A stretch of 64,000 bases of DNA from Cymodocea nodosa (Eukaryota > Streptophyta > Magnoliopsida > Alismatales > Cymodoceaceae): assembly GCA_036874045.1 (NCBI GenBank), contig CM072335.1, forward strand, positions 3,802,001-3,866,000. Reading direction: 5' to 3'. The position numbers and the translations under genes are program-made. The notes beneath the pieces were generated by a model. That model saw nothing but the letters and a program-made list of their open reading frames with translations. It was not told the origin of the DNA and did no database searches. Of this stretch, positions 1 through 64,000 are shown in pieces (position 1 is the first letter of the stretch; each line of letters starts with the position of its first letter).

Positions 1-1
1 A

Positions 2-163
2 GTCGAGTCCCACCCATGCCATTCCGTAAACATTGAATTAGATACACAAAGCTTCTTGGATGAGACACAAACAAGTCCAGTCCTTGAGCTCAATCCAAAC
101 AGTAATGATGATCCACGTTCCATGCTACTACAACCCAGTAAGAGGAGTTGGGAGATATTTTGA
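2..163 (+). CDS. 3' terminal exon of an unidentified gene (5' end outside window)
   Basis: An open frame enters from the left edge and runs 53 codons to a TGA at 161-163. It reads as ordinary protein sequence (includes SFLDETQTSPVLELNPNS, ends with SKRSWEIF) and is hydrophilic, Ser/Asn/Asp-rich, as in a disordered C-terminal tail. No splice acceptor is visible, so it is probably the interior of a last exon. The gene is convergent with the minus-strand gene ending at 1,212. I do not recognise the family. Codon use is unremarkable and no stop interrupts the frame. It could still be a chance frame, because only 54 codons are visible. Confidence 0.5.
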   Translation, partial: VESHPCHSVNIELDTQSFLDETQTSPVLELNPNSNDDPRSMLLQPSKRSWEIF

Positions 164-1211
164 TGGCCTCCTTATTCTAGGAGTGTGTTCTATTGCCATT
201 GGATGATACTTCAAATTGGTCAGACTCGATCATTTTCGGTGTCACTATAGCCTGAATATAATGTATTTGCCTTTGATAGATTGTAATTTTTTCACGAAGT
301 TATGAATGTAATGCTGTGTGGATGAATCTCTGTATCAGTCGATAAATGGATTGCAAAATGCTCATCATGTTTGATTAATATGCATTTGTATTTTAAGTTT
401 TTTATTGTGAATGGTTAGTTCTACCTGCAAGGAAAAATGGATAAGGTACCTTAAAAGCAAGGTTGTCATTCTAATATCACATACTTAAGGTACCTTAAAA
501 GCATAAGCCCTACCTAGACAACTCGACAGACTCATTCGAGGAAAACCACTATGTACATGTAAAAATTCAACATTATCCGGTTTGATGAATTTTGAATTCA
601 CGAGCAAGGCCTGTTAATTCATTATTCATTTAATCAAAGCTGGCAATATATGTATCTCCTACCGTACATTCATTACCCTGATACGAGTTGCCCTAGCGTT
701 GATCTTCTACCACCAAAAATAGTAGTGCAACGACAGACTTCTGCTCTGCCGACCAACCAAGTTGTTCATGCCTGTTTGGACAGAACAGACTTACAGAGGC
801 ATCTTTCTTTTCTTCAAGAATCATGCCAACACCTCTATAAAGCAATGAACTAATCTATCTTAAGCCTGCCTTACCAGCACTACCATCGAAAGAATGAAAA
901 TGCCAAAAAGAAAAAGACTCACTGGACCGTGGGGAAAAATTTATCGCATTAAAATTTGTGGTACGCAGTGACAGTTCCAGCAGTATCATCTTTAAGATTC
1001 CCTACACAGAATCTCAGAAATATTTAGCTCTTAAAAAAGGGTTGGAGCCATTTTGTACGCAGTATATCTGTATATGTTCCCAAATAACCTCTAGCATGAT
1101 TTGAAACAAGTAAATCAGTCACCCTACCTTGCCTCTCATATAAGCCTATTAGAATTGACCAGAGAAGTACCTCTGAGTCATTGACCTTGTTGACAGTGAG
1201 CAGATATGGAT
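164..1211. other. 3' UTRs and convergent intergenic sequence
   Basis: This stretch lies between two convergent stop codons and should hold both 3' UTRs. The bases from about 230 to 310 (repeated TGTAAT/TATAATG-like words) look like plant near-upstream polyadenylation sequence for the left gene. A plus-strand 67-codon frame at 650-853 has no support. I see no other gene here. Confidence 0.45.
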
Positions 1212-4200
1212 TTAAGCGTATAGAGCTTGCCATGGCTCCTGGGAGACTAATGCTTCTGCATTCCATTGTAAGGAAATTTTATCTCTATCAAAGACTAAGC
1301 CAGCGAAATTTGCCAAGAAGTCACCAAGCTCACATAGAGCCTGCAAGTCCAAGAAAAATGCATTTCACGAAGAGAAATTTGTAGTATATAAAAAATTGAT
1401 ATTCTTTCTTGGTTTATGGTCACTGAGAAAGATAAAAAGTTGGGAATATTTAAATTCACTTCAACCAATGAGAGGAAGTATGAACTCAAACGTGAGAATG
1501 ACAATCCAACCAATTTCTCAACCAAATTTAGGGCAATCCAGTTCAATTGATTCCTGATCAAATATTTACTTAATAAGATTCAATTCCCCACAGTCACTGA
1601 TTATTATGGAAAGAAGCTAACAAGGAAATTTTTGAATCCTTTCTCAATGTATATGCTAATTCATCCTGGTGTCAAGTATTAGAGTCCAAAGCATGCAACC
1701 CTTGAATCCTTTTCCAATGTATATGCTAATTCATCGTGGTCCCAAGAGAAATTGTTACTTTCATAATTCAATTAAAATTTCTAGTTTCATCAGAATATAG
1801 GTTATATGGTTTATACATAAATTGAACTTCAGCAAAGGCATGCAAAATATTTTAAAACCAAAATATCCCGCTCTGGTCTAATGCAATATCTCAACTCCAG
1901 CCCCTATACCAAAGTTCATTTTTACCAATCTATTTATAATTTGAAAAGAATTTAATTTCTATTTATGGAACAATTCTTGTCATAAATACCTCAAGCTCTT
2001 TGTCAGCAGCACTTCTATTTTGATGTTGAGTACTAGTTCCAAGCAGAAGAACAGCAGACAACTGAAACGCTTGAACCAAATGAACCAAGCAACATAGAGG
2101 TTCACATGGGACTCGTACTGTCAAGGGAAGCTTATGAACTCCATCAAGTATTGTTTTTGTTAATTTCGTAACAGAACCTATATTGGCACCATACAACATT
2201 AGTTCCTGTTTAGGTGATGTTTGTGATCTTTCCCATGTAATTTTTTGTGGTTCGATATAATATGGGAATACTAGTGTAGGTGGACCATTTTGTTTGTCAG
2301 ATGTGAGTAGCACCAAAAGCTCATGGATGGCGCAAATTGCAATAGGTGGCTTGAAATTTGGAACAAGTAGCATTGAGAACTGCAATAACCACCCTTTATG
2401 TTAGTGCCAATAAAATAGCCCAAAGTTAATGAACCAAAAACACAACATTCAAAAGTTAAAATTTTTATATAAAAACTATTTTTACAAAGGCAGCATAAAT
2501 CACTATACAAGATTGTGATTCCAATCAAAGGCAACTTCAACAATTCATTTAGACATTTACCATGAAATGAAATGCCTATAGAGATAAATAAGACAAATAG
2601 ATGTGGATAACGCATAAAAAACCTTCAAAATTTGAATAAACTATGCAAGAAAAATAACAGAATCATCAGGGCTACAATATAAACCTAAATAAACTATGTC
2701 AAGAGCCTATTTGTAAGGTCTGAAAAATTTTAGGTAAAGATATAATTTGAGCAATAGAATATAAACATACGTATGGGTATGTGAAGAATAGGGTGTCAAG
2801 GGTGAGACAGTGAGCATATGATATTCACTAATAAATCCATGATATAGAGAAAAAGATACTTGATCATATTTTATAATGTACGTGAAGAATATTTTTGTTA
2901 ACCATTTGATCAGATATTATTTACTAGACATTAACTCATTTTATCTTTTTTTTTTGCTTAAAAAGCCCCAATCTATTGAAAGGGCAGGGACCCAAAATAA
3001 CTAAGAGAAGAGTCCAAAAACGCAAACAGGAAATAGAACACTAAATCAGTCCACAACTGGGGATGTTTCATTTATCTAGAAGAAATTGGCATTTAGCATT
3101 TTTGGGAAGGTCGTCTATCCCAAGGAAAATGTTATGGGCCTTGGATCTTAGGGCTTCTTTGGCAAAGCTGTCAACAATGTCATTAGCTTTTTTGTAGACA
3201 TGGCAGCACGATCCAACCTCCATCAGTAGATCTAGTAGATCTCTCCAAAAATGTATGGTATGGATGAACGGACATTTCTTCTTGTTCATTGCTGTAAAAA
3301 TCTGAAGTGAATCTATTTCTACATCAATGATATCGAGTGGGACCTCTTTGTCTTTACATAACCTTAAGCCATCATAAAGGGTTTCAAGTTCAGCAAAGGT
3401 ACTGTTAGCATTATGATAGAAGTCCATTCTAGTCATAATAAGGTCTCCATCGGCATTGTGTAGTATGCTTCCTCCCACTCTAAGCTGTGATATGCATGTC
3501 CCACCTGTATTTAGTTTCAATCTTTCGATTTGGGGTTTCAGCCACTTAAACCATCTTGGTCGATTAGGATCTTCACAATGTTGTTGAAGTTGTAGGCCCT
3601 TTTAAAGTCATCCAAGCTATCTGAAATTTTCCTCTTGATTTCAGGAGGCATTCCTGTCTTCAAACAGAATCTTGCATCTGTATTTCCAAAACTCCCACAA
3701 TAAAGTGGCAGCAACGTATTTCCAGTAACAAGACCATTTCCTTTTGACTTTGGTTGTTTAAAGTGTAAAGGATCCATTTTTTCCACTTTCCGGTTGGAGA
3801 TGTTTAGCCGAAAGATGCTGTAGAACCAGCTTCTGGTAAGGTGAGCCCAATTACTTTTAAAGCCTATGTGATTAAAGCAATCAACATTCTTGATAGAGCT
3901 GTATGCACACATTGAAGCTAAAGGAGAATCAGTGCCTTTTTGTGTTCCCCTTAGTAGGGAGGGTATTGTTGAGCCATTGCCACAAGAAGAAAGAAATTTT
4001 AGTAGGGATGTATGGTTTCTAGATGCCTAGATTCCAATTTTTGATTATTGATCTGACAAATGTGGCTTCTCAAGCTGATTTGATAAAAATATTGTTGTTT
4101 TTTTCCCACGACAATGATAACACTCAACATTTATAAACTTACCTTTAAATTTGCTTTTGCTATTCTTATATTCTTAAAATCTTTGGGACCTTTGTTTTGA

Positions 4201-7200
4201 CTTCTCCTCTATAACTCTGTACTAATACATCAGAGTGGGAAGAAGAACCTTTTGCAATTATCTTAGACATTTCATTTGTCATCTTAAATTTAACATAATT
4301 CCAAGTGACAATACCATTAGGAGATAAATTGCAAAGAGTTACCTTTAAGGTCTCTCAAGTGTTTGACAATGATCCTAGAAGTAGTAAGACTCTCATTCCA
4401 TCATTAAACACCAATGTCCATTGATGAAAGCTGATTTATGGTTTACTAAAAGGCATTTACATGATCTGCTACAAGAATGTTATCATGATATCTCAAATGC
4501 ATTAGTTGTTTGATTATGAACATCTTGTTTAAGGATTTAAATGTTGATATTGTATCAAAGATTAATCTTCCAAAAAAAAGGAATGTATCAAACATCGAGG
4601 ATTGTATCGGTGGAAACACAATATTTTTGTGGAAATACCTACAAAACTTAATTTAGAAATAAAATAAAAGAAGTTATGATAAATAGAAAAAATCTAGATA
4701 AAATTTTTAGATAATTATCATGTATAAAATATCAATTAAATATAAATAAAATAGTCATATGTATGATTACTCTTAAATGTACAAATAAGTGAAATTTTTT
4801 TACAAATGATTGTGTTAACAATGGTATTATATAAAAATTAATTTCATGGTATTCTATGTTAATTTTCTTTTTTTAATACTTTTAGATTTTTAAAACGTAC
4901 TTTTTATGTAATATTTTTTCATTTTTTACATATTTATTTATTTCTCTTTCTTTACCTTTTCCTTTTCTTTATTTTTTTTTCTTTTCTTTCTTTTATTTTT
5001 TTTCTTTACCCTTGTTATGAAGTTCTTAATGCAAAAACAAGGATCTTTCCTTTTGATGTAAAAGGGAACAAAACCCCTTTATGAAAGGGAGGAGTTCCTT
5101 CACCTTGTCATGTTAAACAAAAACATTTATATTTTAATATCTTTATATTTTTTATGAAATATTTTTTCTTTTTTTGCATATTTTTTCTCTCTTTCTTTAC
5201 CTTCTCTTTTTCTTTTTCTCTTTTCTTTTTTTCTTTCACTTTCATAACATGTGCTTCACCACCTCCCTCCCCACCATTTGAAAACACTAATGGGTTTCAT
5301 CTATGAAATAATGGAATGAAAGTTTTAGGAGACTACATAACACATGGAAGAGATTCAGTGCCCGATCTTTGGCAAAGTTTTCAATAGTTAGCGAGAACTT
5401 TAGCGAAGAACCCATCTCTCTAGATTGATCAATCCTTTTGATAGATTGATCCATCCATCCTCCAACAAGTGAAAAAATGATGACGATCACATGATTTGTT
5501 GATTCTACAAGAAAAATTGTTCAATTTTATACATTCTTTGAAATAAACATGTCTTGGGATCAACAATTTTAAAATTCAAACCATATCAACAAAAAATCAT
5601 CAATATAGATCAATGTTTGAATCCTTGATCTTGTTGATGCCTTTTTTTTAAGCATATAGCTTCTCTAATTTCTACCATAAGATACTTGTGCTTGCATTAT
5701 CACTAATGTGAATCAACATATTACCATCTACTCATTGTCTAATGAAGTTGCATGTCTAGTGATAAAGAATCCTCTATTGAAAATAAATCTGAAGACAAGT
5801 GGAAGATTCTTCATTATTAAGCATGCAGTTTCATTAGACAAAGAGTGGATGATAATATGTTAAATTACATTAATGATAAGACAAATGTAGATACCTTGTG
5901 CTAGAAATTAAAGAAATTATATGTTTGAAAAAAAGGTACAAACTGTATATTTTGGAAGTAAGGTGTGGAGATTGCCATAGATCTTTACTAGTTTGCTAAA
6001 TGACAGGAGTTCAAATGTGATTGAAGACTTAGAGGTGTGCAAGACATAGAAAAACCATAGGTTGTTTGCAAAAAGCCAAGAGGAATAGCTAACATTAAGT
6101 GACTGAGAGAGTCAGATTGCTAGTAAGTAAAACACATGTTGTAGTTGGTGAGTTATTGTCGAAGGTTTGCCATTGCTGCTTAACATAACAAAAAAACTTA
6201 TTGAGTTAGCGTGGAAAGTTGAAGAGTTATTGCTAACTTTATGAGTTTCGATTACATGGAAGCTAAGTTTCTTATGTGAAGAAGTCAATGAATTAACTAA
6301 AGATTGTGAGCTTGAATAGTAAATGGCAAAGTATTCGAAAGTGATGGACAATTATCGCCTTAAGTGACCAAATAACGAATAAGGTAGAAGACTTTGGTGA
6401 GTAACTCGACTTAGTGCTCGAAGGTGATGGCAAACTATTAAGGTAACTATCCAAAGTTGCGGTGCAATGCTCTAGCCTATTCAATGAGTTAAAGGCTGAA
6501 GTATCCAAAGGAGATAGAATGTTATGACTAATGCCTATCATGGCTCAAAGGGCTCAACGTTACGTCTTCATAAGTTCATGAAGTTTGACAAAGTGTTATG
6601 TCGTGAAAGGTTATACATGTAATTTGATGTATGGATTGTTGCCCTAGTGTTTAACCCTTTATAAGGGTGTGTAACCTCTGTTATGAGGTGTGGAACAATT
6701 GCGGTACATCCCTAAGTGCTTGAAATCACTGTGGACATAGGTAGTTTAGCTGAATCATGTAAATCCTATGTGTCAATACTTAGGTAATCTCCATCTCTTC
6801 TACCTCTATTCTTTAAGGAACTTGATCTATATGTGTTGCTTCCATTGTTAGGCACATCAGGTAGTGCCAACATAGTCTTGAGTTCATTATTATGATAGCC
6901 ATCAATCCCTAACAACTAATATTAAAGTTGCAAGTTATGGTTATCACAAAAGCAAGTGAAACTGGATCACTTGTGAGTGTTTAGATCGAGAAGGAAGGGT
7001 AGAAGTGACGACTGAAGATGGAAAGTTTAAGATTGACAAGTTTGATGACAATGACTTTAGTTTCTAGAAGATGTAGGTAGAATACTATCTATTTCAGAAA
7101 GGGTTGCACAAACCACTTCTAGGGAGGAAACTAGAAAAGATGAAACAGGAAGAGTGTAAGCTCTTAGATTGTCAGACATTAAGTGTGGTGAGGTTAACTT

Positions 7201-10200
7201 TGGCAAGAAATGTGACGTTCAATATTGCCAAGGTGAAGACAACAACAGAGTTGATGAAAAAACTATAACCTCAAACAAGGTATTCCTGATGAAACGGTTA
7301 TTCAACTTGAAGATGACAGAAGGGAGTTCTACTACAGATCATGTGAATGAGTTTAACAAGATCCTATCTCAGTTGAAATCTCATTTAATACTATTGTCAT
7401 CTTTGCTTGAAAGTTGGTTTAGATTGGTGACCAATTTAGTAGCTTGTTGGGTTACGACAAGTTGAAGACAACTAACATCAAAGATCTAATCCTAAGTGAA
7501 GAAATTAGGAGAAGAAGCAATGATGAAGTTTCCACCTCTACCTTATCTATAGTCAGTAGAGGAAGACAATAGCAAAGAGGATGGGAAAACTCAATGAGGA
7601 GGTCTAAGTTCAAAGGAGGTTGTTGGAACAGAAAAAATGTGAGGTGTTAAAACTATGACAAGAAGGGTTATCTACATGATCAATGCCAAGCCTCTAGTGA
7701 AGAGGAGAGTAGTTGAACTTTAAAGAATTCTTTGTTTCAATAATCAGGGAGTTGTTGAGCTTAGGACCATTATGTTAAAATGATGTTTGTATCAAGATCA
7801 ATGCCAAAGAGGGTTTTTGGAAATTAGAGAGTTGATTTGACAAAGAATCTAATTTCAAGTTAGCTATGTAGTGGTTAGTCCTTGGAGACAGATGGTAGAG
7901 TAACTTGTAAAATCATACTTACTACCACAGAGTAGGGAGATTTATCTATTGCTGTTGCACTAGGCAAAAGAGATGAAGCTATAAAGGTGACTACACTACA
8001 CGATGGCTTGTGGAGGAGATTCAAACTAAAGTGATTAGGGATGGTGAAGAATTTTTAGTTGAAAATTTAAAGGTATTGTCAGTTTAAGGAGCAAGTAGGC
8101 AACTCAAGTCTAGCTCCAAAGTGTTGCTAGAAAGGAGATTGGTTTTTGGTGAATCCTTGAAACTCACAACTCTTAGGGCTCATTTGTGCAATCGAGAAAG
8201 TCAAAAAAGTTAGGAAATAGAAAGTTAGAAAATTTAGGAATCAAAAAGTCAAAAAGTAAAATTTGAAGGTGTTTATGCTACTGATAGAAACCTAAGAAAA
8301 TTATATAATTCTTGAAATTTTAATATTATATATTAAATAATATTATAATATTATATAATAAAAAATAATATTAATTAAATAAAAATAATATTTGTGATTT
8401 TAATATTACAAAATAAAAATAAATAATATTAACAATAATACAATAATTAATATTTTATTATTAATAAAAATATTAAAATAATTAATTAAATAAAACAATA
8501 TTAACAATATATACTTTAATTATAATTAATTTTAAATAATAAAATAATTAATTAAATAGCGATAATTTCTATACTGCTTTCCCAACTTTTAGACGGAAAG
8601 TTTGAAATCTTTGATCTTTATATGTAAAAAAGTTGGAAATTTATTCTCAACTTTCCTATGTGATACAAATCCTAGAAAGTAAGAAAAATTTTCCCAATTT
8701 TCCAATTCCTAGCTTTCTAGGTGGCACAAACAGTACCTTAGTTATCTTCTCAGTGGATTTGTCTTTCTGAAGCACAAGTGAGGTGTTTATCTCCAAATAA
8801 GTGGAGAAGGAAGTCTAATTTCAAATGGCAGATGATCTATAGGTTTGTAGACAGATCACTATATTAAGAGTCATAACTAGTGAGTGTGAGTCCTTTCTAT
8901 AAGGAAGCAGAAGCTTAGATTGATCAGTGGTGATCTTGGTGGATTTCCACAATAGGAAGAAGTTGTTGGAAGGTGTACATTAGATGAGATGGCTGAGGCA
9001 TGAGACTAGATGCTTGCCATGTGACTGATCAATGAAGACCTTTGTCCATGAGGCCTAATGAGAGGATAGGAAGAAGGTTGGATGCATTCACTTAAGGATG
9101 TGTTAAGTGAAGATACATCTTTGCTGGTATAGTTTAAGATCCAAGGATCAGGTGATGTTACTTGACAAGTTATAGATCTGGATGTTTCAATTGTTAATGT
9201 GAGATGATTGAAACATATTTTCTGATTTTATGGATGTCAAGGTAGATCTACGGTATGCATACAGGTAGATCAAATTTCAGTGAACTAGTTCAATGAAGGT
9301 GTTGCAGATCTCTAGCATTTGTGCGTTGGAGAGCAACAAGAGGCACTAAAGGTGTACTAGTTCAATGGAAGTGTTGTAGTTTTTCAGCAAGGTGTGTTGA
9401 AAAGCAACTAAAAATACTAAAGGTGTGATAGTAATGATACTGTTAGTAGAGTTTTAGTTGGAGATTGAGATTCTTGTGAAACCGGAATGCTTTTTGCAGT
9501 AATGTCATTGCAAGGATGTTGACATCAAAATCAGAATGTCTGGAACTGCAAGTTGTAAGAGGAGATGCATGGACAACAGGTTCTCCTATGCAATATACAC
9601 AAGTTGTCCAATGTACTTAGATAACAAACAGATCAAAGTAGGTCTGATGAAATTTTCAGAAGTGAGTTTGATTAGTGGGAGTTAGTTAGAGGAACAAGTA
9701 GGTTTCTCAGGAGTGACATGACTCGAGTGTCAACATCTTTTGCTGCAATAGGAGGTTGAACTTCCATTCAATGGGAGTTATCAGTAGCTACACTAAAGGT
9801 CAACATCTTTTGAGTTATCTTCGAGTGGAGAAGATGATAGTTCAAAAGAGGACTTGAGCAAGCTAATGCAAAGGGTGTACACTCTAGTACTAGAGCTAAG
9901 AAAGTTCTAGTGTATATGTGTGGTGATGAATCAAATTATCTATACCAAGAATCAACTCACGATGTTTGAAGAGTCCCTGGGATAGTCTCCAAGTGGAAGA
10001 TTATTAAGTTTGACAATGAGGTGTGGAAACTGCCATGAATCCTTATTGGTTTGCTAAATGATAGAAGTTCAGATGTGATTGAACACCTAAAGATGTGCAA
10101 GACATGGAGGAGCCACAGGTTGCTTGCAAGAAGTTAGAAGGAACAACCAATGCTAAGTGACCAAGAGAGTTAAATCACAAGTAGGTGAAACATGTGTTGT

Positions 10201-13200
10201 AGTTGACGAGTTATTGTCGAAGGTTTGTCATTGCTGCTTAACACAACAAGAAAACTCATTGAGTTAATGTGGAAAGTCGTAAAGTTATTGCTAATTCTAA
10301 GAGTTCTGATCACGTGGAAGTTAAGTTCCTTACGTGAAGAAGTCAATGAGTTAACTAAAGATCATGAGCTCAAACAGTAAAGGACTAAGTATCCGAAAGT
10401 GATAGAGAGTTATCAGTTATCACCTTAAGTGATCGAATGGCAAATAAGGCAGAAGGCTTTGGTGAATAACTCGATTTAGTGTTTGAAGGTGACAGCAAGC
10501 TACTAAGGTAACTATCCAAAGTTGCAATACAATGTTTTAGCCTATTTGGTGAGTTAAAGGCTCAAGTATCCGAAGGAGATGAAATGTTATGACCAATGTC
10601 CATCATGGCTCGAAGGGCTCAACATTACGTCTTCATAAGTTCTTGAAGTTTGACAAAGTGTTATGTTGTGAAAGGTTATACATGTAATTTGATGTATGAG
10701 TTGTTGCCCTAGTGTTTAACCCTTTATAAGGGTGTGTAACTTCTGTTGTGAGGTGTGGAACAATTGTGGCACATCTCTAAGTGCTCACAACCATTGTAGG
10801 CATAGGTAGTTTGGCCGAATCACATAAATTCTATGTGTCAATGCTTATGTAATCTCCATCTCTTCTACCTTCATTCTTCAAGGAACTTGATCTGTGTGTG
10901 TTGCTTTTGCTGTTAGGTACACCAGGTAGTGTCAATGTAGTCTTGAGACCGTTGTTGTGATAGCCATCAATCTCCAATACAAACAAGATGTTACTAATCA
11001 AACAACTAATGCATTTGAGATACTAAGATAACACTCTTGTAGCATATCATGTAAATACATTCTATGGAATCATAAATTAGTTGTCATTGATGAACACTGT
11101 GTTTGATGATGAAATGAGAGTCTTGCTATTTCTGAGATCATTACCAAACACTTGAGATACCTTAAAAGTAAGTCTTTGTAATTCAACTTTAATAGCATTG
11201 TCACTTGAAATTATATTAAAGTCAATGTGATGAATGAAACATCTACAAGAATTGCAAAAGATTTCTCCTCCTACTTTAATATACTAGTTACAAAGTTATG
11301 GAGGAGAAGTTAAAGTAGATGTCCCAAAGGTTCTAAGAATGATAGAAGCAAATCTAAGGCTCGTTTGTGCACCCAAAAAGTGACAAAAAGTAATAGAAAA
11401 GAAAGTATCAAAAAATTTAGAAAGTGACAAAAAAGAAAGGTACAAAAAGTTGTCAGAAAATTATGATATTTGTGTACCGACAAGATAGTAATAGAAAAGT
11501 TCAGAAAGTGACAAAAAGTGAAAAAATAACAAACTATAATAAAATATGAATGAATAACATAAAAATATTTTTAAACATCTCAAGTTTATGGAAAAATTAA
11601 AAATGTTTACATTCTTTGTAAGAATAGATTATATGTTACGAGGTTAATATAAATTTAACATATTGTATAAATTTATTATTATTATAATTATTCATTAATT
11701 ATTATTATTATTTCATCTTTTTTTTTTAACATACGAATTTAACAAATTACATTTTCTTTTATTTTTTTCCTCTTCTTTCTTTTTTCTCTTACTTTTTGTT
11801 ACTTTTAGACCCTCTAGCTCAAGAAAGAGGATAACTCTACTTTCTCTCATAAAACTTTCTTTGGAAAGTGATGGTGAAAAGTGACGAACACTTTCATTAC
11901 TTTCTGCTAGGCACAAACACACTATATTTTTTCACTACTTTCCTTTCCACTACTTTCCCTCATGCACAAACCCTCCCTAGAGACAAATTTGCAAATGTTA
12001 TCACTATCATAAGAGTCAAACCAAAAAAGTTTTGTCAAAAGCTAAAGGAAAAAAATAAGAAAAAGAAAAAGTCACAACATTAAGATAATGATAGTGACAA
12101 TGAAAAGAGGATTACCTCTATTGTAGAGAAACTAGTTGTTGTTTGTAATGATGATGCTATGAATCTTATAGGTAATAATAAGATAATATAAGTGTTAGAT
12201 AGTATTGCTACCATTCATGTCATATTTCAAAGAAATTTTTTCACTTCTTACACTTCAGGTAATTTTAAAATCATGAAGATAAACAATAATGATAAATCAA
12301 AGGTCATTGATGAAAGAGATATACATTTAAAGATCAGAAATGACACCAAGTTAATTTTCAGATTAGTTACATATGTTGAAAGTTTAAGACTTAACATTAT
12401 TTTAGTTAAAAAACTTGATGATGATAGTTACTCAATTTATTTTAAAGATAAGCAATACAAGTTCATGAAAGGAAGCTTGATTATTGCGAGAGATAAAAAG
12501 ACATTCAACCTCTATTATATTAATGTTAAGATCTTTAGTATTGTAGTGAATGCATTAGAAGACAAAGGTCAAAATGTGTTATGATACAAAAGACTCGGCC
12601 ACATGAGTGAAAAGGGTATAACTTTACTTTTGAAGTAGAATCTCCTATTAATGTTGAAGAGTGCACATTTGAAGACTTATATAGATTATTTGACAAAGAA
12701 GCAACATAAAATTATTTTCAAGAGTCAACCTCTTTCCAAAAAACTAAAGATGTTGGAGTTGATACACTCTGATATATGTGGATTGATAAAGGTAATGACA
12801 CATAGTGGAGTTAAATACTTTGCTATTTTTATTGATGATTCTTTTAGAAAAACTTGGATTTATATTTTGAAATCTGAGGATCAAGTACTAGAAAAGTTTA
12901 AAAAATTTCAATATTCAATTGAAAGATAAACAAGTAAGAAAGTGAAATACATCCAAAAAGATAATGGAAGAAGGTATTATGGGTCATTTGATGTTTATTT
13001 CAAAGAACAAGGTAAAAAGTATCAAAAGACTTCTCCAAAGACATAATAGTTAAATAAAGTTATTAAAAGGATGAATAGAACATTGAAGGAAATGATCAAA
13101 TGCTTGCTTTCACAAATAAAACTGTCAAGGTCTTATTAAAGTGAAGTTTTATATATCTATTAATCTCTTATCGTGTTATTATTTACAAGAATATGTTTTT

Positions 13201-14703
13201 AACAAGATTTGGTGCAACAAGAATACCTCCTATAATCACTTGAAGGTGTTTAGATGCAAAATCTTCATACATGTTTCTCATAATGAAAGAATTAAGCTTA
13301 ATGCAAAGATAGGACAATACATTTTCCTTGATTATGAGTATATTCAATGACTTAGTAGCAAGTCCTGACTTAGAAGTTGGAATAGATGGATGTAAAGACA
13401 ATCTTCTTTTATAGGAATTTAAAGGAAGAGATTTACATGAAGCAACCAGAGTAATTTGTTGGAGAAGACAAAGACGAATATATGTGCAAATTAGAAAAAA
13501 AGTCTTTATAACCTAAAGTAAACTCTGAGACAATGATATACGAGATTTGACTTAGTCATGGAAGAGCAATGTTACAAAAAATGTAGTACAGACCATTGCA
13601 TGATCATTAAAAGATTTTCTAATGCTGATTTTATTATTTTGTTATTGTAAGTCAATGATATTTTATTTGTTGATAAGAATGCCTTTAAAATTGTAGAGTT
13701 AAAGAAAGAGTTAGCAAATCTTTTGCTATGAAAGTCTTGGAACTTATAAAGAAAATTCTTGACATAAGGATTGAAAGAAACAAAAATTTCAATAAGTTGT
13801 TCTTATCTCAAAAGAAGTACATTGAAAAAGTACTTCAAAAATTTCACATGAACAATGCAAAGTCAGTTAATACACCATTATTTGGTAATAATCAAAGTAC
13901 AATTTACTTGAGCAAAAACCAAACATTTCATTTTAAGTTAAAGTATATCAACGTACGCTACAATTAAATTTGAGACATAATGAACTCAAGACAACTTGAG
14001 TTTGATAAGACACATATCGATGAAATTCGTGTAGATTTATTAACTAAAGTAATGACGATTACAATCGAGAAAAGCTTAATGTGGGTAACCAAATTACATG
14101 ATTGGTGAACTCCTCTATATAATCGAGAGGGAAACATGGAGGATGACCTATTGATTTAATTTTTTACAGAAAATTTTTCTGTAATTTTTTCATTTAATCC
14201 TACCTCTCACTATTGCACTACCTTATAAGTTCAGACAAAACAATCCACAATGCTTTCCCACAACAATCCACCGACATCCCCTAGAACTCGATGCCAATCT
14301 AGAAATACAGACACATTACACGCATCCAAGCAAAACGGGTGGCACTCCACCCCAGAGAAGCAAAAGTAACGATATCCATCAGCAATACTGACCTGTAACG
14401 ATCCATCAGGGGCAACAAACTGCACTAGCTCGCAGGACGGAGCTCGCTCGAGAGAAGCGATGCCATACTTCTCCGCCACAGGTAGCTGGAGTGAGGACTC
14501 CTCCCTGATCCATCGTCACCGTCCACGAGAAAATTGGAAGTCGATCTTCCAAAATCAGGGGAGAGAAGTTGACAGAGAAGAGGAGGTTCAGTGTACCTGG
14601 TGATGTTGGAATCGGGACGAGGCCGGAGAGCCTGGAACACAGCTGGGCCGAAGCCATGGGCGTCGTCGAAGAGGACGATCACCGTCGACGCAGTTTTCAC
14701 CAT
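1212..14703 (-). CDS. Conserved plant protein of unknown function, four exons with a 12-kb TE-filled intron
   Basis: Exons in order: 14703-14597, 14504-14393, 2379-1990 and 1340-1212, giving 738 nt and 245 residues. Phases agree at every junction (2, 0, 0). Donors are CAG|GTACAC, CAG|GTCAGT and GAG|GTATTT, with acceptors ATCAG, TTGCAG and TTGCAG. The protein opens with a hydrophobic strand (VIVLFDDAHGFG), has a central LVPNFKPPIAICAIHELL block and a helical CLVHLVQAFQLSAVLLLG stretch, and ends with SQEPWQALYA. I see no signal peptide. From memory this resembles a conserved but uncharacterised plant protein of similar length ending in EPWRALYG; I cannot name it. An in-frame upstream ATG at 14763 is possible, but MVK at 14703 starts at the GC-rich conserved part. 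The first two exons are much GC-richer than the rest. The gene is divergent from NRPD4. I am fairly sure of the exon chain, unsure of function and of expression across intron 2. Confidence 0.75.
1633..1742. repeat. Direct repeat, about 38 bp, in intron 3
   Basis: Two near-identical copies (1,633-1,671 and 1,703-1,742) share TTGAATCCTTT and AATGTATATGCTAATTCATC, offset by about 70 bp. It is a short tandem duplication inside intron 3 of the minus-strand gene. Confidence 0.7.
2946..4020 (-). mobile_element. LINE (non-LTR retrotransposon) 3' end: zinc-binding RT tail plus RNase H, degraded
   Basis: Read on the minus strand, the piece begins near 4,020 with the Cys/His region that follows plant LINE reverse transcriptases (WLNNTLPTKGNTKRH, then LASMCAYSSIKNVDCFNHIG and SWFYSIFRLN). 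The linker is PRWFKWLKPQIERLKLNTGG, and an RNase H domain fills 3,520-3,068 (FAELETLYDGLRLCKD; VEIDSLQIF; KKANDIVDSFAKEAL). The catalytic order D/E/D-like is partly kept, but the first motif reads NTGG rather than NTDG. A frame change separates the two halves. A run of T at 2,946-2,955, read on the minus strand as a poly(A) tail, marks the element's 3' end. The reverse transcriptase body is missing, as is usual for 5'-truncated LINEs. Confidence 0.8.
4080..4529 (-). pseudogene. Tnt1-like copia gag fragment (C-terminal half)
   Basis: The minus-strand reading gives a decayed UBN2-type copia gag: IIKQLMHLRYHDNILVADHV, TINQLSSMDIGV, then RRSQNKGPKDFKNIR and a broken zinc knuckle (VECYHCRGKK). Many stops are present. 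It continues the fragment at 5,627-5,760 across an inserted element, and it is the inverted counterpart of the plus-strand gag at 10,985-11,356. Confidence 0.7.
4530..5626. mobile_element. Mutator-like non-autonomous DNA transposon (about 1.1 kb)
   Basis: The two ends are inverted repeats: AAGGATTTAAATGTTGAT on the left and, reverse-complemented, AAGGATTCAAACATTGAT on the right. Flanks are CATCTTGTT (4,521-4,529) and GATCTTGTT (5,627-5,635), a 9-bp target duplication with one mismatch. Nine bases favours the Mutator superfamily; an 8-bp hAT duplication is the alternative. The interior is AT- and pyrimidine-rich with long T/C runs (4,900-5,250). No transposase frame is visible. Confidence 0.65.
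5627..5760 (-). pseudogene. Tnt1-like copia gag fragment (N-terminal part, inverted copy)
   Basis: On the minus strand this reads into the gag upstream of the inserted Mutator-like element. It is an inverted, diverged match to 5,822-5,943 (shared words CAACATATTA and GTCTAATGAA), so two gag copies stand head to head around 5,790. Confidence 0.6.
5761..5943 (+). pseudogene. Tnt1-like copia gag fragment (plus copy, left part)
   Basis: A degraded plus-strand gag piece (KLKKLYV preceded by DTLC) ends in the target site CAAAC at 5,939-5,943. It resumes at 10,985 after the inserted copia element: the codons for N-K-M-L-L-I-K-Q are split by the insertion. Confidence 0.6.
5944..6914 (+). repeat. 5' LTR of copia element A
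   Basis: The 971-bp LTR starts TGTATATTTTGG and ends CCCTAACA. It aligns along its length with 10,002-10,979 (for example GAGTTATTGTCGAAGGTTTG in both). Differences are frequent and mostly transitions, so the element is old. A TATAAGGGTGTG-type word near 6,660 may be promoter remnant. Confidence 0.85.
6917..6932 (+). other. Degenerate primer-binding site (initiator Met tRNA) of copia A
   Basis: TAATATTAAAGTTGC lies two bases after the LTR. Against the canonical TGGTATCAGAGCTGC, nearly all changes are G to A or C to T, the signature of cytosine deamination on both strands. Confidence 0.6.
7000..7720 (+). pseudogene. Copia gag (UBN2 type) with zinc knuckle remnant
   Basis: The reading gives KFKIDKFDDNDFSF, then YYLFQKGLHKPLLGRKLEKM, the conserved KVFLMKRLFNLKMTEGSS with HVNEFNKILSQL (open frame 7,169-7,465), and a CCHC remnant near 7,650 (YDKKGYLHDQC with the first Cys residues altered). 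Gag packages the element RNA into particles in the cytoplasm. Several stops and frame changes make this copy non-functional. Confidence 0.75.
7721..10001 (+). other. Decayed 3' internal part of copia A
   Basis: No open frame longer than a few dozen codons and no readable protease, integrase or RT motif was found. It contains the MITE at 8,176-8,737 and ends with the purine-rich AAGTGGAAGA just before the right LTR. Confidence 0.5.
8176..8737. mobile_element. Tourist-like MITE 1 (PIF/Harbinger)
   Basis: The element begins GGGCTCATTTGTGCAATCG and its right end reverse-complemented begins GGTACTGTTTGTGCCACC. Both sides carry the trinucleotide TTA (8,173-8,175 and 8,738-8,740), the PIF/Harbinger target duplication. 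The centre (8,290-8,560) is almost pure A/T with ATTAATATT-type runs. There is no transposase. Confidence 0.7.
10002..10979 (+). repeat. 3' LTR of copia element A
   Basis: The 978-bp partner of the LTR at 5,944-6,914 starts at TATTAAGTTTGACAATGAGG (terminal TG mutated to TA) and ends CTCCAATA (terminal CA mutated to TA). The right target duplication CAAAC follows directly. Confidence 0.85.
11357..11976. mobile_element. Tourist-like MITE 2, inserted in the gag of copia B
   Basis: Ends are AGGCTCGTTTGTGCACCC and, reverse-complemented, GGAGGGTTTGTGCATGAGGG. They share the GTTTGTGCA core with MITE 1. The trinucleotide CTA flanks both sides (11,354-11,356 and 11,977-11,979), and the gag reading resumes after it. 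Left-arm text rich in AAAAAGTGACAAAAAG resembles that of MITE 1, so both belong to one family or related families. Confidence 0.65.
12130..14110 (+). pseudogene. Pol of Tnt1-like copia B (protease, integrase, RT piece, RNase H)
   Basis: Protease begins near 12,192 with LDSIATIHV (family form LDSGA) followed by FFTSYTSGNFKIMKI and NIILVKKLDDDSYS. Integrase core appears at 12,651-13,100 (LELIHSDICGLIKV; IDDSFRKTWIY; KYIQKDNGRRYYGSF). Around 13,640-13,860 is an RT stretch (MKVLELIKKILDIRIERNKN then LFLSQKKYIEKVLQKFHMNN). It jumps straight to RNase H (NNQSTIYLSKNQTFHFKLKY), so some 250 residues between are deleted. The chain would replicate and integrate the element; here the catalytic Gly and Asp positions are damaged and many stops intervene. 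Confidence 0.8.
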
Positions 14704-15961
14704 CGTCCCACACCACCCCGAACGACTCCGGAGTGTCCGCACCGATGACCTAAACGTGAACACGGTTGGACTGAAGATCTTCGGCCGACTGCAGCATCAT
14801 TTTGTGATTAATTCGAAATTGTAAACTAATAATTTATTAATAAAAATGAAAGTATACTTATTTATAATATTTTATGTTATAGATATCTCTAATAAAAAAA
14901 TTAAGATTAAATAAGAAAACTACCGAAAAGGAAAAAAATAAAGTAACAACACGCATAAAGAATATATTTTTCCTTAAATTTAAAAACAAATGAGTAATTT
15001 AAGTTTGCCATAGAAATCAAAGAAATTGGCTTCTACCGAAAACACATACACAATAGTGTTTCATGATCGAAAGAAAGAGATTTTTGTTTGTTTCTTTGAT
15101 TTTTAAATGTGCAGACTTCTACCAACAAAAATATCCTGATTTAAGTTGTCAATGGTTTTCAAGTAATTCTATTTTTTCATAATTATTTTGCTGTGGAGAG
15201 AGAATGGTAGCAATATTCACATTACCAGCTTTTAACTTAAAACAGATGTTTTAAGAGTGAATAATTCCATAAAAATTCAGAAGATCAATTTATTCGAGAC
15301 TTAAAATATAAGTTTTTCTCTTGTAAATGTAAAAATATGCATTTTGAAAGCACCATTTTTTTTTTTTTAAATCATCAATTTTTACATAGCATCCATTATA
15401 ATGACTAACATGACCCTACTTGATAAATAAGTCTTCAACTAACTGCATAATGTCACAGGTCTTTAAACCAGAATATCAAATATTTTTATTAAAAAAAAGA
15501 GGTATCGAAAGTTTGGAAGAAAAACAGATACAAGAAAATTTTTATTTTGAAAAATTTCGTCTACTTTCACAATGAAATGACCAAATTTTAATTACTACTT
15601 CACAATTAACAAATAAGTAATTTATACTTTCTAAGTAACGGTTACAATAAGAGCAAATATTATTTTCTTACCAATCTTTTTTAGCAGAGTTTTCAGTTTA
15701 TTTTGAATGTAAAATTAAGTTAAAATCCTAACGTTGTTAGGAGTATTTATGAAATAAGAGCAAATATTAAGAGACACTGCACTTTTTTTCAACTTTGTTT
15801 TCCAGGTTAGGAGTATTTATGAAATAAAACGAAGTGTTGGACCTTTACGAAAATTCTCCAAAGAAATTCACTCAATCTGTAAAAACAGAGGGAGTGTGCA
15901 TTAGGCTGAGGGAAACATTAATTTTTAAGCGTGGCCGCGACGAGGAGGGCTCAGGAGAAAA
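14704..15961. promoter_or_regulatory. Shared divergent upstream region of the unidentified gene and NRPD4
   Basis: The two start codons point away from each other across 1,258 bp of AT-rich DNA without open frames. A 22-bp direct repeat, GTTAGGAGTATTTATGAAAT, occurs at about 15,736 and again at about 15,805, close to the NRPD4 side. No clear TATA box could be fixed for either gene. Confidence 0.5.
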
Positions 15962-18900
15962 ATGGCGGGGAAGGATGGGAAGGACGCTCCTGCATCAAGA
16001 GGGAAATCCGCCGCGAAAACGCCGTCCTCGAAATCTGGTAATTGATATGTTCATCGCTCTCTTTCCGCACATTCATCATTCTAAATGGTTTACGAGTGAA
16101 AAGCAGATATTTTTCTACCTTTTGAGCTTCTGAAATGGCGGCCCTTCCACTGGGGATTAGGGTTTTTTATTTTTTTCCCCCTTTTTTTCATGTTCAAAAG
16201 GTATGCTTAGAATGTGAGCATGCTACATGGAGATTCTGGTTATTCTGCCTCTTTTGGCGCACTTCTGGAGATTCTGGTTTAGCCTAAGTAGGTCGTGTCG
16301 AAATCATTTTTTCTGGTTATCGCTGGCATTGGTCTTTTTCACATAGGGACGTCGCCGGACGCGACGCCGTTTTCATTATACAGGCGATGGTTCATGGTTC
16401 TGTTTGAAATATCGTTCTTGCGTGCAGGTTCTCTGAAAGGAAAGGGTTGGACTGCAGAGGACGACAACGAGATCATATTTGAGTCTCTGGAGAGTTCTGA
16501 CTCTGATGAGGGTTTGATAACAATCGATTAATGCATTTAATTTCCTTTTGTGAATTATATGTTATTTTAATGTAATACTAGATTGTTCTTTATTGAAAAT
16601 TTCGTCTATATCAGGGTTTATAGAGGAGAAGAATGATTTTCCATTCAAATCCGCGGGGAAGGGTTCAACAGAACCACCTAAGTTTGGCAAAAAATCTTCT
16701 CTCGATAGCCTGAAGACTGGGGGCAAAGGAAAGGTGGACAAGTCAGAGAAGTCTAGCGAAAAGAGGAAATTACCAACAGGGCCACCCAAAGTGGTGTTAG
16801 AGGCCGATGTGAAACTAGAAATCGGTATGCTCTTATTCTTTTGAAAGTTTGATTTTTCACCTATGCTTTTCTTGAAATCTGCAGATTTTATAATTAGCAT
16901 GTTGCACTGTTTGATATTGTTTTCTTTACTTTTAATTGTTCTATAGCCTTAGACAAACAACTTTCCTCGTTCCACATCTAAATAAATTGCATGTTAACTT
17001 TCTTCAAATTGAACCTATGCCACTGGGATGCTTCTATATGTAGAATGAACTCCCTTTTGCGATTAAGGCTAACTGGCCTGAACTGCACTTGGTTTTGGTT
17101 TTGGTGGATGACTGTTACAGCTTCATATTCTTATTTTAGAACTTCCGAAGAATGCTGAAATTATCATGGATTGTGAAGCTGCATCTATATTGCAAGGGAT
17201 TCAGGATTACCTGCCAGCACTAGCAAGGGATCCCTTAGTTAAAGTGCCTCTGTAAGGAGTTTCCATTGGCATTGATCTATCTCTAAATACAAGTTTTCCT
17301 TACTATGTGTTATTAGATTCTGGTCAAGTATTTCCTTTTTTGCAAATCTTTGTATTCTTCAGATCATTTGACAAGGCACTGCAACTTGCCAATAATGGTG
17401 ATCTGTACACAAATCCAGAATCTGTCAGAGAAATTCTACAGTATCCTCAGCTTTTACATATCTAATGTGCATTATAATCTGATTTGATTAGTTTGCACTT
17501 TGTGTATTATGTGCCTTAAATATTCATGGCCACGTAGTTGAATTGGGTTCAAATCCTAACATGGCCTTAGAAAACTCAAATCTAAAGGAATTACAGATGG
17601 AGAGGTTTAACATTAAATATCCTCTGCATTTTGTTAAATATTATTCATTTCTTTGTATCTCTTATGAATGGTTTCTACCATAATAATTTTCTATCTCATA
17701 ATAATGCAGATATGCATGATTTCACGAGTTTGCCCAGAAACAATTGATGAAGCTTTTGCACTTGTACCATCTATGAAGGCAAGCATGCTCTTAAATGTCT
17801 TGATATCAAATTGCATGTATTTTTTAGCTTAGAGCTATTGTTGGTGGTGGATTTCTTGAGTCAATATCTATCTGGTGTAAGTACCAATAAAACCAAAACT
17901 ATTATGTTTTGTGCTAATTGATGACTACTACAGTACCTTAATGGGAAATTTTATTTCACATTTTAATGTTGTTTCTGCTTTTGCCTCATCTAATTGTCTT
18001 ACAACTTTCTGTAACAAGCTAATAAACTTTTATTTTTTTTGTATGAATAAAATAGACAAAGAAATTCATCCAAAAATTTCTGTAAATACCTTGTTATCAT
18101 TATCTCCTTGAGCCTTTGCATTTCTCAGATGTCTGTAGACTCATCAATCTGGAAGGGCAATGTTGAAGCAAATGATTCTTAATTTCTTTTCTTATGGTGC
18201 AATCTGAAACAGATGATAAGATCTAAATAATAATTTGTTCACTACGTACTACATTCTTTCATCCTGATGAGTGTTTTCTCATTGGTACGTATACCTTTTA
18301 GTGCTCTCAATCATTTCCGTAACTATCTAGTTCAATTCTATTGAAATCATATAAAAATTTTTCTAATATGATTTACACTAAAAAAGGTATTCTGATAAGA
18401 ATTTCTTCAGTATGTTGACTTTTAATCAGATAACAAGGCCATATCGTGCTCAGAGAATGCATGATTTCTTATCATTGTAGCCCATTTTTATCATGAAATA
18501 TCTTAATATCTCTACATGCACGTGTACTCCACTTTGAAAATGATATTTCAAAATCTCAGTATTTGAATTGGTGAATACTAGGAAAAAAAGCAGAATATTG
18601 AGGGAGCTTTGAAAGAAGCACTTGGTGAATTAGCAAAACTAAGGAATTCCATGGAAAGGTATGCTCAGGCATTGTTTTAATTATATTAGTCACATTCGTA
18701 AAAGATACTCTTTATTAGGATTAATGTTATTTACAAATGACAAAACAATAATTTTTTTGACCAAAATTTTTGTTATATTACGTTGGTATGCTGTTATTTT
18801 TATTTTATCTCTAAGTTTCTTGCATTATACTTTTTGGATTTTGCAAGCTGAAGGTGGATGGATGGATGGAGAGGTGGAGGGAGAGTTATAGTTCCTTGAA

Positions 18901-19945
18901 TTGTCTGAATACAACAATTTTCTAGAAATATATATGAAATTAGTTCCATGATAAGTTCTTATTCTTCATTCCACTCTTATAATTTTCTCTCTGAACCTTC
19001 ACAATCTTCTTGTTTAATTAAGAAAAATTAATGAAATATAGGATTTACATATTCATTTAATCTATGCAAAAGGTAATATTTTGTATGTTGTACGGAAGGT
19101 TGTTAGCTGGAATGGTGGGGACTCTAGGTCACATATGGGAAAGGTTTTTTGAAGTAGTACATAAGTGAGATATGGGATTAGGCTTTGGACGTGTTATTAG
19201 GATCTGGTGGAGACGTGGAATCCTGTCCTCTGATGGATCAACGAGATGGTTAATTTTCCTTGAAAGATTTGTCCAATCTCTAGCTTTGATCGCCGTATGT
19301 TATGTTAAGAGTGAGTTGACTGCGAACAACAGTGAAGAATGCATAATATCATCTTTTTCGCTTGCATAAGCCAAAATAGACACCTTTGTGGTTTTTCTTC
19401 TTGCTAATGAAAGGTACTTGCACTTACGTACCATATTATAGTTTCTTTATCTGTTATAGTTGTAAATCTAGTTGTAACATTTTTAAATTTAAATTACATA
19501 TAAAATTAGTTTTGATTTCCTTATATCTTTTTATTGATCAAAAGAAACTCAAGGAGAAATATTTAGATATATGTTATTTGTTGATGATATAATTTTTTAA
19601 TTGATGAAATGAATTGGGAATTAATTCTAAATTAGACATAGATATACTTTAGAATTCAAAAGATTTAAACTGAGATTATGATTAAATATAGAGTGTAAAT
19701 TTAGTAATGATAGGGATACTAACAAAAGCATAAAATTAGAATGTTTGAAATAAGGATGTAAGAATTTTAGATATTTAGGATCTATAATGAGAAATAATGG
19801 AGAATTTGTTCATAGATAAAGTTAAGAAATACATGCGGAGTAACGTGATAAAAGTAGGACATTTAAAAGTAATAGTTTTCTTTTTGCATTATTTTCTTTG
19901 CGCCTTGATTTAATTATTTGCTGTGTTGTTGACAGAGCTTTGTAA
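15962..19945 (+). CDS. NRPD4: RNA polymerase IV and V subunit 4 (NRPD4/NRPE4)
   Basis: Nine exons: 15962-16037, 16428-16511, 16615-16824, 17140-17251, 17363-17440, 17571-17604, 17710-17778, 18582-18658 and 19936-19945, totalling 750 nt (249 residues) with consistent phases. The N-terminal half is a Lys/Ser-rich disordered tail. The Rpb4-like fold follows: ELPKNAEIIMDCEAA, SFDKALQLANNG, YTNPESVREILQ, GITDGEICMIS, CPETIDEAFALVPSMK and ALGELAKL. These match the Arabidopsis Pol IV/V subunit better than Pol II NRPB4, which lacks the long basic tail. The subunit, with subunit 7, forms the stalk of nuclear Pol IV/V in RNA-directed DNA methylation. Exon 7 ends AAG|GCAAGC, a GC donor. The last exon adds only Ala-Leu-stop, and its position 1.3 kb away is inferred from phase and a good acceptor (TTGTTGACAG). 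Confidence 0.85.
19540..19870 (+). mobile_element. LINE reverse transcriptase fragment in NRPD4 intron 8
   Basis: Plus-strand reading with frame breaks gives YMLFVDDIIF (LINE RT form FADDIVL), KLDIDIL and EFKRFKLS, then ECKFSNDRDTNKSIKLEC and KNFRYLGSIMRNNGEF. This is the palm-to-thumb part of a plant LINE RT. It is short and full of stops. Confidence 0.7.
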
Positions 19946-22387
19946 CGAGAACAAGGCAAGGCCTACCGACGGGAAAATACCATTGTAAACCGATTTTGTC
20001 AACATGCGCCTAAGGATTCTGGCTTTTTCTCACACTTGTAGATTTACGCATGTTATAAAAGGTTATGCCCAACAGCTGATTGTATAGTTGATTTATTACT
20101 ACAAACTCTTTTGTTGCGACAGGAATCAGGAGTAATGAAAGGCGGAAACCGTAATTTACAACTGGTTTGTTTTTATCAATATGAAATGTGGTAGCTAATG
20201 GACACAATGGTGTACGAAAACCATAATTGAAGAACCATATGTGAAAAACAAAATTAAACTTAGCAGAGAAAATTTTAAATTACGCAAGGGGAGATAAATG
20301 GATATATCAACTGGATTAGGGTTAATCGTGTCAGCTTAATACAGTTAAATCGTATAGATGTTGGTAGATTAATAAAGTATGATTGAGTTTTTTAAAATTG
20401 ATATATTATTTATAGAAGTAGTATGTTAAATAATTATAGAGTATGCATTGATTTTGATATATTAAACTATAAAATTAGTATATTGAATTTATAAAATTTA
20501 AAAATTTGTATTAAATTTGGTACATTATTTTTTGATATATCGATTTTGTAATCTGGTATATTAACAAGTATAGTCAAATCATATCATTAATCGACATTAT
20601 AAATGGATCGGAGGCTATAAGTGATGCTTAGACTACCTCATTCTCTCATTGGTATAACACAATTTTAGTTAGATTAAGATGCCAAGTACGAAACTTGATT
20701 TTGTACGACATGATTTAGTTGATAGGCACAAACTTGATGTATTAAATTCCACAAATGGACTTCATGTTGAAATGTATTAGCTTCTTGATTTTGTACGTTG
20801 AATATATAATTAGCACAATGTGTCTCTAATTGTAAATAAATATTTTAGATTCATGGAAGGATCAGCCTAAATAACCTATAATTTCACATGTAGAGATCCA
20901 TTTAAATTAAAAATAGCTAGTGTTTATTGACCTCGAAAGATGATTATTACCAAAGCCTTATGCCCTAGGAATGACCTTGAGTTTGTATGTCATATATGGA
21001 AGGTCAAATCTGTGGATGCGCTTCCGTGGAGAACCATTTGCTTTGGATTCCATAAGTCAAAGAAGCATGCTTCAAACCACTTGTCTTACCAACTATTTCA
21101 TGGATGTTAATATTTCTATTTCAATTCAAATATATGTCTGACGTCTGACTATTTGTCTTTCACGTTTCATCTGATTCATCCTGATCTTACATATAATGTC
21201 TTTATTTAATTTAATTACATACGAATTAATTATAAGATTATGTAAATTATTAATTTTACTATTTAAGTAATTTATGTTTAGTTACTTGCGTGATGTCTTA
21301 AAGAATTTAAATTTTAAAGCTTGTAATCATAAAAATTCAAATACTAATTGTATGATTTAATTACTTACATGTGAATTATTATCACAAATCAAACATATAA
21401 ATCTTAAAGTAAAGTAGAAGGTCAACCATGCATGTAAATCAAGTAAAATACAGTTGCAATATTTTAGTTGGATAGTCTCTTGTACATGTTATAACTTTCA
21501 CCAAATAAGCAAAATGTGCATGAAATATTTTTCACATAAATAACACATTCTTACATTCTTTTCTTCCTTCTCTTTTCACATTTTCTTCTTTATATATTTT
21601 CTCTTCCTATGTTCCTCTACTTTCAACATTTGTCTCTCCTTCATTTTCCTTATCTTAACCTTAAATAGTTATTTATTAAGTTTACAAGGGTCTGTATAAA
21701 ATTTTTGTCATCTTTTCTTTCTCTCCTTTTTCCTTCATAATGCTACAAATAAATTTAGATGAAAAAAATACCCGTTAATCTATACTTGAATTTGCCATAC
21801 ATTGCGTGCAGCACATCAAAAAATTCCACCCATATTCCCCAATCTCCAATGCTCATTTGTATATATTCAAGACAGGATGATACAGAATGGATTTACATCA
21901 CCATTAGCAAGATCCATTTTAATTAATTTATGTTCTTGAATTTTATCTCTTGTGCAAGCATGCAAATTTTGCACACCATATATATATTTCAAATGAAGGT
22001 CACCTCCAATGTATTCTTGAAAGGGTTAAAAATTAACGCATGGAATTGGACGATTGATTTTTGTAAGGATGGTTTGATTTGATTGCAGTAATTTCTTATC
22101 TTTTCAAGAAAGAAAAACAATCTTCTTGAAAAGATTAGATTATCAATACAATTAATGGCATCTTTCTCGTACCATTTGCGTGCATTAATTAAATGAGTTT
22201 GATCCCTCGACGACGTTTGTTAGTTAAATATCATATTTATCAAAGGTACGTCGTACAAGAAGAAGAAAGCTCGAAGGCTTTTATTCGAACACGTGTATAT
22301 ATGGTAGAATTTCACGTGAAATTTATTTAGATAGTAATACTAAATGGAGCTGTCGCTCCTTCTTCCCATGGGATCGTCGGCGATTGA
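19946..22387. other. NRPD4 3' region and left flank of peptide-array unit 1
   Basis: This stretch has no supported gene. It holds the AT-rich motif family GGTATATTGAATTTATAAAA (20,440-20,590, again at 23,330-23,470 and 32,035-32,180) and one copy of the 170-bp array block (20,970-21,160). The pyrimidine-rich tract near 21,540-21,730 and the word GATTAGATTATCAATACAAT near 22,140 recur downstream of every peptide gene. Confidence 0.55.
20970..21160 (+). repeat. 170-bp array block, copy 1
   Basis: The block reads AGGTCAAATCTGTGGATGCG, then GAACCATTTG, AGTCAAAGAAGCATGCTTCA and ACCACTTGTCTTACCAACTA. Its GC content is higher than the surroundings. On the minus strand it can be read as LTYGVQNKWLLHG followed by STDLTFQARGAIYD in the best copy (29,199-29,393), so it may derive from an exon of a gene I do not recognise. 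Confidence 0.7.
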
Positions 22388-22805
22388 TCAATGGCACCAG
22401 TGCTTGCAGTGCCTCTTCCCACCGTACCAGGTGTAGCCTCCACAGCACCACGAGTGGACGCCACAGCGGCACCAGTGGGAGCAGTGCTTCTTGCCATCGT
22501 ACCAGATGTAGCCGCCGCAGCAGTACTTGCAGCTTCCACGGGCGCCGTCCACTTCCACTTCATCTGAATTCAATATCCCAGATCAACTAATTAATGACGT
22601 CAGCCAGGCAAAGAAATACACGTCTATCTATTAGACAAGGGAAAGCATATATAGATCGATCAATATTGCAGTATATATAGGTGCTAATTAATCAACCAGT
22701 GTGTTCTTCCTGCATGTCTTCTCCGGCCGCAAGCACGTCGGAGGAGACGAGCAGGAGGGCCGCCACCATCACGGCTAGGACGATGGGAAGTCTTCTTGGT
22801 GCCAT
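22388..22805 (-). CDS. Secreted Cys/His/Trp-rich peptide, array gene 1 (subtype A)
   Basis: Two exons (22805-22697 and 22563-22388) encode 94 residues. Exon 1 gives a signal peptide (MAPRRLPIVLAVMVAALLLV, cleavage expected after VLAA), then an acidic stretch GEDMQEEHT. The intron donor is GTTGAT, weaker than GTAAAT in copy 3, and the acceptor is GAATTCAG; a split Asp codon joins them. Exon 2 has EVEVDGARGS and then two modules, CCGGYIWYDGKKHCSHWC and CCGGYTWYGGKRHCKHWC, joined by RCGVHSW. The mature part has ten Cys, six His and five Trp. The head of the precursor resembles the plant GRP/nodulin-type glycine-rich precursor family (inference); the Cys module matches no defensin, thionin or snakin spacing known to me. 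Likely apoplastic, disulfide-bonded or metal-binding. A TATA box lies 78-85 bp upstream. Confidence 0.75.
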
Positions 22806-22882
22806 TGATCGATCTGTCGTGTAACCAGCGAACTTGAACTGATGTGTATGGGAGATGTCTTCGCCGTATCTATACCGGGCCC

Positions 22883-22890
22883 TATTTATA
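22883..22890 (-). promoter_or_regulatory. TATA box of array gene 1
   Basis: TATAAATA on the minus strand, 78 bp before the ATG, in a context (GCTATAAATAGGGCCC) kept in all four copies. Confidence 0.75.
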
Positions 22891-24019
22891 GCGTAACATC
22901 TTGACAAGTACAAATTAATATGTAATTAAGATTAAGAAGCAGATATGCATGGTTACCTTAAACGAAATTAATTACGTGCCAAGGATCAAAATCTGTGGGT
23001 ACGTACTCTTGAAGTGAATTATTTCAGTCTTCGATTCCACGAGAAAACTCTTATATATGATCGATTACGTGTGCCCCTAGAATATATCTATGTGTGTTCG
23101 AGTGTGTGTGTGTGTATATGTAGAATCGAGTGTTCTGAAAAATCTGCAAGTTCCATCTATCTTACATGTAATGAAAAATTAATCTTATACAAATCCAAAT
23201 ATATAGGTTGATCTATGGAAGACGCATGTCCTTACGTTATACATCGATCCTCCAACACATGCATGGAAGATTTCTCACCTTTCTTGCTGCGTATGCATAT
23301 ATATTGTATATGTGTTAAACCCTTACTTTGGTATGCATTGATTTTAATATATAAATAATCAAATTGGTATATTGAATTTATAAGATTTATAAATCTATAT
23401 TAAATTTGGTATAGTATTTTTTGATACACTGATTTTGTAATTTGGTATATTAAAAAGTATAGTCAAATGCTGTTTCTTAGAAGGTCAAATCTGAGGATGC
23501 GCTTCTGTGGAGCAACCATTTGTTTTGGACTCCGAAAGTCAAAGAAGCATGCTTCAAACCACTTGTCTTACCAACGATTTCATGGATGTTAATATTTCTA
23601 TTTCAATTCAAATATATGTCTGAGATCTGACTATTTGTCCTTTAGGTTTCATTCTATTCATCCTGATCTTACATATAATGTCTTTACTTAATTTACTTAA
23701 ATATGAATAAATTATAAAATATTAATTTTACTATTTGTTAAAATATTTTTTTTTTATCTTAATAATTAATTATTGATTAATTAAAATACCTCTCAAGAGT
23801 TAATAAACAAACTGTGTCTTACATCTTCTTTTGAAGAATGTCTCATATTCATCATATATATATTGTACTACAAAAGGATTGTCAAATATAATTTTAGTAT
23901 TTATAAAAGAAGTTTAGGTAAAGTATTGTTGCATAACTTATAAAGAAAATAACAAATGATATCGAATGTCAACCAACATATATATTCTAAACATTTCCAT
24001 ATTTAAGATAGATAATTTA
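22891..24019. other. Upstream flank of array gene 1
   Basis: The first 450 bp upstream of the TATA box match the other array genes closely (AAGATTAAGAAGCAGATATG, CAAAATCTGTGGGTACGTA). A short TG run lies at 23,100-23,116. Beyond 23,640 it becomes plain AT-rich sequence with no gene. Confidence 0.5.
23480..23640 (+). repeat. 170-bp array block, copy 2
   Basis: Same block, downstream of unit 1, with CTGAGGATGCGCTTCTGTGG in place of the commoner CTGTGGATGCGCTTCCGTGG. Confidence 0.7.
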
Positions 24020-24790
24020 AGCTCATATATGAGAGTATCAATATTTTAGATAGTTTATGTTGATATTTAGACTATTATTCATAAATATCACATGTTTTTG
24101 ATTTCTCTAGTAACATATTCAAGTATATTTGTATTAATTCAAAAGTTTATATGTTTCAAACTTATTTGGTATTATAAATAGTTTAGGCTCATATCTAAGA
24201 GTATTTAATATCATTTTATCTATTTTAACATCATTGCTTTCCTTTTAAGGTCAAAATATACATTTTATAGATAGTTTATGCTATTGTTTAGGAGTATGTA
24301 ATATACTTTTTATATGTTTTTTATAAATAGTTTATACTTTTATTTAGGAGATTTTAATATATTTTATACATTTTTTTATAAAAATTTTATACTCTTATTT
24401 AGGAGTATTTAATATTTTCTATATATTTTTTATAAATAGTTTATAATCTTGTTTAGGTCTATTTAATATCTTTTATAAACAATTTATACTCTTATTTAGA
24501 AGTATTTAATATATTTTATCTATTTTTATAAATAATTTATACTTTTATTTTAGATTATTTAATATATTCTATATTTTTTTATAAATAGTTTATACTCTTA
24601 TTTAAGAGTATTTAATATATTATATATATATTTTTATAAACAATTTATACTCTTGTTTAAGTGTATTTAAAATATTTTTTATAAACAATTTATACTCTTA
24701 TTTAGGAGTATTTAACGTATTATATTTTTTTTTATAAACAGTTTATACTCTTATTTTGGAGTATTGAATATATTTTATATTATTTGGTCG
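24020..24790. repeat. Tandem array of about twelve 50-60-bp hairpin-type units
   Basis: Each unit carries TTTATACTCTTATTTAGGAG followed by TATTTAATATATTTT. The arms ATACTC and GAGTAT are complementary around TTATTTAG, so every unit could fold back. Units degrade towards the left. The last unit ends in TATTATTTGGTCGTACCAAA. Confidence 0.8.
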
Positions 24791-25436
24791 TACCAAAACA
24801 TAACTTCGGCTCGATCGATGTATATATATATGTTGGGTGCATTGGGGTTAGACATTTTGTAAATGTTGGGAGTCATTTCTTTCTTTTAAAAATATTAATA
24901 CATTATATTTTAAAATCATAATCATTTCTTTTTTTATTATTAATCAAAAATATGATTACAAGGTTAACATATGAGAGAAAATTTACGGCAAACTCTTTAT
25001 AAACTTTAAGTTAACTCTAAATACATTTTACAACAATGAAGACCATATATCAACATAAACAAAATGATTCAAATATTTGTCTATATATTTTACGATAGAG
25101 CTCTAGTTTGTCATACCTATCCTAAATTTCCTTGTCTCTCAACATATTACACATTCTAAACTGACCATCAGTTGGGTAAACTATATGATTCTCATACTCA
25201 ACTCTATTATATTGAATATAATTCATTTATTGTTTATGAGATCTAACCATCTGCAATCGTCTTAGTTTTAAACAACAGAGATGTCATGACCTTCCAAATT
25301 GTAGAATTCACATATGCTAACTACACGTTTCAAAAATCTTTGAGCATAAGTATATGTCATATTCTTAATTATAAAATAAAACACACAACACTCCTCTACT
25401 ATTAAAACAAAACAGCACTCACAGTTGCTTAGCTTC
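24791..25436. other. AT-rich stretch with weak copia-like similarity
   Basis: No gene is seen. A short piece near 24,910-24,990 (TATTAATCAAAAATATGATT) resembles the sequence between ORF3 and the 3' LTR of the large copia element (about 49,245-49,330), so part of it may be an old copy of that family. Confidence 0.3.
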
Positions 25437-27448
25437 TCAATTCCCAGTAACAGCGCTAGAAGACCTGTATTGATTTGTTAACTTCTATTTGTTAAGCGGC
25501 ATCAGAAAACTTGTTTAATTTGTTTTTATGCTTATATAAATAATTACTTTTAGAAGTAAACAAATAACCTTTCAAACAAATTAGAGATTAATTCCAATTT
25601 GTATTTTAACTGCAAGTGCATAGTGTATATTGTATTTGTGTGTAAGTACACGTCGATCCCACAGAGATTGAGTAAGAATTGTGTACTATTTCGATTTTTA
25701 TATTGGAGTTTATATGTGTTTAATTAAGCACTCCATTGAGTTAAGGTTAATACAACGAACTTAGTTTGTGGAGTTATAGCTAACTCAACAGACTAACCTC
25801 GTAAACTTAAGTTAACTCCACGAGCTTATCTTTCCAGTTAAATACTACTATTTACAGAGGAATTCGGCCAACCATTGGGCGGTTCCATAGATTGTAAATA
25901 ACATCAATTAAGCTATTTAATGTTAGTTAATATTAGATTTATCATTAACCAACACTAACATTCAGATATTTCAAACAATAACCATTAAAATCTTTAAGTA
26001 TCTAGAACGAATCAAGTTCAGTAAACAATAAAACTATTTTCTATTTTTTGAATCAAACAAACATAAAACATTCATAATATTGACAATGATAACATTAATC
26101 ACGATAAAAAACAAACAATACAACACTCTAATACTAAATGTAAACATAGATAATTCGTTGTTTTTGGTATTTTTGTTTTGATATGTTTCTAAAGATGAGT
26201 GAAAGGTGAAATGTAAAAATCTCTATCGATAGTAAAAACTTCTGTCACTACATGCGATACGATTACACCACTGAAAACTTAATTACTTACAATCTTGCCT
26301 CTTCTTCCTATAGAATCGTAAATCAAGAATTGTAAGATGACCTCCTCTTCAACATATTGGCATCAACCCGAAACCAAGGCTAGGAGTTTTACGATCTCCT
26401 GAGATGTGAGTTGATGCTTGGTGAAAATGGCTTCCCTTCTCGTAATGAGATTACTCCTCACAGTGGTTGTCAGTCACTGTATTTGACATCAGGAAAGTAT
26501 CCTCATAGACCTCTAAAAGTTGGTGATTTTGGTGGTGGTGTGGAGCTTTAAGGAACTTCCGACGCTTCCTGCAGTTAACGTGGTTCTCCACCTCTGCACA
26601 CACACTTTCTTCGTCTTTCTCCTTTTCTTTTATATTTCTTTCTGTAGTAACTGCTTTTGCTTAGATGATCAGTTGGATTTTATTCATTCATATCAACGAT
26701 GGTGATTTCTTCTTTATTCCATGAGTGAATTCCTACGTGATACGTGTAATCGTGGTTTTCCTTCGAATGTCCTGTTTCTGCAACTGCTATAGTAGCATAT
26801 TAGAAAATAAATGATCAATGGAGTTACAGATAACTCAACAGACTTACTTCGTTGATTTAACTATAAAACACGTGCAATAAAGAAATAACTAATTTAGATG
26901 TTTTGGATACTTACAAACCTTAACTATCTGAAACTTATATGCATTTCGGATAGTTAGCACTTAACCTTCCGAAATATAACTTAAGTCAAGTTTCCAAAAC
27001 GCAATACGTGTCCTCAAGCAGTTTTATGATAAAAAGCTATTTTAGATACTTAAAAATCTAACTATCCGATACTTAGATACATTTCAAATAGTTACCAGAT
27101 AACTTATCGAACATTCACTTAAGTCAAGTATTATGGTTTCAACACATGTACTCTAGGAAATAATAAAATATTCTTCTATCGTTAAAAATATAACTGTCCG
27201 GTACATGCAATATAACTCTTTGAAATAACAGAAAATTCGAATACTTAGGAATTTCAAAACTGCAACTTACCGACAATTCAGAAATATACTTAATTAACAT
27301 TAATTCCCTGAAATTATGAAAATTCTTTCATTAAAGCATATAACAGTGTAATTATAACATAATAGCTTAATTCTTATATGATAAGCTAAATATTATGCAA
27401 TTAACCATCATTTAATTGTTAATATTATGCACTTTTTCATTCTAAACA
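25437..27448 (+). mobile_element. Solo or fragmentary LTR of the gypsy family seen at 58,311
   Basis: It aligns along its length, with many differences, to the LTR at 58,311-60,163: TTAATTCCAATTTGTATTTT near 25,590, the CCAACCATTGGGCG word near 25,870, and the terminal CACTTTTTCATTCTAAACA at 27,430-27,448. The left terminus is poorly preserved. No internal element sequence follows. Confidence 0.7.
26520..26705 (+). other. Open stretch inside the LTR, not a gene
   Basis: A 61-codon frame matches the LTR segment at 59,340-59,540, where the corresponding sequence is differently framed. I treat it as LTR sequence. Confidence 0.4.
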
Positions 27449-28195
27449 GAGATCATCTTACAAAAATTTAGGTTTACAATCCAATAGAGAGAGAAGTGCT
27501 TAACAGTAAGTGATTAAGTTTTCAAAGATATAACTACATTGCATGTAGTGTTGGAAGTCTTTTATTTTTAATAGAGAGTTTACCATTCATAAATCATTCA
27601 CCTTAAGGAACATGCATATTTATGTTTACATCACGATGTTTATTATGTTCTATGTTTGTATCGTTTGTTTGTACTATGTGTTAGTAATTGTTAAATGTTG
27701 AGTGTTTAGTTTATTTCAATTAATATGAAATCGTATGACTTTATTTTGAAACCAGTTAGTTTAAATCTTTGGAATCGTGCTTTACCTATTTATTATTTGA
27801 ATTCATTTGAATGCTAAAATTATTTGGTGTTAAATCTGATATAAGTAGCAATCAGAGAGTATATAGTTGTTGTTTGCATTATTTGGGATCACCTAATGGA
27901 TGACTTCATTCTTATGCAACCAACACTAGTAAGAGTAAGTTACAGAATTGCTCATTAAGTTATCTATAACTTAACAAGTGTAGTCTATTGAATTATCTGT
28001 TACTCAACAAAGGTAGTCTATTGAGTTAAGTAGTAACTCAAGGGAGTAAAATGTTTTATCATTGCACTAATATCAAAACATGTTGGAATATGACTCTAAT
28101 CATTCTTTGTGGTTCGACCTGTTCTTGCACACTTAATATAATTGATATTGTACATTTGTAGTTAATTAAACAAACAGATTTACTAGATTTAAATA
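27449..28195 (-). mobile_element. Inverted partial LTR of the same family
   Basis: Directly after the LTR terminus the sequence turns into the reverse complement of LTR interior (GAGATCATCTTAC pairing with the AAGATGATCTCCTC region of 59,158-59,172) and runs to about 28,195. It ends near a tRNA-independent word TTCTTGCACACTTAATA. Confidence 0.65.
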
Positions 28196-28234
28196 TTGTT
28201 TAAGAGATTGCTTGTTTCCTTGTAAAAATTTCAT

Positions 28235-28960
28235 TTAAGAAAGCAAGACAAAACTCCCCTTCCCTTCAATAAGAGGTGATAATGGGAGTGTTTTAGTAAT
28301 ATCTTTTTCTACGTCAACGACAACAACATATGGATTTAAATGGATATGCAAACTAAAATTCAATACAAGATAAATTAGGTTACCTATAACAACTAGACTT
28401 TCATCTTTAATTGCTCTAGAACCAAACACCACCATCTTTGTGGGCTTCCAACATCTATTTCCAAAGCGATAGATATCAAGGTAAACATTGTCATTGCACT
28501 CTTCCATTGGTTCCCAACAAAAGACTTTGTGACTCAATCAATTTTAGTCAATCCACGAGCAGAATGCAATAACATCACCGACCTTCCTAAGACAATGCTT
28601 CTCGATTCTTGGTTAGGGAGTTCGAAACTCATCCGAAGTTACAGGATTTCAAATAAATATTATCAAAAATGAGGAATCATTAATGACCAAATCTTCCACA
28701 TATAAAACTAAGTCTTTGCTACAGCTCAATATATTGGTTGTCACACCATTAAGAGAATTTGACGGAATGTCAGAATGAAGGTTGAAACATGAGAGAGCAG
28801 GTTGTAGAAGTAGGTGTTTGACTAAAACACCACAATCATCGATAAATCGAAATGACTACAAGGCGTTGAAGAATAAATCATTAACGAAAGTTTTTGTTGA
28901 TTTGTAGAGGCAATGAAGTCAGCACACCTCCTACAATAGTAATCAGGAAAGTATTTCCAC
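28235..28960 (-). pseudogene. F-box/kelch-type gene remnant (C-terminal part)
   Basis: A single minus-strand frame with about six stops carries features of the F-box-associated beta-propeller family: NILSCSKDLVLY, then IFI-stop-NPVTSDEF, VYLDIYRFGNRCWKP, VVIGNLIYLVLNF and VVVVDVEKDITKTLPLSP. These proteins are substrate receptors of SCF ubiquitin ligases. The F-box itself is missing. The reading frame is held without frameshift, so decay is by point mutation only. The longest open part is 28,235-28,537. Confidence 0.55.
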
Positions 28961-28974
28961 TAATATGACATCCT

Positions 28975-29170
28975 GACAATGCAATCTGAAGTTGGATGGA
29001 TGGAGAGATGGGGGGAGAGTTCCATGCAATCTTGAATTGTCTGAATACAATATTTTTCTAAAATTATATATGAAATTACTTCCATGATAAGTTCTTATTC
29101 TTCATTCCAATCTTGTAATTTTCTCTGAACCTTCACAATCTTCTTGTTTAATTATGAAAAATTAAACATA
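28975..29170 (+). repeat. Copy of NRPD4 intron-8 sequence
   Basis: GAAGTTGGATGGATGGAGAG and the following TATATATGAAATTACTTCCA match 18,850-19,030 in NRPD4 intron 8. Confidence 0.6.
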
Positions 29171-29189
29171 TAAATATGTGGATGCACCG

Positions 29190-29395
29190 GGTATGACCTT
29201 AGAATTTGTCATATATGGCTCCTCTTGCTTGGAAGGTCAAATCTGTGGATGCGATTCCGTGGAGCAACCATTTGTTTTGGACTCCGTAAGTCAAAGAAGC
29301 AAGCTTCAGACCACTTGTCTTACCAACTATTTCAAGGATGTCAATATTTCTATTTCTATTCAAATATATGTCTGACTGTTTCATTCGATTCATCC
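29190..29395 (+). repeat. 170-bp array block, copy 3
   Basis: This is the best preserved copy. It is open in both directions for 64-65 codons. I do not call a gene because the frame is not kept in other copies. Confidence 0.7.
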
Positions 29396-29519
29396 TAATA
29401 TTACATATAATGCCTTTATTTTATTTAATTACATACGAATTAATTATAAGATTATGTAAGATATTAATTTTACTATTTAATTTATAAATGTTTAGTTACT
29501 TGCGTGATGCCTTAAAGAA

Positions 29520-30325
29520 CATAAATTAATTAAAATGGATCTTGCTAAAGGTGATGTTATTCATTCTATATCATTCTGCCTTGAATATATACAAACGAGC
29601 ATTGGACATTGTGGAATATGTGTGGAATTTTTTGAATAATTGTTAACCCAATCCTAGGCAGAGAAAATATATAAAGAAGAAAATGTGAAAAGAGAAGGAA
29701 GAAAGGAATGTAAGACTGTATTATTTATGTGAAAAATACTTCATGCACATTTTGCTTATTTGGTGAAAGTTATAATACGTACAAGAGAGTTTCCAACTAA
29801 AATATGGCAATTGTATTTTACTTGATGTGCGTGCATGGTTGATCTTCTACTTTACTTTAAGATTTATATGTTTGATCGATGATAATAATTCACATGGAAG
29901 TAATTAAATCATAAAATTAATATTTGAATTTTTATGATTACAAGCCTTAAAATTTAAATTATTTAAGACATCATACAAGTATCTAAACATAAGTAACTTA
30001 AATAATAAAATTAATATTTTACTTAATCATATAATTAATCATATTTAATTAAATTAAGTAACGCCATTATATGTAAGATTAGGATGAATCGAATGAAACC
30101 TAAAGGACAAATAGTTAGACACATATTTGAATTGAAATAGAAATATTAACTTACATGAAATCGTTGGTAAGACAAGTGGTTTGAAGCATTCTTATTTGAC
30201 TTATGGAGTCCAAAACAAATGGTTGCTCCACGGATGCGCATCCACAGATTTGACCTTCCAAGCAATATGATTGAGACTCATGTATTATAACGAATATTAT
30301 CTTCTGCCATATATGACATATAAAC
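29520..30325 (-). repeat. Inverted segment of the array unit
   Basis: The order and strand of words are reversed relative to the other units: GGTGATGTTATTCATTCTAT, CCTAGGCAGAGAAAATATAT, then GAAGGAAGAAAGGAATG and GGTGAAAGTTATAATACGTA are complements of 37,190-37,430. It ends with a reversed 170-bp block (30,120-30,262). Confidence 0.75.
30120..30262 (-). repeat. 170-bp array block, copy 4 (inverted)
   Basis: It is the only copy on the minus strand. Its outer edge (CAAGCAATATGATTGAGACT) is the complement of 45,745-45,765. Confidence 0.75.
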
Positions 30326-31101
30326 ACTATTTAGGGATGGTTTGATTTGATTGTAGTAATTTCTTAACTTTCAAGTAAAGAAAATCTATCTTCTTGGAAT
30401 GATTAGATTATCAATACAATTAATGGCACCTTTCTCCTACTATTTGTGTGCATTAATTAAATATGAGATTTATCCCTCGACGACCTTTGTTAATTAAATT
30501 GAAGAAAAAAACTTGAATGCAGACACTCACAGTTTTTTTTTACTATGGTCGTCTAAAATAGTATTCAAATTTATTCTTGTTATATCGTTTTGACTATGGC
30601 TACATGAATTACATGTCTGATGTCATATATATATTGAAATTAAATTTAATATGTCGTTTAAGACATTACAATAAAAATATCTAAAATACCGATACCTACA
30701 TCTATTTGTGTATAAATACTAATGGACAATTGAAATCAATCGTACGTTCCTTCATCGTCAACTCCTCTATTCAAAAAATACACCTATGTGTGTATAGAGT
30801 TCAAAAAATACCATAAGTATCTAGAGAAAAAATAGATTATATAAATTAAATTATAAAAAGTAAAATGCTTAAGCTTAGAGTTAGAGGCTGGATATGGATG
30901 ACGCACGTGTAGCCCAACATTAAGTTTAATCATTCCATAATTATATCAAAGTACGTCGTACAAGAAGAAGGAAGCTCGAAGGCTTTTATTCGAACACGTG
31001 TATATATGGTAGAATTGCACGTGCAATTTATTTGGATAGTAATACTAAATGGTGCTGTTCGAGCTCTTGTTTCGTCTTCCCATGGGATCGTCGGTGATTG
31101 A
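30326..31101. other. Downstream flank of array gene 2
   Basis: No gene is seen. The words GATTAGATTATCAATACAAT and GACTATGGCTACATGAATTA are shared with units 3 and 5. CACGTG-containing words (AACACGTGTATATATGG, TTGCACGTGCAATTTATT) at about 30,990-31,030 recur after each array gene. Confidence 0.5.
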
Positions 31102-31519
31102 TCAGTGGCACCAGTGCTTGCAGTGCCTCTTCCCACCGTACCAGGTGTAGCCTCCGCAGCACCACGAGTGGACGCCACAGCGGCACCAGTGGGAGCAGTG
31201 CTTCTTGCCATCGTACCAGATGTAGCCGCCGCAGCAGTACTTGCAGCTTCCACGGGCGCCGTCCACTTCCACCTCATCTGAATTCAATATCCCAGATCAA
31301 CTAATTAATGACATCAGCCAGGCATAGAAATACATGTCTATCTATTAGACAAAGGAAACCATATATATATCGATCAATATTGCAGTATGTATGGGTGCTA
31401 ATTCATTAACCAGTGTATTCTTCTTGGATGTCTTCTTCGGCAGCAAGCACGTCGGAGGAGATGAGTAGGAGGGCCGCCACCATCACGGCCAGGACGACAG
31501 GAAGTCTTTTTGGAGCCAT
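31102..31519 (-). CDS. Secreted Cys/His/Trp-rich peptide, array gene 2 (subtype B)
   Basis: Exons 31519-31411 and 31277-31102, 94 residues. Subtype B signal peptide: MAPKRLPVVLAVMVAALLLI then SSDVLAAEEDIQEEYT. The mature part is identical in sequence to gene 1, including all ten Cys, although the exon differs at a few silent positions, which suggests constraint or conversion. The donor is GTTAATGA, a departure from the GTAAAT of gene 3; if it splices poorly, the exon-1 frame would stop straight after the Gly codon. The TATA box is at 31,597-31,604. It lies 8.7 kb from gene 1 with an F-box remnant, LTR pieces and a local inversion in between. Confidence 0.75.
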
Positions 31520-31596
31520 TGATCGATCTGTCGTGTGACCAGCGAACTTGTACTGATGTGTTTGGGAGATGTCTTCGCCGTATCTATACCGGCCCT

Positions 31597-31604
31597 TATT
31601 TATA
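31597..31604 (-). promoter_or_regulatory. TATA box of array gene 2
   Basis: TATAAATA read on the minus strand, 78 bp before the start codon. Confidence 0.7.
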
Positions 31605-32189
31605 GCGCAACATCTTGTCAAGTACAAATTAGTAAGTAATTAAGATTAAGAAGCAGATATGCGTGGTTAGCTTAAACGAGATTAATTACGTGCCAAGGAT
31701 CAAAATCTGTGGGTACGTACTCTTGAAGTGAATTATTTCAGTCTTCGATTCCACGAGAAAACTCTTATATATTTGTGTGTGAGTATATGTATACATATAT
31801 ATGTAGAATCGAGTGCTCAGAAAAATCTGCAAGTTCCATCTATCTTACATATAATGAAAAATTAATCTTATACAGATCCAAATATATATATGATGATCTA
31901 TGGAAGACGCATGTGCTTACGTTATGCATCGATTCTCCATACACATGCATGGAAGATTTCTCACGTTTCTTGCTGCCCATGCATATGTGTTGTATATGTG
32001 TATAATACACATGCATATGTATTAAACCCTCACTTTGGTATGCATTGATTTTGATATATTAAATAATCAAATTGGTATATTGAATTTATAAAATTTATAA
32101 ATTTATGTTAAACTTGGTATAGTATTTTTTGATATATTGATTTTTTAATTTGGTATATTAACCAGTATGTATACTCAAATCCTATTGCT

Positions 32190-32335
32190 GGGAAGGTCAA
32201 ATCTGTGGATGTGCTTTGCGGAGCAACCATTTGTTTTGGACTCCATAAATCAAAGAAGCATGGTTCAAACCACTTGACTCACCAACGATTTCATGGATGT
32301 TAATATTTCTATTTCAATTCAAATATATCTCCGAA
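32190..32335 (+). repeat. 170-bp array block, copy 5
   Basis: The block is truncated on the right, where it joins the NRPD4 exon-8 copy directly (CAAATATATCTCCGAAACAA). Confidence 0.7.
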
Positions 32336-32745
32336 ACAAGCACTTGGTGAATTAGCAAAACCAAGGAATTCCATGGAAAGGTATGCTTCGGTATCGTTTT
32401 AATTATATTACTCACATTCATAAAAGATATTCTTTATTAAGATTAATATTATTTACGAATGACAAAACAATAATTTTTTTGACCAAAATTTTTGTTATAT
32501 TACGTTAGTATGATGTTATTTTTATTTTATCTCTAAGTTTCTTACATTATACTTTTTGTATTTTACAATCTGAAGTTGGATGGATGGAGGGAGAGTTATA
32601 GTTCCTTCAATTATCTGAATACAATATTTTTCTAAAATTATATATGAAATTAGTTCCATGATAAGTCCTTATTCTTCATTCCACTCTTGTAATTTTCTCT
32701 GAACCTTCACAATCTTCTTGTTTAATTGAGAAAAATTAAACATAT
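32336..32745 (+). pseudogene. NRPD4 exon 8 plus intron-8 start, truncated copy
   Basis: AAGCACTTGGTGAATTAGCA followed by AAACCAAGGAATTCCATGG repeats exon 8 of NRPD4 (18,619-18,658), with CTA changed to CCA (Leu to Pro), and then the donor GGTATGC and 350 bp of intron 8. The first third of the exon is missing, so it cannot be a functional exon. Confidence 0.85.
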
Positions 32746-32774
32746 AAAAATGTGGATGCCCTGGGTCTGACTTA

Positions 32775-32965
32775 GAGTTTATATGTCATATATGGCTCCT
32801 CTTGCTTGGAAGGTCAAATCTGTGGATGCAACCATTTGTTTCGGACTCCGTAAGTCAAAGAAGCGTGCTTCAAACCACTTGTCTTACCAACTATCTCAAG
32901 GATGTCAATATTTCTATTTCTATTCAAATTTTTGTAAAATGCTGTTTGTCCTTTATGTATCATTC
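32775..32965 (+). repeat. 170-bp array block, copy 6
   Basis: It lacks the CGCTTCCGTGGAG portion: GTGGATG is followed at once by CAACCATTTG. Confidence 0.7.
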
Positions 32966-34831
32966 GATTCATCCTAATCTTACATATAATGCCTTTATTT
33001 AATTTAATTACATACGAATTAATTATACGATTATGTAAAATATTAATTTTACTATTTAATTTATAAATGTTTAGTTACTTGCGTGATGTCTTAAGGAATT
33101 TAAATTTTAAAGCTTGTAATCATAAAAATTCAAATACTAACTGCACGATTTAATTACTTAAATGTGAATTATTATCACAAATCAAACATATAAATCTTAA
33201 AGTAAAGTAGAAGATCAACCATGGATGCATATCAAGTAAAATACAGTTGCCATATTTTAGTTGGAAACTCGTTTGCACATTTTATAACTTTCACCAAATA
33301 TGCAAAATGCGCATGAAATATTTTTCACATAAATAACACATTCGTACATTCTTTTCTTCCTTCTCTTTTCACATTTTCTTCTTTTTATATTTTCTCTTCC
33401 TATGTTCCTCTCTGCTTTCAACATTTGTCTCTCGTTTATTCTTTTTATCTTAATCTTAAATAGTTATTAAGTTTACATGGGTCTGTGTAAAATTTTTGTC
33501 ATCTCTTCTTTCTCTTCTTTTTCCTTCATAATGCTTCAAATAAATTTAGATGAATAAAATACACGTTCCATACTTGAATTCGCCATACATTGCGCGCAAC
33601 ACATCAACAATATTCCAAGTCCATTTATAACGCAAATCCAAAAGAAAGCCACCTACAAACTTCTATCGGAAATAAAGAATTAGAACTTTCAAAAAATGTA
33701 CAATTATTACTATTACAACTAAATTTATATAAATGTCATTTTAGGCGTATAATTAATCCTTATCTCCCATTCCATCTCTTAAACCTGCAATTTCCTAGTA
33801 TTTATTATATTAATCTAGCAGAGGAATTGGATTAACAATTATTCAGAAAATTCCAAACATATTCCTCAATCTCCAATGCACATTTGTAAATATTCAAGGC
33901 TGGATGATACAGAATGGATTAACATCACCCTTAGCAAGTTCCATTTTAATTAATTTATGTTCTTGAATTTTATCTCATATGCAAGCGTGCAAAATTTGCA
34001 CACCATATATATATTTCCAATGAAGGTCACCTCCTATGTATTCTTGAAAGGATTCAAAATTAACACATGGAATTGGACGATTGATTTTGAAGGGATGGTT
34101 TGATTTGATTGTAGTAATTTCTTAACTTTTCAAGAAAGAAAAACTAACCTTTTGGAAAGATTAGATTATCAATACAATTAATGGCTTCTTTCTCCTACAT
34201 TTGTGTGCATTATTTAAATATGAGTTTGATCCCTCAACGAACTTTGTTAATTAAATTAAAGAAAAAACTTGAATGTAGACATTCACAGTATTTTTTTTAC
34301 TATGGTCGCCTAAAATAGTATTGAAATTTATTGTTGTTATGTCATTTTGACTATGGCTACATGAATCACATGTCTGATGTCACATATATATTGAAATTGA
34401 ATTTAATTACAATAAAAAAAAAAAATACCTATACCAACACCTATTTGTGTATAAATACTAATGGGCCATTGAAATCAATCGTACGTTCTTTCATCACCTC
34501 CTCTATTCAAAAATTACACTTTTGTGTGTAGAGTTGAAAAAATACCGTAAGTATCTACAGAAAAGAAAGATTATATAAATTAAATTATAAAAAGTAAAAA
34601 GCTTAAGCTTGGAGTTAGCTGGAGATCGATCACGCACGTGTAGCCCAACAGTATGTTTAATCATATCATAATTATCAAAGGTACGTCGTACAAGAAGAAG
34701 AAAGCTCGAGGGCTTTTATTCGAACACGTGTATATATGGTAGAATTTCACGTGCAATTTATTTAGATGGTAATACTACATGGTGCTGTTCGAGCTCTTGT
34801 TTCGTCTTCCCATGGGATCGTCGGCGATTGA
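32966..34831. other. Downstream flank of array gene 3
   Basis: This long AT-rich flank has the same order of landmarks as 21,170-22,387 and 42,480-44,188 (CAAGTAAAATACAGTTGC, the CTTCTCTTTTCACATTTTCT tract, GATGATACAGAATGGATTAA). No gene is supported. The 81-codon frame at 33,590-33,835 has no match in the other units' frames. Confidence 0.5.
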
Positions 34832-35451
34832 TCAGTGGCACCAGTGCTTGCAGTGCCTCTTCCCACCGTACCAGGTGTAGCCTCCGCAACACCACGAGTG
34901 GACGTCGCAGCGGCACCAGTGGGAGCAGTGCTTCTTGCCATCGTACCAGATGTAGCCGCCGCAGCAGTACTTGCAGCTTCCACGGGCTCCGTCCACTTCC
35001 ACCTCATCTGTATTCAATATCCCAGATCAACTAATTAATAACATCAACCAGGCATAGAAATACATGTCTATCTATAAGAAAAGGGAAAGCATATATAGAT
35101 TGATCAATATTGCAGTATATATAGGTGCTAATTAATTTACCAGTGTGTTCTTCTTGCATGTCTTCTCCGGCCGCAAGGACGTCGCCGGCGCCGTCCACTT
35201 CCACCTCTTCTGAATTCAATATCCCAGATCAACTAATTAGTAACATCAGCCAGGTATAGAAATACATGTCTGTCTGTAGGAAAAAGGAAAGCATATATAG
35301 ATCGATCAATGTTGCAGTATATATAGGTGCTAATTAATTTACCAGTGTGTTCTTCCTGCATGTCTTCTCCGGCCGCAAACACGTCGGAAGAGACGAGCAG
35401 GAGGGCCGCCACCATCACGGCTAGGACGATGGGAAGTCTTCTTGGTGCCAT
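34832..35451 (-). CDS. Secreted Cys/His/Trp-rich peptide, array gene 3, three-exon form
   Basis: Exons 35451-35343, 35209-35141 and 35007-34832 give 117 residues. Exon 1 is subtype A (VFAA before GEDMQEEHT). The middle exon is 69 nt and is a chimera: it begins like exon 2 (EEVEVDGAG) and continues as the end of exon 1 (DVLAAGEDMQEEHT) with its own GTAAAT donor. All phases match, so it adds 23 residues of acidic propeptide without breaking the frame. The final exon keeps both Cys modules, with CD in place of CG in the linker. The simplest origin is unequal crossing-over between exon 2 of one copy and exon 1 of another. Skipping the middle exon would restore the 94-residue form. The TATA box is at 35,529-35,536. 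Confidence 0.7.
35141..35209 (-). other. Chimeric middle exon of array gene 3
   Basis: Acceptor GAATTCAG and donor CACTG|GTAAAT are both intact. The fusion point lies in the shared GC-rich word GGCGCCGGCGACGTCC, where the exon 2 text ends and the exon 1 text begins. Confidence 0.7.
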
Positions 35452-35528
35452 TGATCGATCTGTCGTGTACCCAGCGAATTTGAACTGATGTGTTTGGGAG
35501 ATGTCTTCGCCGTATCTATACCGGGCCC

Positions 35529-35536
35529 TATTTATA
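35529..35536 (-). promoter_or_regulatory. TATA box of array gene 3
   Basis: TATAAATA on the minus strand, 78 bp upstream of the start codon. Confidence 0.7.
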
Positions 35537-35708
35537 GCGTAACATCTTGACAAGTACAAATTAATAAGTAATTAAAATTAAGAAGCAGATATGCATGGTT
35601 AGCTTAAACGACGTTGATTACGAGCCAAAGATCAAAATCTGTGGGTACGTAATCCGAAAGCAAATTATTTCAGTCTTCGTTTTCACGAGAAAACTCTTAT
35701 ACATGATC

Positions 35709-35751
35709 GATATATATATATATATAGATAGATAGATAGATAGATAGGTAG

Positions 35752-35842
<91 letters not shown>
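35709..35842. repeat. Compound microsatellite (TA)n-(TAGA)n-(GA)n
   Basis: About nine TA, then about twelve TAGA units with one TAGG interruption, then roughly 38 GA. On the minus strand it yields a meaningless Ser-Leu frame. It sits 170 bp beyond the promoter of array gene 3, where the other copies have only a short TG or TA run. Confidence 0.95.
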
Positions 35843-35843
<1 letters not shown>

Positions 35844-37129
35844 TGGACCACAGTGTCAAAGCTGTGGGTACTACCCATCACTATCTGATTTTCGCATTCC
35901 ACCTCTTCCCATGGATTTACTTTTGTCGTCATGTTAACAATAAAAAAAAGAAAAAGAAAAATATAAAATTAAAAGGTTTCAGATGAAAAATATCACGTCT
36001 AAAACTAAAATACAAATTATAATGTTTGAAACAAAAATAAAGAAAATGACACAAATTAACAATGAAAGCTGAATGGAAATCAAAATGCTTTAAATGTAAA
36101 GTTTAAAATCTAAAACTATGATTGAAGCGAAATACTTAAGAAAAAAAATTTAAAATATTTAAATAACGAAATATAACATTAAGAGAAAAATTGAAACGAC
36201 GTGAATATCTAAAGTAAAATAAATCGAAATGTCGATATCTTAAGTTTTCATATTTGATATTTCGAATTCGGTAGAATTAAACGAGGAAGGAGGGAAAATT
36301 AGTCCAATTGAAGTGTAAGTTTGGTTAGACTAAGCCTTTTTTTAAAAAAAAAGGAAAAGTCGATTTAATTGAAACGCAAGTTGGGTCAAGTCAAACTTTT
36401 TAAGAAAAAAAGGCAAGATGGTTCTCATTGAATTGCAAGTTCGGTCAAATCCAACTTAAAAATAGAAAAAGAAGATATTTAAAATAAAGGAGAGAGGAAA
36501 AGTGAAGAAATGAATTAAAATATAAGTCTTTAAAATTAAGAATATAAATATTATCCTCAAATTGATTTTTTCGCCCTTTCATAAGTTCGGTCTGCCTTTG
36601 ACCATTGTTTCATCTTTTCCTTTTTTTTCTTCATCTTTTTGTCCTTTTTTTTCCTCCTTTCTTTTTTTAATTTTTATTTTCTTTTTAATTACATCTTATA
36701 ATTTATACCAAGATGTTTAATTAGCTTTATAAGGGTTTGTGATGTTCGTGTAAACCTAACGAAATACGTTCGTTGTGTTTACTCGTATGCTTAGCGTAAT
36801 TACTAACTAAATTGGATCAAGTTTGAACATAACAAAGTAAGTTCGTTATGTTCAAATGAACTCCACAGATATACTATATATCACTATAATAAAAGATTAT
36901 TTTTGTAGAATTATCTAATTGTTAGAGCAATAGAACATTTCTATATTTGGGACTATTAGTTTCAACAAGGACAACAATAGGTCAACAATTATAGAGTTTA
37001 GCTAAATGTTGGAATAAAAGATATTTAAAAAGGAACATAATGTGAAAGAAAGAGATAAAGTAAAATTTACAAAATATAGAAAATATATTTGAGTAAGCAT
37101 CAAAGAAGAATTACAACATTTTGGAAGAT
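35843..37129. other. AT-rich stretch without genes
   Basis: It includes three degenerate tandem units of about 65 bp at 36,290-36,470 (shared words ATTGAA, GCAAGTT and GGTCAA followed by an A-rich run) and a fold-back word pair, TTGAACATAACAAAGTAAG with CTTCGTTATGTTCAA-like text, near 36,825-36,855. Nothing coding was seen. Confidence 0.5.
36290..36470. repeat. Three degenerate 65-bp tandem units
   Basis: Units start near CCAATTGAAGTGTAAGTTTG, TTAATTGAAACGCAAGTTGG and TCATTGAATTGCAAGTTCGG. Each is followed by a purine-rich A tract. Confidence 0.65.
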
Positions 37130-37690
37130 CAATATCAAGTAAAATACAATTGACATATTTTAGTTGGAAACTCTCTTGTACGTATTATAACTTTCACCAA
37201 ATAAGCAAAATGTGTATGAAGTATTTTTCACATAAATAATACAGTCTTACATTCCTTTCTTCCTTCTCTTTTCACATTTTCTTCTTTATATATTTTCTCT
37301 GCCTAGGATTGGGTTAACAATTATTCAAAAAATTCCACACATATTCCACAATGTCCAATGCTCGTCTGTATATATTCAAGACAGAATGATACAGAATGAA
37401 TAACATCACCTTTAGCAAGATCCATTTTAATTAATTTATGTTCTTTAATTTTATATCTTGTTCTAGCATGGAAAATTTGCACACCATATATATTTTTCCA
37501 ATGAAGGTCACCACCTATGTATTCTTAATAGGGTTCAAAATTAATGCATGGATTTGGACGATTGATTTTTGTAGGGATGGTTTTCTTTGATTGTTGTAAT
37601 TTCTTAACTCTTCAATAAAGAAAAACTAACTTTTTGAAATGATTAGATTATCAATACAATTAATGGCATCTTTCTCGTACCATTTCTGCA
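37130..37690 (+). repeat. Remnant of an array-unit downstream flank
   Basis: From CAAGTAAAATACAATTGACA to GATTAGATTATCAATACAAT the order matches the flanks of intact units, but it is compressed. It is the direct-orientation match of the inverted segment at 29,520-30,120. Confidence 0.7.
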
Positions 37691-37761
37691 TGCACGTCGG
37701 AGGAGACAAGTGGGAGGGCCGCCGCCAACACGGCCAGGGCTACAGGAAGTCATTTTGGTGT
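37691..37761 (-). pseudogene. Exon-1 relic of a fifth array gene
   Basis: On the minus strand, TGACTTCCTGTAGCCCTGGC and GGCGGCGGCCCTCCCACTTG and TCTCCTCCGACGTGCATGC correspond to the signal-peptide exon (subtype B wording). The frame is broken and exon 2 and the promoter are absent. Downstream-flank sequence abuts it directly, so a deletion removed the body of the gene. Confidence 0.75.
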
Positions 37762-38760
37762 CTGGACGATTGATTTTTTATTAGTATTTGTGCGATGTTT
37801 AAGGGTTGATAATTCATATCTGTTTGAATTTACTGCATTACAGATGTTGCAAGAATATTTTTTGTAGGTTATCAAAATCATTTTACGGAAAGGAAATCAG
37901 AAATGACATGAAAATTCAACGCAATTAATTTGACAAAATGGCAGAACTTAACGATTGAGGACTCTACAAAATACAAAAGAAAATCAACGAACCCAATTCA
38001 ACGCCTAACATAGATTTCTGAAAAATTCTTCTAGATAGACTAAGTGTAGAAATGAGAGATAATTTTATGAAGCATTTCATGAAGAGAACTACGAGTGTGC
38101 CCTAGTCCTTTGTAGTGAAGAAACATAAAATTTGAAACTACTGTGCGAGGAATATTTTAGCAATTCAAAACATTCGTTGGTTTGAGTTTATTTACTATTC
38201 TCCTGCGCTTTAGAAAGAGTATTTTTGTATTCGTGAATGCTGTTGAATTAAACCTATCTTTTTCAATCAAGTCTTTAATTGAGAAAACCTTACTCATTAG
38301 TTATGGTAAGTAACCTTCTCAAATCTGCAAATTTGAAAAGAGGAAGAGGTCAATGCCTTATCTACTTAAGATAGTAGCCTTGTGAACATAAGGTTGTAGC
38401 CCTATGTTGAATACAAAGTAGGACTTTATGTTGATTAGTTTGGTGTGTAACCAGGAAACACCATTACAGAATTTGAGATTCTATAAAAGGTTGATATTGA
38501 GTTTGAAAAATACTAAGTTAATGGAACTCTTAAGGTTGGAGCTTGTGAGAGTGGACTAACCTATTTGGGTGAACTACTATAAAATTTTTTGTGTACCTTA
38601 TTTAGTTACTTTTACAATTTCTTTTTGTTACTCTAGTTAAATTACTTAACTACATAGAATTAAAATTATACAACTCTAATTTAAAGAAGATTAAAATTGA
38701 TAGTTAATTTAATCAACAAACTATTCACCTTTCTCTCTAATGAACATTCAATCCATATCA
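37762..38760 (+). mobile_element. Probable 5' LTR of a decayed copia element C
   Basis: The end of this stretch looks like the R-U5 part of a copia LTR (AACCTATTTGGGTGAACTAC TATAAAATT-type text near 38,560) and stops at CATATCA two bases before a perfect priming site. The left boundary was not found. Confidence 0.5.
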
Positions 38761-38762
38761 AG

Positions 38763-38773
38763 TGGTATCAGAG
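38763..38773 (+). other. Primer-binding site (initiator Met tRNA) of copia C
   Basis: TGGTATCAGAG is intact, two bases after the LTR end. Confidence 0.8.
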
Positions 38774-38799
38774 TAAGGTTGATTTTATTAAATACTTAA

Positions 38800-39680
38800 A
38801 TGTCTAAAAATCAATAGCTCATTTGTCAAAGGAACAAAACATACATAAGCCACAATTGTTTGATGATAATAACTATGGTTATTGAAAAAATAAGATATAA
38901 AATTTCATGAAATTATTAGATGTTAAATTATGGAGAGCTATTGTTAAGGGAATTCCACTATCTACCATAACTAAAGAGAAGTAGACTAACAAGGATGAGA
39001 AGAAAATTTAGCCTGATGCTCAATGTATGAATACTTTGGCTTATACTTTGATTGTTAAGCAATATCATAAGATTTCTACATGTAAAACATCATATGAAAC
39101 TTGACATGTTCTACAAATGATATATGAAGGAACAAGTCAAGTAAAGGAAACTAAAATAAATATTTTGTTTAGAAAGTATAAAATGTTTAAAATGGGATAA
39201 AAGAATCAATTGCTAAAATGATATTTAGATTTGTTGAGATTACCAATAGACTAAAAACCTTGGAAAAGAATTTACTATACATGAATAGGTTTCAAAAGTG
39301 TTGAAGAGTCTTACAGCTGAGTGGAAACAAAAGTTCACATTAATCCTAGATGCAAAGGAATCTACTAGCCCATAAAGGTTAGATGAAGGATTGGAGAGAC
39401 AAAGAGGAGAAACTTCCAAGAAGTTAGAAAGAAAGAAAGAAATAGCACCAAAAACTCAATTAGAGAAATTAGCTCAGAATATGCTTTAAGAGCTAACTTA
39501 TGTGCAACAATAATCTAAAGAATGGAAAATCATCAACATCTATATGTTTCATCTACAACAAATGTGGACACTGCTAGAAAATTGTCCACTATTAATGGGA
39601 GAAAATAAGAAAAAAGAAAAGCAGAAGAAGCACTATAAGAAAAATGAAGAATTCAAGAAAAAGAATCCAATCGTACTTGA
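38800..39680 (+). pseudogene. Copia C gag remnant
   Basis: The reading gives PQLFDDNNYGYWKNKI, LLDVKLWRAIVKGIP, YEGTSQVKETKINILFRKYK and ETKRRNFQEVRKKERN with about ten stops, then a broken zinc-knuckle zone near 39,545-39,600. It is related in type to the gag of the large copia element at 57,141-57,626 (both have GTSQVKETKIN). Pol is absent; the element is cut off by LTR sequence at about 39,690. Confidence 0.75.
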
Positions 39681-39689
39681 CCTGCTTAT

Positions 39690-40078
39690 TATTTGAAGTT
39701 TTTGAATGCTAAAATTACTAAGTGTTAAATTTAATATAAGTAGCATTCAGAGAGCGTATAGTTGTTGTCTACATTATTTGGTATCGCCCAATGGATGGTC
39801 AAATCCAAATGCGAAACAATTGTCAAGAGAAAGAGTCACGAACCTATCCATTGAGTGAAGTAGTAACTCAACAGAGTGAGTGATTTTGTTAATAAACACT
39901 ACACTTTGTCTATAGCAACTTAGAATTTAATTTCAACAATTCTTTATGGATTCGACCTGTTCTTGCACACTTGTTACAACTGACGATGTGTACTTGCATT
40001 AAATTATATGAATGGATTTACTGGATTTAAATCTTGTTTGAGAATTACTTGTTCACTTATAAAAATTACATTTAAGCT
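39690..40078 (-). mobile_element. Inverted partial LTR of the 58,311 gypsy family
   Basis: The words TGTTGTCTACATTATTTGG and CGCCCAATGGATGG are complements of the LTR segment that occurs in direct orientation at 40,150-40,200, so this piece and the next one form a head-to-head pair. Confidence 0.65.
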
Positions 40079-41015
40079 AATAAGACAAAGTCATAGATAA
40101 CTCAACGAGCAATTCAATAAGTTACTCTTACTACTATTAGTTGCACAAGAATGCAGCCATCCATTGGGCGATCCTAGAAAATGCAAACAACACACTTACG
40201 CTCTCTGAATACTACTTATATCATATTTAATACAAAGTAATTTTAGCATTCAAATGAATTCAAGTAACAAACATGCAAAGTACGATTTCAAATATTTAAA
40301 CTAACTAGTTTCATAATAAAGTCATATGATTTCATATTGACTAAAATAAAATAAAAACACAACATTTAACAATTACTAACACACAATTTAAACACAAATG
40401 ATACAAACACAAAACATAATGTACACAATGATGTAAAAGTAAACATATATATTCCTTAAGGTGGACAATTCATGAATGGTAAACTCTCTATTAAAAATAA
40501 AAGACTTTTAACACTACATGCGACGTAGTTACACTTCTTAAAACTTAACCACTTACTGTCAAGCACTCTTCTCACTACTAGATTGCGAACTTAAACTTTT
40601 GTAAAATAATCTCCTCTTTAATAAATCGATATTAACCTGAAACTAAGGCTAAAAGTTTAACTGTCTCTTAAAAGATGATTTGGTGCTTGTTGAAGAAATA
40701 TTTCCTTTCTATGATGTGATCACTCCTTCGCAGTGATTATCAATCACTATAGTTTCCTTAGAATAGACTCGACTTTAAAAATTATCTGCATAGACCTCTA
40801 ATGAATGGTAGATAGTGGTGAAATAAAGATATCTCAAGAAATGTTTGACATTTTCTATAATAAGTATGACTATTTTCTTCCTCCCATTTTCTTGATTTTT
40901 TTAATCCTTATATATTACTTTTTTACTAACAATTGTTAGCACCAAAAATGATTAGGTGAATTCTTCTTTCCTGTACATCAATAATTGTTTTTTCCTTCCA
41001 TGTTAGAAATCATAG
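40079..41015 (+). mobile_element. Partial LTR of the 58,311 gypsy family
   Basis: It aligns to about 58,690-59,640: CCATCCATTGGGCGATCCT, AACTAAGGCTAAAAGTTTAA and GATGTGATCACTCCTTCGCA. It lacks both termini. Confidence 0.65.
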
Positions 41016-41019
41016 GTGT

Positions 41020-41046
41020 GAAAATAATAATAATAATAATAATAAT
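41020..41046. repeat. (AAT)n microsatellite
   Basis: About nine AAT units follow GTGTGAA. Confidence 0.9.
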
Positions 41047-41399
41047 CGAAACTTTTTTATGTGGTGGGCCTCGAAGTTTATGGACTATGAATAATCTTTG
41101 TTATCTCGTTTGCTTCCGAACTCGTGAACAACGGCGTCATGATTCCGTCTTTGATTCGGCTTAACGTAAAATTATAAATCAAATTATATATATAAATCGA
41201 TTTGAATTATGTTCAGATTGAATCGAATGGTTTAATTTGATTTTTAAATCAAATGGAGCCACACCACCAAAAAGTAGCTAGATTTGGCAAATAAATTTAA
41301 TTTATGGCTGTCGTGATTTTGAGTTGTCAATGGATAAAAAAGATGTTTACGAGTGGTCGGAAAATTTTCACTAGATATTTGTTAATTTTCACTAGATAA

Positions 41400-42245
41400 T
41401 TGACAGATGGTAAGATCTAAATAAAAATTTGTTCACTACGTACTGCATTCTTTCTTTCTGATGTGTGTTTTCTCGATGGTACGTATACCTTTTAGTGCTC
41501 TCAATCATTTCAGTAACTATAAAGTTCAATTCTATTGAAATCATATAAAAAATTTTCTAATATGATTTACACTAGAAAAGTTATTCTGAAAAGAATTTCT
41601 GCGGTACATTAACTTTTAAAATGAGGAAAGGAAAATGAAAATTCAAGACGGAAAGTTATTGTAAATCCAAGTGCTCATAATATGTTTGATTTCTTATCAT
41701 TCTAGCCCATTTTTAGCATGAAATATCTTAATATCTCAACGTGCTCATGTACTCCACTTTGGAAATGATATTCCAAAATCTTAATATTTCAATTTGCGAA
41801 TGCTAGGAAAAAAAGTAGAATACGGAGGGAGCTTCGAAAGAAGCACTTGGTGAATTAGCAAAACCAAGGAATTCTATGGAAAGGAATGCATGGGTATCAT
41901 TTTAATTATATTACTCACATTCATAAAAGATACTCTTTATTAAGATTGATGTTATTTACGAATGACAAAACAATAATTTTTTTGACCAAAATTTTTGTAA
42001 TATTACGTTAGTATGCTGTGATTTTTATTTTATCTCTAAATTTTTTGCATTATGTTTTTGTATTTTACAATCAGAAGTTGGTTGGATGAATGGAGAGAAG
42101 GAGGGAGAGTTATTGTTCCTTGAATTATCTGAATACAATATTTTTCTAAAATTATATATGAAATTACTTCCATGATAAGTTCTTATTCTTCATTCCAATC
42201 TTGTAATTTTCTCTGAACCTTCACAATCTTCTTGTTTAATTAAGA
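41400..42245 (+). pseudogene. Copy of NRPD4 intron 7 end, exon 8 and intron 8 start
   Basis: Matches 18,211-19,040. Exon 8 (41,816-41,884) is here complete but broken: CAG became TAG (stop), CTA became CCA as in the 32.3-kb copy, and the donor GGTATGC became GGAATGC. The shared CCA shows both copies descend from one duplicate. Confidence 0.85.
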
Positions 42246-42279
42246 AAAATTAAACATATAAATGTGTGGATGCCCCGGC

Positions 42280-42475
42280 TATGACCTTAGAATTTATATG
42301 TCATATATGGCTCCTATTGCTTGGAAGGTCAAATCTATGGATGCGCTTCCGTGGAGCAACTATTTGTTTTGGACTCCGTAAGTCAAAGAAGCATGCTTCA
42401 AACCACTTGTCTTACCAACTACTTGAAGGATGCCAATATTTCTTTTTCTATTCAAATATATGTCTGACTGTTTGT
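42280..42475 (+). repeat. 170-bp array block, copy 7
   Basis: Downstream of the NRPD4 copy, in the same order as copies 3 and 6. Confidence 0.7.
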
Positions 42476-44188
42476 CCTTTATGTATCATTCGATTCATCC
42501 TAATCTTACATATAATGCCTTTATTTAATTTAATTACATACGAATTAATTATAAGTTTTATGTAAAACATTAATTTTACTATTTAATTTATAAATGTTAA
42601 GTTACTTGCGTGATGCCTTAAGGAATTTAAATTTTAAAGCTTGTAATCATAAAAATTCAAATACTAACTATATGATTTAATTACTTACATGTGAATTATT
42701 ATCAAAAATCAAATATATAAATCTTAAAGTAAAGTAGAAGATCAACTATGCATGCATATCAAGTAAAATACAATTGCCTTATTTTAGTTGGAAACTGTCT
42801 TCTACGTGTTATAACTTTCACCAAATAAGCAAAATATGCATGAAATATTTTTCACATAAATAACACATTCTTAGTTTTTTTTTCCTTCTCTTTTCGCATT
42901 TTCTTCTTTATAGATTTTCTCTTCCTATGTTCCTCTCTACTTTCAACCTTTCTCTCTCCTTTATTCTCCTTATCTTAATCTTAAATAGTTATTTATTAAG
43001 TTTACATGGGTTTGTATTAAATTTTTGTCATCTCTTCTTTTTACTTCTTAATGCTACAAATAAATTTAGATAAAAAAAATACCCGTTAATTCAAAAATGA
43101 AGTTTCCATACATTGCATGCAACATATCAACAATATTACATGTCCATTTATAACGCATACCCAAAACAAAGCCACCTACAAACTTCTATCATTTAGAAAT
43201 AAAGAATTAGATCTTTCAAAAAATGTGCAATTGTTACTATTACAACTAAATTTATAAAAATGTTATTTTAGGCATATAATTAATCCTAATCTCGCATTCC
43301 ATTCTCAAGCTGCAATTTCCTAGTATTTATTATATTAAGGTAAAAGAAGAATTGGGTTAATAATTATTCAAAAAATTCCAATCATATTCCTCAACCTCCA
43401 ATGCTCTTTTGTATATGTTCAAGACAGGATGATACAGAATGGATTAACATCACCATTAGCAAGATCCATTTTAATTAATTTATGTTCTTGAATTTTATCT
43501 CTTGTGCGAGTAAGCAAAATTTGCACACCATATATATATTTCCTATGCATTCTCCTACCATTTGTGTGCATTAATTAAATATGAGTTTGATCCCTCGACG
43601 ACCTTTGTTAATTAAATTGAAAAAAATCTTGAATGCAAACACTCAGTATTTTTTACTATGGTCGTCTAAAATAGTATTCAAATTTATTCTTGTTACATGT
43701 CTGATGTCATATATATATTGAAATTAAATTTAATATGTCGTTTTAGACATTACAATAAAAATATCAAATATACCGATACCTACACCTATTTGTGTATAAA
43801 TACTAATGGACAATTGAAATCAATCGTACGTTCCTTCATCGTCAACTCCTCCTCTATTCAAAAAATACACCTATGTGTGTATAGAGTTCAAAAAATACCA
43901 CAAGTATCTACAGAAAAAATAGATTATATAAATTAAATTATAGAAAGTAAAATGCTTAAGCTTGGAGTTAGAGGCTGGATATCGATGACGCACGTGTAGC
44001 CCAACATTAAGTTTAATCATTCCATAATTATATCAAAGTACGTCGTACAAGAAGAAGGAAGCTCGAAGGCTTTTATTCGAACGCGTGTATATATGGTAGA
44101 AATGCACGTGCAATTTATTTATATAATAATGGAACATGGTGCTGTCCGAGCTCTTGTTCTGTCTTCCCATGGGATCGTCGGCGATTGA
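42476..44188. other. Downstream flank of array gene 4
   Basis: AT-rich unit sequence without a supported gene; landmarks occur in the same order as in 32,966-34,831. The 79-codon frame at 43,697-43,936 is not conserved in the other units. Confidence 0.5.
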
Positions 44189-44606
44189 TCAGTGGCACCA
44201 GTGCTTGCAGTGCCTCTTCCCACCGTACCAGGTGTAGCCTCCACAGCACCACGAGTGGACGCCACAGCGGCACCAGTGGGAGCAATGCTTCTTGCCATCG
44301 TACCAGATGTAGCCGCCGCAGCAGTACTTGCAGCTTCCACGGGCGCCGTCCACTTCCACCTCATCTGAATTCAATATCCCAGATCAACTAATTAATGACA
44401 TCAGCCAAGCATAGAAATACATGTCTATCTATTAGACAAGGGAAAGCATATATATATCGATCAATATTGCAGTATGTATAGGTGCTAATTAATTAACCAG
44501 TGTATTCTTCTTGGATGTCTTCTTCGGCAGCAAGCACGTCGGAGGAGATGAGTAGGAGGGCCGCCACCATCACGGCCAGGACGACAGGAAGTCTTTTCGG
44601 AGCCAT
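44189..44606 (-). CDS. Secreted Cys/His/Trp-rich peptide, array gene 4 (subtype B)
   Basis: Exons 44606-44498 and 44364-44189, 94 residues. The signal peptide and propeptide are the same as in gene 2 (MAPKRLPVVLAV, AEEDIQEEYT), and the mature double module is unchanged, with both CCGGY and HCxHWC pairs in place. The donor GTTAATTAAT resembles that of gene 2. The TATA box lies at 44,684-44,691 in GGCCCCTATTTATAGGG. It sits 13.1 kb from gene 2, nearly the same interval as gene 1 to gene 3 (12.6 kb), which points to duplication of a two-gene block. As with its siblings, activity is unknown; antimicrobial, metal-binding or signalling roles are all open. Confidence 0.75.
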
Positions 44607-44683
44607 TGATCGATCTGTCGTGTGACCAGCGAACTTGAACTGATGTGTTTGGGAGATGTCTTCGCCGTATCTATACCGGCCCC

Positions 44684-44691
44684 TATTTATA
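44684..44691 (-). promoter_or_regulatory. TATA box of array gene 4
   Basis: TATAAATA on the minus strand, 78 bp before the ATG. Confidence 0.7.
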
Positions 44692-45384
44692 GGGCAACAT
44701 CTTGACAAGTACAAATTAATAAGTAATTAAGATTAAGAAGCAGATATGCGTGGTTAGCTTAAACGAGATTAATTACGTGCCAAGGATCAAAATCTGTGGG
44801 TACGTACTCTTGAAGTGAATTATTTCAGTCTTCGATTCCACGAGAAAACTCTTATATATTTGTGTGTGAGTATATGTATATATATATATGTAGAATCGAG
44901 TGTTCAGAAAAACCTGCAAGTTCCATCTATCTTACATATAATGAAAAATTAATCTTATACAGATCCAAATATATATATGATGATCTATGGAAGACGCATG
45001 TGCTTACGTTATGCATCGATTCACCATACACATGCATGGAAGATTTCTCACGTTTCTTGCTGCCCATGCATATGTATTGTATATGTGTTAAACCCTCACT
45101 TTGTTATGCATTGAATTTGATATATTAAATAATCAAATTGATATATTGAATTTAATTAAATACGAATTAATTATATGTTTCTGTAAAATATTACTTTTAC
45201 TATTTAAATTTAGTTACTTGCGTTATGTCTTAAAGAATTTAAATTTTTAAGCTTTTAATCATAAAAATTCAAATATTAATTGTATGATTTAATTACTTAC
45301 ATGTGAATTATTATCATCAATCGTACATATAAATCTTCAAGGAAAGTAAAAGATCAACCATGCGTGCATATCAAGTAAAATATG

Positions 45385-45640
45385 TTAAGAGTGAGTTGAC
45401 TGCGAACAACAGCAAAGAATGCATAATATCATCATTTTGCTCCCTTAAGTCGAAAAAGACCTCTTTCTGGTTTTTGTTCTTGCTGATGAGAGGCACTTGC
45501 ACTTACGTACCATAGTATAATTTCTTTATCTGTTATAGTTGTAAATATAGTTGTAACTTTTTTAAATTTAAATTACATATAAAATTGGTTTTGATTTCCT
45601 TACATCTTTTTATTGATCAATGATTCAAAAGAAACCCACG
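45385..45640 (+). repeat. Second piece of NRPD4 intron 8, copied
   Basis: TATGTTAAGAGTGAGTTGAC through CTTTTTATTGATCAA matches 19,299-19,545 with about one change in ten. Confidence 0.8.
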
Positions 45641-45744
45641 GAGATGACCCTAGAGAAGGTTGACGTCGAAAGATGATTATTACCAAAGCCTAATGCCCTC
45701 GATATGACATATGTGGCAGAACATAATAATCGTTACAATACATG

Positions 45745-45930
45745 AGTCTCAATCCTATTGCTTGGAAGGTCAAATCTGTGGATGCGCTTCCGTGGAGCAA
45801 CCATTTGTTTTGGATTCCATAAGTCAAAGAAGCATGGTTCAAACCACTCGTCTTACCAACCATTTCATGGATGTAAATATATCTATTTCAATTCAAATAT
45901 ATCTCTGACGTCTCACTATTTGTCCTTTAG
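45745..45930 (+). repeat. 170-bp array block, copy 8
   Basis: The last copy, followed by AT-rich sequence and then by hairpin-array units. Confidence 0.7.
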
Positions 45931-46029
45931 GTTTCATTCGATTCATCCTGATCTTACGTATATTGTCTTTACTTAATTTAGTTAAATATAAATAAATTAT
46001 AAGATTTAATATATGTTACAACTATTTAA

Positions 46030-46195
46030 TATAAATTTTGTAATTAATTTATACTTTTGTTTAGGAGTATTTAGTATGTTATATTTATATTTTTTATAAA
46101 GAATTTATACTCTTATTTAGGAGTATTGAATATGTTTTATATTATTTGGTCGTACCAAAATATAACTTTGGCTCAATCGATGTATATATATATGT
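46030..46195. repeat. Detached end of the hairpin-type tandem array
   Basis: Two units and the distinctive end TATTATTTGGTCGTACCAAA repeat 24,690-24,835. Confidence 0.75.
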
Positions 46196-46245
46196 TCTAT
46201 TATATAGTTTTATATCTAGATATAGATACCTTTTTTTTCACCGTA

Positions 46246-47230
46246 GATAGTTTATATGTTAAATGTAAAAATTATAAAAAGAAAAATAAAAGTTTAACTG
46301 CTTGTTTAGAGAATGCTTATGTTGAATTACAAAATGCATTAATTGATAATAGGAATTTTAAAACTAAAATGGATAATTATAGTTGTAGCAATTTTGATTT
46401 TAAAGAAGAAAACAAAAATTTGAAAACTGAAATTGTAGATTCAAAAAATACTTTTTGCAAATTTACAAATGGAGAAAAAGGATTAAATAAAATCATTGCA
46501 TCACAAAGAGTAAGAACAAGTAAGTTTTGTCTAGGGTATATTATTTTTCAAGAGATTCCTTACTATGGTGTACTTATCTAGTCTTATAGAAATGACACTT
46601 TTATCTTTGTCATCAAAAGATTTGGATTAATGTGGTTGTCAAAGGATAATAAATTTAATATTTTAAGGATTAAATTTTCTAGACCTAAAAAGATTTAGGT
46701 ACTAAAATCCTTAATTTCTATATGATTTGTTGGGAGGAAGTGAGACGAAGCTAAAGACATCAAAATAGATTATTAATAGTGGTTGCTCTAAATACATGAC
46801 AGGCAAAAAGAGCTTTAAGGGCATTATTTTCAAGTAGTGTTAAGTTTGATAATAATGAAAAATGTAAAACTATTGGAATAAAAAATATTGTATCTGAAAA
46901 TTTTACAATTGAAAATGTTTTGCTTGTAAATGGTTTAAAACAAAATTTATTATGTGTAGGATAATTATGTGATAAACGCTATAATGTTTACTTTATTGTT
47001 GATAACTACTCTATTACTAATGAAAACTCACATGAGAAAAAGTTTGTCGGATTTAGAGATAATTCTATTTATACATTATATTTCCCAAATGATTGTTCTA
47101 CAAATGATGCATGCTTAGTGGTATCTAGTAAGGACGATTGGTTGTAGCATAAAAGATTAAGACATATTAATATGAGAACTTTCAGAAAACTATCCAAACA
47201 TGATCTAATTAGAGGTGTGCCTAAACTCAA
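46246..47230 (+). mobile_element. SIRE-like copia fragment D (gag tail to pre-integrase)
   Basis: First part: coiled-coil gag tail (ACLENAYVELQNALIDNR, then FTNGEKGLNKIIASQR), open from 46,126 to 46,581. After stops, the protease-to-pre-integrase zone reads NFTIENVLLVNGLKQNLL, LCDKRYNVYFIVDN and WL-stop-HKRLRHINMRTFRKLSKHDL, ending GVPKLN at 47,230, where the large copia element is inserted. The protease DSG site is mutated. The rest of this fragment would lie beyond the right edge of the nest. Confidence 0.75.
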
Positions 47231-48942
47231 TGTAGGATTGTATGGCTACACAAGAGGGGGGGGGTTTATTGTGCATTTTTAAAATTTTCTGAAATATAAT
47301 TGAAACTTTAAAACACAAAAACAAGTCGAGACATTGTTTTCATAAAATCATTTTTATTCAAGGTTTCTATTACAATATACAATTCAATTCTCCTTAGAAA
47401 TTATAGATGCAATTATATCTCAATACCATGTATCATTTAAACAATTTCATAACTACAAATAGAGAAAATTAATTTGCGGAATTTAAAACATTTCTCCCTG
47501 TTTAAGATCTTTCTTCTTCTTCTTTTTCTTCTTCAGCAATTCTTCAGTGACAAATATCTTGTCTTTCTCTGCTTCAACAAATTTGCTTTCTTCTAATACT
47601 TCAAATCTTCAGTGACATAAATTTGACCTTTTCTACTTCACTGAACTTTCTTCCACTTGAGAGATTTTCCCCGAGGAGGTGTTTTTGATCCCTGAAAAAG
47701 ATTTTTCGTTTGGTGTGCAGTGATAGTTTGATCACCGAGAATTCTATGCCTTTTATATTGTATTTTCATTTCATGCATATCCTTCACGTTTAATCACTAC
47801 CAGTTTTCCACTTCTCCACATCTTTTCTTTTTCCTTCATCGAAACACACACATTCTGACCCACGTTTATATTTTGAATTTTCTTTAATCATCAGTCTTAG
47901 ATTTCTAAAAAATTTCCTACAAAATAAACTTTCTCGTCCAAAGAATTTTCCATCAAGTGTAATAAGAAGTCGTTACTTTAATGTTAACTAAACGAGTAAC
48001 ACAAGTATATAAATATAACTTAACGTTTCTAACTTAACGAGTTCCTCATGTGCTATTTCACGTGACAAGTACTGTAGCTAACTCAACGAACTAAATCCAT
48101 GGTGTTACGTTAACTCAACGAACCAGCTTAACTTTTCTTTCGAAAGGTTAAACGATAACTCACCGAAAATAGTTTAAGTTTTGGATAGTTACAGTTGTAA
48201 GTCACCAAAAAACTCTTTATACCATAAAACTAGTGAGACATGTGTCAAGATCTGAAAACATGACTTAAGTTACCTTTTTGATAGTTACGACTATAAGTCT
48301 TTGAAAAACTTTAACTCACCAATTTAGTAATAAACAAATGTTTTTATAATAAGAATTTTACCACGTGCAAAAATAACAACTTAAGTTTATAATGCTAACC
48401 TAATGCGTTGCCTTAGTGTTCAATATAGCAACTCAACGCGTTTAGTTATGTTAACTTAATGAGTTAAACATGTGCACCTCATGTGATATAATACAACATT
48501 TGTAACTTATAATTTCACCACGTGTATAACACTAACTTAACGATTTCGTCTCTTCTTTTACTCACTAACTTAACTAGTTATCATGTGACCTATTTTAACC
48601 TTTAAGCCTCTAACTTAACGAGTTCTCACGTGACCTCTATACAAACAAAACTCTAACTTAACGAGTTGTCTGAATGTGCACTGTTTATGATACAGAAGAT
48701 ATAACTTTAAAACATATCATGCTTTTTAATAAAAACACACATTAACTTAACGTTTAGTTAAATGAGAAATTAATGCAACGAAACGACTAGTTAATAACTT
48801 CAGATCCAATACTGACAAGTATTTATGCTAGTAAGCTTTTTTTGTATTAATTGATGATTTTAATTTCTTTTTACAAGCAATATAATTGAACAAATATGAT
48901 TATTTTCATTCAGCACACATCATCAAAACAAAATACTCAACA
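47231..48942 (-). repeat. 3' LTR of copia E
   Basis: The 1,712-bp LTR is bounded by TG...CA (minus reading TGTTGAGTATTTTG to GATTCCTACA-like GGATTGTA complement). The first 480 bp (plus sense) match 57,826-58,310 closely. From 47,960 on it is studded with TTAACGAGTT/AACTCAACG words. Confidence 0.85.
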
Positions 48943-48958
48943 ATCTCCCCCTTTTTGA
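48943..48958 (-). other. Polypurine tract of copia E
   Basis: Minus strand CATCAAAAAGGGGGAGAT lies directly before the LTR, the classic copia second-strand primer. Confidence 0.85.
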
Positions 48959-49427
48959 TGATAACAAAACCATATTAAATCAATTATGAAATATGTTTAA
49001 CTCAACAAATCACCTTCATTGGGTTAACTTTTAATTCAACAAACCTTTTTGTTGACTTAAGTTCACTTAAGCTTATTTCTATTGTTTGTGTAAATTTTAC
49101 CTCTTAGAACTAAAACTCTCAGATGTCAATAATTATATATATATCAGTTTTCTAATTATCATCTGTCAGAACCCATTTAAATATTATCTCCCTTTATAAT
49201 ATATGCAATTAAGATCATAATCATCTTTTTATAATATTTCTCCCCCTTTTTGTTATTAATCAAAAAGATAATTACAGAGAATATATATATATAAGAGATA
49301 TATTTACAACAACTCTTTCTGTAAACAAGAATAATAATTGAACACATTTACAAAAAAAGGTATTGTTCAATGAATCAAACAAGTAATACAAACATTACAT
49401 TTTGTATTCAGAAACAAAAAAAAACAG

Positions 49428-51719
49428 TTAACAACCCCTCGTAAGTATATCACTTATAGCATTACATATTTTATCTCCTAGATGCCTAATATCATTTCTG
49501 ATGTCGTTAAGTACTACATCTAAGTCAAGAAGTAGCTGGGTTTGCTGTTCTGCTTGAACTGAATAATTTTGTTGTTATTGTTGTATATGGTCTATACAGT
49601 CAAGTTGTTGTTGTTGTCGTTGAGGTTTATGCATGACCTGGAATTTTTGCAAATCTTTAACAATAAATGCTCTCATGCCTTTAGTTTCAGAGGGCCAGTC
49701 AGATAAATTCAATTGGCTTGCAAGGATTCAACATACAGTATCACCATAAAATAACTTTGAACTCATATGCTGTAGTTGAGAAGTAAAAACATCAAACCAA
49801 TTTATTTAAATTCTATTTAGTAGGCCATAAGTTACATATAAACAACTTCTGCTGACTTCCAAATTGTGTCCAACTCTCTGAAATAAATTTGCATGCAATA
49901 TATTTGCAATAAACATTGCCTCTACATTTAGATTTTCCATTAATCTCATTTCAGAATTTACATCTGGAATTTTTGATAAAGACTGAATGTTCCATTCTAG
50001 TTGTCTAATCATGTCAAATCTGTTCGTAACAACAACACCTTCATTCTTTAATCCCAAAACTTCAAAAATTAACTCAGGAGACAATATAAACTCCTATTGA
50101 TTTATTTAAGTTTTCAGAAAATTTCCATTCTTAAACAAATTGCTATAAAAAGCTGTAATAAGCTCTTTGTATTGCTTCCATTTCATTCCTACTGGCAAGA
50201 ATTGAATGAGGCCTTCAAACTCAAATAGATCTCTTATTACCATCAAATTTCTAAACTTTATTAGACGAGCATGCAGAATCTAACATGTAATCAGATTATA
50301 GTATTTCTGCAATGCTTCTTCAGATCTAAAATGAATTGAATTACCTTGAATTCGTAATACTGTACACAAAGAAGGTGATACCTGAAGCCGTGATTCAGAG
50401 TTTAATTCATCTTCAAGAACCTCTTCTTCAAAATGAATGTCATGTTGTTCCTCTTCCAATATATTATCTTGAAGCTGCTTAAGTAAGTTTGATTCTTCAA
50501 CTTCAACAGTGTTAGGAACATCTTCAATATGCTCAATATTCATCTGTTCAGTCTCTATAGAATCTTCAGAGTTCAATTTTTCCACAAATTCTACAGCCGG
50601 TGTATCTGTCTGTAATTGTTCAATTTGTTCAACAGATATTTCCATTGAGTCATGCTGTGAATTCTCAGACTCTGCTTCTATAGATTCTGAAGAAGGTTGG
50701 TTAACATTTAGCTCTTCTGGAGTCTTAACATTTTCAATATCTGCTACTCTAGACAATTCAGCCTATGAACTAGTTACTACCTCAACATTGTTAATTATAT
50801 CTGCAATAACTTGTTCAATGTCAGGTGCCTGATGCTTTGATTTTTCAATTTCTGCATCATCAGGACTTGTACTAATAGAAAAACTTGAGCTCATATTTAA
50901 CTTGTATTTCTTCTCAAGCTTTCTAGCAAAAGAAAATAAAGTCTCATTATCTTCATCAGTTTCAGTGTGTTCGTAACTAATGAGTTTATCAGATGCACAA
51001 TAAGGTACAATGTCTAGACATACATTGTCCTTTGGAAATAAATTTTCATCTGATTTTCCTTTTTCAATAGACTTTGTTTCCTTAGACATAATTTTTCTGA
51101 CTTTTCTTCTACTATAACATTTCTGTTTCTCCTCTTCAAGTATTGTTGTTTTCTTTTCAACTTGCTCCATAAAAGTTTTCTACTTTAATTCTTCTAAGGC
51201 ACTTTCTATTACAACGGCCTTTCAAAGACTATCAACTTTTTTTTTGTCTACAGTAATATTTGATTCTACTTGTTTTGAATATAAAGGAGTAGGGATAGTT
51301 GATTCATGCGCTTCCTCAAATGCATGTAGTCTAGTACCGTTTATTGGTATTTGAGGAGTTCTAGTTGAAGAACCTACACCTTTTTCCAAATAATTTGCAT
51401 ACTGCTCGAGAAATGCAATCTTAGCACATTTCATTATATATTCTCTATCAAATTTACTACGAATACCCATGTATGTAATATTCGCATTAGTATTTTGGAG
51501 TTCTTGTCTAACTTCATTCAGTATGCCTTCAGGAAAGAAATATTCACTATAAATTTCTTCTAACCTTTTGTCCACTCGAAATATTTTCTTGAACCAAGTG
51601 CGTGGAACTTCATCATTCTCTATTTCTTTTCCTATTGCATCTCCTCTGCTTTTGCCTTTTCCTCTGCCACGACCTTTGTAGAACTTAGAGACCATTGTCG
51701 CAGGTTGTAATAGCAACAA
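49428..51719 (-). CDS. ORF3 of copia E: 763-codon frame after pol, nine in-frame stops
   Basis: One uninterrupted phase runs from the ATG at 51,719 to a stop at 49,428-49,430. Nine internal stops fall near 51,222, 51,180, 50,760, 50,278, 50,110, 50,098, 49,806, 49,726 and 49,580, but there is no frameshift. The N-terminus is basic (YKGRGRGKGKSRG). An acidic Glu/Ser/Gln-rich middle follows (residues about 180-480), then a block like the Putative plant transposon protein domain: HARLIKFRNLMVIRDLFEFE, VGMKWKQYKELITAFYSNLF and SPELIFEVLGL. The tail is Gln-rich (QRQQQQQLDCIDHIQ, QAEQQTQLLLDLDVV). SIRE elements carry an envelope-like or unknown ORF in this place. I see no signal peptide or membrane span, so an envelope role is unsupported. 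Confidence 0.7.
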
Positions 51720-51786
51720 GGGGGAAAAAATTTTCTTGACAAAGTTTACAAATAACCCAAGTGCCCATGTAGTAAGTGTTTAAAAT

Positions 51787-51907
51787 AGGTGCATTTACAC
51801 CTACTACCAAGCACTAACTCTTATAAGAACTCTAGAGTTAACTGTGTTTGGGCAGGAGTAGAACCAGGATGGGTGACCACTTAGGAAGTTCTCGTGTAGT
51901 GCCTATA
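51787..51907 (+). pseudogene. 5S rRNA-derived sequence, antisense inside copia E
   Basis: About 121 bp follow plant 5S rRNA from end to end: GGTGCATTTACACCTACTAC, GCACTAACTC, AGAACTCTAGAGTTAACTGT, GTTTGGGCAGGAGTAGAACC, AGGATGGGTGACCACTTAGG and AAGTTCTCGTGTAGTGCC. The internal promoter C box (GGATGGGTGACC) is intact, the A box is altered (GAGTTAACTGTG for AGTTAAGCGTGC). Length equals a whole 5S gene. It lies between pol and ORF3, opposite in sense to the element. It could be a 5S-derived SINE, a trapped 5S pseudogene or a Cassandra-type remnant. Confidence 0.8.
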
Positions 51908-53410
51908 GGTAGTTGTGTTGGCTCTGCTCAAGTATTGGCAAGCTGTAGGTGTGTCCACCACTTACCAAAGTGGGCCTAGCAAGGCTCCCTACGCTTTCGT
52001 CTCCTTAGATACTCTTGGTGTTCAATCAAGGTACCCGAAATATTCAAGTATACACGTTACCGTATCTAAGATAACGTCTAGTTAGTACACTTAAACAAGT
52101 TTCAAATGCTTCAAACTAAAACGTTTCGAAAACAACACACATGCTAAACTTAACATTATCTTGAGAATATTTTAAACTATTCGAACATTTTTGTCCTTTG
52201 AATCTAAAATAGTTTGTTTGTATTTTTAAATTATTTCATCAAGATTTTAAGAGGACATTAATTCAGATTAACCAAGATTTGTATTTTGAATTATATTAAT
52301 CCGTTTTCGACATTGTGAATCCTCCCCCTACAAATATACTTCAAATATATTCAATCAAAATACAAAATATACTTGTAGTGACAATAGATGTTAAGTATAA
52401 CTATACTTTTAAATTTTCTTTTAAAAAAAACTTCCATTATTCTGACATCATCAAAAATGATTTCCAGAATCAATTCCTACTGTATATGAATCAAAACACA
52501 ATTTTGAACTCAATATGATGAATTCAAGGAGAATAAAAGAATGTATCTCAAATAAACGTTTTCAAAGTACTAATGTTGATTCAATAAATCAGTAGTCATA
52601 TTGGTAGAAACTATATGTGATTCAAAGATATCTGTAATTAATGAAATAATTGTGCTTGTACTATAAACTAAAGTGCAGATTTTTTTTTTTCAAAATAGTA
52701 AATATTCATAATTTTCTTTAAAAGTTAGTTTGAAAAGCTTGAATCATACAAGAGCTTTCGATCAACAATCCCAAATCTGATTAGGACCTTAGGTTGCCAG
52801 ATTTAAAAAATCCTTTTTCAGGACAACAATCCTTACATACCTATCTACTCAAGTACAAAAGGCTCGTAATCAAACTGATCAATAAACTCTCAAAGAATTT
52901 CACTTTGTAAGCATTTTTCATTTTAAGCACAGTATATATGTATTCCATTAATACAGATGCAATAAAACACAAATCTCATACAATTTTTTTTTTCTATGAT
53001 TGTACTGAGAATTTGAATCAGTTTCAATTAGCTTATACTTTTAATTAACAGTTTAAGATGAGTTACATATAACTTATTCTACAAGTTTAATCAATTAAGT
53101 AAAATTTATGCAAGATCATATGCATTTTCCTTGATTCAAAGAAAACATTTAATCAAAATTTTAGAATGTCAAAAGTATTTAATGTTTTTCATTTACACTT
53201 CCACTTAAAATCGTAAAAACCATTAAAATTGATAAACTACTTAAAATTAATAATATACTACTATGATTTTACAATAAATACATAGTATCTTAAGCAATAG
53301 TTTAGATATTACTTTAGACATTTATGATAAGTATATAATATCTATGAGGTGAACAACATCATCAATAGTATTTATTTATTTTTATTTTTTTTATGTGGAG
53401 TTTAAGCATT
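51908..53410. other. Non-coding spacer between pol and ORF3 of copia E
   Basis: The first 160 bp after the 5S-like part (GGCTCTGCTCAAGTATTGGC, GTGGGCCTAGCAAGGCTCCC) are less AT-rich and may belong to the same insertion. The rest is AT-rich with no gene. Confidence 0.6.
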
Positions 53411-56400
53411 TTACACATCACATAGCCTACAAATACCTAAATTTAATCTAATGTTGCAGAATGTATTTTCATCTAGAGGTTTTGTAAATATATCAGCTAA
53501 TTGATTTTTACTAGACACAAATTCTAATTTAATTTTTCCTTTAATTAGGTTATCTCTTAGAAAATGATGTCTAACCTCTATATGCTTTGCTCTAGAATGT
53601 AATATAGGATTTTTGGAAAGATTTATTGCGGAACTACTGTCACAATAAATCTCAATTGTATCATAAGATAATCCAAAATCTTCTAAAGTTTGCCTTATCC
53701 ACAGAATCTGAGTGCAACACAGTGCAGCAGCAACATATTTAGCTTCTATAGTAGAAAGTGCTACACAGTTTTGCTTTTTACTAAACCATGACACCAAATT
53801 ATTTCCCAATAATTGACATGTGCCACTGGTACTCTTTCTATTAGATTTAGATCCTGCATAATCAGCATCAGTATATCCTATAAGATCTATTTAATTATTC
53901 TTAGAATAATACAGTTTGAAATTTTTAGTTCATTGTATATATCTAAATATTCTTTTAACTGCAATTAAGTGTGATTCTTTAGGATTAGATTGAAATCTAG
54001 CACAAACACACACAGCAAACATAATATCAGGTCTACTAGCAGTCAAATAAAGTAAAGAACCAATCATACTTCTGTATTTTCTTTGATCTATGGATTTTCC
54101 TATGTCATCAATATCTAACTTTAAAGAAGTACTCATAGGAGTTCCTCGAATCCTTGTATCATTAAAATTAAATTTCTTAAGCATTTCATCTGTATATTTT
54201 TCCTGATTTAAAAATATACCTTTATCCGTTTGCTTAATTTGAAGTCCTAGAAAATATGAAAGTTCTCCTATCATACTCATTTCAAACTGATTAGTCATCT
54301 CTTCAGAGAATATTTTTATCAACTTATCAAAGGTTGCTCCAAAGATTATATCATCCACGTATATTTGAACAACAATCTGATCTTTACCATCTCTCTTAAT
54401 AAATAGAGTATGATCCACTTTTCCCATGATATAGCCTTTTTCTATTAAAAAAGTAGACAATATTTCATACCATGATCTAGGTTCTTGCTTTAAACCATAT
54501 AAGGCTTTCTTCAATTTATACACAAAGTCAGGATTTTTAATATCTTCAAATCCAGGTGGTTGTTTTACATTGACTTCTTCATTAATTAAACCATTTAGAA
54601 ATGCACTCTTTACATCCATTTGAAATAAGTTAAAATCCATATAACAAGCATAGGCCAATAATATTCTAATACTTTCTAACCTAGCCACAGGAGCAAATGT
54701 TTCATCATAATCTAATCCTTCTTCCTGTGTATACCATTGTGCAACTAATCTAACTTTATTCCTTATAACTTGACCAGTTTCGTTAGTTTTGTTTCTAAAG
54801 ATCCACTTTGTACCTATTATGGACTGATTTTCTGGTGGAGAGACTAATTCCCATACATCATTTCTAATGAATTGATTTAGTTCTTCTTGCATTGCCACTA
54901 TCCAATTTTCATCAAATAATGCTTCTTGTATATTCTTTGGTTCCACCATAGAAACAAACATACATATACTATTTAAATTTACTAAAGCTCTAGTTTTAAC
55001 TCCCTCATTAATATTACAAATGATTTGAGTAATGGGATGTGATGAAGAATAACGCCAATTTCTCTGATTTTCCTCAATATTCTCATCAACATCTGAAGTT
55101 ACATCACTTTCATCATTAGTTTGATCATTTAAGTTCATATTTTTGATTTTCTCAAATAAATCATCAATCTCTCTATTGATCTCTAACTCTTTTGGAAGAT
55201 TGATCAAATCATCATTATCAGCTCTAGATTGAGATTCTCTAAAAGAATTTTCATTGAAGCTTACATGGAGGGTTTCTTCAATAGTCCTAAAAGTCTTATT
55301 ATATACTCTATAGGCTTTCCTTCTAGTAGAGTAACCTACAAAAATTCCTTCATCCAATTTGACTTGAAATTTATCCCTTTTATCTTTAGTATTAAGAACA
55401 AAACACTTGCACCCAAATGGTTTCATATAGGAAATTTTTGGAACCCTATTAAACATAATTTCAAAAGGAGTTTTATTAACATGAGGTCTTAAATGACTTC
55501 TATTAATAACATAACAAGTTGTATTTACTACTTCAGCCCAAAGATTTTAAGGTAACTTACGTTCATTCAACATAGTTCTGGCTATTTCTTGAAGTGATCT
55601 ATTCTTTCTCTCAACAACACCATTTTGACACGGTGCTCTTGGAAAAGAAAATCTGTGATCAATGACATGCTCATTACAATAATTATCCATTTGATCATTA
55701 TCAAATTCAGTTCCATGATCACTCCTAAGTTTTTGAATAGAGACACTGTTCATTTTGAACAAAATTGCAAAATATTTTAAACTTTTCAAAAACTTCTATC
55801 TTAGATGCTAGAAAATATACCCAAGTGTATCTAGATAAGTCATCTACTAAAACAAATGCATACTGTTTACCACCAAGACTCATGATTCTTGTTGGTCCAA
55901 ATAGATCCATATGTATAAGTTCTAAGACTCTCTTGCTTGAAATATCAGTTTTGGATTTAAAAGAGTTTCTATGAAGTTTACCTAACTCACATGCATCACA
56001 CATAAAGTCCTTTGAGTATTTAATCTTTGGTAACCCTCTCACTAAATGTTTTTTTTGATAGTTTATGTAACAGTTTCATATTTATGTGCCCAATCCTTCT
56101 ATGCCACAGATATGCATCACTAGTTTCAACTAGTAAACATGAATTTAAATCAACTACACCAGAAGGTAAAGATAAAATACATATAGAACCTTTTCTTTTA
56201 GCAATAAATTTAATTTCATCTGTATTTTTATCAATTATTTTGCATACATTATCTCCAAACACTACATAATATCCATTTTCAGTTAGTTTTATGACAATCA
56301 GCAAATTAAATCCTAGGTTTTCTACATATAGTACATTCGAAATAACATAAGTAGAAGTTATTTGAACATTACCCATACCTATGATTTTATCTTTACTTTT

Positions 56401-56493
56401 GTTTCCAAATGTTACACTTCCTTTCATGGTATTTGTAAAATTTTGTAGTAGACTTTTCTGTCCGGTCATGTGACTTGACGCTCCACTGTCCAA
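53411..56493 (-). pseudogene. Pol polyprotein of copia E (protease, integrase, RT, RNase H)
   Basis: Protease site MDSGASSHMTG starts at 56,493. The pre-integrase HHCC region (WHRRIGHINMKLLHKLSKKT; CDACELGKLHRNSFKSK) crosses a frameshift near 56,030. The integrase core has HMDLFGP, RSDHGTEFDN and VVERKNRSLQE, with a second frameshift near 55,750 and a stop at 55,547. The 508-codon frame 55,456-53,930 is the RT: WIFRNKTNETG, FAPVARLESIRILLAYA, QMDVKSAFLNG, IYVDDIIFGAT and YFLGLQIKQTDKG, with the catalytic YVDD intact. Two stops near 53,930 and 53,894 precede RNase H (GNNLVSWFSKKQNCVALST, IYCDSSSAINLSKNPILHSR, ADIFTKPLD). It would copy and integrate the element; few lesions suggest fairly recent death. 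Confidence 0.9.
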
Positions 56494-57626
56494 GATCCAT
56501 TTGATGTTGTTTCCTCCTCAGACTCATCTGCCATGAAACACACATGAGCAACGTCTTCTAACTCTTGTTCTCCTTCTGAATGTGAAGATTTTGATGCTAA
56601 TTCCTCAGATTCAGACTCTTCAAACGTGTCATCCCAAGTGACCTTCAAAGCCTTTTTCTTGTAAAACTTTTTCTGAGTTTTCTGAGCCGTCTTCTTCTGA
56701 TTTGTCTTACTTTGCTTTTTATTTTTCCTAATAGGATAGTTTGGAGAAAGATGTCCAGGTTTCTTACAGTTGTAACATACATACTTTCTGGATGAAGAAT
56801 TCTTGTCATTCAGTGATTTTGACGTTGAGGGTTTATCATTTTTGTTCCTTTGCTGTTTCCTAGCTTTCCATGCTTTCTTGAATTTCCTAGTCAGCAAAAT
56901 CAAATCCTTGTCAGAATCAGTAGATATATCAGAATCTGAAATAATTTCGAAGGCTATTTCATTCTTCATTTTTAGTTTGTTATAACTCAATGATTCATTT
57001 AATTGAACTTCATAAGGTGTTAAGTTTCCTATAAGTTCATTCATAGTATAAACATTTAAATCTCGTGATTCCTTAATTGATGTTACTTTTTGAGACCATT
57101 TAGAACTTAGGGATCTAAGAATTTTCCTCACCAAATCCTTCTATTCAAAATTCTTTCCTAAACATTTTAAAGAGTTTATGATATTGAGAAATCTGGAAAA
57201 CATCTTAGAAATACTTTCGTCTTCATGCATCTTAAAGAGTTCATATTTATGAATCAACATGTTTATTTTAGTTTCTTTAACTTGAGAAGTACCTTCATGT
57301 GAAACTTCTAATGCATGCCACACCTCAAAAGCAAATTTATAGGCCGACACTTTACTGAACTGTTCATAACTCAATGCACAAAATAAAATATTTAAGCCCT
57401 TAGCATTCAAAGTTTCATTTTCTTTTTCAGTAATTGTCCAAGTATTATAAGGGGTAGTTAACAGGGTATATGGTTTAGAAATCATGAACCACAACTTATG
57501 ATCTATACTTTGAAGAAAAGCAGTCATCATATATTTCCAATATTCAAAATGTATTCCATCAAATAAAGGAGGACGATTAAGATTTTGGCCTTCATATAAA
57601 GAAAAATTGCCATTACTAGTAGCCAT
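56466..57626 (-). pseudogene. Gag of copia E
   Basis: Starts MATSNGNFSLYEGQNLNRPP, with the UBN2 signature FDGIHFEYWKYMMTAFLQS and SHEGTSQVKETKINMLIHKY. One TAG stop at 57,141-57,143 interrupts the frame, then VRKILRSLSSKW and a zinc knuckle CYNCKKPGHLSPNYP whose last Cys is Tyr. A Lys-rich stretch and an acidic Glu/Ser tail follow, and the frame ends at 56,466 just inside the pol start, which lies in another phase. Gag coats the RNA in cytoplasmic particles; the stop and the lost Cys disable this copy. Confidence 0.85.
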
Positions 57627-57812
57627 CTTACCTTAGATTTTTCAACCTATTTGATTTTAAACAGTTTAAAAACTTTAAAACAACTTGAGCCTTAATTCAA
57701 GAAAGTTAACCATATGCTCAAATATTAATTTCTGTTTAAAAACAAAAAGGTAGAATAAGCAATGATATTAAATAAATTGGTGTCGATTTTATATCAAAGA
57801 TTATTAACAAAT

Positions 57813-57823
57813 CTCTAATACCA
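57813..57823 (-). other. Primer-binding site of copia E
   Basis: Minus strand TGGTATTAGAG, one C-to-T change from the initiator-Met form, two bases after the LTR end. Confidence 0.85.
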
Positions 57824-57825
57824 CT

Positions 57826-58310
57826 TGTAGGATCGTATGGCTACACAAGAGGGGGGGTGAATTGTGTATTTTTAATATTTTCTGAAATATAATTGAAACT
57901 TTAAAACACAAAAACAAGTCGAGAAATTATTTTCATAAAATCATTTTTATTCAAGGTTTCAATTACAATATACAATTCAATTCTCCTTAGAATTTGTAGA
58001 TGCAATTATATCTCAATATCATGTATCATCTAAACAATTTCATAACTACAAAAAGAGAAAACTAATTTGCGGAATTTAAAACATTTCCCCCTATTTGAGA
58101 TCTTTCTTCTTCTTCTTTTTCTTCTTCAGTAATTCTTCATTGACGAATATCTTATCTTTCTTTGCTTCACCTAATTTACTTTCTTTTGATACTTCAAATC
58201 TTCAGCGACATAAATTTGACCTTTTCTGCTTCACTGAACTTTCTTCCACTTGAGAGATTTTCCCCGAGGAGGTGTTTTTGATCCCTGAAAAAGATTTTTC
58301 TTTTGGTGTG
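57826..58310 (-). repeat. 5' LTR of copia E, R-U5 side (interrupted)
   Basis: Matches 47,231-47,716. After TTTTCTTTTGGTGTG the match stops because a gypsy element begins at 58,311; the rest of the LTR should lie right of the window. Confidence 0.9.
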
Positions 58311-60163
58311 TGTTTGGGTTTTCCCAACACTACATTAGAAATACTTGGATTTGTTACTTCTATTTTTAATTAGTTAATTTATCTTTATGCCTATTCTTTC
58401 TTTTAGAAGTAAACAAACAACCTTTAATACAATTTAGATATTAATTCCAATTTGTACTTTAACTGTAAGTGCACAGTGTCTATTGTATTAGTGTGCAAGT
58501 ACAGGTCAATTCCACAGGGAATTGCTGACGAATTTAAGAAATGTTTGATTATGAACAATTCAAATTTATATTTAATAAGCACTCCATTGAGTTACAGTTA
58601 ACTCAACAGACAAAGTTCGTTGAGTTATAGCTAACTCAACGGACTATCCTCGTGGACTTAAGTTAACTCCACGAGCCTGTCTCTTCTTTATAATACTGCT
58701 ATTTACAAAGGAATTCGGCCAACCATTGGGTGATTCCACAGATTGTAAATAACATCAATTAAGCTTTTTAATGCTAGTTAACATTGGATTTATCATTAAG
58801 CAATACTAACATTCAAATGATTCAAACAGTCACCATTAAAATCTTTAAGTTTTTTGTACGAACCAATTGCAGTAAACTGTAAAATTAAAACTAACATAAA
58901 ACAAGCATAAAATTGATACTGATAACATTAATCATGATACAACACAAACAATACAACACTCAAATACAACATACAAACAAAGATAAATTATTTTTGGTAT
59001 TTTTGTTTTGATGTGATGAGCGAAAGGTGAAATGTAAAGTAATCTCACTTGACAGTAAATACTTCCGACACTACTTGCAACGCGATTACACCACTGAAAA
59101 TTAAACCACTTACAATTCTGTCTCCTCTCCCTATAGAATCGCGAGTCTAGAATTGCAAGATGATCTCCTCTTTAGCATACAGGCATCAACCCGAAGCCAA
59201 GGCTAAGAGCTTTACGATCTCCTGAAATATGAGTTGGCGCTTCGTGAAAATGTCTTCCCTTCCTGCGACGTGATCACTCCTCACAGTGGTTGTCAGGCAC
59301 TATGTTTGGCTCGGAATCGACCCGACATCAGGCAAGTATCCTCACAGACCTCCGATGATTGGTGATTATGGTGGTGATATGATGGTTGGTGTGATACTTC
59401 GGAGAATCGCCGATACTTTCTACAGAAAGATCGGTGCTCCTCCTCTGTATACACTAGCCGTCCATCGATCGCACACCCTTCTTCTTTTCTTCTTTTCTTT
59501 TATATTTCTTCAGTAGTAACTGCTTCTGCTTGAATGGTCGGTTGGATTTCCTTCCTTCAGATCGACGGCGATGATTTCTTTCTCCCTACGCGATTGAATT
59601 CCTGCGTGATACGTGCAAACGTGGTTTTTCCTTCCAACTGTCTGTTCCAGCAACTGCTACAGTGGCATATTAGAAAATATATAGTCCGTGGAGTTACAGA
59701 TAACTCAACGGACTTCCTTCATTGATTTAACTATAAAACACGTGCAAAAATAACAACTTAAGTTTATAACGCTAACCTAACGCATTGCCTTAGTTTTCAA
59801 TATAGCAACTCAACGCGTACAGTTATGCTAACTTAACGATTTATAACGTAAGTAAATCTACTAGCTCTCAACACGTGTCAGCAGCAGTTTAAACATAAAA
59901 TAACATTTCGAAGAGTTACAAGTATAACTATCTGATGCTCAGATGCATTTTCGGATACTTAAGAATTTCACAGCCTGCAATTTACCGACAGTTCATAAAT
60001 GTACTAAATTAACATTAATTCCCCAAAATTAAGCAGATTCTTCAACTAAACCATATAACAGTGCAATTATAACATAATGGCTTAATTCTCATATGATAAG
60101 CTAAATATTATGCAATTAACCATCATTTAACCGTTAATAATATGCACTTTTTCATTCTAAACA
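58311..60163 (-). repeat. 3' LTR of gypsy F
   Basis: The 1,853-bp LTR reads, in plus sense, TGTTTGGGTTTTCCC to CATTCTAAACA. It contains several palindromic TTGAGTTA...TAACTCAA modules (near 58,585, 58,610, 59,690). Relatives lie at 25,437, 27,449, 39,690 and 40,079. Confidence 0.85.
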
Positions 60164-60958
60164 ATCATCTTCTTCATTATACCACATTCCTATTTGAATT
60201 TCAATAAATTCTGCAGATGGTGGTTTAGCTATTTCACTCGGTACAGGTAAAATTTCTATATAATCATCATAACTGTCTATGTTCACTATATATAAATCAG
60301 ATCCATATGCTAATGATATCTCCGTGACTAAATAGATATATCCATCAAGTATGACATGTGTTTGGTTAATTAATGATTTCTGTCCTAGATATATTATAAT
60401 GTTTTCATTCCAAGATATGTTCAGAAAATTATACACACTTAAGCGTAAATCTTCACCCCAATTTCCTGTAGGTCTCCAATAATATAATTTTTCAGAAATT
60501 GCAGAATTTTTATCAGAAAATATTAAAGTTGACCCACAATTTTTAGTTGGTGCTTCAAATATATTAGGTCTTTCTATATTCCATTCTTCTCCTGTTATAA
60601 GATTTCTTATCAAAATATCAGGTAATGATAAACTTGCATACCTTGTTCTCGTCTTGTATATGATTAATCCTTCATCTATCCCCATAATATGACTCATTCC
60701 TTCTAATGCATTGGGTGGAATTCTAGTAGTTTCTTCCATAGCCAAATATTCATGGGTATTTGAACTACGATTAAATGACCTCTATATGAATCCATCTCTA
60801 ATATTAGTCATTTTTGCAGCTTGTAGTCCCTGAAAATATTTTTCTTCAATACAGTCTTTAATTTCCTTTGATACACAACACAGCCTGCACAGATCTTTAG
60901 CTGACAAGTTACTTAGTATTTCCCTTAGTGCATCAAACGGTAATTGCATTAATTCCAT
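60152..60958 (-). CDS. F-box-like gene captured in gypsy F (one premature stop)
   Basis: The frame opens at 60,958 with an F-box: MELMQLPFDALREILSNLSA, then KDLCRLCCVSKEIKDCIEEK. This is the Skp1-binding domain of SCF ubiquitin ligases. TAG at 60,784-60,782 (codon 59) interrupts it; the same frame then runs on to 60,152 (268 codons in all; the open part from 60,745 is 197 codons). The C-terminal part fits F-box-associated propellers: GIDEGLIIYKTRTRYASLS, IRNLITGEEWNIERP, YYWRPTGNWGEDLRLSVYN and VILDGYIYLVTEISL. It is shorter than usual for the family (about 350-400). The last codons, for Cys-Leu-Glu-stop, lie in the first 12 bp of the 3' LTR. It starts 35 bp after the gag stop. Possibly expressed from the LTR if read-through or a reinitiated shorter form occurs. 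Confidence 0.7.
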
Positions 60959-60992
60959 TTGTCGATTAGATAGTTACTTCAGATATGCTGCT

Positions 60993-61493
60993 TCATTCAG
61001 CTGCCCTCCTAGAAGAGGTATCAATTTCATTAACCGTTCTATTGATAGGATTAGGTATAGCTTGTATTGGCAATCCTCCAATAGGTCTAACTTCTATTGG
61101 TTCCTTCTGTCTAAGTGATATATGCATTCTCATCATTTGACAAACTTCATTAAATTTTCTAAGGAAATAATAGGCATCCTCTCTTTCTAATCCATGAAAA
61201 TGTGGCAATTGACTAATATAATTAGATTTCAGTTCAAACATATCTCCCTCAAAGTTTGGCAATCGAATACATGAAGGTTCATCAATTAATTCAGGATACA
61301 AAATCTCTCCTAATGGTTTTTCTACTGAAGCAGCCATCTCTACGTTCTCTTTTAAAGAAAGGTTAGCTACACCCCAAAGAATTTCGTTAAAGTTCAGTTC
61401 AGAAAATTTTTCAGTACTCCTCTGCAATGAAAATTCCTGGATAGGTGTTTTTACAAATCGTTTAGTGCTTAGAGAATGAGTCCATGTGCTCAT
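60993..61493 (-). CDS. Shortened gypsy-type gag of element F
   Basis: 166 codons, open throughout. Residues about 80-115 carry the plant gypsy gag signature: IRLPNFEGDMFELKSNYISQ and LPHFHGLEREDAYYFLRKFN followed by EVCQMMRM. The text after this (SLRQKEPIEVRPIGG) does not continue the usual gag, and the zinc knuckle is missing, so it is a C-terminally replaced gag. It may still bind a helper's capsid, but this is inference. Stop TGA; the F-box-like gene follows at once. Confidence 0.7.
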   Translation of the reverse strand: MSTWTHSLSTKRFVKTPIQEFSLQRSTEKFSELNFNEILWGVANLSLKENVEMAASVEKPLGEILYPELIDEPSCIRLPNFEGDMFELKSNYISQLPHFHGLEREDAYYFLRKFNEVCQMMRMHISLRQKEPIEVRPIGGLPIQAIPNPINRTVNEIDTSSRRAAE

Positions 61494-63062
61494 AAATAAA
61501 TAGCAGAAGATTAATTACATACCAGTCTGAAGCTTTCCATTCTATAAATATTTGTTGTTGGATGAAGGTTGAATCAGCTACTTCTCCTTCTAGTTCCTCC
61601 AACGCTTTCTCTTTTCTTTTAAAAGTGTTGGTAACTCGTAAATAACATTCTGTTTCATATATATACTACGCATCCATAAAGTGAATAAATCTCGTTGCGA
61701 GAATGTGGCTTGCAACGTGCATCGTGGTTCCTGTTTTTATGGGTACGTGTACCACTACTAATTTCAAATTTTGGTAACCGCTAAACCGACGAAGTTTCGT
61801 TTGTGGCTAAAAGAATAACCATTCTGCTTAATCTACGAACTAACCTTGTTGAGTTACAGATTACTCAACAGAACACAATCGGTTACTGTTGCTAACTCCA
61901 CGGACTAACTTTGTTGAGTTACAAATAACTCAACGGAGTGACCTTATATTATATTACTGACCTCGTGGAGTTACGATTAACTCAACGGACTTACTTCGTT
62001 GAGTTAACACTAGGCAACTTCTAAGTTTCACTCGCGTAAGTTTTCTATTCTGTTTTTTTTTTCTTTGTTTTTCATTCTGCTAACTGTAATAAAGTTAAAT
62101 CAATGTCATTAATGCCTCATTTTGATTAAAATATATTTAAATTTGAACATTATATAAAGATTTAACTTGCAGGTCATTTTACGTTATGTAGAATTTACAT
62201 TTTACCTTATAACATGCAGAAATTTTTAAGTAATTATCCTGTCATTCAGCAAATTGTAAATCTCTTACATATTCATAAAATTCCACAAATTACATAATAT
62301 TCAATAAATTCCATTCATTTCACATCCAAATACGTATGAAAATTGCATCTGAAAAATTATATTCATTAATATGAATCAATTACATTACAAGTACACCATA
62401 CAATTTCATACAATTTTACACAAGTAGACGAACAATACAATTTAATCTCTATGCCTAAATTTATCTACTTCTTTCTGAAGTTTTTCTAATTTTAGGTCTT
62501 AGCTACATTACTCTGTTGCGTTACAGTTAACTCAACAGAATAAGCTCGTTGACAACTCAAGACTTAACGGAGTATGCTCGTTGAGTTAAGCGTAACTCAA
62601 CAGACTCCCCGTACAAGCAAATATAATAATAAAAATATTACAGAGAATAGTTTTTTTATTTTTTTACCAGTTTAACCGATAGTATGCTTCGGTCAGACCT
62701 AAATATTTTTTATTTTATTATTTTTCTTTCGGTTGGACCGATACTATGTTTCGGTAAAACCAATATTTTTTTTTTCTGAAGATTAATATACAAATTTTTT
62801 TTCTGGTTTAACCGATACTATGCTTCGACCAGACATAAATATTTTTTATTTTTTTTATTTTTCTTTCGGTTGGAACGATACTATGTTTTAGTAATACCAA
62901 TATTTTTTTCTGAAAATTAATATACAATTTTATTTTATTTTTAATGTTCCTGTCATGCCGATGGATCCAGTTGGTTGAACTGCAACTATTTTTATGTTTT
63001 ATATATATTTTTAATGTTTAACTCAATTCAATTCAATTCACTTCAACTCAATTCAATTCAAT
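61494..63062 (-). other. Leader of gypsy F
   Basis: 1.57 kb without long frames. It contains three or more palindromic TTGAGTTA modules (61,850-62,000; 62,510-62,600), a tandem duplication with CCGATACTATG words (62,665-62,930) and a run of ATTCA-type repeats (63,010-63,060) just before the priming site. Confidence 0.6.
62665..62930. repeat. Tandem duplication with CCGATAGTATG/CCGATACTATG words
   Basis: Two copies of about 135 bp. Each has AACCGATA(G/C)TATGCTTCG and then TTCGGTTGGA(C/A)CGATACTATG, separated by ATATTTTTTATTT runs. Confidence 0.8.
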
Positions 63063-63080
63063 TCCCCAGCAACGGCGCCA
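63063..63080 (-). other. Primer-binding site (Asp tRNA) of gypsy F
   Basis: Minus strand TGGCGCCGTTGCTGGGGA matches the 3' end complement of plant Asp tRNA except one C-to-T change. A 7-bp spacer separates it from the LTR. Confidence 0.9.
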
Positions 63081-63087
63081 TATAACT

Positions 63088-64000
63088 TGTTTGGGTTTTC
63101 CCAGCACTACACTAGAAAAACTTGGATTTGTTACTTCTAGTTTTACTTTGTTAATTTATCTTTACGCCTATTCTTTCTTTTAAGAGTAAACAAACAACCT
63201 TTAATATAATTTAGATATTAATTCCAATTTGTACTTTAACTGCAAGTGCAGAGTGTCTATTGTATCAGTGTGCAAGTACAGGTCGATCCCATAGGGAATT
63301 GCTGACGAATTTAAGAAATGTTTGATTGTGAATAATTCAAATTTATATTCAATAAACACTCCGTTGAGTTACAGTTAACTCAACGGACTAAGTTCGTTGA
63401 GTTATGGCTAACTCAACGGACTATCCTTGTGGACTTAAGTTAACTCCACGAGCCTGTCTCTTCTTTATAATACTGCTATTTACAGAGGAATTCGACCAAC
63501 CATTGGGCGATTCCACAGATTGTAAATAACATCAATAAAGCTTTTTAATGCTAGTTAACATTGGATTTATCATTAAGCAATACTAATATTCAGATGATTC
63601 AAACAGTCATCATTAAAATCTTTAAGTGTTTTTTTGTACGAACCAATTTTAGTAAACTGTAAAATTAAAACTAACATAAAACAATTATAAAACTGATACA
63701 GATAACATTAATCACGATACAACACAAACAATACAACACTCAAATACAACATACAAACAAAGATAAATTGTTTTTGGTATTTTTGTTTTGATGTGAACAT
63801 GGAAATGGGCGAAAGGTGAAATGTAAAGTAATCTTACTTGACAGTAAATACTTCCGACACTACTTGCAATGTGATTACACCACTAAAAATTAAACCACTT
63901 ACAATTCTGTCTCCTCTCCCTATAGAATCGCGAGTCCAGAATTGCAAGATGATCTCCTCTTCAGCATACAGGCATCAACCCGAAGCCAAGGCTAAGAGCT
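63088..64000 (-). repeat. 5' LTR of gypsy F (first 913 bp in window)
   Basis: It starts TGTTTGGGTTTTCCCAGCAC and follows 58,311-59,211 to the window end. Confidence 0.9.

Follow-up and report, generated by a model that had tools for sequence, protein, structure and literature searches.

Organization of the gene array

The window, which is the whole stretch of DNA that was analysed (64,000 nt), contains, on its minus strand, four intact two-exon genes (copies 1 to 4, located at 22388-22805, 31102-31519, 34832-35451, and 44189-44606). A tandem array of four genes had been reported in the first-pass annotation, and this description is borne out: none of the four copies has a damaged frame, splice site, or TATA box. 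The array runs from the copy 1 stop codon, whose final base is 22388, to the copy 4 ATG, which starts at 44606. The exon lengths are constant (109 nt for exon 1 and 176 nt for exon 2), and the introns are of the GT-AG type and in phase 1 in every copy, with a length of 133 nt in copies 1, 2, and 4 and 335 nt in copy 3. Exons 1 and 2 are joined in frame to give a product of 94 amino acids from each copy, and the proteins of copies 2 and 4 are identical. The GC content is 55–62% in the exons versus 31–37% in the introns. A TATA box, TATAAATA, lies at -85 from the ATG of all four genes. The features of the array are as follows.

22697..22805, minus strand: copy 1 exon 1, signal-peptide-like head and start of the acidic stretch
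22388..22563, minus strand: copy 1 exon 2, remaining acidic stretch and double Cys/His/Trp core
31411..31519, minus strand: copy 2 exon 1
31102..31277, minus strand: copy 2 exon 2
35343..35451, minus strand: copy 3 exon 1
35141..35209, minus strand: copy 3 optional in-frame hybrid exon, 69 nt
34832..35007, minus strand: copy 3 exon 2, with the single replacement found in exon 2 (G to D between the modules)
37692..37751, minus strand: fifth exon 1, a relic of 60 nt, 88% identical
44498..44606, minus strand: copy 4 exon 1
44189..44364, minus strand: copy 4 exon 2
44270..44323, minus strand: copy 4 module 1, CCGGYIWYDGKKHCSHWC
44195..44248, minus strand: copy 4 module 2, CCGGYTWYGGKRHCKHWC
44684..44691, minus strand: copy 4 TATA box, TATAAATA

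A blastn/tblastn scan of the 64,000-nt window found no further intact copy, and a search next to the relic found no adjoining exon 2 match. The GC content of the window is 31.5%, and the window also carries Ty1-copia genes and a gene of DUF7894, which we take to be a plant family; together with the GT-AG introns, this content points to a plant.

Each product consists of a hydrophobic, signal-peptide-like head, an acidic stretch of ~20 residues, and a core of 48 residues (pI 8.9) that includes 10 Cys, 6 His, 5 Trp, 5 Tyr, and 8 Gly. The doubled module CCGGYxWYxGKxHCxHWC that drew attention to the locus is present in every copy, together with its ten Cys, six His, and five Trp. Specifically, two 18-residue modules occur in each of the four copies at an offset of 25 residues, and they contain five Cys each when the Cys preceding each CC is counted; HCSHWC and HCKHWC are invariant in all copies. 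The acidic stretch does sit between head and core, where a propeptide had been proposed, but no dibasic or other processing site is apparent there. Structure prediction gave short strands in hairpin order for the core with modest confidence, and a fold search found no match for the peptide.

Duplication history and selection

Duplicated blocks with 71–98% identity surround and separate the four genes, and an 863-nt stretch (20960-21822) has nine further matches in the window, whole or partial, one of them reversed. Modules 1 and 2 of one gene are separated by 8–10 differences in 54 nt, compared with only 2–7 in 176 nt between the exon 2 sequences of different genes, so the internal duplication of the module probably predates the gene copies. 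The pairwise distances among the copies conflict between exon 1 and exon 2. Sites that group copies 1 and 3 against copies 2 and 4 amount to 11 of 109 in exon 1, 2 of 133 in the intron, and none of 176 in exon 2, with an excess in exon 1 relative to the intron (Fisher P = 0.004). Exchange between copies is the likely cause of the conflicting exon groupings, and it leaves the excess in exon 1 unexplained. Copy 3 carries a tandem 200-bp duplication that spans the intron (92.5% identical) and creates the hybrid exon, which is composed of part of exon 2 and part of exon 1 and has both splice sites. If used, this exon adds 23 residues to the product, and copy 3 could then have a third exon.

The synonymous versus non-synonymous count among the exon 2 copies, which the first-pass annotation had proposed, is 7 to 1 (eight variable codons across the four copies; P = 1.2e-4 for a deficit of replacements). 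In exon 1, the variable codons comprise 8 synonymous and 7 replacement ones, and the replacements are again below expectation (P = 0.03). The expected proportion of replacements is 79% for exon 2 and was calculated with a crude transition bias taken from the flanks; the tests assume independent changes, an assumption that exchange between copies may break. The predominance of synonymous changes (7/8) indicates that exon 2, and with it the core, is under purifying selection. The earlier contrast of an almost invariant core with a varying head agrees with the counts of one replacement in exon 2 and seven in exon 1, but the exons do not differ significantly in conservation (Fisher P = 0.18). To judge from these sequence features, the genes are real and look functional.

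Relationship to class II glycine-rich proteins

The 94-aa products of all four copies match the Pfam family GRP (PF07172) with E values of 6.1e-6 to 9.8e-6 and scores of 26.6–27.2 bits, and all four miss its gathering cut-off of 30 bits. The long form of copy 3 scores 24.5 bits. The match spans residues 1–63 in copies 2 and 4, 4–63 in copy 1, and 4–58 in copy 3, and the hydrophobic head corresponds to the beginning of the model. Much of the full score comes from the head, which alone reaches 20.5 bits (E 7.5e-4); the head with the acidic stretch gives an E value of 5.3e-5, and residues 26–94 alone gave no PF07172 match in the Pfam scan. Ten scripted region-wise shuffles of residues 2–47 produced eight blanks and two weak PF07172 matches (E 0.062 and 0.14), while one of two hand-typed shuffles matched at E 0.033, the best of the 12 controls, and the other did not match. 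Since the shuffled controls match far more weakly or not at all, the GRP resemblance at the sequence level is one of residue order, beyond composition, although its score stays below the limit set by the curators. What had been offered as a guess, that the precursor head resembles GRP-type proteins, is in this sense supported, at 27.2 bits at best against the 30 required.

According to the part of PMC5852109 available to us, class II GRPs have an N-terminal signal peptide and GGxxxGG repeats and end in a cysteine domain, and class I and II GRP genes of Brassica rapa have one or two exons according to an excerpt of PMC7396569. The array peptides are similar to class II GRPs such as AtGRP3 and CrGRP/Crip21 (PF07172) in a head that resembles the GRP type, in the CC-GG core of the C-terminal cysteine-rich part, where module 2 aligns to Crip29, and in the exon number, which is two in all four copies. 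They are different in that the cysteine domain is doubled, that each module has five Cys instead of six and is rich in His and Trp, that the Pfam score is under the cut-off, and that GGxxxGG repeats are missing (none was found by eye in the four translations).

The comparison with the class II cysteine domain was made with a single sequence, Crip29 from Cuscuta reflexa, as given in the accessible part of PMC7576778. Module 2 with its flanks aligned to Crip29 with a score of 51, which was reached by 35 of 5000 shuffles; in this alignment, CG-NSGCCGG-AYSNGQ--CKRCC of Crip29 lies over CGVHSWCCGGYTWYGGKRHCKHWC of module 2. Module 1 alone was no better than shuffles (2230 of 5000 reached its score), and the exon 2 product taken in full (58 residues) matched weakly (267 of 5000). 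The cysteine spacing of the core is C-x(2,5)-CC-GG-x9-C-x3-C, compared with C-x4-CC-GG-x6-C-x2-CC in that Crip29 sequence (PMC7576778), and the distance from CC to the next C is 11 residues here versus 8; the C-x3-C of the modules replaces C-x2-CC, and Cys 21 of Crip21, the second Cys of that final CC, has no direct counterpart. The pattern C-x(2,5)-CCGG-x(5,10)-C-x(2,3)-C occurred in 517 of 200,000 shuffles of the 58-residue product and in 398 of 200,000 shuffles of Crip29, frequencies that are biased by the post hoc writing of the pattern. The term "undescribed" applied to the peptides at the outset is not fully supported if taken to mean that known relatives are lacking: the class II GRP cysteine domain has a spacing much like that of the core, with only module 2 exceeding shuffles. 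Since they lack the glycine repeats and score under the Pfam cut-off, the peptides, as judged by their sequences, should not be filed as class II GRPs.

Other cysteine-rich secreted proteins can be compared by description only. Coffee class II GRPs are secreted GRP-like proteins with 12 Cys instead of six, and another coffee family has six to 10, according to the available text of PMC3045888. With them, the presence of several cysteine sets has a published precedent, and on our own reading of this excerpt the cysteine domain itself is doubled in them. TLRPs, wall proteins of Solanaceae that are rich in tyrosine and lysine, are alike in having Tyr and Lys and a cysteine domain, and they have a signal peptide, to which the hydrophobic head of the array peptides would correspond.

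In the Pfam scan up to E 10, in which matches weaker than about E 0.1 were mostly removed by program filters, the 94-aa protein matched only GRP and, weakly in the head, RXLR; snakin/GASA, defensin, thionin, chitin-binding, metallothionein, and zinc-finger families gave no match. RXLR was rejected (E 0.0057–0.038, best stretch within residues 5–40, mostly head, and under the cut-off), as was DUF7286 (E 0.14 with the long form of copy 3). EWR1, a secreted peptide of Brassicaceae, was dropped; the part of its description at hand gives a mature part of 49 aa and a C-terminal adjacent Cys pair in some homologues only. The NCBIfam scan gave no match. Among PDB sequences, a search with the exon 2 product gave no chain up to E 10, and the whole precursor matched only feruloyl-CoA hydratase/lyase (E 0.18). 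In a collection of 5.8 billion proteins, two word-sharing candidates were obtained, neither confirmed at E up to 1, and another search gave no candidate. Pattern matches in viral contigs (10) and prokaryote genomes (259), both plant-free by description, were not confirmed in any case. Because these collections are plant-free or, for the protein collection, of uncertain plant share, the blanks say little about novelty among plants, and annotated plant homologues of the array peptides may exist. Six core strings occurred in none of the 5.39 million papers searched, and another six, chosen as characteristic of class II cysteine domains, led to three unrelated papers.

Origin and possible function of the array peptides

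The explanation that we consider rather probable is that the array encodes GRP-derived secreted wall peptides, in which the glycine repeats were lost and the cysteine domain was doubled and altered. The peptides look like a variant of a known cell-wall protein family that has shed the glycine-rich part and carries the cysteine-rich end twice. A class II GRP ancestor would have retained its GRP-type signal peptide and acidic stretch and lost the glycine-rich repeat, and its cysteine domain would have been duplicated into two five-cysteine modules with the addition of His, Trp, and Tyr. Module 2 resembles the Crip21 domain, and module 1 would have the same descent. The head would direct the peptide to the wall as a small apoplastic protein, with the acidic stretch either kept as a spacer or cut away, and each module would form a beta hairpin held by disulfides. 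The paired domains might bind the wall or become fixed in it. By analogy with the single cysteine domain of AtGRP3 and WAK1, they might also be ligands of wall-associated receptor kinases, and the doubling would then provide two binding sites per molecule.

The same cysteines and aromatic residues allow two explanations apart from GRPs. In hevein, the motif CC-S-x-W-G-W is found, and the sixth residue after CC is a Cys. The aromatics at +3 and +5 after CC in the array modules recall this arrangement, and a hevein-like, chitin-binding or other antimicrobial peptide could use two CC-x2-aromatic-x-aromatic hairpins to stack on fungal wall sugars; the small basic core (pI 8.9) with its 10 Cys and the short strands predicted in hairpin order, at modest confidence, are compatible with such a role. 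However, the Cys pattern is different, with Tyr at the sixth place, and neither the PDB, which includes heveins, nor the Pfam scan for chitin-binding families nor the fold search returned a match; the only PDB hit of the whole precursor is the lyase above. We regard this explanation as improbable. An apoplastic metal binder, in which HCxHWC and neighbouring Cys and His residues hold Zn, Cu, or a similar metal with free thiols rather than disulfides, would account for 6 His and 10 Cys within 48 residues and for the invariance of HCSHWC and HCKHWC. It is quite improbable in our estimation: disulfides are usual in secreted Cys-rich proteins, and no metallothionein or zinc-finger family was found in the Pfam or NCBIfam scans.

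The remaining explanations concern the precursor and the array. The order of head, acidic stretch, and conserved core resembles that of peptide precursors, and replacements are fewer in the core than in the head. Nevertheless, a prepropeptide from which a cysteine-rich peptide signal is released, present in lineage-specific copies and unrelated to wall structure, is very unlikely, given that no processing site, dibasic or other, is apparent in the precursor and that the difference between the exons is not significant by itself. Highly improbable is a decayed or silent array whose copies are alike just through recent duplication and gene conversion. The segmental copies all around, the different grouping of the copies by exon 1 and exon 2, and the relic at 37692-37751 would suit it, but it is at odds with the intact frames, splice sites, and TATA boxes and with the synonymous bias in exon 2.

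For GRP-derived wall peptides, functional clues come from the class II cysteine domain. CrGRP is located in the cell wall (PMC8096328, in the part available), and tomato CuRe1 senses its 21-residue cysteine peptide, Crip21; replacement of Cys 7 abolished this sensing, and that of Cys 17, 20, or 21 reduced it, as stated in the excerpt of PMC7576778. The cysteine domain of AtGRP3 is required to bind the receptor kinase WAK1, according to the accessible portions of PMC4777284 and PMC4783359. The class II GRP cysteine domain is therefore what AtGRP3 needs for WAK1 binding, and it also contains the epitope through which dodder is sensed by CuRe1 of tomato (PMC4777284, PMC4783359, PMC7576778). The array peptides may act like this domain, by attaching to the wall or binding a receptor, and each molecule would then offer two sites. 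A bolder and doubtful proposal is that a lineage-specific family has freed the GRP cysteine domain of its glycine repeats, doubled it, and added His and Trp to give a bivalent ligand or a metal-dependent wall binder; copy 3 would be trying out an extended version by means of its in-frame duplicated exon. A natural protein that consists of little else than two such domains and is kept by purifying selection would offer a clean way to examine the role of the domain when glycine repeats are missing.

Surroundings of the peptide genes

Outside the four minus-strand peptide genes (copies 1 to 4), the window contains stretches matching DUF7894 and several sequences resembling mobile elements or rRNA.

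1963-2385, minus, DUF7894 match (profile part 69-203)
7169-7465, copia-type gag fragment, score slightly under the cut-off
14425-14763, minus, DUF7894 match (profile part 2-38)
51785-51907, plus, single 5S rRNA-like stretch
53411-57626, minus, apparent Ty1-copia retroelement, spread over several open frames

Because the two DUF7894 stretches lie on one strand about 12 kb apart and match different parts of the profile, they would perhaps belong to one gene, and the gag fragment is located between them. The 5S rRNA-like stretch scored 43.7 bits, above the gathering score of 38, and may be a piece of a 5S-derived retroelement; when the region containing it (51400-52400) was compared with the window by blastn, no other copy turned up. 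A domain scan of the 53930-55456 segment of the apparent Ty1-copia element matched RVT_2 and SH3_retrovirus, while the assignment of the remainder is a reading of the translations.

Repeated stretch, often between the gene copies

The following stretch was used as a query for matches within the window, and three of the nine matching places are listed as examples.

20960-21822, repeated stretch, 863 nt as cut
32756-33610, match
42270-43133, match
29655-30260, match

The stretch recurs at these nine places whole or in pieces; one of the nine is inverted relative to the query, the other eight are not, and many of the recurrences are situated between peptide gene copies. The repeat is probably a mobile element.

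Upstream motifs, exon 1 and the hybrid exon of copy 3

All four copies carry the 5-mer TTGAC/GTCAA at -100 or -102 from the ATG, and three also have ACGTG/CACGT, at -173; given the shortness of these motifs, chance or common descent may account for both. Copies 1 and 3 differ from copies 2 and 4 at 11 of 109 sites in exon 1 and at 2 of 133 in the intron, exon 1 being more diverged than the intron in this comparison. In copy 3, a 200-bp tandem duplication spanning the intron gave rise to a hybrid exon.

35141-35209, minus, hybrid exon of copy 3, in frame, both splice sites present

If this exon is included, the acidic stretch of the copy 3 product is doubled.
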